Origin: Sipunculus nudus
Taxonomy: Eukaryota; Annelida; Sipuncula; Golfingiida; Sipunculidae
DNA: 64,000 bases
Direction: 5' to 3'
Assembly (NCBI GenBank): GCA_026874595.1
Contig: CM049314.1
Location: 25,431,729 to 25,495,728, forward strand
Below are positions 1-64,000 of the stretch, one piece after another. Numbering within the stretch: the stretch's first letter is position 1; every line of letters begins with the position of its first letter. The notes under the pieces were generated by a model. That model was not told the DNA's origin. It saw only the letters and a program-made list of their open reading frames with translations, and did not search any database. A program made the position numbers and the translations under genes.

Positions 1-313
1 TGTCATACGTACTTTATTTTCTAGATCGGTCCTCATTTCAGGCTTGTGTCTTGATACAGATATATCTGAATCGTGAAAATATATGGATGTATCAACCTGA
101 CGGGCGCAAATGAAATCAAATGTTGTGTGAAGATATCTTATAAACCGCATGGTATATGCAATTTCCCACATGACTGCCATGGATGTATCGCTAAGGCTCC
201 TCTGTTATACAATGTATATTGAAGAATCGTATTAGACAAGGGCAATTTAAAGTTTAATTAAGGGGCGGATTAAGAGTGGATGCGTCTTTCTTTTTCGACC
301 AAAAGATCCGCGG
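1..313. other. Unassigned DNA
   Basis: No reading frame, RNA gene or repeat was recognised in this A+T-rich stretch before the minisatellite begins. Confidence 0.5.
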
Positions 314-551
314 AAATGATATAACGTAAGCTTAATACAAAAATCAACACAATGAAATAATGTAAGCTTTATACCAAAAAGCAACGCAATGGAATAATGC
401 AATTTTAATACCAAAATGAAATGCAATGAAATAATGTAAACTTAAGACTAATAAACAACGCAACGAAATAATGCAAGCTTATTACCAATAAGCAACGCAA
501 TGATATAATGTTAGCTTAATACAAAAAAAACGCGATGTAATAATGTAAACT
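314..551. repeat. 37-bp minisatellite, left half
   Basis: About six diverged copies of a unit near 37 bp are seen, each containing TGTAAGCTTAATACC followed by AGCAACGCAATGAAATAA. The same unit resumes at 1949, so this is one array split by the LINE fragment between the halves. Confidence 0.9.
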
Positions 552-1948
552 AAGTTTAGTTTAAACATATTTATTTTAGTTGGATTATACAAATAGCACA
601 AAGTGCTAATGAACGTACTTTCCAACATATAAGATATATATGGCATACAATGCGTACAACAATTGACATATCAACACAGCTGTTCAACTGAAATAGAATA
701 CAACATAGAAAACAAAATAATAATCTTACCTATCACAGGGTATACATTATATACTGTACATGTTACATAAATATATGTTTACATATACATATAAATACAC
801 ACATACATATTTCTTAGAGTCATACATTAGAGTAATGTGACATTGATATCTGGGGTAACCAAGCTGTCAGTATATATATGCATATACGTAAACAAACAAA
901 AGATTTACAGGAAGCCTGAATATGTAGAATGTACAATTAACATAGCTTTATAAGAATCTCCGGCTTGAAAGAATGTACATGTGAACTGCCTCGACAAGTT
1001 TCAGGTTCATTTCAAGGGTCAAACAATGATGACCGTTTAAACATGTAATGACAAAAAAAGCTCTGCTTGATTTATTCCGAAGGTTTAAGGTATAACATTC
1101 CATGGATTGAAGCATGATATATTCATACTTAGCCAGGAGTTCCAGTCGGGCGACCTCATACTTTGGACATTCAATGAAAAAGTGGGTAGTGCTTTCAGTT
1201 TGTTGGCAATGAGGACATTTGTCAGTAAGAGCGAGACCGTGACAATATAGATGGTCGTTTAGACGACTATTTCCGAGCCTTAATTGTGTCATAATGATTG
1301 ATTCACGACGTCTACCGTGATTAAAGTGGACAGGTGGGCCCTTGGGGTTATTAAGAGTTCTTTCTAATCCGCGTTTGAAACTAGCAACTGTTAGAGACTG
1401 CTGGATGGTCGGACTTATTTGATTCCATGACGATGCACAGGAAGGGAAAAATGATGATTTGTAACGGCTTGTTCGAGCTAACGGTGGTCTCAGGTTACCA
1501 GAAGTTCTTAGCGTTCTGTTACTAATACTAGAAACAAGGGGAGGCATTAGACTGCACAGATACGTAGGGCATAAGTCATTTCTTATCTTAAAGAACAAGC
1601 ACATTTTTGCTAAAAATCTACGATTCTTTAGGGTTGGCCAACCTATCTCTTTTAGGAGTTTATCACGATTCGTATTGATCATGGCACCTGACACAATTTT
1701 TGCCGCATCATACTGCACTTTCTCCAGCTCGTCTGAGCTTGCACTTGTACAGTTATCGAAAATAACATTTCCATATTCAAGCAAGGGTCTTACAAATGAT
1801 TTATAAATTATTTCTAAAGTATTTCTCCTAAGACGGTGCTTCAAGTGAGTCAGCAGGCCAAGTCGTTTACGGGCCTTACTACTCACTTCGTTTATGTGAT
1901 GGGACCAAGAAAAATCATGCAAAAGTGTAAGCCCTAGGTGTTTATGGG
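552..1948 (-). mobile_element. 5'-truncated non-LTR retrotransposon (LINE)
   Basis: This is a minus-strand LINE tail: the end of a reverse-transcriptase ORF followed by about 400 bp of 3' untranslated sequence. Both borders carry TGTAAACT (544-551 and 1949-1956), a likely 8-bp target duplication, although the motif also belongs to the host minisatellite. The protein begins abruptly at the conserved HLG position, as expected of 5' truncation during target-primed reverse transcription. The family is probably in the Jockey/CR1 range, but the RT palm that would decide this is missing. Confidence 0.85.
948..1948 (-). pseudogene. C-terminal part of LINE reverse transcriptase ORF
   Basis: The frame is open from the truncation point at 1948 to a stop at 948, about 333 codons, with no disruption. 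It starts at HKHLGLTLLHDFSWSHH, the conserved segment just after the RT domain in Jockey- and CR1-type ORF2 proteins, and continues through the thumb-like LLEYGNVIFDNC. Near the C-terminus is a CPHC...HFFIEC zinc-knuckle pattern (C-x2-C-x8-H-x4-C). The catalytic YxDD box and the endonuclease are absent, so the fragment is inactive. The uninterrupted frame suggests a fairly recent insertion. Confidence 0.85.
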
Positions 1949-2390
1949 TGTAAACTTAATTACAGAAGGCAAAGCAACGAAATAATGTAAGCTGATTACC
2001 AGAAAGCAACTCAATGAAATAAAGCAAGCTTAATGCAAAAAAGCAACGCAATGAAAGTATGTAAGCTTAATACCAAAAAGCAAATCAATGAAATAATGTA
2101 AGCTTAATACCAGAAGGCAACGCAACGAAACAATGTAAGCTTAATACCAATAAGCAACGCAATGAAATCATATAAGCTTAATACCAGAATGCAATGCAAC
2201 AAAATAATGTTTGCTTAATACCAAAAACAACGCAATGAAATAATGTAAGCTTAATACAAAAAAGCAACGCAATGAAAGAATGTAAGCTTAATACAAAAAA
2301 AGCAACACAATTAAATAATGTTAGCTTAATACCAGAAGGCAACGCAACGAAACGATGCAATCTTAATACATGTACCAAGAAGCAACGCTA
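1949..2390. repeat. 37-bp minisatellite, right half
   Basis: About eleven further copies of the 314-551 unit, with AAGCTTAATACC as the most constant part. No promoter or gene was seen in it. Confidence 0.9.
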
Positions 2391-2619
2391 GATGTTGTCT
2401 CGTAACGTTTTCGTTTTCCGCTTAGTTCTATATCCAAGGATTAAGTATAAAGTCGACTTGTTATCCTCACACAGTTATTTATTTATGCCATTATGTCCAG
2501 CCATCCCAAAACCACCACCCACTCCTTTCCCTGAGATCCTATGTCTGCCCATGTAAGGCGTACACGTCTTGGCAGTGTTCATGTTATATTTATGCTGGCT
2601 CAGTACACTTAACCACTGC
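2391..2619. other. Unassigned DNA
   Basis: No feature was recognised between the minisatellite and the lectin exon-1 relic. Confidence 0.4.
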
Positions 2620-2910
2620 GCCTGCATCTCGCCTCCCGGCGGATATATGATTAATAAGTATCATCATAAAATTAGCAGGAATCGACAGGAATCTCCACAA
2701 GAAGTCGCCACACACTGGTCAATACTTGGCGGCCTGCAGCCATACGCCCCCATTCACAAATCAATAATGAGCAAACGTCACGTGACAAAGTGGGACTACT
2801 TCAACAACGTGTCACTTGCTGGACGCTGCTTGTGGCCTGTGTTTTTTTGGTGTTGTTAGCCCGTCTTGCAGTAGGTGTCGCCATCTATACTTCCTGCCAG
2901 TCGCCAATTG
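2620..2910 (+). pseudogene. Broken duplicate of C-type lectin receptor exon 1
   Basis: The segment aligns by eye with 6685-6990, including about 110 bp upstream of the start codon and the membrane-spanning part. The related peptide around 2790-2895 reads VGLLQQRVTCWTLLVAC followed by a hydrophobic stretch ending GVAIYTS. The start codon corresponding to 6798 reads ACG here (2744-2746), and roughly 44 bp of the cytoplasmic-tail coding sequence, including the YxxL motif, are deleted. No matching lectin-domain exons follow before 6685, so this is an orphan. It is either a tandem exon duplication or the remnant of a neighbouring paralogue. Confidence 0.75.
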
Positions 2911-3918
2911 TCCCGCTTGTCTTCATTTCACCTTCAAATAATGCCCCACCCAAATACGCCTGGTCTGTACATTGTGTGGAGTTTTTTTAGCAGAAAAATA
3001 AATGACAAAGATTTGCTTCTTAATAGTAATAATGATAATAACAATAATCAGCTATCGCAAGGGAGGCCTATACCTAGGTCACGATCTTGAAAATTAGCAT
3101 ATCTGCATGCAAACATATCTGTCGCCTCTATGTCTATTGTTCAGAGGTCAATTTTGGAAATCATCCGTATAGAAAGAATATAGAGAAGAGAAGAAAAAAA
3201 AGATAGATTTTTTTTTAAATCAACTACCCCTATAAGCCGCCATTCCCTTTCATGGGAGGCTAAATAAGACCCCTACATTTTCTTTAATTCCGACTGTTTA
3301 TAACTTAACCCTTTATGGTTCAGGTTTATTTCAGGTTTCAGACATTCTTTACATTAACATTACAGGAAACAGATGCATCTTCCTCAGCTTTTACCGTAGC
3401 CTTCTCAGTTATCTATAGTTACCATAGAGACCATTTGCATTAGGACAATATAAATCACCAGAAATGAGAATAAATAGGCAATATGTGCGATCTCACAGAT
3501 TCTAGCCAAGGGAACGAGTTCAAGGTGGCAATATGGAGTGAGTCATTGTGGCTCTCTGAACAGTAAACGGTTAAATAATTGTAGAGTTATAAAAATGCTA
3601 TACGTGATAAACCTGACCACTCCAGCGTATCCTCATGAATACAATGACTGTCGTGTTAAAGCTGAGGAATAAAAGCTATGATCCATAGCCATGTAAAAAC
3701 AGGGTCACGTAAACAATTAACTGTCAATACAAACTCACGTTAACTGACGTGATGACTCAACCGATAATTTGGAAGACGTGATTCATAAAAGGAAGATTTG
3801 TATTATTTGAAATAAATAGGGAGAACGGCTATATTTTAACCGCAAATTTTCAATACATAAATTGACCTTCCTTTGTTGAACTGATCAGAGATTTTATGTT
3901 TATAGAAGTTGCATTTTG

Positions 3919-4010
3919 TGACGAGGTGCGTCGTCCTCAGTGAATACGTGTAGAAATTCACTTGTATCCTCGTAGGAATTCTACGTGTCAGATCCACAAA
4001 GACCTCGTCA
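3919..4010. repeat. Imperfect foldback (nested inverted repeat)
   Basis: The outer arms TGACGAGGT (3919-3927) and ACCTCGTCA (4002-4010) are perfectly complementary. Inside them ACGTGTAGAAATTC (3946-3959) pairs with GAATTCTACGT (3976-3986) with two bulges. Together they could form a hairpin of about 90 nt, perhaps a small MITE remnant. Confidence 0.55.
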
Positions 4011-4646
4011 TATCATGAGCGGGCCAAAAGATAATGTCATAACTTTATTTTTAATATTAGTCTTCATTTTATGTTATTTACCTGTTATTTATCACGTATT
4101 ATCTTGATGTATCTTCACGGTAACGAAAATCAGATGTTGTCTGATCATGTTTAACTACCCGCATTGGGTATTCAATTTCAAGACTGTTATGTAACTAAAT
4201 GGATCCCCTGCTATATAAACTTATAATTATAGACTTGTGTGCTGGACACGGATAATTTAGCGCTTAGACTTTGGTACAATACTTACGCAGTGTTCTTGTT
4301 ACATCCATGGTAACTCATTTCACTTTCCCACTGTCTGCAAACGTCGCCATATGACTGCCAGGGCGCAATGCCTGGGCAAAGAATGTTCCGAACAATTCAG
4401 ATGCATTATTTTGTAAAGAAATAACTATTCGAGCAATGTAGCGGTTCCATGGATTCCTTGTTGCCTTTTTTTATTCTCGACCTTTTCAATTTAATTAGTC
4501 TCGAAGACAGACGGATCGAGAAAATAACAGGAGACGGCTGTTGAGTATGTTATTATCTTAAGAAATTACAGTGTGATTTGTGTTCCACTCGGTTTGGAAA
4601 ATCAGGCGCGGATCCATGATTTTTTGCAGGAAGGGGTCAATGGGTG

Positions 4647-4790
4647 TCATGCATAAAGTTGTCTTAAAAAAGGTCGTTGGTTAAGAGTAGGGGAGGTCTC
4701 AACCCCCCAAAACCCTCCGTCATGCATAAGATTTGTCTAAAAAAGGTTGTTGGGTGAGAGCAAGGGGGAAGGGGTGTTTCCCACCCCAAT
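4647..4790. repeat. Two-copy ~72-bp direct repeat
   Basis: TCATGCATAA followed by a TTGTCT-AAAAAAGG-TTGG block occurs at about 4648 and again at about 4720 with a similar downstream purine-rich stretch. Confidence 0.55.
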
Positions 4791-5499
4791 CGGGTCCGCA
4801 TCTGAGAATGCCCTGAGCTAGAAGGCACTGGCGACAGACTCCCGCTAAGCGTTATCCCTTTGTGAGGAGCTCCTTCTCTGGCCCGTTGCGGTGTGTGGGT
4901 CCGGTTGACTTCACTTTGACACAATAGGAATAACACATGCACGCAGTGCCCTTATTTGGCTGTGTATGGTACAACAAATGAAGCGTGACTACTGCGTAAT
5001 GGAAAACGACATACACAAAGAAACAGACATAGGTATACCATTCAGGACGGGAACGCTCTATTAACGTTAGTCAGAGTATCCGGAGGCTTACCAAGTGGGC
5101 TATATTAATGTATGGTCGGTTTATTAAAATAAACCTTTTGTCTCAATAAGCATCAGCGCTTTTCACTTCTAAAATGTTTACCAAAGTTGTTTCATGCCCA
5201 AGGTTCTTAATTTAAATGAATATTTTAAATAATCACTAAGTATATTTCTGTTTGTTAGTTTTCTTTTGGGGGGTGTGTTATTGATTACTTTTATTTTCAT
5301 CTTATGTGCGTTATTTCACACTTTGAACTTCTCTTTTAAAACAATAGGTCATATTACAAAATGGAAGAGTAATGTGACCTATTATTCAATAAAAGTAACT
5401 TTCATTATGAACACCTCTGTTCTGCCTCTACATTGGATTTCATGTAAAGGTTTACGGACCACGTTTGTCACTTATACGGATGAATAGGCTGGCCTCGAC

Positions 5500-6478
5500 C
5501 CGCACAATGAACTTGTCCTATCTCACAATGAACTTGTCTGCTCTCACACTGAACTTGTCCCATCTCACACTGAACTTGTCCCATCTCACACTGAACTTGT
5601 CCTATCTCATACTGAACTTGTCCTCTATCACAATGAACTTGTCCTCTCTCACAATGAACTCGTACTATCTCACGATGAACTTGTCCTCTCTCACAATGAA
5701 CTTATCCTATCTCACAATGAACTCGTACTATCTCATGATGAACTTGTTCTATCTCACAATGAACGTGTCCTCTCTCACTATAAACTTGTCCTGTTTCACG
5801 ATGAACTTGTCTTCTCTAACTATGATCTTCTCCTATCTCACATTAAACATGGCATAACTAACCTCTTATCTCACGATGAACTTGTCTTATATCACGATGA
5901 ACTTGTCTTATCTCGCGATGAACTTGTCCTCTATCACAATGAATTTGTTTCATCTCACAATGGACTTGTCCTCTCTCACAATGAACTTGTCGTCTCTCGG
6001 AATGAACTTGTCCTCTCTCACTATAAACTTGTCCTGTCTCACGATGAACTTGTCTTCTCAAACTATGATCTTCTCCTATTTCACATTAAAAATGTCATAA
6101 CTAACCTCTTATCTCACGATGAACTTGTCTTATTCCACGATGAACTTTTCCTCTGTCACAATGAACTTTTTCTCTCTCGCGATAAACTTGTCCTCTCTCA
6201 CGATGAACTTATCCTCATTCACAATGAATTTTTCTTATCTCACACTGGGTCGTATCTAACTATGAACCTGTTGTTTCTCACAATGAACAGTCTTATCTCT
6301 CGATGAGCTTGTCTTTTCGCACGATGAACCTGTCTTAAATTTCATTAAACTAGTCCTATCTCACATTAAACATAGCCTGTCTCATAATGAACTCACCCTA
6401 TCTTACAATGAAATTGTTGTGTCTCGCCATGAACGTGCCATATATCACATCAAACTTGTCCGATTCCACCATGACTTA
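5500..6478. repeat. 21-bp minisatellite with a 243-bp higher-order repeat
   Basis: About 45 copies of a 21-bp unit (consensus around CTCACAATGAACTTGTCC) run without interruption and decay toward the right end. A block starting at 5771 recurs at 6014 with matching variants across more than 100 bp, a 243-bp higher-order period. Because 21 is a multiple of three, frames of MNLSSLT-type heptads stay open on both strands. There is no sign that they are translated. Confidence 0.9.
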
Positions 6479-6797
6479 AATTGTCTTATCCAATGACATG
6501 TATTTTATTATCACAAATATGATGACCAGAATTACTTTATTAACAGTTAAGGATTATTCAATGGGTGAAAGGTCTAGCGTGCCCCTTCAAAACATTCATC
6601 AAAATCTGCTCATGTTTAGTTTTCAGTAAAGATGCTAGCAATGAAACAAACTAGATGTTTAACCAAATGGACATATAACACCTCGCCTCTTGGCGGAGGT
6701 ATAATAATAAATTGTTATATTAAAATTAATAGGAATCGCCAGAAATCTCCATCAGGAATCACCACACACTGGTCAATTTTTGACGGCCTGCAGCAAT

Positions 6798-7032
6798 ATG
6801 TCCTCTGTCACAGATCACGAATACGTGGATTTAAAACACGTGACTCACGATCAAGGTCTAAGCAATGAGCAAACGTCACATGACAAAGTGGGACTACTTC
6901 ACCGGCGTATCCCCTGCTGGACGCTGCTTGTGGCATGTGCTGTAATGGCGATGTTCGCCTGTCTGGCTGCAGGTGTCGCTATCCACACTTCCGCCCAGGG
7001 CCGCCAGACGCCAACTATGAAACCACCTGCTG
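6798..7032 (+). CDS. Lectin receptor exon 1 (cytoplasmic tail and membrane helix)
   Basis: The ATG at 6798 begins MSSVTDHEYVDLK. Residues 1-41 are hydrophilic, residues about 42-62 form one hydrophobic helix (TLLVACAVMAMFACLAAGVAI), and residues 63-78 are a short extracellular stalk. Basic residues (HRR) before the helix and no signal peptide indicate a type II orientation. The exon ends at GCT G with donor gtattg at 7033, phase 1. The first possible start was chosen because the homology with the 2620-2910 relic covers it. Unlisted 5' untranslated exons cannot be excluded. Confidence 0.75.
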
Positions 7033-10000
7033 GTATTGTGGACTTTCAGTATATCTGTAAATTATAATTGTATTTATTCGTACACATATGTCTAGATTAT
7101 CCACGATTCCGAGTTTAGATTTGTCATCTAGCCCTATACATGCAACTTATTGAGGAAAAAATGCAACAGCCCACAGGCGCTTGAATTGCTATTAGTGTAG
7201 ATTTCAGTATTTGTTACTTTTCTGGGTCATTTCCTTATTACTATTACTTATCCGACATTTCTTAGCTTTTTCCGCACTATATGGTCCATCTCTTTATTAT
7301 TTACATAATATTTTAATACTTAATATTTGATAAACATTTCAAGCGCCTGTGAACAGTCATACCGGTAAACAAGTGTCAAAATGCCATAATAATTTTGCCT
7401 TAATTGACCACAGAAGTTGTCCCCACCATAAACCAGTCTTTATCCTCTGTTTTCAGACAATAGTACTGATTTCATCATCGGACAGTCCTTATACACGATT
7501 GACAAAGGATTAGATAAGAACTGGATCAAAGCACAGAGTTTCTGTTTGAAACACAATTCAAACCCATCGAGACGGAGGAGGAATGGAATGCCGTTTACCC
7601 ACACCTCAGCAAAGGTATCATATTGACAAATAAAACCTTTAGTGTAACTTTTAAATGCCACAAAATTGTATGGTTCTCAGGCACTTTTTTTCAGAAATCA
7701 GTGCATGCGGGCGGCCGGTTTTTTAATGCCTTTTATATGTTTCGATAAAAATGTCAAAAGATAAGGTAAAAGCATGATAATAACATATTTTTTCTAAACA
7801 GATAAAAGCAGTACATAACAAATGGAAACTTATCAAAATTGTATAATTTTATCTTATTGAAAGATGAAAATCAAAATAAATATTTTTGTTTTATTTTATT
7901 TAATTTTTTGCCTAATGCCCGTCTGCTTTTAAATCTGTAGTCTGTACCGCCAGTAGCCGCTCGCTGGTTTGGTGATTATTCTCACAAATTTAAATTTTTA
8001 TCACACTGCATGACGTTCAAGCTAATTAGGAACTAAAGGCCTTACTTGATATGAAAACTTCCTGACAAAAAAATATTTAGCAAACGTCCGGTTCTTCTCA
8101 AACTTGTGGGCACATGACATCAGGCCGTTATAAATTCCCAGCCTCTGTGTGACAGTAACTATGTATTTTATGAATATATATTACACCAAACAGCCATTCA
8201 ATTTCTTTTAAATATATAGTTGTTTGAGCATGTTACCAGTGACCTTGACAATCATCCGCTGGTTTGAAATGTTGTAAAAAATAGACTATTCTGTGTTGAT
8301 TTTTAAATAACTAAGATGATTTGCAATGTAAGGTTTTTGTATCATCCTAGTTCATTATGCCTTTGCGTCATTTATTCATTGCGATTTCTGAAAATACTAA
8401 CATAATTAAATGGTCACTCCTTTTCATAGAACAGATTATAATCATGGGATCCGACGTTGAATTACATACAACTAAATACGTCACCAGTATTTATCAGGTC
8501 TATGTAACACCCATCCGTGTTCTGTTGGACTATCTTACATCCTTCCGTGAACTTTTGGTCTATATAACACCTTTCCGTGATATGTTAGACTATGTGAACC
8601 CTTTCCATATTCTGTTGGACCATGTAACACCCATACTTGTTATACTGTGTTAGGAATGCTATATGTAAACACCTTTTGGTGTTGCGTTGGATTTTGACAC
8701 CCTTCCGTTGTTCTATTAGATTATGTAAAACCTATCATATTTCCGTGTAAAACCCTCCCTTGTTCCGTTTGACTATGATTATGCAACAACCTGTGTTCTG
8801 TTGGACTATGTCAAGCCCTTTTGTGTTCTGTTATGCCATGTAAAATCCTTCCTATTTCCGTTGGACTATGAAAAACCCTTGCTTGTTCTGTTAAACTATG
8901 ACTTTGGAACATTCTTCAGTGTTCTGCTGGACTTTGTCAAGCCCTTTTGTATTCTGTTATCTCATTTAAAAACCCTTCCTATTTTGGTTGGACTATGAAA
9001 AACCCTTGCTTGTTCTGTTTTACTTTGACTTTGGAACACTCTTCCGTGTTCTGTTGGACTCTGTTAAGCTTCCGTGTTCTCCTATAGACTGTTATAAAAC
9101 CCTTTCCGTGCTCTGTTTTGCTTTCACCATTTACACCCTTCTGTGTTCTTTCCAACTTTATTACCTTCTTCCGTGTTCTATAAGACCATGTAAAACCCTT
9201 CTGATTTCCGTTTTATCATGTAAAACCCTTCCTTGATTTGTTTGACAATGACTATGCAGGGTCGAAATAACGCCTTAAGACGTGCACGGAAGCATTTTTT
9301 AGGTCAAGCAAACGTATTCCAAATCTCAATATATCACCATATAACATAATTGCCTATGAAAAAAATATTAATACAGATGATCGATTTAACATTAAATGAG
9401 CCAAATTCCTGGAGGAAAAACATTTTGTTCTATCTATATTTCCACACAAAAAACATGAGGTTGTGTGATTTGTTCAAAAACTATTGGCACATCTATCAGC
9501 AATGTCAACTCGGCAGTGACGTCACACACTGGAAAATCCCCTGTGACTTAACATTCTAGATCTGAGTAAAAGCACAGTATTTCTGCCACTGTCAGTCCCA
9601 AATTTTAAGCGGAGAATAAAAACAACATGCCTTAACAGATCTGAGTTGTTGATAAATACAGTCCATGATGTCACATGTGTACCAGCCAATCAAAGCAAAG
9701 TCTGGGATCTGGATGAAATCCGTCCATCACACAATAAACGCACATGGAATAGGTTTACTTAACCTTTCGTTTGTACCAATCCGTTGGAGAGGGGAAAAAT
9801 AGATGTTTTAACAGTGGTAGTTGGGTAAGGAGTACCAAAAATGGCACAAACTTGGAAACCAAAACATTTGGAAGTGGTGTTCCACATCCTATTTTTCCTT
9901 TATTTTCTTAAAGTCTCTAATGTTTATACTTGCTGGCATTAAGGCCTTAATATTCTATATTGTCCCGTGCCCTTATCTTTCATTGCACAGTCGTGTGTCT

Positions 10001-13000
10001 GATACAATAGTTTTACTAATGAAAACATTCAGGTTTGTTTTGTAGCAACTGTGCATATAATTTGGCAGAATCAGGTTTACACTGAACGAAGTGTGACTGA
10101 AAGTTTGATTAGGTGGTAGGATTTTTAGTGAAAAGGCATTTTATTCTGCGGAAGGCAAATCTGTATTTGAGCCTTTAAGGTGAATATTTCAAATAATTCG
10201 ACCCCTGTTATGTAAATCATTTGTTTTTTTTTGGATTTTGTCACCCCTTTTCGTATTCCATTAGACCATGTTAAACCCTCCCTTGTTCTGTTTGAGTATG
10301 ACTGTGAGTATGTTACCCCCTTCAGTGTCATCTGGGACTTTTTCAAGCCCTTTTGTGTTCTGTTAGACCATGTAAAACCTTCCTATTTCCGGTTTACCAT
10401 GTAAAACCCTTCCTTGATCTGTTTGACTATGACTATGTTATAACACCTTTCGTGTTGTATTGGACTTTGTCACAACCTTCCGTTGATATATCTGTAACAT
10501 CAGTCTATGCTTGGGAAATATTTGTTTATTTCCATGTACATCAATGCATGCAACATCGGATCAGCATGGTCTCAAGCTGACGTAAACTGGTCGTATATGA
10601 TTTCCGGTTGTCGCATTGCTGTAATGGAATTTACATTCATTTTGCACCAATTCCATAGACCACAAAGATACGCTGGCTGTTTCCGATCTCATTTTGATAG
10701 ACGCAAATCTGTTTATCTGTGTTCGGCTCAGCTTCTATTTCTGTAGTTTCATCGTTGTATGACTGCTTGGGTGTTTTGGTTCGAGCTTTTTGGAGTTGAT
10801 ACTGTCTTTTCCTTCGCCTCTGCTAAGATGTTCTCACATCAGTCATATTCTGGTTCTCTTTGTTGTCATATCCATGTATTCCAACAATGGAATTAGCAAG
10901 TTTAAAATGGCTCGAGTCACGATATATTTCTCGCCCATCAGATATTCTTCTTGCTACGACACTGGAACCATCAATTCTGTAGATGATATAGAATTAAGGC
11001 CCATACGCTGTTGACCATTTGTTCGTCTTGGTTTGTCGGAGTAATACATAATCGCCCACCATAAACTGTTATGTTTGGTATTGCGATTTTCGCTGTTCTG
11101 CTTTATCTTTTGCTTGTATTCTTTATCATTTCTGTTGATAATGTAATCTCGTTCTGGTGCTGGATTTTGTTGTGTGGAGTAATCCAGTTATGTCCTGACT
11201 GTTCTGTTCATGAGAGCTTCTTTTGGTGTTACGTTTTTCATAGCGTTCATGTTTTGTCAGTTTTTCAAGTTGACAGATCTGTTCATTTTTGTTCAGTACT
11301 TTCATGAAGCTCTCTGCCTCACCATATGCCCGTGAATGGATTGGTGTCACTCTGTAGTGTGTGAATCCTTTTTGTGCAAACTCTGCAAATTCTTGGGATT
11401 GAAAGGGTGGTCCATTGTCTGATTCTAGTACTCGTTGTGCCCCGTGTGTTGCAAATATTTTCTTTATCTTCTCAACAGTTGTTGTTGCTGATGTTGTGTT
11501 ACATCTTCCACTTCAGGATACCTGGTTCTTTTATCAACAACTACTAAATTGTGATGTCCATCCGGGTATTGTCTACCAAATCTACCGATACTACTTCCTA
11601 TGCTTTCTCTGGGATCTCTGTTACTTTTACAGGCTCTTGTCTGTGTGACTTTGTTGTAACCTGGCAATCAAAGCATTGACCTAGCTACAATCTGTTCGGT
11701 CATTCTATTCATTTGCAGAAACCAGTATCTCGCTCTTAGCATATGCTTGGTCTTGGTTATTCCAAAGTGATCCATTTCATGGACTGTTTTCACAAGCTTT
11801 CTTTGCAGTTTGACAGGAACGATATTTTGATGTGATCTGAAGATAAGTCCTTCGGCAATACACAGTTCATTTCAACTAGAGTAAAATAGCTGAATGTCAA
11901 GATCAGTGCGGCGTCTCTCCCAATCACCAGTAAGAATTGTATCTCTCAATTTACTGAGTTGTTTATCTTGTCTTGTTTCCTCTTTCATGTGGTCTAGTAC
12001 CACTTCTTCTTTTATAATGTGCTTGATGACTTTCTCTGAGTCGTCATTACCAGTTATTGGTAATGGGTTTCTTGACAGAAAATCGAGAGGATCTGACTCG
12101 TCCTTTCCCGGGTTGTAGATCAGTTCATTGTCAATATCTTGCATATCCATTACCTACTTCTTGATTCGGGTTGGCAGTTTTGCTGTTGCTTTGTTGAAGA
12201 GTGGGAGTAGTGGCGTATGCGCAGTGATAATGGTCAATCTGGATGCTCCCAGTAAATACATCCCGAATCTTTCTTTGGCCCACTTTATGGCCGTTGCATC
12301 CTTTTCTGTTTGACTGCGTCTCTGCTCAGTTTTTGTGAGTGTTCTACTAATAAAGCGCACTGGTTGTAATCCTTTGTCAGTTTTCTGGAATAGCCCTGCT
12401 GCTGGACCTTCATTAAAACTTGCTTCATTTCTCAGTATAATAGGTTTAGTGGGGTCAAAGTATGCCATTGTGTTTTCACTCGTAATACTGTCTCCCTCAT
12501 ATGGAGAGACACGTCCTCTATCTGTGAAGCTTCTGTTAAAAACGGATTTAAGTCCAATTTCTTACTGATAGATTTCTGGACTAAATGTTTATTATCAATT
12601 GTCTTTTTGAGATGTTCTAGTATCCTTTCATCACCGTTATCTCCGTATTCGCACTCTATAGCTTGGTCTCTAAGTCGGGCAGCATAGGTACTGGTGGTTT
12701 CAGTATTATTTGGCTTCAATTTCAAGAATAAACACCGTGAATGTTTTTTATTTATCTTGGGCAGAAAGTGTTTATTTAGCTTTTGTCTCAGAATGCTATA
12801 CTCGTCTGTGTCTTCTCTATCTGGCAAGCTTTGCTCTAATCTAGTGAGTTCTTTGCTCCCTTAGATGATTAGTGCATCCTTATTATGAAAGGGGTCCGTG
12901 ATTTTGAAGAATCTAAACTTTCCCTCGGTTCGCTCTAACCACTCCTCCCAGGCTTTACCAGCCGCTAAGGGTTCATCAGAAAGTGTAAATTTGCGGGGAT

Positions 13001-14103
13001 CTGAGGCCACGAGTGTCCGCTATGACAAAAGTGGCTGGTGCTGCCGCCTAAGGTTGTGACATGTCACATAATCATATGAAAAGAATATGAACAGTCCTAC
13101 CTCTGTCCGTCGTCAATTATATACCTGTAACAACAGTCTATGCTTGGGAAATATCTGTTTATTTCCAAATGGTCTCTAACTCACGTAAACTGGTCGTATA
13201 TGATTTTCGGATGTCGCAAAACTGTAATGGAATATACGGTTGCCCTGTATTTAACTCGTAGATATTACACCTGTGTTAAGTTAGACTATGTAAAACACCT
13301 TTCTATTTCCCTTTGAAATTGGAATTTTAAAAATTTTTTCTTGTTTTCGCTTAAATCTTTTCCATTTGAAATTGTGACACCCTTCTGTATTCTCTTCTTG
13401 TCCTGTAAGACCATGCACTTCTCTTCCGTGTTGTGTAATCCGATAGACCATGCATGCATGATACACCCTTCCGTGTTCCGTTTGCCTATAAAAACACCAT
13501 TCATCTTCCGTTAGACTGTGTAGCACACATCTGTGTTCTGTTAGCTCACGTAAAACATTGTGTTTCTTAGTACTTTGTATCACCCTTCCTTGTTCTGTTG
13601 GACTATCTAACAACCTTCCGCATTCTGCTGGACTAAAAAACATTCTTCCATGTTCTGGTGGATAACATAATTCCCTTTATTTTGCACGTCTTTTATTTTG
13701 ACATCCTTCCATGTTCTGATGGATTACATAATTCCCTTTATTTTGCACGTCTTTTTTTTTTACACCCTTCCATGTTCTGCTGGACATGGAAATGTCCTAC
13801 CATGTTCCGTTTTTACAACAGACAGACGTCTGCGGATCTGCTTTATATCATATACTTTCAATTCGTTTTTCAGGTGACAGTCGTCTGTGGGTCGGAGCTT
13901 CAAATTCTTTAGGTGACGCTGATGATCTCCGCTGGGTGTTTGTAAATCAGCCAGTGCTTTATGGTAATTTCCATGTGAGCAGAGGATCACATAATTATAC
14001 TATACCCACGTGTGTCGTCTTAGATATATGGCTTGCATTCAAATGGCGAGAGTATCCGTGTAGTTGGACTTACGGCAAGGCACTTTGTGAAAGACATTCT
14101 TAA
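6798..14103 (+). CDS. C-type lectin-like type II membrane receptor, 3 exons, one frameshift
   Basis: Three exons join in consistent phase (1/1) into a cytoplasmic tail, a transmembrane helix, a short stalk and one C-type lectin-like domain. Such proteins are type II surface receptors, often in innate recognition. Visible lectin hallmarks are NWIKAQSFC in exon 2, then LWVGAS, a Cys in PTCVVLD, a Cys in YPCSW and the final Cys in ALCER. This gives the four canonical cysteines. The calcium/sugar motifs EPN or QPD and WND are absent (NQP is in their neighbourhood), so classical sugar binding is doubtful. The tail has YVDL in an acidic context (DHEYVDL), resembling a hemi-ITAM. Exon 2 has lost one base modulo three between HNSN and IETEEEW, so the gene is a pseudogene unless this is a sequence error. 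Intron 2 (about 6.3 kb) is filled with repeats. Confidence 0.8.
7457..7614 (+). CDS. Lectin receptor exon 2 (first half of lectin domain, frameshifted)
   Basis: The exon lies between a pyrimidine-rich acceptor ending tttcag and a donor AAAG|gtatca. The split codon G|AC joins exon 1 to give PPADNSTDF. The first part reads YTIDKGLDKNWIKAQSFC, including the first domain cysteine. After HNSN the frame changes by one base, and the rest reads IETEEEWNAVYPHLSK, a standard lectin-domain segment. The length of 158 bases does not fit the flanking phases, whereas 159 would. The defect is therefore visible both from homology and from arithmetic. Confidence 0.8.
7615..8489. other. Intron 2, unassigned part
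   Basis: A+T-rich intronic DNA with no feature recognised before the minisatellite. Confidence 0.5.
8490..9245. repeat. ~33-bp minisatellite in intron, block 1
   Basis: Diverged units near 33 bp contain CCTTCCGTGTTCTGTTGGACTATG-like words, here given as CCTTCCGTGTTCTGTTGG and ACTATGTAA. The period is often a multiple of three, which keeps chance frames open. The same unit returns at 10225 and 13255. Confidence 0.85.
9246..10224. other. Intron 2, unassigned part between minisatellite blocks
   Basis: About 980 bp without the repeat unit and without a convincing frame. It may be another insertion into the minisatellite, but no terminal repeats were found. Confidence 0.4.
10225..10484. repeat. 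~33-bp minisatellite in intron, block 2
   Basis: Continuation of the 8490-9245 unit, ending where the LTR element begins. Confidence 0.8.
10493..10635 (-). repeat. LTR, 3' copy of the minus-strand element
   Basis: The block begins TGTAACATC and ends TTTACA, fitting the TG...CA rule. It matches 13125-13238 except for a gap of about 25 bp and scattered changes. Confidence 0.7.
10790..11667 (-). pseudogene. Integrase remnant of the LTR element
   Basis: Minus-strand frames contain PGYNKVTQT, then a degraded DFGGPYPDGH-like stretch followed by NLVVVDKRTRYPEV. Further along comes HSRAYGEAESFMKVLNK, a form of the HPxANGxAE segment holding the catalytic Glu, and then TKHERYEKR. Toward 10900 a GDYVLLRQ-like C-terminal segment is recognisable through frame changes. 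Several frameshifts and stops make it inactive. The neighbouring RNase H identifies it as gypsy-type pol. Confidence 0.75.
11872..12468 (-). pseudogene. RNase H remnant of gypsy-like pol
   Basis: The frame 12468-12154 reads AYFDPTKPI, GLFQKTDKGLQPVRFISRTL and WAKERFGMYLLG, typical of the RNase H that follows gypsy-type RT. The usual TDAS catalytic segment reads NEAS here, so the first acidic residue is replaced. A second frame (12150-11872) begins near IDNELIYNPGKDESDPLDFL, the domain end, followed by the linker to integrase. A break separates the two parts at about 12152. Confidence 0.8.
12480..13065 (-). pseudogene. Gag-like remnant of the LTR element
   Basis: The frame contains AAGKAWEEWLERTEGKFRFF, one in-frame stop after HNKDALII, then SLPDREDTDEYSILRQKLNK, TTSTYAARLRDQAIECEYGD and ISKKLDLNPFLTEASQIED. 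This is the retrotransposon-gag arrangement found in K02A2.6-like elements. It ends directly against the RNase H segment, marking an internal deletion that removed protease and RT. Confidence 0.75.
13125..13238 (-). repeat. LTR, 5' copy of the minus-strand element
   Basis: It begins TGTAACAACAG and ends near AATATA. It is shorter than the 10493-10635 copy by one internal gap. The end is uncertain by a few bases. Confidence 0.65.
13255..13800. repeat. ~33-bp minisatellite in intron, block 3
   Basis: The CCTTCC-GTTCTG unit resumes after the LTR element. Near 13640-13790 two units of about 75 bp containing GGATTACATAATTCCC or a close form lie in tandem. Confidence 0.8.
13874..14103 (+). CDS. 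Lectin receptor exon 3 (second half of lectin domain)
   Basis: The acceptor tttttcag precedes GT GAC AGT, completing a Gly codon with the phase-1 base of exon 2. The exon encodes GDSRLWVGASNSLGDADDLR, then the WV...NQPVLYGNF region, CVVLD, YPCSW and ALCER, and stops at TAA (14101-14103). All three cysteines expected in this half are present and the frame is intact. No polyadenylation site could be assigned with confidence. Confidence 0.85.
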
Positions 14104-15134
14104 GCTGTGGTGTCTTACAAGCATATATATAGGCTGTCGGGCCGGGGAACTAGCCGGGGATTTTTGTTTCTGTGCCAGAGGGGATAAGGGTTAAATCTGC
14201 ATTTTTTTAGGAGTAAAATTTAGACTTTAACATTCAAGATAAAAAACATAACTAGGGCAGGCAGAATTACGTAAACTGAATATCTGGTACATTTCTGCTG
14301 GTAGGGCGTCTGATTAAATCTTGAAAAACGGTCAAAATCTTCATTAAAATGCATGTTTAGTTCTTATTTTTCCACTTTTCCTACCGTGGAAGCGGGACTC
14401 CTTGTAGGCCGAATTCAACCATCATACCATAACGTACGTGTAAACATGTTAGCCATTATTCTTTCATTATTAGTTTTAATATAAGGATTTAAGTTTATGC
14501 ATCTGTTGAGATGTTTAACCGGATACATTCTTAGACCATCTTAAACTTATACCTTTTCACTGTTCTAATATAGGCATGAAATACATATTTTCATGACAGG
14601 CACCATCCATCTCTCTATTTTATTTTTCTATAACCCTTTTCTGTAAATGTTTGTCTGTATATTAAGAATTTATGCTATATATATTGTATATGTTACCGTT
14701 TTAATTTTCTGAACTCTTCCCTAGTTTGTGTTATATACTTATACGTTAAAATGCTTGAAAAGTTTGTGTGTCATTTGATTTTTTTCCAGTTTGCTCAGAC
14801 AACATCTCCTTTTCACATGTATTTCGTTTACATAAGATTTGTTTTAATGTTATTTGTATATATTTGTACATATACATTCCAGCCTCATGCAACAAAAGTA
14901 TGGTTATACCTATTTTTATGTGATAAATAAGGAATATATTATTCATAGAAAACTTCACCCAATCCCCCAAAATCGAAAACAAGCATGTGTTTTGAAAATT
15001 AGTGAAATATTTCCATTTTAGATTGTATTTTAATGTAAAGAAATCTGTGTTTTGGTTAAACATCAAATACTTGTCCATATCCCTACTCCATTGACAAGGA
15101 CACAACTTATATTTATTATATAATATCATAACTG
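14104..15134. other. Unassigned DNA after the lectin gene
   Basis: It probably includes the 3' untranslated region. The minus-strand frame at 14746-15129 is rich in codons expected of A+T-rich DNA and has no domain, so it was not called. Confidence 0.45.
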
Positions 15135-15172
<38 letters not shown>

Positions 15173-15173
15173 T
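15135..15173. repeat. (TA)n microsatellite
   Basis: An almost pure TA tract of nearly 40 bp. Confidence 0.95.
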
Positions 15174-15241
15174 ACTCTAAGCTTATAAGAGTGAATGATC
15201 TGTATTGTTCATGACTGTTTTTATAATTACACTAGCTGATA

Positions 15242-15271
15242 AACCCGGTATACCCGGCTTTTTACCGGGTT
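15242..15271. repeat. Short perfect inverted repeat
   Basis: AACCCGGTA and TACCGGGTT form a 9-bp stem around a 12-base loop in otherwise A+T-rich DNA. Its role is unknown. Confidence 0.6.
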
Positions 15272-17448
15272 GGGGAGATGTATTAATTGACAGGATTGTT
15301 GGATCCTTTTTTATTGAAAGATTAAAAGAAAATATAGATTTTCAGTGGTTTACAGTCTCAATAAGATATGTACAAATATTTTGTTAACATTTATTTTGTG
15401 GCGCTGTGCTCTTGGTAAGGAGTTCATACACCGGTATGTTGACCTTAAAGACCTGGTAAGTTGTGATTTTACATTAATTTGCGAACCGGAATGGGACGCG
15501 GGGGCCCTCCGATTTTCGATGATCTATGACTGGTTACTATTTTGGACGTTTGAAGTACAGGTTAATGTGAGGAAGACGTTAATTCAACATAGCTCAACTT
15601 AACCTCTTATTTAATCGGAGCAGGAAGACATGAAATTGTTCCTGAAGAGAGAAACGGAAATATGCATATCTCGTTAGAAGCAGAAGCGTCCAGGGGGTCG
15701 GTCCCCCTTTTCAGCTGCAACCTTTTTCAATCGTATCAGACCAATTCTGAGGCCTGGAACGTTCGCCCCCACCCTACCCCAACCCTTTTCCGGAAATGGG
15801 GACCTTGTATTGGGTTTTTTCATTAATCCTCCTGGGTTGAACCCCTCATTTTCGTAAAGCGAGCCAGAGTCATGTGTTTTTCACATTGACTGACCACACG
15901 CGTGGGTCAGAGCCTTTGTCAAATGTAAGCCCAAACATGCATTAATCCGTCACTGAAAGCAGGGTTATTCATATGCACGGTAGTCCTTAAAGCGGCTTAA
16001 ATCTAGACTTGAGGTGACCACAAAGAAAATTCGGTCTTTGTCGAAGGAAGTTCGACTGTTTTCGGTGATAGCCTCCGCTCATATCAGATAACACGCAAAA
16101 ATTACTCAAAATGATGTGTACATTAAAAATTATTTATTCTAATATCGGCCATGTCACTGTGGGAACAATAACCTTTAAAATGAGGTATCGCACAGTATCA
16201 TACGCAACGCGGTTTCAAAGAACATTGCGAACAGAGGTGGACCGAATTCCTTTTATAAGTATTAGATGCATAATACTGGACTATCAAGCGTACGTGAATT
16301 GGGCATCTATGTAAAAAACGCTAATCAACTTTGTAGCACATTCTTATTAAAATCATGATATCTGTCAAAGAGAAAAAAAACACCTTGTTTATTACCGAAA
16401 TTAAATTTCAGTAGCAGTTAGTTTTCTTTAATTTCTTTTGTCGAAACTGAAAATTCTCTTTAAGCAAATCTGCTACACCGTTTATTGTGATCTCCATTGC
16501 ATTCGCAACGACTTCTGAAATGTACAGCCTGCATGTTTGGTCTTTTTCGCAAAAATGTCGGCGACCACTGACACTTAGAGTTTATAAACTGATTTATTTT
16601 ACATGGATCATACAAATATTATTATATATATAACTAATCAAGGCACAGTAGTCAGTATAAAAACAAGGTTGCTAAGCACTACTTTTCTTTGGTTGGTCTT
16701 GTTTGGTGAAGCAATAGTCAATAGGCCTATATTCGATCGGTTCATTTGGTTTGAATATACAGACATATAAAAATGTGGCGGTTAATATGTGGAGTACTGG
16801 ATTGGACAAGATATGGCATAATTACAATAAATTATTCAGTCTGCAGTTATTGTTATTATTCATGTTAATTTGCTAAAAAGCATATGTTTGCAGGGTCGGG
16901 TGCAGGATTTTGGAAAGGGGACAGTCCAACCAAGGGAGACTAATATAAGAATATAAGACCCCCCCCCCCCCACCCGCCAAATGGTCCGGAAAAGGGGGTC
17001 TTGAGCATACATTCGTTTAAATCCCTGAATAGAGCTGTGGCATTTCAAAGGGGAGGGGTTTCTGGTGATTGACGTTTCATCTTATTCATTACATATATCA
17101 GCGTTGTTCACGGTTTTCTAAAGAAATAAATCAGATGATTGACACTGTTTATCATGGGCCTTGGTTGCTGAGAGAAAAATGAGGTGAAGAGTCCACAGGA
17201 ATATAAACAAATAGGACAGAAGTCCCCATCTCTACAATAACACAACTTTCTTCACTCCAAATGGATATTATGGAGTAACATTTCGAGTTTATTTTAAATT
17301 ATTTAAATATAAATTAATTTGTGCTCAATTTGCAACATTTTACAGTCTTTTATTTTGATTTAAATCATCCCAAATTACATTTTTTTCTAAATAAACGATA
17401 ACGTTCATACCGTTTTAATGAGGCAACCTAGGCATATAGGGGAAATCC
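15272..17448. other. Unassigned DNA
   Basis: No gene was recognised. Short frames at 15345-15602 and 16111-16314 have no family features. A C-tract lies at 16959-16971. Confidence 0.5.
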
Positions 17449-18092
17449 GTGTAATTTGGACCCCTTAAAGAAAATCTTCGAAAATTTTAAATATATAAAA
17501 CACATAAAAATTGTAAAATCATTTTTATTGAGGAACCTGGTACAAGAACACTTTACTGTAAAGGTAGACTTGCAAAATTAAAATTACCAACTTTAAACTC
17601 AGTGACAAAAATAATTAATTCTGGTCCATATTACACACTCTGAATGTAATATGGACCACATAAAAGTGTAATTTGGACCATTACCTCAACAGATTCAAAT
17701 AAAGTTAATATCCACTTTAAAAGCAGAAATATTATTGTATACTCTTAAATGACCAATAATGAAGAAAAACATATATCTAAGCATAAAAGCCAAACATGTT
17801 TTCCAATTTATCATGAAAGAAAAAGAGTTATAAAACACCTATCGTCGATAATATTTACTGTAAATACAGCTTGCATGGAGGAAAAAAATTACGAGACATA
17901 ACATAATACTACAGTTACAATTGAAATTTTTAATTTAAGTTAAAATCCACTTCAAAAACGGAAATGTTATTTTAACACATTTATTTACCTATATATGCAC
18001 GAAGAAGAACATGTTTTCTATTTATTCCTCAATGTGTGTGCACTCTCCTGTACAGGACTGTAATAGACTATGCCCCCTCCCCATATCAACGC

Positions 18093-18106
18093 GTATATAT
18101 ATATGC

Positions 18107-18158
<52 letters not shown>
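18093..18158. repeat. (TA)n microsatellite, left part
   Basis: A TA tract interrupted by two GCG triplets at its left edge. It continues at 19018 beyond the solo-LTR-like element. Confidence 0.9.
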
Positions 18159-18160
<2 letters not shown>

Positions 18161-18162
18161 AT

Positions 18163-19013
18163 TGTTACGGAACCTAATAACAACAGATCACGTAGTCGTG
18201 ACGAGCATAAATTTGTTACGGAGATAAATAAAAGTCAGATTCTGTAACACTAGGCAGTGTGAAATGTCTAGGGAATGAATAAAAAAGTCAGTGGTTTTTT
18301 TTTGTTAACAAATAATTATAATTTATTCTTAAAACAATCCCAACATTACAATAAACTAAATCAATACAATTACACAGTAAAACAACAGCTTAACAGTAAA
18401 TCAATACAATAACACAGTATAATAAGTTAATTGTACAGTACCAGAGTGTCCAGATCCTAGGCTTTTCTGGCTACCACCACTGTCACAAGTCCTTTAAAAC
18501 ATGTAATCCAGATGAACAGTTCGCGTTAATCTTCTCAGAGAATTCAATCCCGAAATCAATCTTGTTGTAATGCAAAAGTGAAGTTCTGGTAAGAGTCCCA
18601 AAGGCAAACTGAAGACTGAATAAAATCTGTTACAAAGTTCGAAGAATATCTCTCAGTGCTGCAATTATCGGAAAGGTCCACAAACTGACTCACACTCTTC
18701 CGTCTCCGTATAGGAATATTTCTGTCTCCCCTCGGCTCTATAAACACAGCCCTCATTTATAACTTTTTCACCCAAAGTCCAGAGACTTCTTTTTCGCGAA
18801 CAATCCAAAGGAGACAACAATAAATAATACACACGCGCCCAAAGAGCAGACCTGACATTCCAGACTAAAACAAAGAACGCTGTGTTTCTACACCTCAGAG
18901 TTCAACCAGTACGGATTACACCGAGCGCTGTGTCTCTACACGCCATAGCAACGCCCTACGTCTGCGCTACACGAATCAGAATGTCAACAGCGCACAATAA
19001 AAGAGACACCTGT

Positions 19014-19017
<4 letters not shown>
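18163..19017. mobile_element. Solo-LTR-like element inserted in (TA)n
   Basis: An 855-bp block starts TGTTACGGAACC and ends ACACCTGTAACA, the TG...CA ends with short inverted repeats (TGTTAC/GTAACA) usual for LTRs. It is bounded on both sides by TA tracts, as if it had landed in one microsatellite. The TA context hides any target duplication. No coding sequence is present, and a MITE is the alternative. Confidence 0.55.

Positions 19018-19069
<52 letters not shown>
19018..19069. repeat. (TA)n microsatellite, right part
   Basis: A pure TA tract continuing the one at 18093-18158. Confidence 0.95.
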
Positions 19070-19072
<3 letters not shown>

Positions 19073-19167
19073 GTCGGATGCCCACTTGCCATATTTGCCT
19101 TTTGCTTTCCTGGATGCCCGCGTAGTCATGTCGGCTAGTACTATAGCCCTTTAAATGTGCCTTCGTT

Positions 19168-19482
19168 TGTGTAAAGGAATATGTTTCCATGTGCGCGTAT
19201 ATGCGTATGAGCGTGTATTCGCGTAAAACAATAGGTGTGTTTCCATGTGCCTGTATATGCGTATATGCGTGAACTGGCAGACGTAGGCCTATATATTTGT
19301 CAGTGGATCGAGCAGGCCTTCCACAATAAGATGCTGAAGAAACGTCACTATACCCCGAATCCTGTGGCGATTTTCACGCATATATATATATGCTGATTGA
19401 CACATGGAAACACCCCAGGTACAAAATCATATGAGTGATTTTTCACGCATATGCGCATATACGTGCATATGGAATCACCCGG
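19168..19482. repeat. Nested foldback element with four related arms
   Basis: The inner arms at 19234-19275 (GGTGTGTTTCCATGTG...) and 19374-19416 (...CACATGGAAACACC) are inverted. A related outer pair lies at 19170-19220 and 19438-19482, each with TTCCAT-TGC-CGTATATGCG-like words. This gives two MITE-like hairpins, one inside the other. No protein is encoded. Confidence 0.65.
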
Positions 19483-19621
19483 CTCTTAAGTCAATTGCAG
19501 TGTAATCTGGGAGAAGGAAGTAAATCGAATGATATTTTCCTTTGATGTGTAAAATGAACCACCTGTGTGTAATTTGGACCACCGGTCCATATTACACCAT
19601 AGGGCCTGGTCCATATTACAC

Positions 19622-21088
19622 ACAGGAAGTCGATATGCAGATTTTGACCCTGACCTTATTTACATATTATTAGCCAAAATCAAATTGGCCAGCTAGACCC
19701 ATGTTATAAAGCTGTGTAATGTTGGGACATGATGGGATCTTCATTGAATAACAGTCAGAATACTTCGATATTTATATGCATGGAAAATAAGAACAAACTA
19801 TGAAATTAACATCTTCAAGTTGAATATACTCCAACCCTTGCACCTAGTTTACCTGCACTGTCATTGGATGCTTCAAAATGGTCGATGCTATAGTGACGAA
19901 CTTGCCTCGTTCTGGTACTATTTTTCCAAATATGGAAATTTTGGGTGTTTCAAATTACACGGTGGTCCAAATAACATAGGCCTGCCTGAACTTAATTTGT
20001 ATCTATATATACAGGCCCAGGGCTACGAGATGCATAACTGCAATGTTATTATGGACCAAAAATGAAGATAAATATACTGTAAACTACATTTATTTAGTCA
20101 ATGGTGTTATCTCTAAATGCTATATTAGGAGTAGGTGTTTTATTCCCTTCAGAAGTGAGGGGACGATAAGGTATCGCCTAAACAGTGAGGGAAACATGTG
20201 TCCCTAGGCTCCGTCCACTCCTAAACTTTCGAAACGGCAAGGTCCATGCTGTCCATTCAAGTTCATATGGATCCATACTGCTGGTCCTTTGGAAATATAT
20301 TATAGGTTACCTGAATCGGGACCTTGACCAACTGGTCGTTATCTTAAGGTTGTCGCTAATCAAGGTGGCCATAAACTAGCTTTTACTGTATATTATAGGC
20401 CCTATAGATTAACTAAAGCCATAAATTGCCATGGACTATTTTAACAGTTCATGTATTTAGGAAGTGTAATTATGCAATAAAAAAATAAATGTATGAATGG
20501 CAAAGATGAGAACGTTTCCATATTAGATAAGAAGTCGTTTTCATATACTTTCTTGTGTGTGTGTGTGCGTGTGTGTTTTATGATAGGGCTTGATGGATGA
20601 ACGGTAGATAACACGTTTGGAGGAACAGATTAGATAGATGGATCAAAAATTCATAGTGAGTACCGTAAGCAATATTTCATGCTGCTCATGTTGGGTTAGA
20701 AGATTTAATGTTCTCATTGGGGAATTTCATAGGGTAGCCTTTCAGCCAAAATAAACCTGTTTGGGGCCGTGGCTTCACTTTGCCAAAGCTCAGCAGCAGA
20801 CAGCGACCTCTATATGCAACCGTAATTACTAAATTTCGGTAAAGAACGGTATATGCCATCTCCCCCTTCTGATCACAAAATCCATCGATACCATCTTGGA
20901 TTTTCGATCGTTATAATAATAAAATCCCTTAAATCAGCTGAATATGCCGATCACAGAAATGAATATAAAGTATTTATAAGAAAGATTATGGTACTCGAAT
21001 GACTCTTTACAGCTGGAGACAGAAAGAGCACTGAAAGGAATAAAATGGAGACTTATTGAGGAACTGGCGCGCAACAGAGAAGAGCGAG
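19622..21088. other. Unassigned DNA upstream of the RNF168-like gene
   Basis: No gene was recognised. A short GT microsatellite lies at about 20555-20577. The last few hundred bases before 21089 should contain the promoter and 5' untranslated region, but no element could be assigned. Confidence 0.5.
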
Positions 21089-21392
21089 ATGGAAACAGCA
21101 AAAACACTTAAAGCGTCAGAATGTATGTGCCCTATATGTTTGTATATTCTCATAGAACCAGTAACATTTCCTTGCGGACACGAATTATGCCATCCGTGTT
21201 TCAAAAAGCACGTAGAGGAGGCGAGTTTGACCTGCCCGATGTGCCGAACAAGAATTTCTGTTTGGGTTCGGAAAGCAACGAAGAATAAGACTTTAATCAA
21301 CCAGGAACGCTGGCGTCTGATCCAGCAAACATTCCCAGAGAGAATCGAGAACAGACTAGCTGGGATAGAGGAGGATTGTGAATCCGATGACG
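21089..21392 (+). CDS. RNF168: RNF168-like exon 1 (RING finger)
   Basis: The ATG at 21089 starts METAKTLKASE. The RING reads C14-x2-C17-x11-C29-x-H31-x2-C34-x2-C37-x11-C49-x2-C52 (CPIC, CGHELCHPC, CPMC), all eight zinc ligands present. Residues PCGHELC and RTRISVWVRK follow the RNF168 pattern. The exon ends GAT GAC G with donor gtaagg at 21393, phase 1. The frame is open upstream to a TTG at 21056, but no ATG lies there, so the ATG at 21089 was chosen. Confidence 0.85.
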
Positions 21393-24300
21393 GTAAGGCA
21401 GCAGCGTGAAAATATGTGAGCGATAATAGGGTTGTTATTGTTTTGTCACTGAGCTTTTGGTTTCTGTACAGTTGACACTCGGCTGATGTCATTATATCTG
21501 GGTGTGTCTGTAACTTGGGAACTCACTCGAAAATATGAAACCAGTTTCTGTTACAGGAATACCGGTTCTGATGGGTTTTGCCTTGTTTTAATGAAATTAT
21601 GAGTGGACACTTCTGCTTTACATTATAGACAAATTATGATAACAATTATTAACATAATAAATTATTTAATATAATTAAAATTAATCAACCCTTTAATTGT
21701 TTTTGGCCTAAGACCTGCCATGTCACATGACATACCTTATCTTTACATAAATGTTGGAACATGCGCAAATTGACACCAAGAACTCCGTTTTAGCTTTGTC
21801 TTGGAGGTCAATTTAATGATGAACATGTTTCATTTTGGTTCTATACAGTTCCAGGACACCCCTAATGTAGTGTTTATAATTTTTTATTTATTTACATGGG
21901 AATTTTGTTTCATGTTAAGAATTCGGTCTTCATTCTGGGACATGAAAATATTAATAAGCCTCTTCTCATTTCCTTATTTTACCTCCTACGTTTCCCTGCA
22001 GATGCCCGTACGCTCATTTCACCTACTATAAAATGAACTACAGTGGAGCGCCGTTCATCCGAACATCTCGGGGAACACAGGTTTTGTTCGGATAAACGAA
22101 CGTTCGGATGAACGAACATCTGTAAAATAAAATCGTTTCATCGATGTTGTCATCTCGGTATTACTACTAAATGGTGGTACGGTGTCACGGACTTCGGTTA
22201 GCTTTCAGAGTTATAAAAACGTGAACAGAATGGAATAATGTGTTATAAATACCTTTTTACTATCAAATCAAAATTTCAATCAAGCTATTATAATATCTTT
22301 AATTACTTTATTAAGATTTTTTGTCAGTAAAGTACATGTACCAGTTTATCTTTCGCTGAATGTGTGGATATCCGCCATGATATATTTACCGCCCTCGGTG
22401 CCGCCCCCTATGTGCAGACAGTTAAACTAAATGTGCTTGTGAGACTCATTTGTTACTTGCTGCGATGTAGAAATTGACAAAATATAAAAAAAAGTTTTAT
22501 ATGAATGCACAGTTTATTTACAACAATAGTGCGAATAATATACAAATATCACACAAATATCACATGAAAACTGATGAACATGGGGTTCGGCGGGTCACAT
22601 GCATCGAGAAAGTCACATCATAAAATCAGTTAAAATAACTGCGGATATCAGACTGCCTGGAACGATAACTGCCTGCCTGATTTCTGATGTAGCGAAGCAC
22701 ACTCAAGTGAAGCGGGTCGGCCTTCGGTAGGCTCTCTAACCACGATAGAACACCTTCGACATGAACAAATGCCTCTGAAGCTGTGGGTGGGGGCTTCACG
22801 GGGGCTGATGTGTCTTCCTCATTATCAGATGACTCAGGAGCAGCTTCTTGAGTGACTGACTGCACAATCTCCTCGTCTGTCAGCATTGCAGCAGTTGGTA
22901 GATCACCATCACAGTGGAGCCAGTCAGCAACTATCAGTTCACTGTAGTCCGAGTCCACCGCCTTGGCAACTGAGCTGACCTGAATGTCTGTCGGTGATTC
23001 CACCTCATCCGCATCAGCTGGGGGCTGAGCACCAGCAGGAGATTTAAGCTCCAGAAAAAAGGGAATTCTTCCAGCACTTGTGGATTGTAGACTGCCTCAG
23101 GTCATTCTTGGCATCACCTAACAGGTTGATGGCATCACGCAAGTTGAAACCGCCCATCCATTCCATGATGGACAAGCTGTTGTGGACGCAGTCTGCAAGC
23201 AAGGATGACAGCAAGCGTTTACGATAATATCGTTTTGTACATTTTATGATGCCAGCATCACAGGGCTGTATCTTGCTGGTGCAGTGCTTCGGCAGGAAGG
23301 TACACCATATGTTCTTGTCACTAGTCCGCAGTTCATCTTCAATGGGATGGGCGGGGCAGTTGTCCACAAGAAGTAATGTGCGTGCTGGCGTCTGCTTCAG
23401 ACTCTCCCTGGCATACTGACGGACGGACGGGACGAATTCCTGGTGAAACCAATCCGTGAAGAGCTCACGGCTCATCCACGCGTTTTTCTGAGCCCGATAC
23501 GCCACAGGCAGGAAGTCCATGTTCACGTGCTTGAAACACCTTGGTTTAGTTGACTTACTGATCACCAGGGGGCGCACTTTGTGTTCACCGGTTGCGTTGG
23601 TGCACAACAGAGCAGTAATCCGCTCTCTTGACACCTTATGTCCAGGAGCACATTTCTCGGACGCATCAGCTAGGGTTTTGTCAGGCAAAACCTTCCCGTT
23701 CTTGCAATTCATGCACATGGGATCGGAATTCGTCGATGTGGCTGGTGTCCGCTGACAAGGCCTCGCCCTGAATCTCAAGCTGCCGGATGCCGTGACGTTC
23801 CTTGAACCGCTTGAGCCACCCACTTGACGCCAAAAATGTACTGTCAGAGCCATGCATCGACTTGTTGTACATCGCCGCCTTTTCCATCAGGATTGGACCG
23901 GAGATGGGGCTGCCTTTGGACTGTTCCTGCAGAAACCATGTGTATACGGCCACATCCAGCTTGTCATCAGACGCTGTGCGCATCGTCTTTCGTCTCTTGG
24001 AAGCATGCGTGTCTGGCATCTGGCCCTTGAAATCCTTTAGCTTCTGACCCCTGTTCTTGATGTCACTAATAGTAGATCTGCCAACATTGAACTCTCTGGC
24101 CAGCTCAGCTGCCTTGGTGCCTCAATCAAGTCTCTCCAGAATGCTGAGCTTGTCTTCAAGTGACAGGACATGGCGTTTGCGCTTGCGAGACCCTGACTCC
24201 ATCTGACATGAAACTTGAGTGCTGTGTTGTTGTGGTGAAGATTTGCTAAATTGTGAATGAACTTGCGTGTCATGGTATAGCTTATATAGAAGATAGATTT

Positions 24301-27300
24301 GCCTGCACTGTTAAACTGCTCAGATGAGTACAAGTTCGAGCGTATCAGAGTCTGACATTATCAGCTCAAAATCTACTCGCTCTCATGGCCGGTTGGTTTG
24401 CAGGTGTGAACAACTCGACATTGCAGGACACAAGGTTAATTAGGGGACTCGGCCGATGGTAGTTTTCACATCTATATTTTTTTTTTTTTTTTATTTTTTT
24501 TATTTTAATTATACAAATAAACATATACAAAACTATAACAAAATACATATACAGAGAACAAATAACAAACATAACACAGTGTTACACATACACAAGTTAA
24601 AGCACGTTCTTGTTCATATGTATGAACTTATGATGAGCATATAAATATACTTCATTAAAGTTGATTAGTTTTAAATCAAATCAAAGTTACAATATTTCCA
24701 GGTTTCTTGAAATTCTGTCAAACATCCATGTTTTTCTGCAATTTTTCCCTCAATATCATAGTACTTTTTCAATCTGTGAATAAAGCTGTGAATAGTTGGA
24801 TTAACATTACTAAATCTACAATCATACAGGTATTTTTTCCCTATTAATACTACAATGTTTTCCAGTTTTCTTAAATTATTTTCTTCTGTTATTCCCAATA
24901 TAACATTGTTCATACATTCTGCCCATCTTATATTAAAAGAAAATATTTTACATGTTTCAACTTCATGCCAAAATGTTTTGCTAATTCTACACTTGAATAA
25001 GAAATGTTCTAAATTTTCCTCTTCCCCTTCACAAAAAGAACATTGATCAGTTTCTACTATTTTACATTTATACAGCCAGTCATTTAAGGTCAATACCCTA
25101 TGAATAATTCTATATTGTAATTCTTGAAGTTTTTTATCTCTTGTGAGTTTCCTTGGCAATTCATATATATTTTTCCACTGTTCATCTGTAATGTTATACA
25201 TTTTGCTATGTGTCTTGACTCCAGCGCTCTTTTCTATTGGTATTTCCCTCAGCAGGTTTGAGTAAATAAATTTAGCATTTATTTCTGAAAGTTGTTTACT
25301 GGAGAATTTAACAAAATAATTTAAGTTTTCCATATTTTCAATATTTGTGCGAGTGTCAAACTGGTTTATCATAGTTTTGGTCTGAGAGATAATGCTTCTC
25401 CAGAGCATATACCATTTAGTTTTACAACCTCTTTTTATCCACTCAGAAAAGGGAATGATTTTCTTATCTTGATCCACCAAATCTGTAATATACCTCAAAC
25501 CTGCTTTCAAAAAATTTTGATTATATACAGTTTTTCCAGTTACCATTATATTTTTATTATTCCATACTATTTCACTACTTGTTCTAAGACGTATAACCTC
25601 CCATACTTTCAATAAATCCAAATAAAAGGTTTGCAAATTTTGTAATCTGGTAACCGAATAATTACAATGGAGGAGAAATGACAGTCCACCATACCTTTTT
25701 AAAAATCAAATCTACCACTTCTTTCCATTGTTTACACCCACTGTACACATACCGTTTTATCCACATAACTTTCTGTGCATCTATCATACATTGTACATTT
25801 ATCATCTTCTGACCTCCATTGTCATAATCTTCCATCAAAGTTCTTCGTTTTATCCGCCCCTTTCTTTTCCCTTTCCATATAAATTTGAATAACTCTCTTT
25901 CTATTTCTCTTATGTAATTTTTTGGTATGTCGATGACTGAAGCAATATATTGAAATTTTGTATAGCCAAGTGACTTTGATAATAAAATTCGTCCACTCAA
26001 AGTCAAATCTCTGAGCCTCCACATGTAGACTTTGTTTAACTTCAAGGAGTTTTGGTTTAATATTCTTTTCAGCCATATCTATTTTATTTTTTGTTATATA
26101 AACACCAAGCAGTTTTAAACAATCTTTAAAATTCAGAACTGAAGTAAATTTTGAATTTAGTTTTGAACCTATCTGCATTGCTTCTGACTTTTCTTCATTT
26201 ACTTTAAGACCAGATATTCTAGAGAATGATGATAATAATTTCATGAGTTTGATGGCTGAATTTTCATCTTTAATTAGAGCTGTTAAGTCATCTGCGTAAA
26301 GTACGCATTTAAGAATATTCTGGTTATTTAAAGGGATACCTTTAATTTGATTATTCTGTCGTATTTTCTCTGCTAATATTTCAATACAGATAATAAATAA
26401 ATATGGGGAGAGTGGATCCCCTTGACGCACACCTCTCTCTACTAAGAAATAACCTGAGGAGTATCCATTGTTCATTATACATGAACTTATGTTAGTGTAA
26501 AAAAGTTTGACCCATGATATTAAATTTTCTCCAAAATTAAATAATTTCAAAACCTCTATCATATAATTCCATTCCAATGAATCAAAAGCTTTTTCAAAAT
26601 CCACACTGAGAAGTATCCCTTGTTGATCTATTATCTTAAGATATTCTATTGTGTCTAAAATTGTTCTCAATGCTTCCCCTATATATCTGCCTTTAATAAA
26701 ACCATGTTGATCTGAACTTATAATTGAAGGTAGAATTTTCTTTATTCTTTCTGCAATAACCTTGGATGCAATTTTATAGTCATTATTTAGAAGAGAAATT
26801 GGTCTCCAGTTTTTTATTAATAATCTATCTTTACCTTTTTTATCAATAAGTGTTATCACAGACTGCTTTTGAGAGGGAGACATTTCCCCCAAATGAAGTG
26901 ATTTATTAAACGAGTTAATAACTAAAGGACCTATTTTGTTCCAAAAATATTTATAGAATTCTATAGTTAATCCATCATTTCCTGGAGACTTATTATTTTT
27001 TAAATTTTTAATTATATTTTCACATTCTCCTAACGTTATTGGTCCCTCACATAGCTCTTTTTCTTCTGTTGACAATTTTGTTATGGTCGAATTATCAAAA
27101 AAATATCGAGCCTCCAAAGAATTTAATTCTGTATTCTTACTTTAATAAAGATTAGCATAAAATTTTTTAGAATGATCCAGGATACCTTTTTCACTTGTAA
27201 CAATAAAGCCTGATTCTAATTTTAATTTCCGAATATGTTTCCTATTGCCATTTCTTTTCTCCAATTGGTAGAAGTATCTTGTACTTCTCTCTCCATATTA

Positions 27301-30300
27301 ATCTCCATCTAACTTTAGCTCTAATAATGGTCCCTTCTACTCGTTTCATTTCAATATTATTTATCTTCTCTTTTATATCAAAATATTCTTCATTATTAGT
27401 TCCTCCACTTTCTAATGTTTTCAATCTCTCCATTAATGTATAATAATGCTGATCTGTTTCATGTTTAGATTTCTTTGCAAATATAATGGTTTCCTTCCTA
27501 ATATAAAACTTAATCATTTCCCATTTGTTTCTACAATCCATATCTGATAACTCATCAAGCCATATGTCCAATTTTTCATTCATTAATTTTATATAATGTG
27601 CATCTTGTAACAGAGCATTATTAAATTTCCAATATCCCTTCCCTCGGTCTAGTTCAGCAATATTTTCAAATTCTATTAGGACTCCAGAGTGATCTGACAT
27701 TGCCGCTGGAAGTATATCTGCTTTAGTGACAAACTCTTGCATCTGACTAGATATGAAAAACATGTCTAATCTACACTTTATTGATGGTTGCTTTTGTCTC
27801 CATGTGAAAGATTTTATAGATTCATTCCTTAATCTCCATATGTCTACAAGTGTCCACTCTGATATTATATCTTTTAGATCATCAACTGATTTAGCTTTGA
27901 CAATTTGTCTACCACCACATTTATCAATATAATCTAAAACAATATTAAAATCTCCTCCTTATATCAAATGCATGTCCTGAGTTATCCCATAATGCACTAA
28001 TGTATCTCTAATTCTCTTAAAGAAAATAACTTGTTTGCTTTCAAGGTTTGGTGCATAAATATTGCATAGATAAATAATATGGTCTTGAATTGAAGTTTCT
28101 AGAAAAAGTAATCTACCTTCATTGTCTTTAAACATTCTGATAATTTCATAATCCAAACCTGATTTAAAAAGTACAGCTATTCCTCTACTATGACTGCTGC
28201 CATGCTTATATATTATATTTCCTCCCCACTCATTCCTCCATTGTCGTTCGACTATCTTTGTACTGTATGTTTCTTGTAAGTATATTATATCAGCCTTGGT
28301 TTTTCGTGCCCATGTAAAGACACATCTCTTTTTTTTTAAGTTGTTTAGACCCCTTACATTTAGTGTAGCTACTTTAATTCTTGGAAACTTTTCGAATTTC
28401 TAAAATAGTCATATATTTCTGCAGTAGCACAAAAAACCAGTAAATAGATTCAATATATATCCCTTCCATCACTTGGAGGAGTATATATAAAATTACAAAA
28501 TACTTAGCATTATTTCTTGTTATACTGGCAATTATCAGCATTCTGATCAGTTGAACTAAAATGCTGTACCAATCTATAATAGTCAAAACGCTTAATGATA
28601 TACTGTTAAACAGCAACGGGTCTACATATTCATCTATAAGTGTTGTATAAAAATTCAATTGAAACAAACTTACAGGATTAAAGATAATATTAACAAAAGT
28701 ACATTTGTTCATTACCTTCATCAGCTGAGTGGAATCATGGTTAACAACTATGTCAGCATGGTAACAGGTCGCCCTTGTCTCGCATGCACCAATCCATGCA
28801 AAAGTAATAATAGTACTAATAACCCTAATCATAAATCGTTGTAACATTAGAATGCTCATACTCTGTTCAAAGCAATAACACCAAACACATACATATATGA
28901 CAATAAATACACAAACCTCGTGAGTGTACCTACCTACGTCTGTTAAACTCGCATTCATGACATTAGCGAGCGAAAATAGGAACAGCGCACTCACACAAAA
29001 CAGAAAAAATATATCACCGGCTGGAATGTGTAGGGCCTCGGAAGCACATGTAGGGCCTCGGAAGCACATGTTTCGCTGGACCCACTATTCTATTATATTT
29101 CAGCCAATCAGAAACGCATAACATTTAAAGCTGACTTGGTATTTGTTCGTTCATGCGTACCTGCATTAATGATAACCAACGCTCAGGTGCTTCCAAGAAA
29201 AACCCAAAGGCCCGTTTGGGGCGCGTATCAAAATAAGTTATGGGAAAAACGTGTTGTAAATAACTGTAATATTCAATATCTATGACAATGTCACATAGCA
29301 TATAAATCAAATACATTTACACCAAGTCATATATGTAATTGGTAGCATCAACCGATTCAAAATGAATATTCGATACAAACTTTTAAGAGAATCCATACAC
29401 AACATGGCCAATTATTAAAATTGTTAAAGTTATAGCCTTATAATAATTTCAACATTGTTGAATGGTTCCCACAAAGCTGCTTTCAGTTCACTAAATGTCT
29501 TTAGCCCTGAATGTCCACGTGCTTTCCGTCAATTATAAGTTTCCCCCGATAGAATGTTGCTTTCAGTCCGTCATTGTATGCTTCACACATTTGCGGTAAG
29601 GCCAGTCTTTTGAGTTCATAGTCCGTCTTTGTTAGATCTTCAAAGATCTTTATTTGCCCGTCTCTGTTAAGCTGTGTTTTGGCCGCTTTCAAAACTGCAT
29701 TCCAGTCTATCCTTTTAACAAACTTCACAATAATATGGCGTTGTTTATTAGAAATAAATTTGCCAGTGCAGTGCGCATTTTCAATATTGCTTTCAATTTC
29801 GCTGACTGAGAGTTCTCCCAGTAACCGCTTTTCTGTTAAAAGCTGAGCCGCTACTTTCACGCAATTTTCTCCTCTATTTTCACCAAGTCCCGCTATGTGG
29901 ATATTAAATTATCTCAAATACCTTTCCAATTCATTTATTTTTCTCCACATCTCTATTTTTGTTTCTTTCAGTTCTCTTTCTAGGTTTTCCTGAATTTTCT
30001 TGATACCGTTCACTTCTGCAACTAATTTTTGATTCTCTTCTGACATTTTTTCTACCTTCTCTTTATTCTCGTCTATCTGGTTCTGTGAGAATTGAAGGCT
30101 ATGGGTTAACTGGGTTATTTTCTCTTCGTTATTGTCAGTGTTCTGCTTTAATTCTCTGAATTTTGTGTCAATTTCCTCACTGAGCGAAATTCTGAGCGTA
30201 TCTATGGCACCAATAATAGTCTCTTTAAATATGTTCAGTTTCCTATCAATATCTGTATTTTGAAGAGAACCAGGCTCACCTTCTGTCCGTCTTTCCCCCG

Positions 30301-33300
30301 CTTCCGCCATGACTGTCTCTGTGGAGCTAGTTTCCCTACTTGGTGAACAAGACCTTTCTTTTCCCTCAGTTACCAAATAATTTTGTATACTGTCCATTTG
30401 CTTGCTTTTCTGTAGCCTTTTATTCCTAGTTTCCATTGACTGTGTGAAATAATTTGAAATAAACAAGTCTTTTCAATGTGCCCAGTCCGAGGCCCCAAAA
30501 CACGTCCGTTCAGCTCAACATGCCAACCGGAAGTCTTCACATCTATAGCTGCTCAAATGAGTACAAGCCCAAGCTGTGTGTGTTCAACTTGGGTAATTAG
30601 GCGTTGTCACACCTGCAGAAACGAACCGGTGATGCATTCATAATTAGTCGGGACCGGGATTAAATACACGATCCATTATCAGTTCTTCTTATTGAATAAA
30701 TATTATTTTTATATTTCCAGATTTTCAAAATTACGGATAAACGGTCATAATTTTGGTTCTCCAGTTTTAATTACGGATAAACGATTTTACGGATAAACGG
30801 TGTTCGGATGAACGGCGCTCCAGTGTATCAGTGAATATTAGGTGTTGCCTGATTGGGAATCGAACCTATGATCTCTTGACCAGGAGCCTTACATGCTACC
30901 AACTGAGCTGTGAAGATGATATACCCGTGGAAGCAGATTTAGTTCATTTATAGCTCGTAGTGAAATGCCACGATTCTAACGGAAAATGAGGAACCATTTT
31001 GTATTTGAACTAATGGATTTAACGTATGGAAGGGCCCCTCCCCCCCCCCCCCCCCCCCCCCCCCATTGGGGAGAGGGGGACCCAGGTTCCTTAGACCCCT
31101 CCTCTGATATAATAAACTCCAGGTATGAGCAAAATGAAATATTGGAACTTCTCAGGAAAAATATGATATATTTATGCAACACCTGTTTTAATAGAGCAGA
31201 CATAAAGGCAGAATTCTTAACAAGTGCCTGAATATCTCATAGATATTTATAAAATTTTTACTTAGACTGTTGGCAAACAAGTTGATTGAGCAGAGTCAGC
31301 TAAGTGACACCCGGGATGTCAACAAGCGTGATATTTCAACTGACCATGCCACATTGTTATGACAATACTTCATACCAAATTTCCACAAAAGATTAGTATC
31401 TATCTAAATTATTATGATCATTTTGTACTTAAAATGTGAATATTCCTCATTCCTTAAGACATTTTCTGTGTTTGTGTTGCCTGTTATAAATTTTATTAAA
31501 GATCGAGCTATGTCACCAATTTTCAAGATGGTGGCTGTCCAACTTGCCGCTCGATAGAAATTGTGCTTTGACAATTTTCAGAATTTGATTTAAACAAATA
31601 AATATGGAAAAATGTTCAATAAAATTTGGTTACTCAAATTGAGAATGTTTTTTAGCTTAGCTGATTATAAGTCATATGGGCTATAGTGATGGTTCTTTGT
31701 CCGTCATGCTAAAGATTTTATTCCCAAGGATATAACTTTACATAATCAATATTCAGTTGTTTACCAGATATCAGATCAGGATTTTGTACATTTTTAGCTC
31801 AGCTGACTATAAGTCATCTGAGCTATAGTCGTGGTCCATTGTCCGTCGTCCGTCCGTCTGTCCGTCCGTCCGTCCGTCCGTCCGTAGATGTGGCACGTTT
31901 TGAAACCGTAAGACCTAGGAATCCAAAATTCATCATAATGTTAGATGTCCCTAAGATCTCCTACCAAGCCGAAAACTGGGTCTTTGAGACTTTGTTCCTT
32001 TTAGAAATTAAGGAAAAGCCTCAATTTTTTATTAAAATCCTATTTTCACACTTCAGGACTGCCTAATATCAAAACCACTCATCTGTTTTTCCTCATATTT
32101 ACCATAAATATTCTTCTATATAGTTCCTATGTACATGCCAGAAATTAGGTCTGTTAAGTATAAATTCTTTAAGTTATGGGCCCAAACATAATGGACTTTG
32201 TAAAAAAATCAGGAAAAATATTTACTCACTTAACATGAAAACTTTTGAAACTAGAGTCTGTTTTCCCAAGTATATAACTATGTTTAATTAAGATTCAATT
32301 GTTTACCCAAAATTAGATCTGAATTTTGTAAATTTTTTAAGTAATTAGCATAAAAATAAAATCAGTACCTTAAGTTTTGCCCAACTTTGACCATGGCACA
32401 TTTTTTTCCTGTAAGTACCATTGATTTAATTTTCACAGCATGTAAACATAAATATTTAATTTGTTTAAATCTGAAATTTGACAATAAAAGCTTGAAAATT
32501 AAGCTAGTTATTGATTTTTTTCTTGAGGCTCTATTATAGTCATTTGCTTTGTTGACAGATTACAGATGCAGGGTCCCACTCCAGGTCACTGGAAGTCAGC
32601 TATGCCAGGGTTTCTGATTTGTTACAGTCACTGGGGGAGATCCCCTGCTGTGACAGGTGTACAGTTATTCTCATATCACCACCCCAATGACCCCCCCCCC
32701 CCCCCCCCCCCCCCGCAAACCCAACCCACCAAGTGTTATGCAGTATTGTTATTGTTTTCACTGTATCTCCTTAATTGTAATGCTGTTTCCACTCTGATAT
32801 GAAAAAGTAATTCAAGGTGTAATCCAGAAGATGCAATGTTGTGTAATGTAGCATTTTTAAAGAAATCATTTTTCTTTTAAATGATTTTACCAATCATAAT
32901 GGAACCCATCAGTATGCTTAAATTATGATAAAATATGAAGCACATTATGGATATATAAAGACACAATTAAAAATTGTGAAATCTAAATCAAGTATTTTTT
33001 TAGATATTTATTGTTTTGCAGATTTAAAAGATATATTTTTGTGGTAAAAAATAAATAAACATTTGTATGCATGATGTGGTGTTATCTGACAAGATTGAGA
33101 TTTATGATGATGCAATTGAGAATTATGAATCAACTTTTATATTCAGATGTATATGTTATATTGAAAATGTATAGAAATATAAACTTAAATTAAAAAAAAA
33201 TTGATGTGATAAAAAAATGAGGATTTATTACAAACATTTGTTCATTATTTTCCTGCATCAGCAGAATTTGAGATCAGGCTTTGTTTGCCATGTTTTATGT

Positions 33301-35134
33301 TGTTAATTAGTTATATTTCAACTGTATACATTTCATAAAAAAAAAAAACATATATTTAATAATATATATTATACAAAAAAAAGATTCAATTGAAAAAATG
33401 TGTAAACTACTGAAATGTCAACAGTTAATCGAAAAGCCAACTAATGATCATGGTAATTGTACAGATCATTTGTTCACAAACTGCTCACATGCTTCAGTTT
33501 CAACATTAGGAAACACATGGTCAGGTCACAAAATATTATTTGCAACAATTTCTTGCTCATCAATACAAACCAATCATATAAACCAACCATGGCCTTTATT
33601 ACCTCTTCCTCTTACACTTTATCTCCATTTGATATTATTTTAGATTTTTACCTTCAAGGTTAACGTCAGCTGAGCACAGTGACCCATAGGTCCCTTGTTT
33701 AAGTTCTTAGCATAATTGTAAAGTCAGTTACTTAAATTTGGGCCCAAGTTTGACCGTGGCCCATTTCGTTCCTATAAGCACTATTGATTTAATTTTTGCA
33801 GTATGCATAAACAGGATTTAATCTTTTAAAATCTAAAATTTAAAAATGAATTTAAAAATGTTGCTACTCTGAAATTGAATTTTTATTTGGAGTCTTTATT
33901 GTATACATTTGCATTGTCAGGCCCCAACGAGTCCACTTCTGGTCACTTCAGACCTGCCTAGGTAAGCTTATTAGTAATGCATTACTGGTTGAGCACCCCT
34001 GCTGTGACAGGTATACAGTAATTCTCATTCCCCCCCCCCCCCCCCAAACACACAGGAATTTTCACCAAATTTTAATTTGTTATTATTTCAGTTGTATTTT
34101 CTTAACTATACTATTGTAATTTGTTATTGTTTCAGTTGTATTTTCTTAACTATACAGCTGTTTCCACTCCTGTGTACAAAACTTAACTTGTGATAGTAAT
34201 TTCAAGGAGTAATCCAGAGGTAATGTAGCTTATTTAAAGACATTAATTTCCTTTTAAATAGTTTTAACGAATTAAAATAAAATTGGTGATATTGCAAATT
34301 GATCCTTAATGGAAATGAACATGATATTTCATATTTAATATGTATATAAGTATTATTCTTATAAATGTCTAGGAACAAATCATATATGGCTTTGTCTAAT
34401 TTATTTCAGAACTCCCCACCTATAATTACTTTAGTAACCTTAATCATATTTCATTAACCCGTTTCACCTAGATCTTCTATGACGATACACCAGGTCCTGG
34501 CAGATATAAATTACTTTATTCTGCCTAAATTCTACAATGTCTTCACTGGGATATACTGCAGACATTTCATGTACAAATATGCTAAAACATCAAAGATACT
34601 TTACTTACCTGAATTTACCTGATTAACCTGGTTCTGTTTATAGATATATTTGAAATTTATGATTGATTAAGTCATTAACCTAATCCCATTGCTCTGTATA
34701 ACCTGTATAAAATTTAATAAAGATCAAAATAAAAAACTGATCATGTTATAAATTATAACATTAATGTACAGACTACAAAATTCAAAGGTGTGAAAGCTAA
34801 AATTAATTAGAACAGTAAGGTGTGTTTTGTGACAGCCTAATACAAACAGGATAGGCAAAAAAAAAAAATATTGTCAAAATTTAGAGATCCATGCCTGGGC
34901 ACTGTCGATAAAGTGCCCAACAGCCATCTATCATTCACAAATGAGTGTGTCTTTATGGGGGTTCCTTGGGTGTTACAGTCAGTAACGGGGATGATGATAT
35001 AACCAGTAATAATAAACACAAAATGTCCTGGATAACCTATAACCATTGATGGACCATTATGTAACCAAAGATTGCCCACACAACATAAAAAATCCCTAAA
35101 TATGTACCAGTATAAATAATACAATATATATATA

Positions 35135-35213
<79 letters not shown>

Positions 35214-35349
35214 TGAAAGATATATGCTTGGTGAGATAAATTTGCTCTATTGCCATGTGTTTTATTTCTTTACAGAAATATTTGAACCCATATACAGTGT
35301 TGCTGAACCAGGTGAAGTAAGGAAAGAATATGAAGCAGAAGTAAAGAAG
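21089..35349 (+). CDS. RNF168: RNF168-like E3 ubiquitin ligase gene, first two exons (partial)
   Basis: Two exons are visible and further exons presumably lie beyond the window. In vertebrates RNF168 is a nuclear RING E3 ligase that ubiquitinates histone H2A (K13/K15) at DNA double-strand breaks to recruit repair factors. Evidence here is the RING spacing identical to RNF168, the conserved residues following it (a tryptophan and QERW-LIQQ stretch), and an exon 2 reading EPGEVRKEYEAEVKK. This corresponds to the PGELRREYEEE-type segment after the RNF168 RING. The phases of both exons agree (exon 1 ends in phase 1). Intron 1 is 13.9 kb and is largely a Tigger transposon containing a LINE. The downstream ubiquitin-binding motifs were not found in 35350-64000, so intron 2 must exceed 28 kb or the gene is truncated. 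Confidence 0.8.
21393..22040. other. RNF168-like intron 1, left unassigned part
   Basis: A+T-rich intron with no feature recognised up to the Tigger terminus. The frame at 21801-22031 is not supported. Confidence 0.5.
22626..24202 (-). pseudogene. Tigger transposase (DDE_1 type), inactivated
   Basis: The ATG at 24202 starts MESGSRKRKRHVLSLEDKL, a CENP-B-like N-terminal helix-turn-helix. A TGA stop (24122-24124) interrupts ILERLD before GTKAAELAREF. Next come a CENPB-type DNA-binding domain (WLKRFKERHGI) and the DDE domain with KVLPDKTLA, RITALLCTNATGEHKVRPL, LLLVDNCPAHP and the third acidic site in TSKIQPCDAG. A deletion near 23690 removes the expected YNADETG block and with it the first catalytic Asp. 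A frameshift near 23050 precedes a C-terminal DWLHCD...SYFN tail. It is therefore dead, though once capable of DNA binding and cut-and-paste transposition. Confidence 0.9.
24465..24476. repeat. Target-site duplication of LINE, copy 1
   Basis: TTCACATCTATA borders the poly(T) (the reverse complement of the LINE poly(A) tail) and recurs exactly at 30536-30547. Confidence 0.9.
24671..28400 (-). pseudogene. LINE ORF2: endonuclease and reverse transcriptase
   Basis: The N-terminus reads IKVATLNVRGLNN and DIIYLQETY, the Asn and Glu motifs of APE-type endonuclease. After a TAA (about 27957-27959) in the place of the Leu of LILGGDFN, the frame continues to FTWRQKQPSIKCRLD and AMSDHSGV. The RT part (27117-25822) has NNKSPGNDGLTIEFYK, LLSVDFEKAFDSLEW, RGVRQGDPLSPYLF and the catalytic KCVLYADDL. 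Frameshifts lie near 27120-27240, 26030 and 25640-25660. The C-terminus holds CSFCEGEEENLEHFLFKC, the L1-type zinc knuckle. No ATG was found before IKVATLN. ORF2 makes the nick and copies the RNA in target-primed reverse transcription, but this copy cannot. Confidence 0.92.
28374..29069 (-). CDS. Unidentified 231-codon hydrophobic ORF between LINE ORF1 and ORF2
   Basis: The frame runs from ATG (29067-29069) to TAA without interruption. About five hydrophobic segments can be seen: residues about 20-38 (FFLFCVSALFLFSLANV), 52-67, 80-95, roughly 155-185 and 192-218. This suggests a multi-pass membrane protein. Its last codons overlap the beginning of ORF2 in another frame by roughly 25 bases. 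A 20-bp direct repeat lies at its start (29030-29069). I do not recognise the family, and typical L1 elements have only a short spacer here. It could be a chance frame, a captured gene or a real accessory ORF; translation is not demonstrated. Confidence 0.4.
   Translation of the reverse strand: MCFRGPTCASEALHIPAGDIFFLFCVSALFLFSLANVMNASLTDVGRYTHEVCVFIVIYVCVWCYCFEQSMSILMLQRFMIRVISTIITFAWIGACETRATCYHADIVVNHDSTQLMKVMNKCTFVNIIFNPVSLFQLNFYTTLIDEYVDPLLFNSISLSVLTIIDWYSILVQLIRMLIIASITRNNAKYFVILYILLQVMEGIYIESIYWFFVLLQKYMTILEIRKVSKN
29070..29500. other. LINE spacer downstream of ORF1
   Basis: About 430 bp between the end of ORF1 and the hydrophobic ORF, with no feature recognised. Confidence 0.5.
29501..30436 (-). 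pseudogene. LINE ORF1 (coiled-coil nucleic-acid-binding protein)
   Basis: The ATG at 30436 begins METRNKRLQKSKQMDS. Residues about 60-170 are rich in heptad-like Leu/Ile with Glu/Lys (KITQLTHSLQF, EKVEKMSEENQKL), a coiled coil for trimerisation. A TAA replaces one codon after ELERYLR (near 29909). In the same frame FNIHIAGLGENRGEN, ENAHCTGKF, HIIVKFV and IFEDLTKTDYELKRL follow, the RRM and C-terminal domain of L1 ORF1 proteins. In the family it coats LINE RNA as a chaperone. A single stop is the only clear lesion. Confidence 0.9.
30536..30547. repeat. Target-site duplication of LINE, copy 2
   Basis: TTCACATCTATA, identical to 24465-24476. Tigger sequence resumes immediately after. Confidence 0.9.
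30848..30917 (-). ncRNA. tRNA-like sequence, probably a SINE head or tRNA pseudogene
   Basis: On the minus strand GCTCAGTTGGTAGC (30895-30908) matches the tRNA D-arm/A box and GGTTCGATTCC (30856-30866) the T-arm/B box, at tRNA-like spacing. The anticodon and acceptor stems do not pair well, so this is not a functional tRNA. It lies just outside the Tigger right terminus. Confidence 0.6.
31040..31064. repeat. Poly(C) tract
   Basis: An uninterrupted C run of about 25 bases within the RNF168-like intron. Confidence 0.95.
31652..35123 (+). mobile_element. Old A-family element (A0), split by a younger A element
   Basis: A degraded 5' hairpin begins at TTAGCTTAGCTGATTATAAG. The element runs to 31793 and resumes at 33698 with AAGTTCTTAGC and internal A-family sequence, including a C-tract at 34030-34045. 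The right limit is unclear; unassigned intron may start before 34450. Confidence 0.5.
31794..33697 (+). mobile_element. A-family Helitron-like non-autonomous element
   Basis: It begins TTAGCTCAGCTGACTATAAG with a terminal hairpin (outer arms TAGCTCAG/CTGAGCTA, inner arms TGACT/AGTCA). A TCCG array follows at 31846-31884, then GTAGATGTGGCACG and internal A sequence, a C-tract at 32691-32714, and an end of GACCCATAGGTCCCTTG. The flanks joined give six Ts before AAGT, equal to the uninterrupted site inside the element itself at about 32335. The insertion thus added no target duplication. Confidence 0.75.
35124..35210. repeat. (TA)n microsatellite
   Basis: A TA tract of about 87 bp, ending 65 bp before the exon 2 acceptor of the RNF168-like gene. 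Confidence 0.95.
35276..35349 (+). CDS. RNF168: RNF168-like exon 2
   Basis: The acceptor tttctttacag precedes AA ATA TTT, which joins the phase-1 G of exon 1 to give EIFEPIYSVAEPGEVRKEYE and then AEVKK. The donor AAG|gtaagt at 35350 is a consensus site in phase 0. The PGE-R-EYE core matches the segment following the RING in RNF168. Upstream, the TA microsatellite sits close to the polypyrimidine region. Confidence 0.8.
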
Positions 35350-36183
35350 GTAAGTAGAGTTTATTTTATTTGATAATCGTAAGCAGATTTATCATTTCAC
35401 CACCTGATCCACCATTCTCATTTAAATTTTGACCATTTAAATAAACATTCGTGCTTACACCCTTTATCACTCAAGGGCAAAACAAGAAAATTTTCTCTCT
35501 TCAATATAATGTCGACCCTTTTATGAATTACATATATATTAGAATTACATCACACATACATATATCTCCTATACCTGACCATTTATATATGTAATAATAT
35601 ATGTGTATTAAACATTGTATGGGAAAAAAACTGAAATGCAAGTCACATTTCAGGAAATCATTCTATGTTTAAGTGTATCATGAAATGTTTACTCGGTATG
35701 TGATACTATGAAATCAGATCTGGAAAAAGAAATATGCATACATTTTGACTATTCAAAACTCCAGAGGCAAAATATTCTGGGTTCTTAACCATCCTTGAAA
35801 TCAGGTTAAACTTTTTGGTCCTTGAGACCATGAAAATTAAAAAAAAATCCTCAAATTGGCAAATAGCCTAGGATTTTAAATTATTTGACTTCAAAATCAG
35901 GTGCAAATTAAGCATTCACCCGTCAAATTGCCTTTAAAATTCACAAAAAAATAAATAATTTGATCAGAAATAAACCAGATAAAATAATCAGAGCATATTA
36001 TACAGATTTAGTCCCTGCAAACCAAACCTGAGAGAAATCTTTGATTATTTTGTGGGCTCTCTGTGTAAAATTCATTGGTTCTGGCATGAAATGACTGCAT
36101 TCTGCCTATTAATAATGAAAGTGTAACTGTTCTGTGTTAATATTAAGTATTAAAACTGTGTTTCATTCAAACATATCACTTGC
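35350..36183. other. Unassigned intron DNA
   Basis: No exon or repeat family was recognised after the exon 2 donor. Confidence 0.45.
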
Positions 36184-36540
36184 ATGTAGTTAGAACTCAA
36201 ATAGCTCTTTATCATACAGGAAACTGTGGTGCACCTGCAGCTATTTTTGCACAGTGTCCATCTGTTTGTCTGCCTTGGGATAAAATCACTTGTATCTCGG
36301 CAGTGGTTTGACTTATCCACCTGAAATTTGGCATGTAGTTAGTACTCATATAGCTCTTTATCATACAGGAAACTGTGATGCACCTGCAGCTATTTTTGCA
36401 CAGCCTCTGTCTGTCTGTCTGCTGTTGGATAAAATCACTTGTATCTCGGCAGTGGTTTGACTTATCCACCTGAAATTTTGCATGTGTATACATCTTTGAT
36501 AGTTTCTTGTTCAAATAACAGGTGGCACCACCTACAATCA
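36184..36540. repeat. Two-copy ~148-bp tandem repeat with terminal palindrome
   Basis: The words TGCATGTAGTTAG, CTCTTTATCATACAGGAAAC and TTGTATCTCGGCAGTGG occur twice about 148 bp apart. The second copy is followed by ACAGGTGGCACCACCT, a palindrome also found in the E and C families. Confidence 0.75.
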
Positions 36541-37576
36541 TGTTTTACCGGCAAGCATCCATCCTGATTATATGTAACACATCTTAATCATTTCCCCTTG
36601 CCACTCAGTCTATGCCTCACTTCACCCGTCCCACTCTGATTTTGGCGGATACATGTAGTCTCTTGTCATACCTGTGTTCTATTTTATTAAATTTGTTGCC
36701 GCAATGCAAAGAAAAACAAAATGATTGTTCTAAAGATTCATTGCACCCATTTTCATGAATCAGATATTTTTTTATAATCAAAGATTATAGGTCTTTGGTA
36801 ATTTTGCAATCTGTGCTATGGCACAGTTTCATAGCACAGTTTCCCTAAAACATATCTTAAAGGTGTGCTAAAGGACTAAATTTTGTGTTGATCATTTACA
36901 CAATTTCCAGAATTGGGCCAAATTTATGTAGATTCTGTGCACACAGACAAAATTTCAAGTATTGTATCGTGACCGCTAAAGAAAAAAAAAAGAGAGAGAA
37001 AAAATGACCTCACCATGAACTTTACGTGAATTTAATAGCAAATTCATTGTTCCATGCAGCCAGTCAGGTCGCTGATATTTCTTTTAACTGTCAGTCACCT
37101 GACTATAATAAATTTTGCATAATCTGGGAGAGCTCTTCCAGACAAAACACATGAAGTCTGTACCAGTACCCATGTCTGTATATTTTCTGGGATATTTTTT
37201 ATACAAAGGAGACAGTATTAAATGTTTTAGGCTAAAGGTTGCTGGAGCCATCCCACCAAGTCCTGAGTGAATAATAATGTCTTACCTGCAATGCATTTAA
37301 TTCTTATGAGACAAATAATCCAAAATATTGCAGGACAGTTCACAATGAATGCAATATATTAATCAGTTGATGATGTCAGTCAATGCAACATCTACATCAT
37401 CAACCTGTGTGACATCATTATTGGCTTGTAAACAGCTCTTGCAAGGAAGTCCTGCTGTGTAGGAGTATTTTAGGGGCTCATCATAATAATTATGTCAAAA
37501 GGGCAGGGCATAAGGGTGAGGTGAATTGCTGGCTCACTTCATATTTTTGTTAACAGAGTCCTCAGAACAAAGTTTT
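36541..37576. other. Unassigned DNA
   Basis: No feature was recognised. Exon 3 of the RNF168-like gene was looked for here and not seen. Confidence 0.45.
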
Positions 37577-38036
37577 TTAGCTCAGCTGACTTTCAGTCAT
37601 GCTGAGCTGTAGGTATGGGTCATTGTCTGTCATCCTTCCATCTTTTCATGACAAATACACCTGTAGGGACTTTTTTTTTGCAATGCCTGCAGATATTGGC
37701 TTGATTTTGGTGTGTGGGCAGATAATGAGCAGTTACAGATCGAGTTCTCTTTTCATCCAGGTTGACCTCCTTTTAACCATTTTATGGCTCCTATACATAG
37801 AAAATTTCATTAAAAATAGAAATTTTCAAGAAAAATGCACATGTACGGACTTTTTTTTCCAGTGCCTGCAGATACTGGCCTGATTTTTGGTGTGTGGGCA
37901 GATAATGACCAGTTTCAGATTGAGTTCGCGTTTCTTCCCGGTTGACTAACTTTTGACCGTTTGACAGCACCCTATAATAGAAAATTTCATGAAAAATATA
38001 AATTTTCATGACAAGTGCACATGTACAGACTTTTTA
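37577..38036 (+). mobile_element. B-family 5' end joined to two 180-bp D-type units
   Basis: It begins TTAGCTCAGCTGACTTTCAG with the B hairpin, followed by two copies of the 180-bp unit also found in the D element (GCAGATATTGGCTTGATTTT and its match at 37868). The array is interrupted at 38037 and continues at 40338-40366 and 53061-53215. Confidence 0.65.
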
Positions 38037-40337
38037 TTAGCTCAGCTGACTTTCAGTCATGCTGGGCTATAGCTATGGGTCTTTGTCCATCGTCCTTCCG
38101 TCTGTCCGGCCGTCCAGCCGTCCGGCCATTAGCAGGGCACAAATTGTGACCGTAGGGGCTAGGGCCATGAACCCTATGCAGTCTTAGAGGTTCTAAAAAG
38201 ATCTCCTTGCAAACCTGAAATTAGGTCACTGCGACCTATATTCTCGAAGTTATGGGGTGTGTTTGCACCCCCCAGAAATAGTTCTTTTAGCCAAAATTTT
38301 CATCCCTACCTTCAATCTTTCACATACAGCTCACCTACCAACAGGAGAAGAACCATAATTATTTTGAGGTCACAAGGTCAAAGGTCAAGGTCACAGAACC
38401 AACTTCTTTGAAAAGCCTGTGGATGCATTTTAAGCCAAACCTTTCATCCCAATTCTTTGATCTTTCACATATAGCTCACCTACTAAGTGGGAGAAGAATC
38501 CTATAGATGTTGAGGTCACAAGGTCAAAAGTCAGGGTCACAGGCTCCACTTCTTTGAAAAGGTTGTGGACACATTTCAAGCAAGACCTTTCATTCCAAAC
38601 CTTTCAGCACTGATATCGCTTCTCTGCCAACAGGTGAAAAGACCTGTTGATTTTGAGGTCAAAGGTCAAGTTCACAGCACCCTCTTCTTGCGTGGAGTCA
38701 TTTTCAGGCAAACTTTTAAATCTATACTTTCCATCTGTCATATATGGCTTACCTACCAATAGGGGAAGAAGCCTATTGATGTTGAGTTCAAAAGGTCAAA
38801 GGTCAAGGCCACAATACTTAATTGTTCTAAATGCTTGTGAACATATTTCAAGTCAAACTGTTCAACCCAAACCTTCAGTCCTTCACATATGCCACATCTA
38901 TGCATCACTCAGTGTGATTCAAACTTCATATTTATGGGTCTTTTTGCATGAAGAAATAACTAATTGATTTTGAGGTCAGCTGGTCAGGAGGATAAAGGTT
39001 GCAGGTCTTAAGTTATTCACTCATTGGTTGCCAAGTAATTACACCCGGCCAGATGTAAGTGGTTAGTAGTTACCCATCATTTAGAAAGAATCCAGTTGAT
39101 ATGTGGGCAAAAGGCCAAGGTCATAGGTCAGGGAAGTTCACAATAACTTATTTTGTAGACCATCTCTATTTTTCTTGTACATATAACCATTGGTTATGGT
39201 ACATCTCACTGTGTGGCTGTAATTGTGAGTGATGCTGGTGACATATGACTCTCTTTTGTATCAGCCTGTTAAGTGATAAGGCTGAGTGATAAATACCTCT
39301 TTACTGCATAACAAAAACACTGTTGCCGGCATGCTTCAGCCAGGCATTAAGACTGTGAGAGTATAGTATTAAGGTTTAGCTACTGATTTATAAGATGATG
39401 GGAACATTTTGCTGTTTATTTTATGGAATCATAGCAATAAACTTAGTTTCCTAGATATCTGAATATTTTTATATAAATCACCAGATATAAAAGCAAATGT
39501 TTGTTCTCATAATATGTGGATGTGTACCTGGATTTAGGATGGCTTTTTTTTATAACAAGACCTTTAGTCATGCTTTCTGCATTTCTTTTCTTTCAGGTTT
39601 TGCAGTTTACCTACCCTACACTTTTAACATTTTCATATCTATAAATCTAACATGAGGGCCTGAATATGCCTTTTGAATGGCTTTGGACATTCATTGCTGT
39701 AACATCCTCTGGAGAATTTGCTACAAGTATGGTCTCTTATTGGAGGATGTGTGATATCAAAAAACAGACTTGTCAGAAATCCATTATGTCTGCCAGTTAG
39801 CCACCTTAGAAATCCTTTTGTCAGTGCAGTTTCAGTGATTTTAAGCTCAGCTGACTTTTAGTCATGCTGTGCTATAGCGATGGGTCTTTGTCCGTCGTCC
39901 TTCCGTCTGTCCGTCCGGCCAGCTGTCCGGCCATTAGCAGGGCATTGTAACTGTAAGGGCTAGATACATGAACCCTACGCAGTCTTAGAGGTTCTAAAAA
40001 GATCTCCTTGCAGATCTGAAATTAGGTCACTGTGACCTATATTCTCTGAGTTAATGGGTGTGTTTGCACCTCCCAGAATTAATTCTTATAGCCAAAATAA
40101 TCATCCCAAACCTTACCTGTCAATAGAGGAACAAACCTTTTGATATTTAGGTCTTAGGGTCAAAGGTCAATGTCACAGGACCAGCTTCTTGACAAAAGTT
40201 GTGGATGCATTTCAAGTCAGACTTTTCATCCCAAACCTTCCATCTTCCAAGTATGGTCAGATACCATATGGTATACCATCAGGCTTTAAATACAGGTCAT
40301 GCTTGTCAGTTGAGCGTCATGACCCATGGGTCACTTG
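38037..40337 (+). mobile_element. B-family Helitron-like element(s)
   Basis: The start at 38037 has the B hairpin (arms AGCTCAG/CTGGGCT and TGACT/AGTCA), then GGGTCTTTGTCC and TCCG/TCCGGCC repeats. Inside are repeats rich in AGGTCAAAGGTCA. A second B-type 5' end lies at 39841, and the shared 3' end is TGACCCATGGGTCACTTG, a 14-bp palindrome just before CTTG. One element with a duplicated 5' end or two abutting elements are both possible. Confidence 0.65.
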
Positions 40338-40915
40338 TTTTACAATGCCTTCAGGTACTGCCCTGGTTAGCTCAGATGACTTATAGCTATAGTCGTGGTC
40401 CATTGTCCGTCGTCCATCTGTCTGTCTGTCTGTCCGTCCGTCCCGGTCCGTCCGGATGTCCGTCTGTAAGACTGGCACGTTTCGACACCATTGGACCTAC
40501 GAATCTGAAATTTGCCATACAGTTAGATGTCCCCAAAATCTCCTTCCATGCTGAAAATTGGGTCAATAGGACTTTGTTCCTTTGAGATATTAAGGAAAAA
40601 CCTCAATTTTTTATTAGAAATCTATTTTCACACTTCAGGACTGCCTAATATCAAAACCACTCATCTGGTTTTCTTCATAATTAACATAAATATTCCTCTA
40701 TATATTTCCTATGTACATGCCAGAAATTAAGTCAGTATTATTTCATTTTAAAAAGTTATAGGCCCAAACATAATGGACTTTGTAAAAAAATCAGGAAAGA
40801 TATTTGGTCACTTAAGACCAAAATGTTAAAGGTAGGGACTTTTTTTCAGTAATACAACTTTAATTGATCAAAATTTACTTGTATACCAAAAATTAGATCA
40901 AGATCTGTTAAATTT

Positions 40916-43900
40916 TTAGCCCAGCTGAATATATGTCATCTGAGCTATAGTCCTGGTCCTTTGACCGTCGTCCGTCCGGCCGTCCGTTAACAGGGCACGT
41001 TTTAAAACCCTTGGACCTACGAATTCGAAATTCTGCATACCATAAGATGTCCCCAAAATCTCCTACCATACCAAAAATTGGGTCATTAGAACTTCGTTCC
41101 TTCCAGATATTAAGGAAAAACCTCCGTTTTCCATAAAAAAGCAATTTTTACACTTCAAGTCTGCCTAATATCAAAACCACTGATCTGTTTTTGATCATAT
41201 TTAGTATTCATATTCTTCTATACATTTTCTGTGCACATACCAAATATTAGGTCAGTATTGGGTATTATTTTGAAGTTATAGGCCCAAATATAATGCAGTT
41301 TTTTAAAAATCAGGAAATATATTTGCTCACTTAACATGAGAATTGCTGAAGCTGAAGACTTTTTTTTCAGGAATATAACTTTATTTAATCAAGATTCAAT
41401 TTTTTGCCCAAAATTAGATCTGAATTTTGCAAATTTTTCAAGTTATTAGCATAAATAAAAAATTAATACCTTAAATTTTGTCCAACTTTGGGAGTGGCAC
41501 ATTTTTTCCCTGTAAGCACTGTTGATTTAATTTTCACAGCATATATACATAAGGATTTAATCTTTTAAAATCTGAAATTTCAAAGAAATTGTTTGAAAAG
41601 AGTAGCTTTTATTCAAGTTTTCATACACCATGTCAAGTGTTGTTTATATCTGGCCCACCTAGTAGTACAGCCTTCACTTGCATTATGTTACCCACCCCAG
41701 GCAGCTTGCCTTGACCCAGCTTGGCCACTACTAGCAGGCTTCTCCTCTGCCCTGCACTCAACCCCCCCCCCCCCCCCAGCTGGTGCATAAACTAGATGAA
41801 TGTTATAATTTTCTGTATTTTATTGTATCGCCAGACATAGTCTGGAGATACTATGGTTTTGGCACGGTCGCGCCGCCGCCGCCGCAGAGATTTCTTTTGG
41901 ACACAATTACTCAAAAAATATTTCACGGATCTTTACCAAACTTGGTATATGTATAGATATGGGTGAGAGGACGACGCCTATTTAAAATGAGGTCATGATC
42001 TCAACTAGGAGAGTGACCTTGACCTTGAAAAGGTTCAATTTTGGGGAAAATCACACAAATTCTTAAATATCTCAAGAAAACTTTAATGGATTGATCCCAA
42101 AATCAAGTTGATCGAAGATCATTGATAGGGTTGTCATGTTCCAGAAACTGGTGGCGCCACCTATTATTCTTTACTTGTTTTCATGCCGTTTAATATCCCC
42201 AAAATTGCTACTTGACAGTACTGTGAGCATTATAAGTCAAAAACTAATGGACAGGTTTCTTTCATATTATGCAAATACATAGATATGGGTTATGGGATGA
42301 TGTTTATTTAAATTGGGGTCATGACCTTTCCTATGAGAGTGGCCTTGACCTTGAATATTGCCATATATGGTGAAAATCACACAAAATCATTAATTTCTCA
42401 ATAAGGGATGCATGCATTGGTCTAAAAATCAACTTGACCGAAGATCTTGGATAGTAATGTCATGTACCGGAAACAGGTGGCACCACCTGTTATTCTTTTA
42501 CTTGTTTTTGTGCCGTTTAATACCCTATCATTGCCACTTAACAGTACATTTATAACCTGTGAGCATTATAAGTCAAAAACTAATGGACAGATTTCTTTCA
42601 TATTATGCATATACATAGACATGGGATGATGTATATATAAATTGGGGTCATGACCTTTCCTATTAGAGTGGCCTTGACCTTGAAAAATTGCCATATATGG
42701 TGAAAATTACACAAGTCATTAATATCTCAATAAGGGATGCATGCATTGGTCCAAAAATCAACATGTTCGAAGATCTTGGAAAGTATTGTCATGTACCGGA
42801 AACAGGTGGCGCCACCTGTTATTCTTTTACTTGTTTTGTGCCGTTTAATACCCCAACATTGCCATTTATCAGTACTGTGAGCATTATAAGTCAAAAACTA
42901 ATGGACAAATTTCTTTCATATTATGCATATACATGTGGATATGGGTTATAGGATAATGTTTATTTGAATAGGGGTCATGACCTTTCCAATGAGTGGCCTT
43001 GACCTTGAATATTGCCATATATGGTGAAAATCACACAAAATCATTAATTTCTCAATAAGGGATGCATTGATTGGTCCAAAAATCAACTTGAACGAAGATC
43101 TTGGATAGTGTTGTCATGTACGGGAAACAGATGGTGCCACCTGTTATTCTTTTACTTGTTTTCGTGCCGTTTAATACCCCAACATTGCCACTTAACAGTA
43201 TTGTGAGCATTATAAGTCAAAAACTAATGGACAGATTTCTTGCATATACATAGACATGGGTTAGGGGATGATGTATATTGAAATTTGGATCATGACCTTT
43301 TCTATGAGAATGACCTTTTCTATGAGTGTGGTCTGATATTAATTGTTGCTGAAGATGGGGGGCCTATTCTTAAAGGGGGGGGGATTAATTGTCTGGGGAT
43401 ACTATGGCACCTGCGGTGCCAAGAAATATCTAGTTTTATTCTTGGACATGCTACATTTTAGATTTTGTATTGTACCACCAGGGTTACAATGATTAAAGTG
43501 CACATTTAATTGTGTCCACAAAGTGATGTATTGCTATGAAAGTATGGATGTTCATCAGATAAGTAATGCTTTACTTCAGAAGAGTAAAACTTCACCAGGT
43601 GTGAAATTGACTATTAATTCCAGTTATTAATTATAGCTGAGATTGTAATTAGCATAATGATATTTTTTGTCCCTCATTCAACCAACAGTGTGTATACTTT
43701 ATTTGAAAAGATGTTTTTATTTTATCAAATTTACTGAATCTTTTATTTTATTTCGGTGAATAAAATTAAGCTTGTCCTGAAAACTCCAATGTGCAAAACC
43801 TTTTAATAGGAATTCAAGGAATAATTTTGTAGATGCCATGTTGTGGCATTATTTTCTTTACATTCAGTTTAAACATATGATTTAATATGACCCAATGTGA

Positions 43901-44973
43901 GCTACAATCACGATATATAATGATTGCAACTTAGAATTCTAATATTTAAACTTATATTTTCACTTTTATATTACAAATTTATAACACTTGTAAATAAAAA
44001 AAATGAATCAGATAAAAACTATAAATGAAAAAAGTGGATATGCTAAAAAAATAGGCTTATATATAAACTTAAATGCATTATTCCTTTGAAAGTGAAATGA
44101 AGGTATTAGTCCATTCTGTCCACTTGCCTGTCCATCTGAAAATTTTTCATATGCATCACAGTATCTCAGAACTTTTACTGTTTTTCTTCATGACAGTCTT
44201 GTCAGAGTATTAGTTTGCAATCATATATTGAGAACTTTACTATAACCAAGTAGGAGGGCCCTTTCCTCTTAGCTTCTCATATGCTTATATAAATATAAAA
44301 CATTACAATAGAATATTTTTCATATTTTGCATTTGCAAAAATTTCAAACTTTTGTTGTGACCCATGGGTCCTTTGTTTATATTCTGGATTCTCAACATCA
44401 TTGTTTGGCTAAAACTGAATAAATACCAGACATGGTGCAAATACTTTGCAAATGTATATGAATATGAATATGAATATGTACTCCATTATAAAATTTCTTG
44501 CATTAGAATGGGAATTCAGGTAAAAATGAAAGTATTTGAATACCAGTGCAAATACTTTCAAAATGTATTCATAAATGCATATATTCTATAGTATTATTTT
44601 AATAATAAGTTCAGTTATATTTTATTAAAAAAATCATATGATTCTCTTATTATTTTAATAAAATTATATTGGCACAATATTTGTTATTAAATTTTAATAA
44701 ATAGTTAAACTCTTTTATTATATTTGCTGCATATAAGTTATATGGCCAAGTCAAAATCTGTGTGACAATAGCACTCCATTTGTTAATAAAATAAATGAAA
44801 TCAATCCTCTTCACTGTCTCCAAAAATACTATCAAAATCATACATAAGCTAAACACCAACAACTCATAATAAAGCTTATATTTATTACCACACAAAACCA
44901 TCATATGCCTCTTTCCCAAATCATATTTTTTATCATATATAACAGCTGAGCGCCGTGACCCATGGGTCCCTTG
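40916..44973 (+). mobile_element. Inner A-family element, carrying E
   Basis: It starts at TTAGCCCAGCTGAATATATG and ends GACCCATGGGTCCCTTG. The joined flanks give seven Ts before AAATATTGGC, as in the uninterrupted copy at about 46770. It contains the E element at 41823-43433 and a C-tract at 41762-41777. Without E it is about 2.45 kb. Confidence 0.7.
41823..43433 (+). mobile_element. E-family Helitron-like element
   Basis: It begins TTGTATCGCCAGACATAGTC with a short hairpin (CCAGAC/GTCTGG) and a GCC-rich stretch. It then has about four ~325-bp tandem units (CTGTGAGCAT at 42221, 42557, 42875 and 43201), several with the palindrome ACAGGTGGCGCCACCTGT or a near form. The 3' end has hairpin GGCACCTGCGGTGCC, nine bases, then CTAG. 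The flanks join at A|T, and the empty site is seen in a paralogue at about 57235. Confidence 0.8.
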
Positions 44974-46211
44974 TTTTAAATATTGGCAAAAATATAAAGT
45001 TGGTACCTCATATTTTGCCCAAGTTTGACCATGGCACCTTTTTTTACCTGTAAGTACTGTGGATTTAATTTTCACAGCATGTTTTTGTTTGCGTTTTGTC
45101 TGTTAACACCAAAAATTTGAAACCAGTTGATCAAAAACTGTAGATTTTATTCAAGTTTTCAAGCACCATGTCACATCAAGTTTACATCAAGCTAGTGTTA
45201 TGCAGTTTGCTAGAGCTCTGCTCCCCAGCTTCACCTCTAAGTTCCTTAAATTTAGCATACAGTTAGATGTCTCCAAAATCCCCTACCATGCCAAGAATTT
45301 GATCACTAGGACTTAATTCCTTCGAAATATTAATGAAAAACTTCATTTTTCCATTAAAAATCCATTGTTATACTGTAAGACTGCCTAATATCAAAACCAC
45401 TGATCTGACTTTAATTATAAATAATATACATATTTTTCATTCTCTATGCACATGCCAGAAAGATGTCAGTATTGCGTAATTGTTTTAAGTTATGGGCCCA
45501 AACATAATGCACTTTGTAAAAAATCAAGAAATATATTTATTCCTTAACAAGGGCATTGCTGAAGCTAGAGATTTTTTTTGTCAGGGATGTAACATTATTT
45601 AATCAAGATTCAATTGAATACCCAAAATTAGTTCTGAATTTTTCAAATTTTATAAGTTATTAGTATAAATATAAAATTAGTACCTTAAATTTTGCCCAAC
45701 TGTGACCATGGCACGTTTGTGTCCTGTGAGCACTGTTGATATAATTTTCATATCATGCACACATTAGGATTTCAGTTTTTTCAGTTTAGAAAGCTGAAAG
45801 AAATTGGCCAAAAATTGTAGCTTTTATTAATGTTTTTTATGAGACCCTGTCAGACTTTGGCTCTCTCCAGCCCCTCTTGAGTCACCTGTATGTTGACCTT
45901 GTTGACCTTCATCAAATTATGCACGCTTGAGGCGAGGCATACAGGAATCCAGGCAGCTTATGGCCAGCCACAGTTGATCCAGGTGTCCATCCCAACTCAT
46001 CTAGTAGTTTTAACCAACAACATAACAATAAACAATAAATTAATAAATTTTTATTAGTTTTTAATAACAAATTAAAGAAAAATAGAAAAGGAATTTGTTA
46101 GTTTATAATAACAGGAAATTAACTTGCTGTTACTGATGATATAAGAATCTTGTATCAATGGGTAGAATGTCACATATTCCAAATAACACCATGCAGTCAC
46201 CTATGGCATTT
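44974..46211 (+). mobile_element. Outer A element, middle part
   Basis: A-family internal sequence (TTGACCATGGCACC, the CAGCTTCACCTCTAAGTTCC region and a second ~680-bp unit), uninterrupted until the next A element. No gene was seen. Confidence 0.6.
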
Positions 46212-49200
46212 TTAGCTCAGCTGACTATAAGTCATCTGAGCTATAGTCGTGGTCCATTGTCCGTCGTCCGTCCGTCTGTCCGTCTGTCCGTCCGTCCGTC
46301 CGTCCGTCCGTCCGTCCGTCCGTAGATGTGGCACGTTTTGAAACCGTAAGACCTAGGAATCCAAAATTCAGCATAATGTTAGATGTCCCCAAGATCTCCT
46401 ACCAAGCCGAAAACTGGGTCTTTGCGACTTCGTTCCTTTGAGAAATTAAGGAAAAACCTCAATTTTTTATTAAAATCCTATTTTCACACTTCAGGACTGC
46501 CTAATATCAAAACCACTCATCTGTTTTTCCTCATATTTACCATAAATAATCCTCTATATGGTTCCTATGTACATGCCAGAAATTGGGTCTGTATTATATA
46601 ATTTAAAAAAGTTATGGGCCCAAACATAATGCATTTTGTAAATAATCAGGAAAAAAATTTGATCACTTAACACAAAACTTGTTAAAGCTAAGCACTTTTT
46701 TTCCAGTAATATAACTTTTATTAATCAAAATTAAATTGTATACCCAACATTTGATCAAAATCTTTTAAATTTTTTTAAATATTAGCAAAAATAAAAAATT
46801 GGTACCTTAAACTTTGCCCAACTTTGACCATGGCACGTTTTTTTCCTGTAACTGCTGTGGATTTAATTTTCAAAGCATGTTTTTGTTAGCATTTCAACTG
46901 TTAACATTTAAAATTTGAAACCAGTTGATCAAAAACTGTAGATTTTATTCAAGTTTTCAAGCACCATGTCACATATTGTTTACATCAACCTAGTGTTATG
47001 CAGTTTGCTAGAGCTCAGCTCCCCAGCTTCAGCTCTAAGTTCCTTAAATTAGGCATACTGTAAGATGTCTCCAAAATCCCCTACCATGCCAAGAATTTGG
47101 TCACCAGAACTTAATTCCTTTGAGATATTAATGAAAAACTTCATTTTTTCATTAAGACCCTTTGTTACACTTCAGGACTGCCTAGTATCAAAACCACTGA
47201 TTTGACTTTGATCATATATAATATACATATTTTTCTATACATTCGCTATGCACATGCCAGAAATGATGTCAGTATTGCGTAATTGTTTTAAGTTATGTGC
47301 CCAAACAAAATTGACTTTGTAAAAAATCAGGAAAAATATTTACTCAGGTTTCATGAAAATTATTGAAGCTAGAAAATTTTTTTTAAGTATATAACTTTGT
47401 TTAATTAAGATTCAATTGTATACCCAAAATTAGATCTGTATTTTGTAAATTTTATAAGTTATTAGCATAAACATAAAATCAGTACCTGAAATTTTACCCA
47501 ACTTTGACCATGGCACATTTTTTCCCTGTGAGTATTGTTGATTTAATTTTCTCAGAATGTAAACATAAGTATTTAATGTGTTTAAATCTGAAATTTGAAA
47601 CTAAAAGGTTGAAAATTAGGCTAGTTATTGAATTTTATCTTGAGGGTCTATTGTAGTCACTTGCTTTGTTCCAGATGCAGGTAGGCCACTCCAGGTCACT
47701 GGAAGTCAGCTATGCCAGGGTTCCTGATTTGTTTCAGTCACTGGGGGAGATCCCCTGCTGTGACAGGTGTACAATTGTTCTCATATCACACCCCCTCCCC
47801 CCCCCCCCCCCCCCCATGAATATATAAATATACATTTGTATGCATGATGTGGTGTTACATGACAAGATTGAGATTTATGATGATGCAATTTAGAATTATG
47901 AATCAACGTTTATATTCAGAAATATATGTTATATTGGAAATGTATACAAATTAAACTTAAAATAAAAAAATTAGGATCTAATACAAACATGTGTTCATTA
48001 TTTTCAAGCCTCAGCAGAATTGGAGATCAGGCTTTGTTTGCCCTGAATGTTTATGCAAAAGTGTTGTTAATCCCATCTCTTCCCCCCCCCCCCCCCCCCC
48101 AACCCCCGGCTGTCATTGATCCCTAGCACCTCACCGTCACCTGTGCACTGGGACATTAGTTAATATTGCAAATGTGTACAATTTTTTCAATTTGAAAGAT
48201 AATTGGATTAGAAAAAATTAAGATCTAATATTGAAACATATTCTTGCCCCAGGAGAATGGAACATAAAGTGATCAGCTCTTGTCTGTCCATCATCTCTCA
48301 ATTATCATTAAATATATATACTAATTATGAAATTTTTCCTTTAAGCACTGTTGAAATAACTTTCATATGCTGTATGTGTATGGATTTAAGCCATTAAAGT
48401 CTGAAATTTGAAAGCAACTTATGTATTCAGATGTGTAATATTGCAGATGAAAAACTTTAAAATATTAAAATATATTATCAGCGTTGTTTGTCTAACAGTC
48501 TGTCTGTCCTTTTTTAAATATTTTGTAATTGTGAATGGACTATTTAATCCTGTAAGTATTGTTGAATTAATTGGAAATCCTATATGTATATACACTATGT
48601 TAATACAGAGATGTTGTAACTCCCATCATTCCAGCCCTCCACCCCCCCCCCCCAACCACCACCACCAGGTTCTTGCATCTGGGGACTGGAGACATCAGTT
48701 ATATTTCAACTGTATACATTTTATAAAATAAAAATACATATATTTAATAATATATATTATTTGAAATAGATCCAATTGAGCAAATGTGTAAACTACTGAA
48801 CTGTCAACAAACTATCAAAAAGCCAGCCAGTGATCATGGTAATAATATACATCTTATGTTCACAAACTGCTCACATGCTTCAATTTTGACATTAGAGAAT
48901 GCATGGTTTGGTCACAAAATATTATTTGCAACAATTTCTCACTCATCAATACAAACCAATCATGTCAACCAGCCATGGCATATATTACCTTTTCATCTTA
49001 GACTTGATCTCCATTATTATTTTAGATTTTTACCTTCAAGGCCAACTTCAGCTGAGCACAGTGACCCATATTTATAGCACCATGTCTTGAATGTTTACAT
49101 CAAGTCATTGGTTAACAGTGTTCCAGGCTGTTACATAACACCTTCACTCCTTGCTTACTGCTTCTGTGAGTGTCTGGGTCAGGCTGGGTCAGGCAGTAAT

Positions 49201-50986
49201 TACCAGAGAGCCTTTCTCCTCTCTCTTTCCCTTTCTCTCTTTCTAGCTCTCTTTCTCTCTCTCTCTTTCTCTCTCTCTCACCCCTATGCCTCCCTTCCTC
49301 CCTCCACCCCATTATGTTGACAGGTACTATAAACCTAATTTATTAGATATATATGTTGATGCAATTAAGAAATGTGAATCAACTGAAATATTCACATATA
49401 TATGTTATACTCTAAATGGATAGTTACATTTTCTAACCTGGAAAAAAATGATGATATAAAAAAGGGAATTTATGTAAAAATTGTTCATAATTTCCTGGCT
49501 CAGAAGAATGGGAATTAAAATTATTTGCTTTGTTTCTCTAGCTTTCTTGCCTGTTTTAAATATTTAATAACTATGAATAAACTTTTTTTTCCTGTAAGCT
49601 CTGATTAATTAAATTTCATATCCTGTACGTATATGCAAGGGTATTGTAACTCCCACCATCCCCTTCCCCCACCCCACTAAGTCCTTGCTCCTTGGCACTG
49701 TCAACAATAGTGTTATTGCTATAGCATAAAATTTAATAATTTGAAGAAAATATATACAGAGATTCTGTGAGTGTCTGGGTCAGGCTGGGTCAGGCAGTAA
49801 TTACCAGAGAGCCTTTCTCCTCTCTCTTTCCCTTTCTCTCTTTCTAGCTCTCTTTCTCTCTCTCTCTTTCTCTCTCTCTCACCCCTAAGTCCATGCTCCT
49901 TCGCACTGTCAACAATAGTGCTATTGCTATAGCATAAAATTTAATAATTTGAAGAAAATATATACAGAGAGACAGAGGCGTTTTAACTCCCATCGTAACC
50001 CCCCCCCATCAAGTCCTTCCGCCTGTGGAGTGGGGATTTTATAGCAACTGTATACATATCATAAAATAGAAAAAACAGTTTAATTAAAGTTTAAATTTAA
50101 AAAATTGGATCTCATTAGACAAATGCGTAAAATGTTGAACTGTCAACAGCCTGTCAAAAAGGTATCCTATGAAAGCGCAAGGTCAGATCTTAAAATATTA
50201 TTTGCAACAATTTCTTCAATCATATCAACCAACCGTGGCCTTGATTACCTCTTTCTCTCAGACTTTATCTACATTTCATAATATTTTAGATTTTAACCTT
50301 CCAGGTGTTTAAGTACTGTTGAATGCTCCCTCCCTCTCTCTCTATCTCCTTTTCTCTCTAAATCCAACCCTCCTTGCTGCCCACACTGTTTCCTTCTCCG
50401 AACCCCATCCCAATGTCAGCCTCAGTAAACGAGAACAAGTTGAATCAGATATATTCATATTTTTATATATTGTATAACTGTTTGTTGCCTATATACGTGC
50501 CAGAAATTATGTCAATATTGTGTAATATGTAGATGTGGTGGGCATCAATATAATGTACCTAAGAGATATCATGTCATACAGTCACAATTCATAAATCCAC
50601 TCTTCAGCATAGTTAATAATAACATTATATATGTCAAATTGAAATCTTGCAGACTTCTATACACTATAGATCCTTCAACAAATAGCCTTATCATCATTCT
50701 ACCACTGCTTAGTGTACTGTCATTGCATTCATATTTGCTCAAATATATTGCTATTTTCAACAGCTCCCAAATAAATAAAAAATAAACCACTATATTTACT
50801 CCATATTAATCCATCAGTCAGGTAATTTCATACATGATTTACTAGCATATTACATTATATTCCTTTATAATAGCCTAATAGGTCCATGATATTCATAAGG
50901 TTTGTCGACTAAATATAGTATCACAATGGTGATACATTTATAGTTCAATCATGATCAGCTGAGCGTCGTGACCCATAGGTCCCTTG
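46212..50986 (+). mobile_element. A-family element nested in outer A
   Basis: It has the 5' hairpin, then a TCCG array at 46258-46322. Two ~680-bp internal units start near 46378 and 47059. C-tracts lie at 47797-47815, 48082-48100 and 48642-48653, and a partial A 3' end at about 49050. The final 3' end is GACCCATAGGTCCCTTG. After it the host element resumes with AGTTCAATTTTAATGATAAA, as in the uninterrupted copy at 61440. Confidence 0.65.
49162..49990. repeat. Duplicated CT-rich block with ~600-bp offset
   Basis: A ~125-bp block (GAGTGTCTGGGTCAGGCTGG through a TC-rich microsatellite) occurs at 49165 and again at about 49767. A ~85-bp block starting AAGTCC-TGCTCCTT occurs at 49678 and 49886. 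Together they indicate a local duplication within the A element. Confidence 0.75.
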
Positions 50987-51749
50987 TTTAGTTCAATTTT
51001 AATGATAAAGAAGTAAATCATATTATTCATTACTAATCATTAGGGATCATATGAAGGAAATTAATAATAGACAAAGATGCAGTTGATAATATTAATCTAG
51101 ATTCCTACTGTGTCTAGTGTGTACATTGATGTGAAATTAGTCCAAAATGAATTTTTTACAGTTATTTTTTAATATAAATAAAAGCCATAAAACTAGGTAC
51201 TTATGATCATTATTTAAATGTGTGAATTTTGTATATTCTGGATTCTCAACATCATTGGTTGGTGAAACTGAATAAATACCAGACATGGTGCGAATACTTT
51301 GTAATTGTATTTAAATACAAATATGATTATGTACTCCATTATAAAATTTCTTGCATAAAGAATAGGAATTCAGGTAAAAATGAAAGTATATGAATACTCG
51401 TGCAAATACTTTCAAAATGTATTCATGAATGCATTCATGAATATATTCTTTAATATTATTTTAATAATCATATCAGTTATATTTCATTTAAAAAAATCAT
51501 ATGATTCTCTTATTATTTTTTATAAAAATTATATTTGGGACAATATTTGTAATTTTTTTTATTAAATAGTTAAACTCTTATATTATATGTTCTGCTTATA
51601 AGTTATATGGCCAAGTCAAAATCTGTGTGACAATAGTACTCCATTTGTTAATAAAATAAATGAAATCAATCCTCTTCCCTGTCTTCAAAGGTACTATCAA
51701 AATCATACATAAGCTAAACAACAACAACTCATAATACAGCTTACATTTA

Positions 51750-53060
51750 TTACCACACAAAACCAGTATGTGCCTCATTTCTAAATAATATTTTTTATCA
51801 TATATAACAGCTGAGCGTCGTGACCCATAGGTCCCTTGTTATTAAAATGACATGTTAAATTTCGAACTGCCGATGGTCTGTTATGCCACATTTGACGTTA
51901 GCAGGACTGCCGTGAATGTAACACTGACGTAACCTCACCCTGTTATCTGGTTTTGAACAAGCCTACCGGTCCGATCGATGTGATTGCCATGCTATTGACA
52001 TTTAAAATGAATTATATCTACATCATATAGAATGTAATTTGACTGAAAACTAAAAATTTTGTTTCAGCAACAATAAAAAAACTTAAAATATCTCGAATGT
52101 GAGTTGCTTAATTGTCCGGGATGCGAGAGACACGTCGTGAATCACTGACAGACGTCCATGAAGTTTGGCAGAGGTTGGAAATTGGATAATCTGGGTTAAC
52201 TCCGTAAATGATCTCAAGACCACTAGCTTTACATGCACCGTAAAGGGGGATTTCCGTGTGTAAGCCAGGTTAAAATTGGTCTCTTTCAAGCAAGCTCGGC
52301 GTTCCGGTGTATGTATTGCCAATGTTAATCAGTTTGAAAATTAATGCTTATTTCCATTAAAGCATTTAAAATAAATATCTTGAATGTCACATCAGAAAGA
52401 CTCAGTTTCGAGTACCCGGGCTCCGTATCGCCCAACAAACAAGTCACACGAGATCAAACGGTACATCAAAGCGCTGGCAGACGTTCATGAAGTTTAACGG
52501 AGGTTGGATATTTGATATTGGATAATCAGGATCGATTAACTCTTCAAGTGATCTAAAAACCTCTAGCTTTTTGTGCACTATTAGTGTGGATTTCCATGTG
52601 TAAGCCACCTGAAAAACGTTCTCTCCAGGCAATGCCCCGGATGTCAAGCAAGCATGTACGGGTGTCGAGCTTCATGACAGGATTAAATCATTCAGATATT
52701 CTTTTCAGATTCCTTTTCCAAACTGATTTAATATAAAATAAACAACACAAGTATAGAAAATAATGTTTTTATTCATGAAACTTCATGGTTCACATGGATG
52801 AATGCAAAATCGGCGAGTGAATACTTGAGGCTCCTATTAACGCCCACTGCCGACGAGGCATCTTAACTTGTCAAGACCATATTTTTAAAATTGCTGAAAT
52901 CGACTGTTAAATTTCGGACTTCCACAAATTTAATTATTTTTTTTCATGTACGAAATTTCCCAGATTTTACAGTACCACACAAAACCAGCATGTGCCTCTT
53001 TCCCAAATCATATTTTTTATCATATATAACAGCTGAGCGCCGTGACCCATGGGTCCCTTG
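51750..53060 (+). mobile_element. Two A-type 3' ends bracketing a 1.13-kb foreign segment
   Basis: The ~90-bp A terminus starting ACCACACAAAACCAG is present at 51750-51838 and again at 52973-53060. Between them 51841-52972 does not match any A, B, C, D or E sequence. Inside, two diverged ~190-bp repeats (about 52085-52290 and 52450-52630) share words such as ATGAAGTTT and TGTGTAAGCCA. TGTTAAATTTCG occurs near both edges (about 51854 and 52909). Confidence 0.65.
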
Positions 53061-53215
53061 TTTTTTATGTGTGGGGAGATAATGAAAAGTTACAGATGGA
53101 GTTTGCATTTCGTTCAGGTTGACCTATTTTTGACAGTTTGACAGCTCCTGAACATAAAAAAACTTAATGAAAAAAAAAAAAAATTTTCATAACAAATGTA
53201 CATGTACAGCCCTTT
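53061..53215. repeat. D-type 180-bp unit, fragment
   Basis: Diverged copy of the D unit (GATAATGAAAAGTTACAGAT, ATTTTCATAACAAATGTACA), continuing the array broken at 40366. Confidence 0.65.
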
Positions 53216-54306
53216 TTAGCCTTCAGCCCATAGGCTGATGGGCTCTTGATGTCACCCAAGCTGTCCGTCCGTCCGTCTGGTGTCCGTCCTTCTGGCGTCC
53301 GTTAACTTTAACCTTGTGATCAGGATATCTCTAAAAGGATTCCCCATTGGAATTTTATTTCATCAGTGAAGATGTATATGTATAAAATCTCGGTAAAGTT
53401 CAAAGATGGGTGATCTTGACCAATTTTTAGCTCAGCTGACTATAAGTCATCTGAGCTATAGTCGTGGTCCATTGTCCATCGTCCGTCCGTCCGTCCGTAG
53501 ATGTGGCACGTTTTGAAACCATAAGACCTAGGAATCCAAAATTCAGCATACTGTTAGATGTCCCCAAGATCTCCTACCAAGCCGAAAACTGGGTCTTTGC
53601 AACTTCATTCCTTTGAGAAATTAAGGAAAAACCTCAATTTTTTATTAAAAACCTATTTTCACACTTCAGGACTGCCTAATATCAAAACCACTCATCTGTT
53701 TTTCCTCATATTTCCTATAAATATTCCTCTATATAATACCTTTGTACATGCCAGAAATTAGGTCTGTATTATATAATTTAAAAAAGTTATAGGCCCAAAC
53801 ATAATGCATTTTTTAAATAATCAGGAAAGTAATTTTATCACTTAACACAAAACTTGTTAAAGCTAAGCACTTTTTTTCCAGTAATATTACTTTTATTAAT
53901 CAAAATTAAATTGTATACCCAAAATTAGATCAAAATCTTTTAAATTTTTTAAAATATTAGCAAAAATAAAAATTTGGTACCTTAAATTTTGCCCAACTTT
54001 GACCATGGCACGTTTTTTGCTGTAACTGCTGTGGATTTAATTTTCACAGCATGTTTTTGTTAGCATTTCAACTGTTAACACCAAAAATTTGAAACCAGTT
54101 GATCAAAAACTGTAGATTTTATTCAAGTTTTCAAGCACCATGTCACATATTGCTAGTGTTATGCAGTTTGCTAGAGCTCAGCTCCCGAGCTTCAGCTCTA
54201 AGTTCCTTAAATTTGGCATACAGTTAGATTTCTCCAAAATCCCCTACCATGCCGAGAATTTGGTCACTAGGACTTAATTCCTTCGAGATATCAATGAAAA
54301 ACTTCA

Positions 54307-56569
54307 TTATGCCCCCGCCACAAAGTGGCCGGGGCATATAGTTTTACCCATGTCCGTCATTCCGTCATTCTGTCATTCCGTCATTCCGTCATTCCGAAAT
54401 CAAACAGTTGTACGGACTTTTTTTCACAGTGCCTGCAGATATTGGCCTGATTTGTGTGTGGGCAGATAATGACCAGTTACAGATCGAGTTCGCGTTTCGT
54501 CCCGGTTGACCTACTTTTGACCGTTTTACGGCTCCAAAACTTAGAAAATATCATGAAAAATAGAAATTTTCATGACAAATACACATGTACGGACTTTTTT
54601 TCACAGTGCCTGCAGATATTGGCCTGATTTTTGGTGTGTGGGCAGATAATGACCAGTTACAGATCGAGTTCGCGTTTCTTCCCCGTTGACCTACTTTTGA
54701 CCGTTTTACGGCTCCTAAACAGAGAAAAATTCATGAAAAATAGAAATTTTCATGACAAATACACATGTACGGACTTTTTTTCGCAATGCCTGTAGATAGT
54801 GGCCTGATTTTTGGTGTGTGGGCAGATAATGACCAGTTACAGATCGAGTTCGCGTTTCGTCCCGGTTGACCTACTTTTGACCGTTTTAAGGCTCCTAAAC
54901 TTAGAAAATTTAATGAAAAATAGAAATTTTCATGACAAATACACATGTACGGACTTTTTTTCGCAATGCCTGCAGATCTTGGCCTGATTTTTGGTGTGTC
55001 GGCAGATAATGACCAGTTACAGATTGAGTTCGCGTTTCGTCCCGGTTGACCTACTTTTGACCGTTTTACGGCTCCTAAATAGAGAAAAATTCATGAAAAA
55101 TAGAAATTTTCATGACAAATACACATGTACGGACTTTTTTTCGCAATGCCTGTAGATATTGGCCTGATTTTTTGTGTGTGGGCAGATAATGACCAGTTAC
55201 AGATCAAGTTCGTGTTTCATCCCCGTTGACCTACTTTTGACTGTTTTACGGCTCCTAAACTTAGAAAAATTCATGACAAATAGAAATTTTCATGAAAATT
55301 ATACACATGTACAGACTTTTTTTCGCAGTGCCTGCAGATATTGGCCTGATTTTTGAAGTGTGGGCAGATATAGACCAGTTACAGATCGAGTTCGCGTTTC
55401 GTCCCGGTTGACCTACTTTTGACCGTTTTACGGCTCCTAAACTTAGAAAATTTCAAGAAAAATAGAAATTTTCATGACAAATACAAATGTACAGCTGTTT
55501 TTAGCCCTCAGCTCATAGGCTGATGGGCTATTGTCGTCACCCAAGCTGTCCGTCTGTCCGTCCGTCCATCTGTCTGTCCGGTGTCTGTCCGTCCGTCCGT
55601 TCTGCGCCTGTTAACTTTTACCTTGTGAGCGGGATATCTCTAAAAGGATTCATCGTTGGAATTTTATTTCATCAGTCAAGATGTATATCGATAAAATCTC
55701 GGTCAAGTTCGAAGATGGGTGACCTTGACCCATTTTTCTACATTTTAGAGCTGATTATAGAAAAACACTCAGAAGTTTATATCTCAGGAACCATTGTGTG
55801 GATTTTCACAAAACTTACTATGATCATTGGGACTGATGGTCTGTATGTGCGGCACAATTTCGGTGGCACCACCTGCAATTTCTGATTTTTTAATGAAATT
55901 TTATTGGATTTTTTCAATTTTGGCCTTTTGTGCAGGATATCTCCAAAGGTATTCAACACAGGAACTTCATTTCTTCAGTGCTATTGCATTATATTTACAA
56001 AATCTTGGTCAAGTTCAAAGATGGGTGATCTTGACCTACTTTTCAAGGTTACAGAGCTTAGTATAGAAAAAAACTTAGGAGCTTATTTCTCAGGAAGCAT
56101 TTGGTGGATTGTTATGAAACATGGTATATACCTCTCCAGTTGAAATTTATAAATGATAATCAACTTTTGCTAATATTCTAGTTTTGCAATGCAATGCTTA
56201 CAGATACTGGCCTAATGTTTGGTCTGTGGGCCCATAATGACCACTAACAGATCGAGTTCGCGTTTCGTCCCAGTTAACCTATTTTTCACCATATGACAGA
56301 TCCTGAACATAGAAAATTTCATGAAAGACAGAAATTTTCATGATAAATGCACATATATGGACTTTTTTTCACAATGCCTGCATATAATGGCCTGATTTTT
56401 GGTGTGTTGCTTGATAATTACCCTTTACAGATCGAGTTTGCATTTTGCCCTTGTTGACCTACTTTTGACCATACAACACCTCCTGAACTTTAAAAAAATT
56501 TTACAAAATTTAACAAATGTTTCTAATTTGCCCCAGGCGGGGGCATTCGTGTCGTTCCGACACATCTAG
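54307..56569 (+). mobile_element. D-family Helitron-like element with 180-bp tandem units
   Basis: It begins TTATGCCCCCGCCACAAAGT; arms ATGCCCC and GGGGCAT form a GC-rich hairpin. TCCGTCATTC repeats follow, then six ~180-bp units (starts near 54411, 54589, 54769, 54949, 55129 and 55310), then C' and two decayed units. The 3' end is hairpin GTGTCGTTCCGACAC, two bases, CTAG. The flanks join as ACTTCA|TTTTTCCATTA, exactly the uninterrupted sequence at about 60570. Confidence 0.85.
55501..56181 (+). mobile_element. C-family element (C') nested in D
   Basis: It begins TTAGCCCTCAGCTCATAGGC and ends TAATATTCTAG. It holds about two ~320-bp units, the first with GGTGGCACCACC. It lies between the sixth 180-bp unit of D and its continuation at TTTTGCAATGC. 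It is the intact reference for the split C element. Confidence 0.75.
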
Positions 56570-59500
56570 TTTTTCCATTAAAAACCCATTGTTACACTTT
56601 AAGACTGCCTAATATCAAAACCACTGATCTGACTTTGATCATATATAATATACATATTTTTCTATACATTCGCTATGCACATGCCAGAAATGATGTCAGT
56701 ATTGTGTATTTTTTTTTAGTTATGGGCCCAAACATAATGCACTTTTTTAAAAATCAAGAAATATATTTACTCACCTAAGATGAGAATTGCTGAAGCTGGA
56801 GACTTTTTGTCAGGAATATAACTTTATTTAATCAAGATTCGATTGTTTACCCAAAATTAGATCTGAATTTTGCAAATTTTTCAAGTTATTAGCTTAAATA
56901 AAAAATCAATACCCTAAATTTTGTCCAACTTTGGCAATGGCATGTTTTTTTCTGTAAGCACTGTTGATTTAATTTCACAGCATATATACATAAGGATTTA
57001 ATCTTTTAAAATCTGAAATTTCAAAGGAATTGATTGAAAAGAGTAGCTTTTATTCAAGTTTTCATACACCATGTCAAGTGTTGTTTACATCTAGCCCACC
57101 TAGTAGTAAAGCCTTCACTTGCATTATGTAACCCACCCCAGGCAGCTTGTCTTGGCTCAGCTGGGCCACTACTAGCAGGCTTCCCCTCTGCCCTGCACAC
57201 CCCCCCCCCTAGATGATGCATTAACTAGATGAATGTTATAATTTTCTATATTTCATTTCATCTTGGCTATGCTACATTTTAGATTTTGTATTTACCACCA
57301 GGGTTACAATGATTAAAGTGCACATTTAATTGTGTCCACAAAGTGGTGTATTGCTATGAAAGTGTGGATGTTCATCAGATAAGTAATTCCTTCCTTGAGA
57401 AGAGTAAAAACTTCACCAGGTGTGAAATTGACTATTAATTCCAGGAATAAATTAAAGCTTAGATTGTAATTAGCATAATGATATTGTTTGTCCCTCATTC
57501 AACCAACAGTGTGTATACTTTATTTGAAAAGATGTTTTTATTTTACCAAATTTACAGAGTCATATTTTATTTTGGTAAATAAGATTAAGCATGTACTGAA
57601 AACTCCAATGTGCAAAACTTTTAATAGTGATTCAAGGAATAATCTTGCAGATGCCATGTTGTGGCATTATTTTCTTTTAAATTCAGTTTAAAAATTTGTG
57701 ATTTAAAAATAATAAAAATGTATGTGTATGCATAATATGACCCAATACGAGCTACACTCTTGATGTATAATGATTGCAACTAAGAATTCTAATATTTTAA
57801 CTTATATTTTCAATGTTTTTTTTAATACAAATGTATAAAACTTGTAAATAAAAAAAATTAATCAGATAAAAACTATTTTAATGGAAAAAGTGGATATGCT
57901 TAAATAATATATAAACTTAAATGTATTATTCCCTTGAATGTGAAATAAAGGTATTAGTCCAGACCTAGGAATCCAAAATTCGGCATAATGTTAGATGTCC
58001 CCAAGATCTCCTACCAAGCCGAAAACTGGGTCTTTGCAACTTCGTTCCTTTGAGAAATTAAGGAAAAACCTCAATTTTTTATTTGAAACCTATTTTCACA
58101 CTTCAGGACTGCCTAATATCAAAACCACTTATCTGTTTTTCCTCATATTTACCATAAATATTCCTCTATATAGTTCCTATGTACATGCCAGAAATTATGT
58201 CTGTATTATTTAATTTAAAAAAAGTTATGGGCCCAAACATAATGCATTTTGTAAAAAATCAGGAAAGATATCTGATCACTTAACACAAAAAACGTTAAAG
58301 CTATGGACCTTTTTTCCAGTAATACAACTTTAATTAATCAAAATTAAATTGTATACCCAAAATTAGATGAAAATCTTTTAAATTTTTAAAAATATTAATA
58401 AAAATAAAAAATTGGTACCTTAAATTTTGCCCAACTTTGACCATTGCACGTTTTTTTCCTGTAAGTACTGTGGATTTAATTTTCACAGCATGTTTTTGTT
58501 AGCATTTCATCTGTTAACACCAAAAATTTGAAACCAGTTGATCAAAAACTGTAGATTTTAATCAAGTTTTCAAGCACCATGTAACTTGTTAGTTTATAAT
58601 AACAGGAAATTAACTGGCAGTTACTGATATAAGAATCTTGTATCGATGGGTAGAATGTCACATATTCCAAATAACACCATGCAGTCACCTATGGCATTTT
58701 TCAGTTCAATTCTAATGATAAAGAAGTAAATCATATTATTCATTACTAATCATTAGGGATTATATGAAGGAAATTAATGATAGACAAAGATGCAGTTGAT
58801 AATAATAATCTAGATTCCTACTGTGTCTAGTGTGTACATTGATGTGAAATTAGTCCAAAATGAATTTTTTACAGTTATTATTTAATATAAATAAAAGCCA
58901 TAAAACCAGGTACTTATGATCATTATTTAAATGTGTGAATTTTGTATATTCTGGATTCTCAACATCAACTTTGTAATTGTATTTAATTACGAATATGATT
59001 ATGTACTCCATTATAAAATTTCTTGCATAAAGAATGGGAATTCAGGAAAAAATGAAAGTATATGAATACTCGTGCAAATACTTTCAAAATGTATTCATGA
59101 ATGCATTCATGAATATATTCTTTAATATTATTTTAATAATCATATCAGTTATATTTCATTATAAAAAATCATATGATTCTCTTATTATTTTTAATAAAAA
59201 TTATATTTGGGACAGTATTTGTAATTTTTTTAATAAATAGTTAAACTCTTATATTATATGTTCTGCTTATAAGTTATATGGCCAAGTCAAAATCTGTGTG
59301 ACAGTAGTACTCCATTTGTTAATAAAATAAATGAAATCAATCCTCTTCCGTCTCCAAAGGTACTATCAAAATCATACATAAGCTAAACAACAACAACTCA
59401 TAATACAGCTTATATTTATTACCACACAAAACCAGCATGTGCCTCATTTCTAAATAATATTTTTTTATCATATATAACAGCTGAGCGTCGTGACACATAG

Positions 59501-59661
59501 GTCCCTTGTTCTACATTTTAGAGCTGTTTATAGAAAAACACTCAGAAGCTTATATCTCAGGAACCATTGTGTGGATTTTCACAAAACTTACTATGATCAC
59601 TTGGACTGATAGTCTTTACCTGCTGCACAAGTTTTGTGATGCCACCTACAATTTTGGATTT

Positions 59662-62290
59662 TTAGCTCAGCTGACTATAAGTCATCTGAGCTATAGTCGT
59701 GGTCCATTGTCCGTCGTCCGTCCGTCTGTCCGTCCGTCCGTCCGTCTGTCCGTCCGTCCGTCCGTCCGTAGATGTGGCACGTTTTGAAACCGTAAGACCT
59801 AGGAATCCAAAATTCGGCATAATGTTAGATGTCCCCAAGATCTCCTACCAAGCCCAAAACTGGGTCTTTGTGACTTCGTTCCTTTGAGAAATTAAGGAAA
59901 AACCTCAATTTTTTATTAAAAACCTATTTTCACACTTTAGGACTGCCTAATATCAAAACCACTCATCTGTTTTTCCTCATATTTACCATAAATATTCCTC
60001 TATATAGTTCCTATGTACATGCCAGAAATTATGTCTGTATTATTTAATTTAAAAAAGTTATGGGCCCAAACATAATGCATTTTGAAAAAAATAAGGAAAG
60101 ATATTTGATCACTTAACACAAAAAATGTTAAAGCTGTGGACCTTTTTTCTAGTAATATAACTTTAATTAATCAAAATTAAATTGTATACCCAAAATTAGA
60201 TGAAAATCTTTTAAATTTTTTAAAATATTAATAAAAATAAAAAATTGGTACCTTAAATTTTGCCCAACTTTGACCATGGCACGTTTTTTTCCTGTAAGTA
60301 CTGTGGATTTAATTTTCACAGCATGTTTTTGTCAGCATTTCAACTGTTAACACCAAAAATTGGAAACCAGTTGATCAAAAACTGTAGATTTTAACACCTT
60401 GTAACGTATTGTTTACATCAAGCTAGTGTTATGCAGTTTGCAAAAGCTCAGCTCCCCAGCTTCAGCTCTAAGTTCCTTAAATTCAGCATACAGTTAGATG
60501 TCTCCAAAATCCCCTACCATGCCAAGAATTTGGTCACTAGGACTTAATACCTTCGAGATATTAATGAAAAACTTCATTTTTCCATTAAAAACCCATTGTT
60601 ACACTTCAAGACTGCCTAATATCAAAACCACTGATCTGACTTTAATCATAAACAATATACATATTTTTCATTCTCTATGCACATCCCAGAATGATGTCAG
60701 TATTGCGTAATTATTTTAAGTTATGGGCCCAAACATAATGCACTTTGTAAAAAATCAAGAAATATATTTACTCCCTTAACAAGGGCATTGCTAGAGATTT
60801 TTTTGTCAGTGATGTAACATTATTTAATCAAGATTCAATTGAATACCCAAAATTAGTTCTGAATTTTTCAAATTTTATAAGTTATTAGTATAAATATAAA
60901 ATTAGTACCTTAAATTTTGCCCAACTGTGACCATGGCACGTTTGTGTACTGTGAGCACTGTTGATATAATTTTCATATCATGCACACATTAGGATTTCAG
61001 CTTTTTAGTTTAGAAAGCTGAAAGAAATTGGCCAAAAATTGTAGCTTTTATTAATGTTTTTTATGAGACCCTGTCAGACTTGGGCTCTCTCCAGCCCCTC
61101 TTGAGTCACCTGTATGTTGACCTTGTTGACCTTTCATCAAATTATGCACGCTTGAGGCGAGGCATACAGGAATCCAGGCAGCTTATGGCCAATCACAGTT
61201 GATCCAGGTGTCCAACCCAACTCATCTAGTAGTTTTAACCAACAACATAACAATAAACAACAAATTAATAAATTTTTATTGGTTTTTAATAACAAATTAA
61301 AGAAAAATAGAAAAGGAATTTGTTAGTTTATAATAACAGGAAATTAACTTGCAGTTACTGATGATATAAGAATCTTGTATCGATGGTTAGAATGTCACAT
61401 ATTCCAAATAACACCATGCAGTCACATATGGCATTTTTCAGTTCAATTTTAATGATAAAGAAGTAAATCATATTATTCATTACTAATGATTAGGGATCAT
61501 ATGAAGGAAATTAATGATAGACAAAGATGCAGTTGATAATATTAATCTAGATTCCTACTGTGTCTAGTGTGTACATTGATGTGAAATTAGTCCAAAATGA
61601 ATTTTTTACAGTTATTTTTTAATATAAATAAAAGCCATAAAACCAGGTACTTATGATCATTATTTAAATGTGTGAATTTTGTATATTCTGGATTCTCAAC
61701 ATCATTGTTTGGTGAAAATTGAATAAATACCAGACATGGTGCGAATACTTTGTAATTGTATTTAAATAAGAATATGATTATGTACTCCATTATAAAATTT
61801 CTTGCATAAAGAATGGGAATTCAGGTAAAAATGAAAGTAAATGAATACTGGTGCAAATACTTTCAAAATGTATTCATGATTGCATTCATGAATATATTCT
61901 TTAATATTATTTTAATAATCGTATCAGTTATATTTCATTTTAAAAAATCATATGATTCTCTTATTATTTTTAATAAAAATTATATTTGGGACAATATTTG
62001 TAATTTTTTTTAATAAATAGTTAAACTCTTATATTATATGTTCTGCTTATAAGTTATATGGCCAAGTCAAAATCTGTGTGACAATAGTACTCCAATTGTT
62101 AATAAAATAAATGAAATCAATCCTCTTCCCTGTCTCTAAAGGTACTATCAAAATCATACATAAGCTAAACAACAACAACTAATAATACAGCTTATATTTA
62201 TTACCACACAAAACCAGCATGTACCTTATTTCTAAATAATATTTTTTTATCATATATAACAGCTGAGCGTCGTGACCCATAGGTCCCTTG
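59662..62290 (+). mobile_element. A-family element (A2), second insertion in the same C
   Basis: A 2.63-kb copy without visible nested insertions, the best candidate for the intact A structure. It has the hairpin at the 5' end, a TCCG array at 59710-59768, two internal units (about 59825 and 60497), and the conserved ~850-bp 3' part from about 61440 ending GACCCATAGGTCCCTTG. The joined flanks give GGATTTTTTATGAA, with six Ts as in the C copy. Confidence 0.8.
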
Positions 62291-62723
62291 TTTATGAATT
62301 TTTATCGGATTTTTCATCTTTGGCCTTGTGAGCAGAATATTTCTTAAAGGATTCGCCGTGGGAATTTTTATTTCTTCGGTGAAGATGTATATCAACAAAA
62401 TCTTGGTCAAGTTCGAAGATAGGTGGCCTTGACCAATTTTTCTTTGTTTTAGAGCTGATTATAGAAAAACACATAGAAGCTTATATCTCAGGAACCATTG
62501 TGTGGTTTCACAAAAGTTACTGTGGTCATTGGGACTGACGGTCTGTGCGTGCTGCCTACAATTTCTGATTTTTTAATGAATTTTTTTATCAGATTTTTCA
62601 ATTTTACCCTTTTGTGCAGGATATCTCCAAAGGTATTTAACACAGGAACTTCATTTCTTCAGTGCTATTGCATATTTACAAAATCTTGGTCAAGTTCAAA
62701 GATGGTTGATCTTTACCTATTTT

Positions 62724-64000
62724 TTAAGCTCAGCTGACTTTCAGTCATGCTGGGCTATAGCGATGGGTCTTTGTCCGTCGTCCTTCCATGTGTCCGTCCG
62801 GCCGGCCGGCCGTTAGCAGGGCACAAATTGTAACCGTAGGGGCTAGGGCCATGAACCCTATGCAGTCTTAGAGGTTCTAAAAAGATCTCCTTGCAAACCT
62901 GAAATTAGTTCACTGCGACCTATATTCTCGAAGTTATGGGGTGTGTTTGCACCCCCCAGAAATAGTTCTTTTAGCCAAAATTTTCATCCCAACCTTCAAT
63001 CTTTCACATACAGCTCACCTACCAACAGGAGAAGAACCATAATTATTTTGAGGTCACAAGGTCAAAGGTCAAGGTCACAGAACCAACTTCTTTGAAAAGC
63101 CTGTGGATGCATTTTAAGCCAAACCTTTCATCCCAATTCTTTGATCTTTCACATATAGCTCACCTACTAAGTGGGAGAAGAATCCTATAGATGTTGAGGT
63201 CGGTCACAAGGTCAAAAGTCAGGGTCACAGGATCCACTTCTTTGAAAAGGTTGTGGACACATTTCAAGCTAGACCTTTCATTCCAAACCTTTCAGCACTG
63301 ATATCGCTTCTCTGCCAACAGGTGAAAAGACCTGTTGATTTTGAGGTCAAAGGTCAAGTTCACAGCACCCTCTTCTTGCCTGGAGTCATTTTCAGGCAAA
63401 CTTTTTAATCTATACTTTCCATCTGTCATATATGGCTTACCTACCAATAGGGGAAGAAGCCTATAGATGTTGAGTTCAAAAGGTCAAAGGTCAAGGTCAC
63501 AATATTGTTCTAAATGCTTGTGAACATATTTTTTTAAAAGGTTGTGGACACATTTCAAGCTAGACTTTTTATTCCAAACCTTCCAGCACTGATATCGATT
63601 CTCTGCCAACAGGGGAAAAGACCTGTTGATTTTGAGGTCAAAGGTCAAGTTCACTGCACCCTCTTCTAATGTGGAGACATTTTCAGGCAAACATTTCAAT
63701 CTATACCTTCCATCTGACATATATGGCTTACCTACCAATAGGGGAAGAAGCCTATTGATGTCGAGTTCAAAAGGTCAATGGTCAAGGCCACAATACTTAA
63801 TTGTTCTAAATGCTTGTGAACATATTTCTGGTAGACTGTTCAAGCCAAACCTTCAGTCTTTCACATATGCCACATCTATGCATCACTCAATTTGATCCAA
63901 ACTTCATATTTATGGGTCTTTTTGCTTAAAGAAATAACTGATTGATTTTGGGGTCAGCTGGTCAGGAGGTTAAAGGTTGCAGGTCAAAGTTATTCACTCA
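62724..64000 (+). mobile_element. B-family element, running off the window
   Basis: The 5' end at TTAAGCTCAGCTGACTTTCA is followed by TCCG/GGCC repeats and sequence nearly identical to 38060-39000. A ~290-bp internal unit (from GGTTGTGGACACATTTCAAG) is present twice, near 63250 and 63540, but once in the 38037 copy. It is rich in AGGTCAAAGGTCA words. Confidence 0.75.

What the first reader, a model, noticed from the sequence alone, without database searches (positions are those of the whole stretch)
31794..62290. A common terminal code, 5'-TT hairpin ... CT(A/T)G-3', with no target-site duplication
A/B, C, D and E differ in sequence but share a TT start directly before a hairpin and a CTAG or CTTG end followed by T. 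In A/B, D and E a palindrome precedes that end (GACCCATGGGTC in A, TGACCCATGGGTCA in B, GTGTCG/CGACAC in D, GGCACC/GGTGCC in E). Four A insertions (31794, 40916, 53427, 59662) each restore the exact T number of an uninterrupted paralogue if the element is TT...CTTG. D and E restore theirs at A|T. Canonical Helitrons start TC, end CTRR after a hairpin and insert at A|T without duplication, so these are similar with a variant 5' end and T|T targets.
Basis: partly seen in the sequence, partly recalled or inferred. Interest (0 to 1): 0.8.

Follow-up and report, generated by a model that had tools for sequence, protein, structure and literature searches.

The report
Nested Helentron (HINE) jumping genes
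The repeats are non-coding relatives of Helentrons, a known group of rolling-circle jumping genes; the same genome also holds long protein-coding Helentrons with matching ends, and the elements favour a specific four-base target.

Summary
Each has an uninterrupted paralogue without target duplication, taking TT as the element's start. Genome-wide, TT precedes 9,761 of 10,103 exact A hairpins.

Of 14 stretches downstream of Rep genes in this genome, 9 carry window-type 3' ends in the sense direction, none in antisense. For the B type and for 54307-56569 a coding copy has both ends; for A only the 3' end was found, but A keeps a relic of the Helentron endonuclease. Six of six Rep loci checked show the Helentron-type RGSPH motif.

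New detail: in all three families the base at -3 is T in 97-99 of 100 listed copies (background 30-38%), so the target reads TNW|T. A TT...CTAG element with an endonuclease-like end is a small new variant. Partner of 41823-43433: not found.

The parts
31794..33697 (+). A1: HINE, TT...CTTG, inserted in the T-run of an older A copy
   Evidence: self-BLAST; net length 0 against best paralogue, 37 of 41 paralogues 0 (96); subTIR GCTCAGCTGAC/GTCAGCTGAGC, 0 of 1000 shuffles
33386..33559 (+). Relic of the C-terminus of a Helentron endonuclease inside A1
   Evidence: tblastn with the C13 Rep-helicase protein E=1.8e-6 (45); 66% over 50 aa to the C7 protein's end
40916..44973 (+). A2: HINE with D41 nested inside
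   Evidence: 18, 20, 96; 5' hairpin and subTIR not above shuffles in this copy (50 of 300; 154 of 1000)
41823..43433 (+).
   Evidence: 18, 29; empty site in L019 identical at the junction by eye; -1 in the automatic count
46212..50986 (+).
   Evidence: 18; L014 empty site 97.9% identical, net length 0
48757..48927 (+). Second relic of the endonuclease C-terminus, in A-type sequence
   Evidence: tblastn E=3.9e-5 (45)
53427..59508 (+). A4: HINE with E54 (and C) nested inside
   Evidence: 18, 20; net length 0 in 5 of 5 paralogues
54307..56569 (+).
   Evidence: 18, 29; L031 empty site 99.6% identical, net 0; coding copy with both ends at C3 (58)
55501..56181 (+). C: 5' hairpin element ending CTAG|T, without subTIR or 3' palindrome; 3' structure unresolved
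   Evidence: 18, 23, 29
53216..53426 (+). Older C-type copy (5' part) that hosts A4
   Evidence: 5' hairpin match
59662..62290 (+). A5: HINE, no nested insertion seen in the self-comparison
   Evidence: 18, 20; net length 0 against best paralogue, 2 of 4 paralogues 0 (96)
37577..37660 (+). B-type 5' end
   Evidence: 23
38037..38120 (+). B-type 5' end in a 180-bp tandem unit
   Evidence: 18, 23
39841..40337 (+). B-type element, end CTTG|TTTT (one search used start 39842)
   Evidence: subTIR 11 nt with 1 mismatch, 3 of 1000 shuffles
62724..62800 (+). B-type 5' end; no matching 3' end seen in the window after it
   Evidence: 23

Best explanation
The repeats are non-autonomous Helentrons (HINEs) of several families, nested in each other. 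Inferred mechanism: a Rep (HUH) plus PIF1-helicase protein of an autonomous Helentron nicks at TNW|TT, peels off one strand while the 5' hairpin and subterminal repeats mark the ends, stops after the 3' subTIR and palindrome at CTWG, and joins the single strand into a TNW|T target without duplicating it. Shown: ends, insertion without duplication, target letters, coding elements with matching ends. Inferred from known Helitron/Helentron biology: the rolling-circle chemistry and which protein moves which element.
For: Empty sites: 15 of 22 insertions, 11 with net length 0. subTIRs upstream of the 3' end: at most 10 of 1000 shuffles for A1, A3, A4, A5, B, D41 and E54. Rep genes: 143 Helitron_like_N matches in the genome. 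Window-type 3' ends in 9 of 14 stretches downstream of Rep domains (11 ends in sense, 0 in antisense; 0 on both strands of seven upstream stretches, 131,002 base-strands), at repeated distances from the coding region: 1,021-1,022 nt in three B-type loci, 364 nt in both E54-type loci. A-type 3' end identical over 34 of 34 nt at C7. Both ends around the C17 gene (A/B-type 5' hairpin, B-type 3' end) and around the C3 gene (E54 type, about 12.0 kb). C11 ORF: DUF6570, OTU, Helitron_like_N, PIF1, Exo_endo_phos; A, B and E54 partners: Helitron_like_N and PIF1. RGSPH motif in 6 of 6 loci. Endonuclease relic inside A. Literature: PMC4067079 (passages; sections 6, 7, 11), PMC7492417 (passages; sections 7, 9), PMC3627910 and PMC5148889 (passages).
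Against: The A/B-type 3' palindrome is not above chance by folding energy. No A-type 5' end was found in about 14.8 kb upstream of the A partner's main ORF (74), and its two copies look like one duplicated locus (98.9% identical over 3.7 kb including the 3' flank). Five of the 14 downstream stretches have no window-type end. D41 has no partner identified; C lacks a proper 3' end. The endonuclease match is below Pfam's curated score in the B and E54 partners, and no endonuclease hit was listed in the A-partner pieces searched. Some coding copies are broken by stops. Net length +1 at L009 (6 of 7 paralogues +1). No transposition was observed.
Confidence: 0.95

Rival explanations
1. Canonical Helitrons (Helitron1) with a drifted 5' end.
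For: CTAG fits CTRR, D41 copies sit at A|T, no duplication.
Against: 5' hairpins and subTIRs, RGSPH motif in 6 of 6 Rep loci checked, endonuclease and OTU domains in C11 (42), CTTG ends.
Confidence: 0.03
2. Small DDE-type elements (MITEs) with a TT or T target duplication.
For: Termini are hairpin-rich, and a TT duplication would be hidden in T-runs; Pearl elements were called MITEs before being re-categorised (PMC7492417, passage).
Against: Ends are asymmetric; no 2-bp duplication at L032; single T on the right in 7 of 100 A and 8 of 100 E54 copies; Rep-helicase genes carry the same ends.
Confidence: 0.01
3. E54 and D41 are proto-Helentrons (TT...CTAG, A|T, without endonuclease), as in Phytophthora.
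For: Same terminal letters as proto-Helentron-Pi (PMC4067079, section 11); D41 prefers A|T.
Against: The E54 partner continues into an endonuclease-like region (Exo_endo_phos E=3.2e-4, below the curated score, 64; translation in 62; about 34% aa to C11 over its C-terminal half, 52, 58), and E54 copies mostly sit at T|T.
Confidence: 0.08

Closest known systems
HINE / DINE-1 (non-autonomous Helentrons; PMC4067079)
   Same: 5' hairpin-forming subTIR, 3' subTIR followed by a palindrome, T-rich TT target, no duplication, coding Rep-helicase-endonuclease element in the same genome
   Different: Target resolved here to TNW|T rather than TT; ends CTTG or CTAG
Cg_HINE of Crassostrea gigas (PMC7492417)
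   Same: GTCC-type microsatellite after the 5' hairpin, 11-12 bp subTIR, central tandem repeats, TT target; related to bivalve Pearl elements
   Different: There no autonomous element could be related to Cg_HINEs; here coding copies with matching ends were found for the B and E54 types (both ends) and A (3' end only)
proto-Helentron-Pi of Phytophthora infestans (PMC4067079, section 11)
   Same: 5' TT, 3' CTAG, no duplication
   Different: It lacks the endonuclease and inserts at A|T; the E54 partner has an endonuclease-like end and E54 copies mostly sit at T|T
Helitron2 with asymmetric inverted repeats, e.g. Chlamydomonas (PMC3627910)
   Same: 5' hairpin at the very end; 3' repeat just upstream of the 3' hairpin; reported insertion between TTTT and T/C
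   Different: Sequences not compared here
FoHeli1/2 of Fusarium oxysporum (PMC5148889)
   Same: Published target begins TNAT (followed by T in a figure legend, by A in the text), which equals TNA|T if the element starts with TT; same ambiguity of the shared T
   Different: That paper reports no endonuclease in fungal elements

Membership tests
Helentron/HINE | Subterminal inverted repeats, the 5' one in a hairpin at the end | tested here: met
   for A1, A3, A4, A5, B, D41, E54; not met for C; not above shuffles for A2
Helentron/HINE | 3' palindrome between the 3' subTIR and the end | tested here: inconclusive
   D41 and E54 strong; the A/B-type GACCCATRGGTC is visible but not above shuffles by energy
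Helentron/HINE | No target duplication, T-rich target | tested here: met
   empty sites; a hidden T remains formally possible; flanks
Helentron/HINE | Autonomous partner with Rep and PIF1 helicase with the same ends | tested here: met
   both ends for B and E54 types, 3' end only for A; D41 and C without partner
Helentron/HINE | C-terminal endonuclease in the partner | tested here: met
   C11 ORF E=3e-13 (42); B 2.4e-4 and E54 3.2e-4, both below Pfam's curated score; for A only the relic, 66% over 50 aa to the C7 ORF end
Helentron/HINE | Diagnostic Rep motif 2 with S before P (RGSPH) | tested here: met
   6 of 6 loci; motif definition from PMC4067079 section 7 (90)
Canonical Helitron (Helitron1) | 5' TC, CTRR end, A|T target, no 5' hairpin | tested here: not met
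   5' TT plus hairpin, CTTG ends, T at -1 in 83 of 100 A and 92 of 100 E54 copies
proto-Helentron | Partner lacks the endonuclease | tested here: not met
   E54 partner; for D41 no partner was found, so untested there
Helentron/HINE | Moves by a rolling-circle single-strand intermediate | not testable with these tools
   No experiment; inferred

The most novel reading that the evidence does not exclude
The Helentron target is not a TT or AT dinucleotide but a tetranucleotide TNW|T, whose anchor is the T at -3. The -1 base is a family-specific setting (A for D41; T for A and E54), so T|T and A|T targeting are two settings of one Rep nick-site motif, possibly read out as in HUH transposases of the IS200/IS605 type (that comparison is recalled, not tested). 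In this reading the presence of an endonuclease does not set the terminal code.
Probability: 0.5. Interest if true: 0.55.

Novelty: new member of a known kind. Interest (0 to 1): 0.4.

Why it matters
It puts a very abundant repeat (14,950 matches of a 59-base A terminus at up to 3 mismatches) into a named transposon class and pairs it with coding elements in the same genome, a link reported as unresolved for oyster HINEs (PMC7492417, passage). The TNW|T target gives a precise, testable prediction of where the Rep protein cuts, and bears on whether Helitron (A|T) and Helentron (T|T) targeting are really different. Self-nesting into T-runs also explains how such a region grows.

Tried and rejected
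Rejected: canonical Helitron, MITE with TT duplication, proto-Helentron for E54 (see rivals). The idea that A and E54 differ in target was dropped. The 2-bp TT duplication model fits the window insertions one by one and is excluded only at L032 and disfavoured by the single-T right flanks. Led nowhere: exact patterns of the A/B hairpin in genome contigs and viral contigs (0 hits); a blind structural search for ends in four Rep loci (three hits in two loci, taken as chance); an A-type 5' end upstream of the C7 gene; a D41-like 3' end in the held loci (none); the D41 right-flank search. Of the 14 downstream stretches, L048, L051, L052, L057 and L059 showed no window-type 3' end; L059 showed no Rep-helicase alignment either. 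The end in L053 lies 1,881 nt beyond the aligned coding part and is followed by A-type sequence, so it may belong to another nested element; L054 and L055 hold two ends each. The listed flank rows are the first places of each search (A and E54: contig C1 only; D41: C1-C3), not a random sample; repeated flanks were kept (92, 99 and 66 distinct of 100 for A, D41 and E54, E54 on 7 letters only; T-N-W in 89, 96 and 63 of these).
Full report
What was checked. With element = TT...CTTG or TT...CTAG, joined flanks match an uninterrupted paralogue. Of 22 insertions tried (7 in the window, 15 genomic A copies), 15 had one among held DNA; net length against the best paralogue was 0 in 11, -1 in 2 (D41, L017), +1 in 1 (L009) and +9 in 1 (L024, a 9-nt repetition inside the right flank). 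Closer paralogues from the genome give empty sites identical at the junction for E54 (99.6% identical overall), A3 (97.9%) and D41 (by eye, 10 nt left and 28 nt right).

Anatomy. The first 40 nt of A1, A3, A4, A5, C, D41 and E54 fold below all 300 shuffles; B 1 of 300, A2 50 of 300. The last 40 nt do so only for D41 and E54; the A/B palindrome and C do not. Inverted repeats between the first 20 and last 60 nt, the 3' one lying upstream of the end, against 1000 shuffles: A1, D41 and E54 0, A3 1, B 3, A5 9, A4 10, A2 154, C 535. This asymmetric arrangement is that of Helitron2/Helentron elements (PMC3627910 and PMC4067079, passages). The GTCC microsatellite after the A hairpin and the 180-bp tandem array in E54 are visible in the sequence; both kinds of feature are described for oyster HINEs (PMC7492417, passages and section 7). 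The sequence after the 5' hairpin reads CTATAG (A), CTATAG or CTGTAG (B), CTATTG (C), CTATGG (D41), ATATAG (E54); seen by eye, not tested.

Genome. The window's assembly is held unnamed: 1.43 Gb in 153 contigs. A 59-base A 5' end matches 14,950 times at up to 3 mismatches, reversed-pattern control 0. Exact 3' A ends: 5,746. Exact E54 5' hairpins 1,650 and 3' ends 1,233; D41 5' hairpins 481; each of these patterns also fixes one distant flank base as not T, so the counts are partial. TT stands directly before 9,761 of 10,103 exact A hairpins.

Target. In the 100 listed copies per family the letters before the element's TT are: A, T at -3 99, T at -1 83, A at -1 15; D41, T at -3 99, A at -1 90; E54, T at -3 97, T at -1 92, A at -1 7. 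T-N-W fits 97 of 100 in each. In the window and six held stretches T stands at -3 of 30% of A|T sites, 37% of T|T sites and 38% of TT|TT sites. On the right, T follows CTTG in 100 of 100 A copies (7 with a single T) and CTAG in 99 of 100 E54 copies (8 with a single T). The -3 T belongs to the target, since it stands in the empty sites shown. Caveats: the rows are the first listed places (contig C1; D41 C1-C3) and some flanks repeat. The E54 pattern did not force the TT: it is TT in 94 of 100; the D41 start is TTG in 99 of 100. FoHeli elements of Fusarium are reported with a target beginning TNAT (PMC5148889, passages), the only paper in the library that holds TNAT and Helitron together. None of the four papers from which I read passages states a T at -3 for animal Helentrons, and no listing of searches pointed to one; their supplementary figures, which show flanks, were not seen, so it may be in print.

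T ambiguity. Inside T-runs the extra two T can be an element TT, a T at each end, or a TT duplication. PMC4067079 section 6 and PMC5148889 state the same problem. L032 (joined ...GGGTTTT|TGATTTG, empty ...GGGTTTC|TGATTTG) has one T on the right and excludes a 2-bp TT duplication there. A 1-bp T duplication is formally inseparable from a T-initial element.

Partners. A family search gave 143 Helitron_like_N matches (150 of 195 candidates scored), several with open frames of 1,626 to 2,426 aa. The C11 ORF carries DUF6570, OTU, Helitron_like_N, PIF1 and Exo_endo_phos. Of 14 stretches downstream of Rep domains, 9 hold a window-type 3' end: L047 (A; 34 of 34 nt equal to 44943-44976), L053 (A-like), L049, L054, L055 and L058 (B), L060 (B-like but ending CTAG, as does a second end in L055), L050 and L056 (E54). 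L048, L051, L052, L057 and L059 hold none. Control: the same patterns give 11 ends in sense and 0 in antisense on these 14 stretches, and 0 on both strands of seven upstream stretches (131,002 base-strands). The distance from the end of the aligned coding part is 1,021-1,022 nt in L049, L054 and L058, and 364 nt in both L050 and L056; L047 238, L055 529 and 1,118, L060 750, L053 1,881. So the ends belong to the coding elements in most of these loci, and CTTG and CTAG occur on otherwise alike termini. Both ends were found around the C17 gene (A/B-type 5' hairpin, B-type 3' end; about C17:35625479-35639640; a second A/B-type 5' end lies 0.7 kb further upstream) and, E54 type, around the C3 gene (about C3:41766495-41778499). 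For A only the 3' end was found, at two C7 loci that look like one duplicated locus. A sequence keeps a relic of the endonuclease end (33386-33559, E=1.8e-6; 48757-48927, E=3.9e-5), 66% identical over 50 aa to the C7 protein's end. All six Rep loci checked have RGSPH, the Helentron form of motif 2; C11 and C13a, and C17 and C13b, are pairs of near relatives. The endonuclease match in the B and E54 partners is below Pfam's curated score, and none was listed for the A-partner pieces searched; for E54 the translation and alignment to C11 (about 34% aa) support it.

Reading. The elements are HINEs and their partners are Helentrons. Mechanism by established Helitron biology (inferred here): Rep nick at the TNW|TT end, strand displacement by the helicase, termination after the 3' subTIR and palindrome at CTWG, joining into TNW|T. 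Shown here are ends, empty sites, target letters and coding elements. E54 pairs TT...CTAG ends with an endonuclease-like end, whereas the described TT...CTAG proto-Helentron lacks the endonuclease (PMC4067079 section 11), so terminal letters and endonuclease are not tied. That the organism is a mollusc is a guess from resemblance to oyster HINEs and Pearl elements; it was not tested.

Noticed in passing
24671-30472, minus strand: Non-LTR retrotransposon frames with endonuclease, reverse transcriptase and zf-RVT matches.
   Followed up: partly
22626-24121, minus strand: Transposase-like frames, one with a DDE_1 match (23044-23886); pogo/Tigger-like by recall; not linked to the elements of the finding.
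   Followed up: partly
11126-12860, minus strand: Retroelement-like frames; one has an integrase (rve) match below Pfam's curated score.
   Followed up: no
21044-21409, plus strand: RING finger (C3HC4) frame, a likely host gene exon.
   Followed up: no
264-601 and 1889-2337: A 37-bp satellite, seemingly split by about 1.4 kb that contains a 335-aa frame without Pfam match.
   Followed up: no
5432-6533: 21-bp tandem repeat open in more than one frame.
   Followed up: no
51839-53060: About 1.1 kb of other sequence lies between two A-type 3' ends (51838 and 53060), the second a roughly 90-bp fragment; possible read-through to a second end, or a truncated insertion.
   Followed up: partly
42011-43200: Four copies of a repeat spaced about 326 bp inside D41, like the central repeats of HINEs.
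   Followed up: no
L055 and L060: A/B-type 3' termini ending CTAG instead of CTTG downstream of Rep genes.
   Followed up: partly
5' ends of A, B, C, D41, E54: Each 5' hairpin is followed by TATAG, TATGG, TATTG or TGTAG; a shared foot that was not tested.
   Followed up: no
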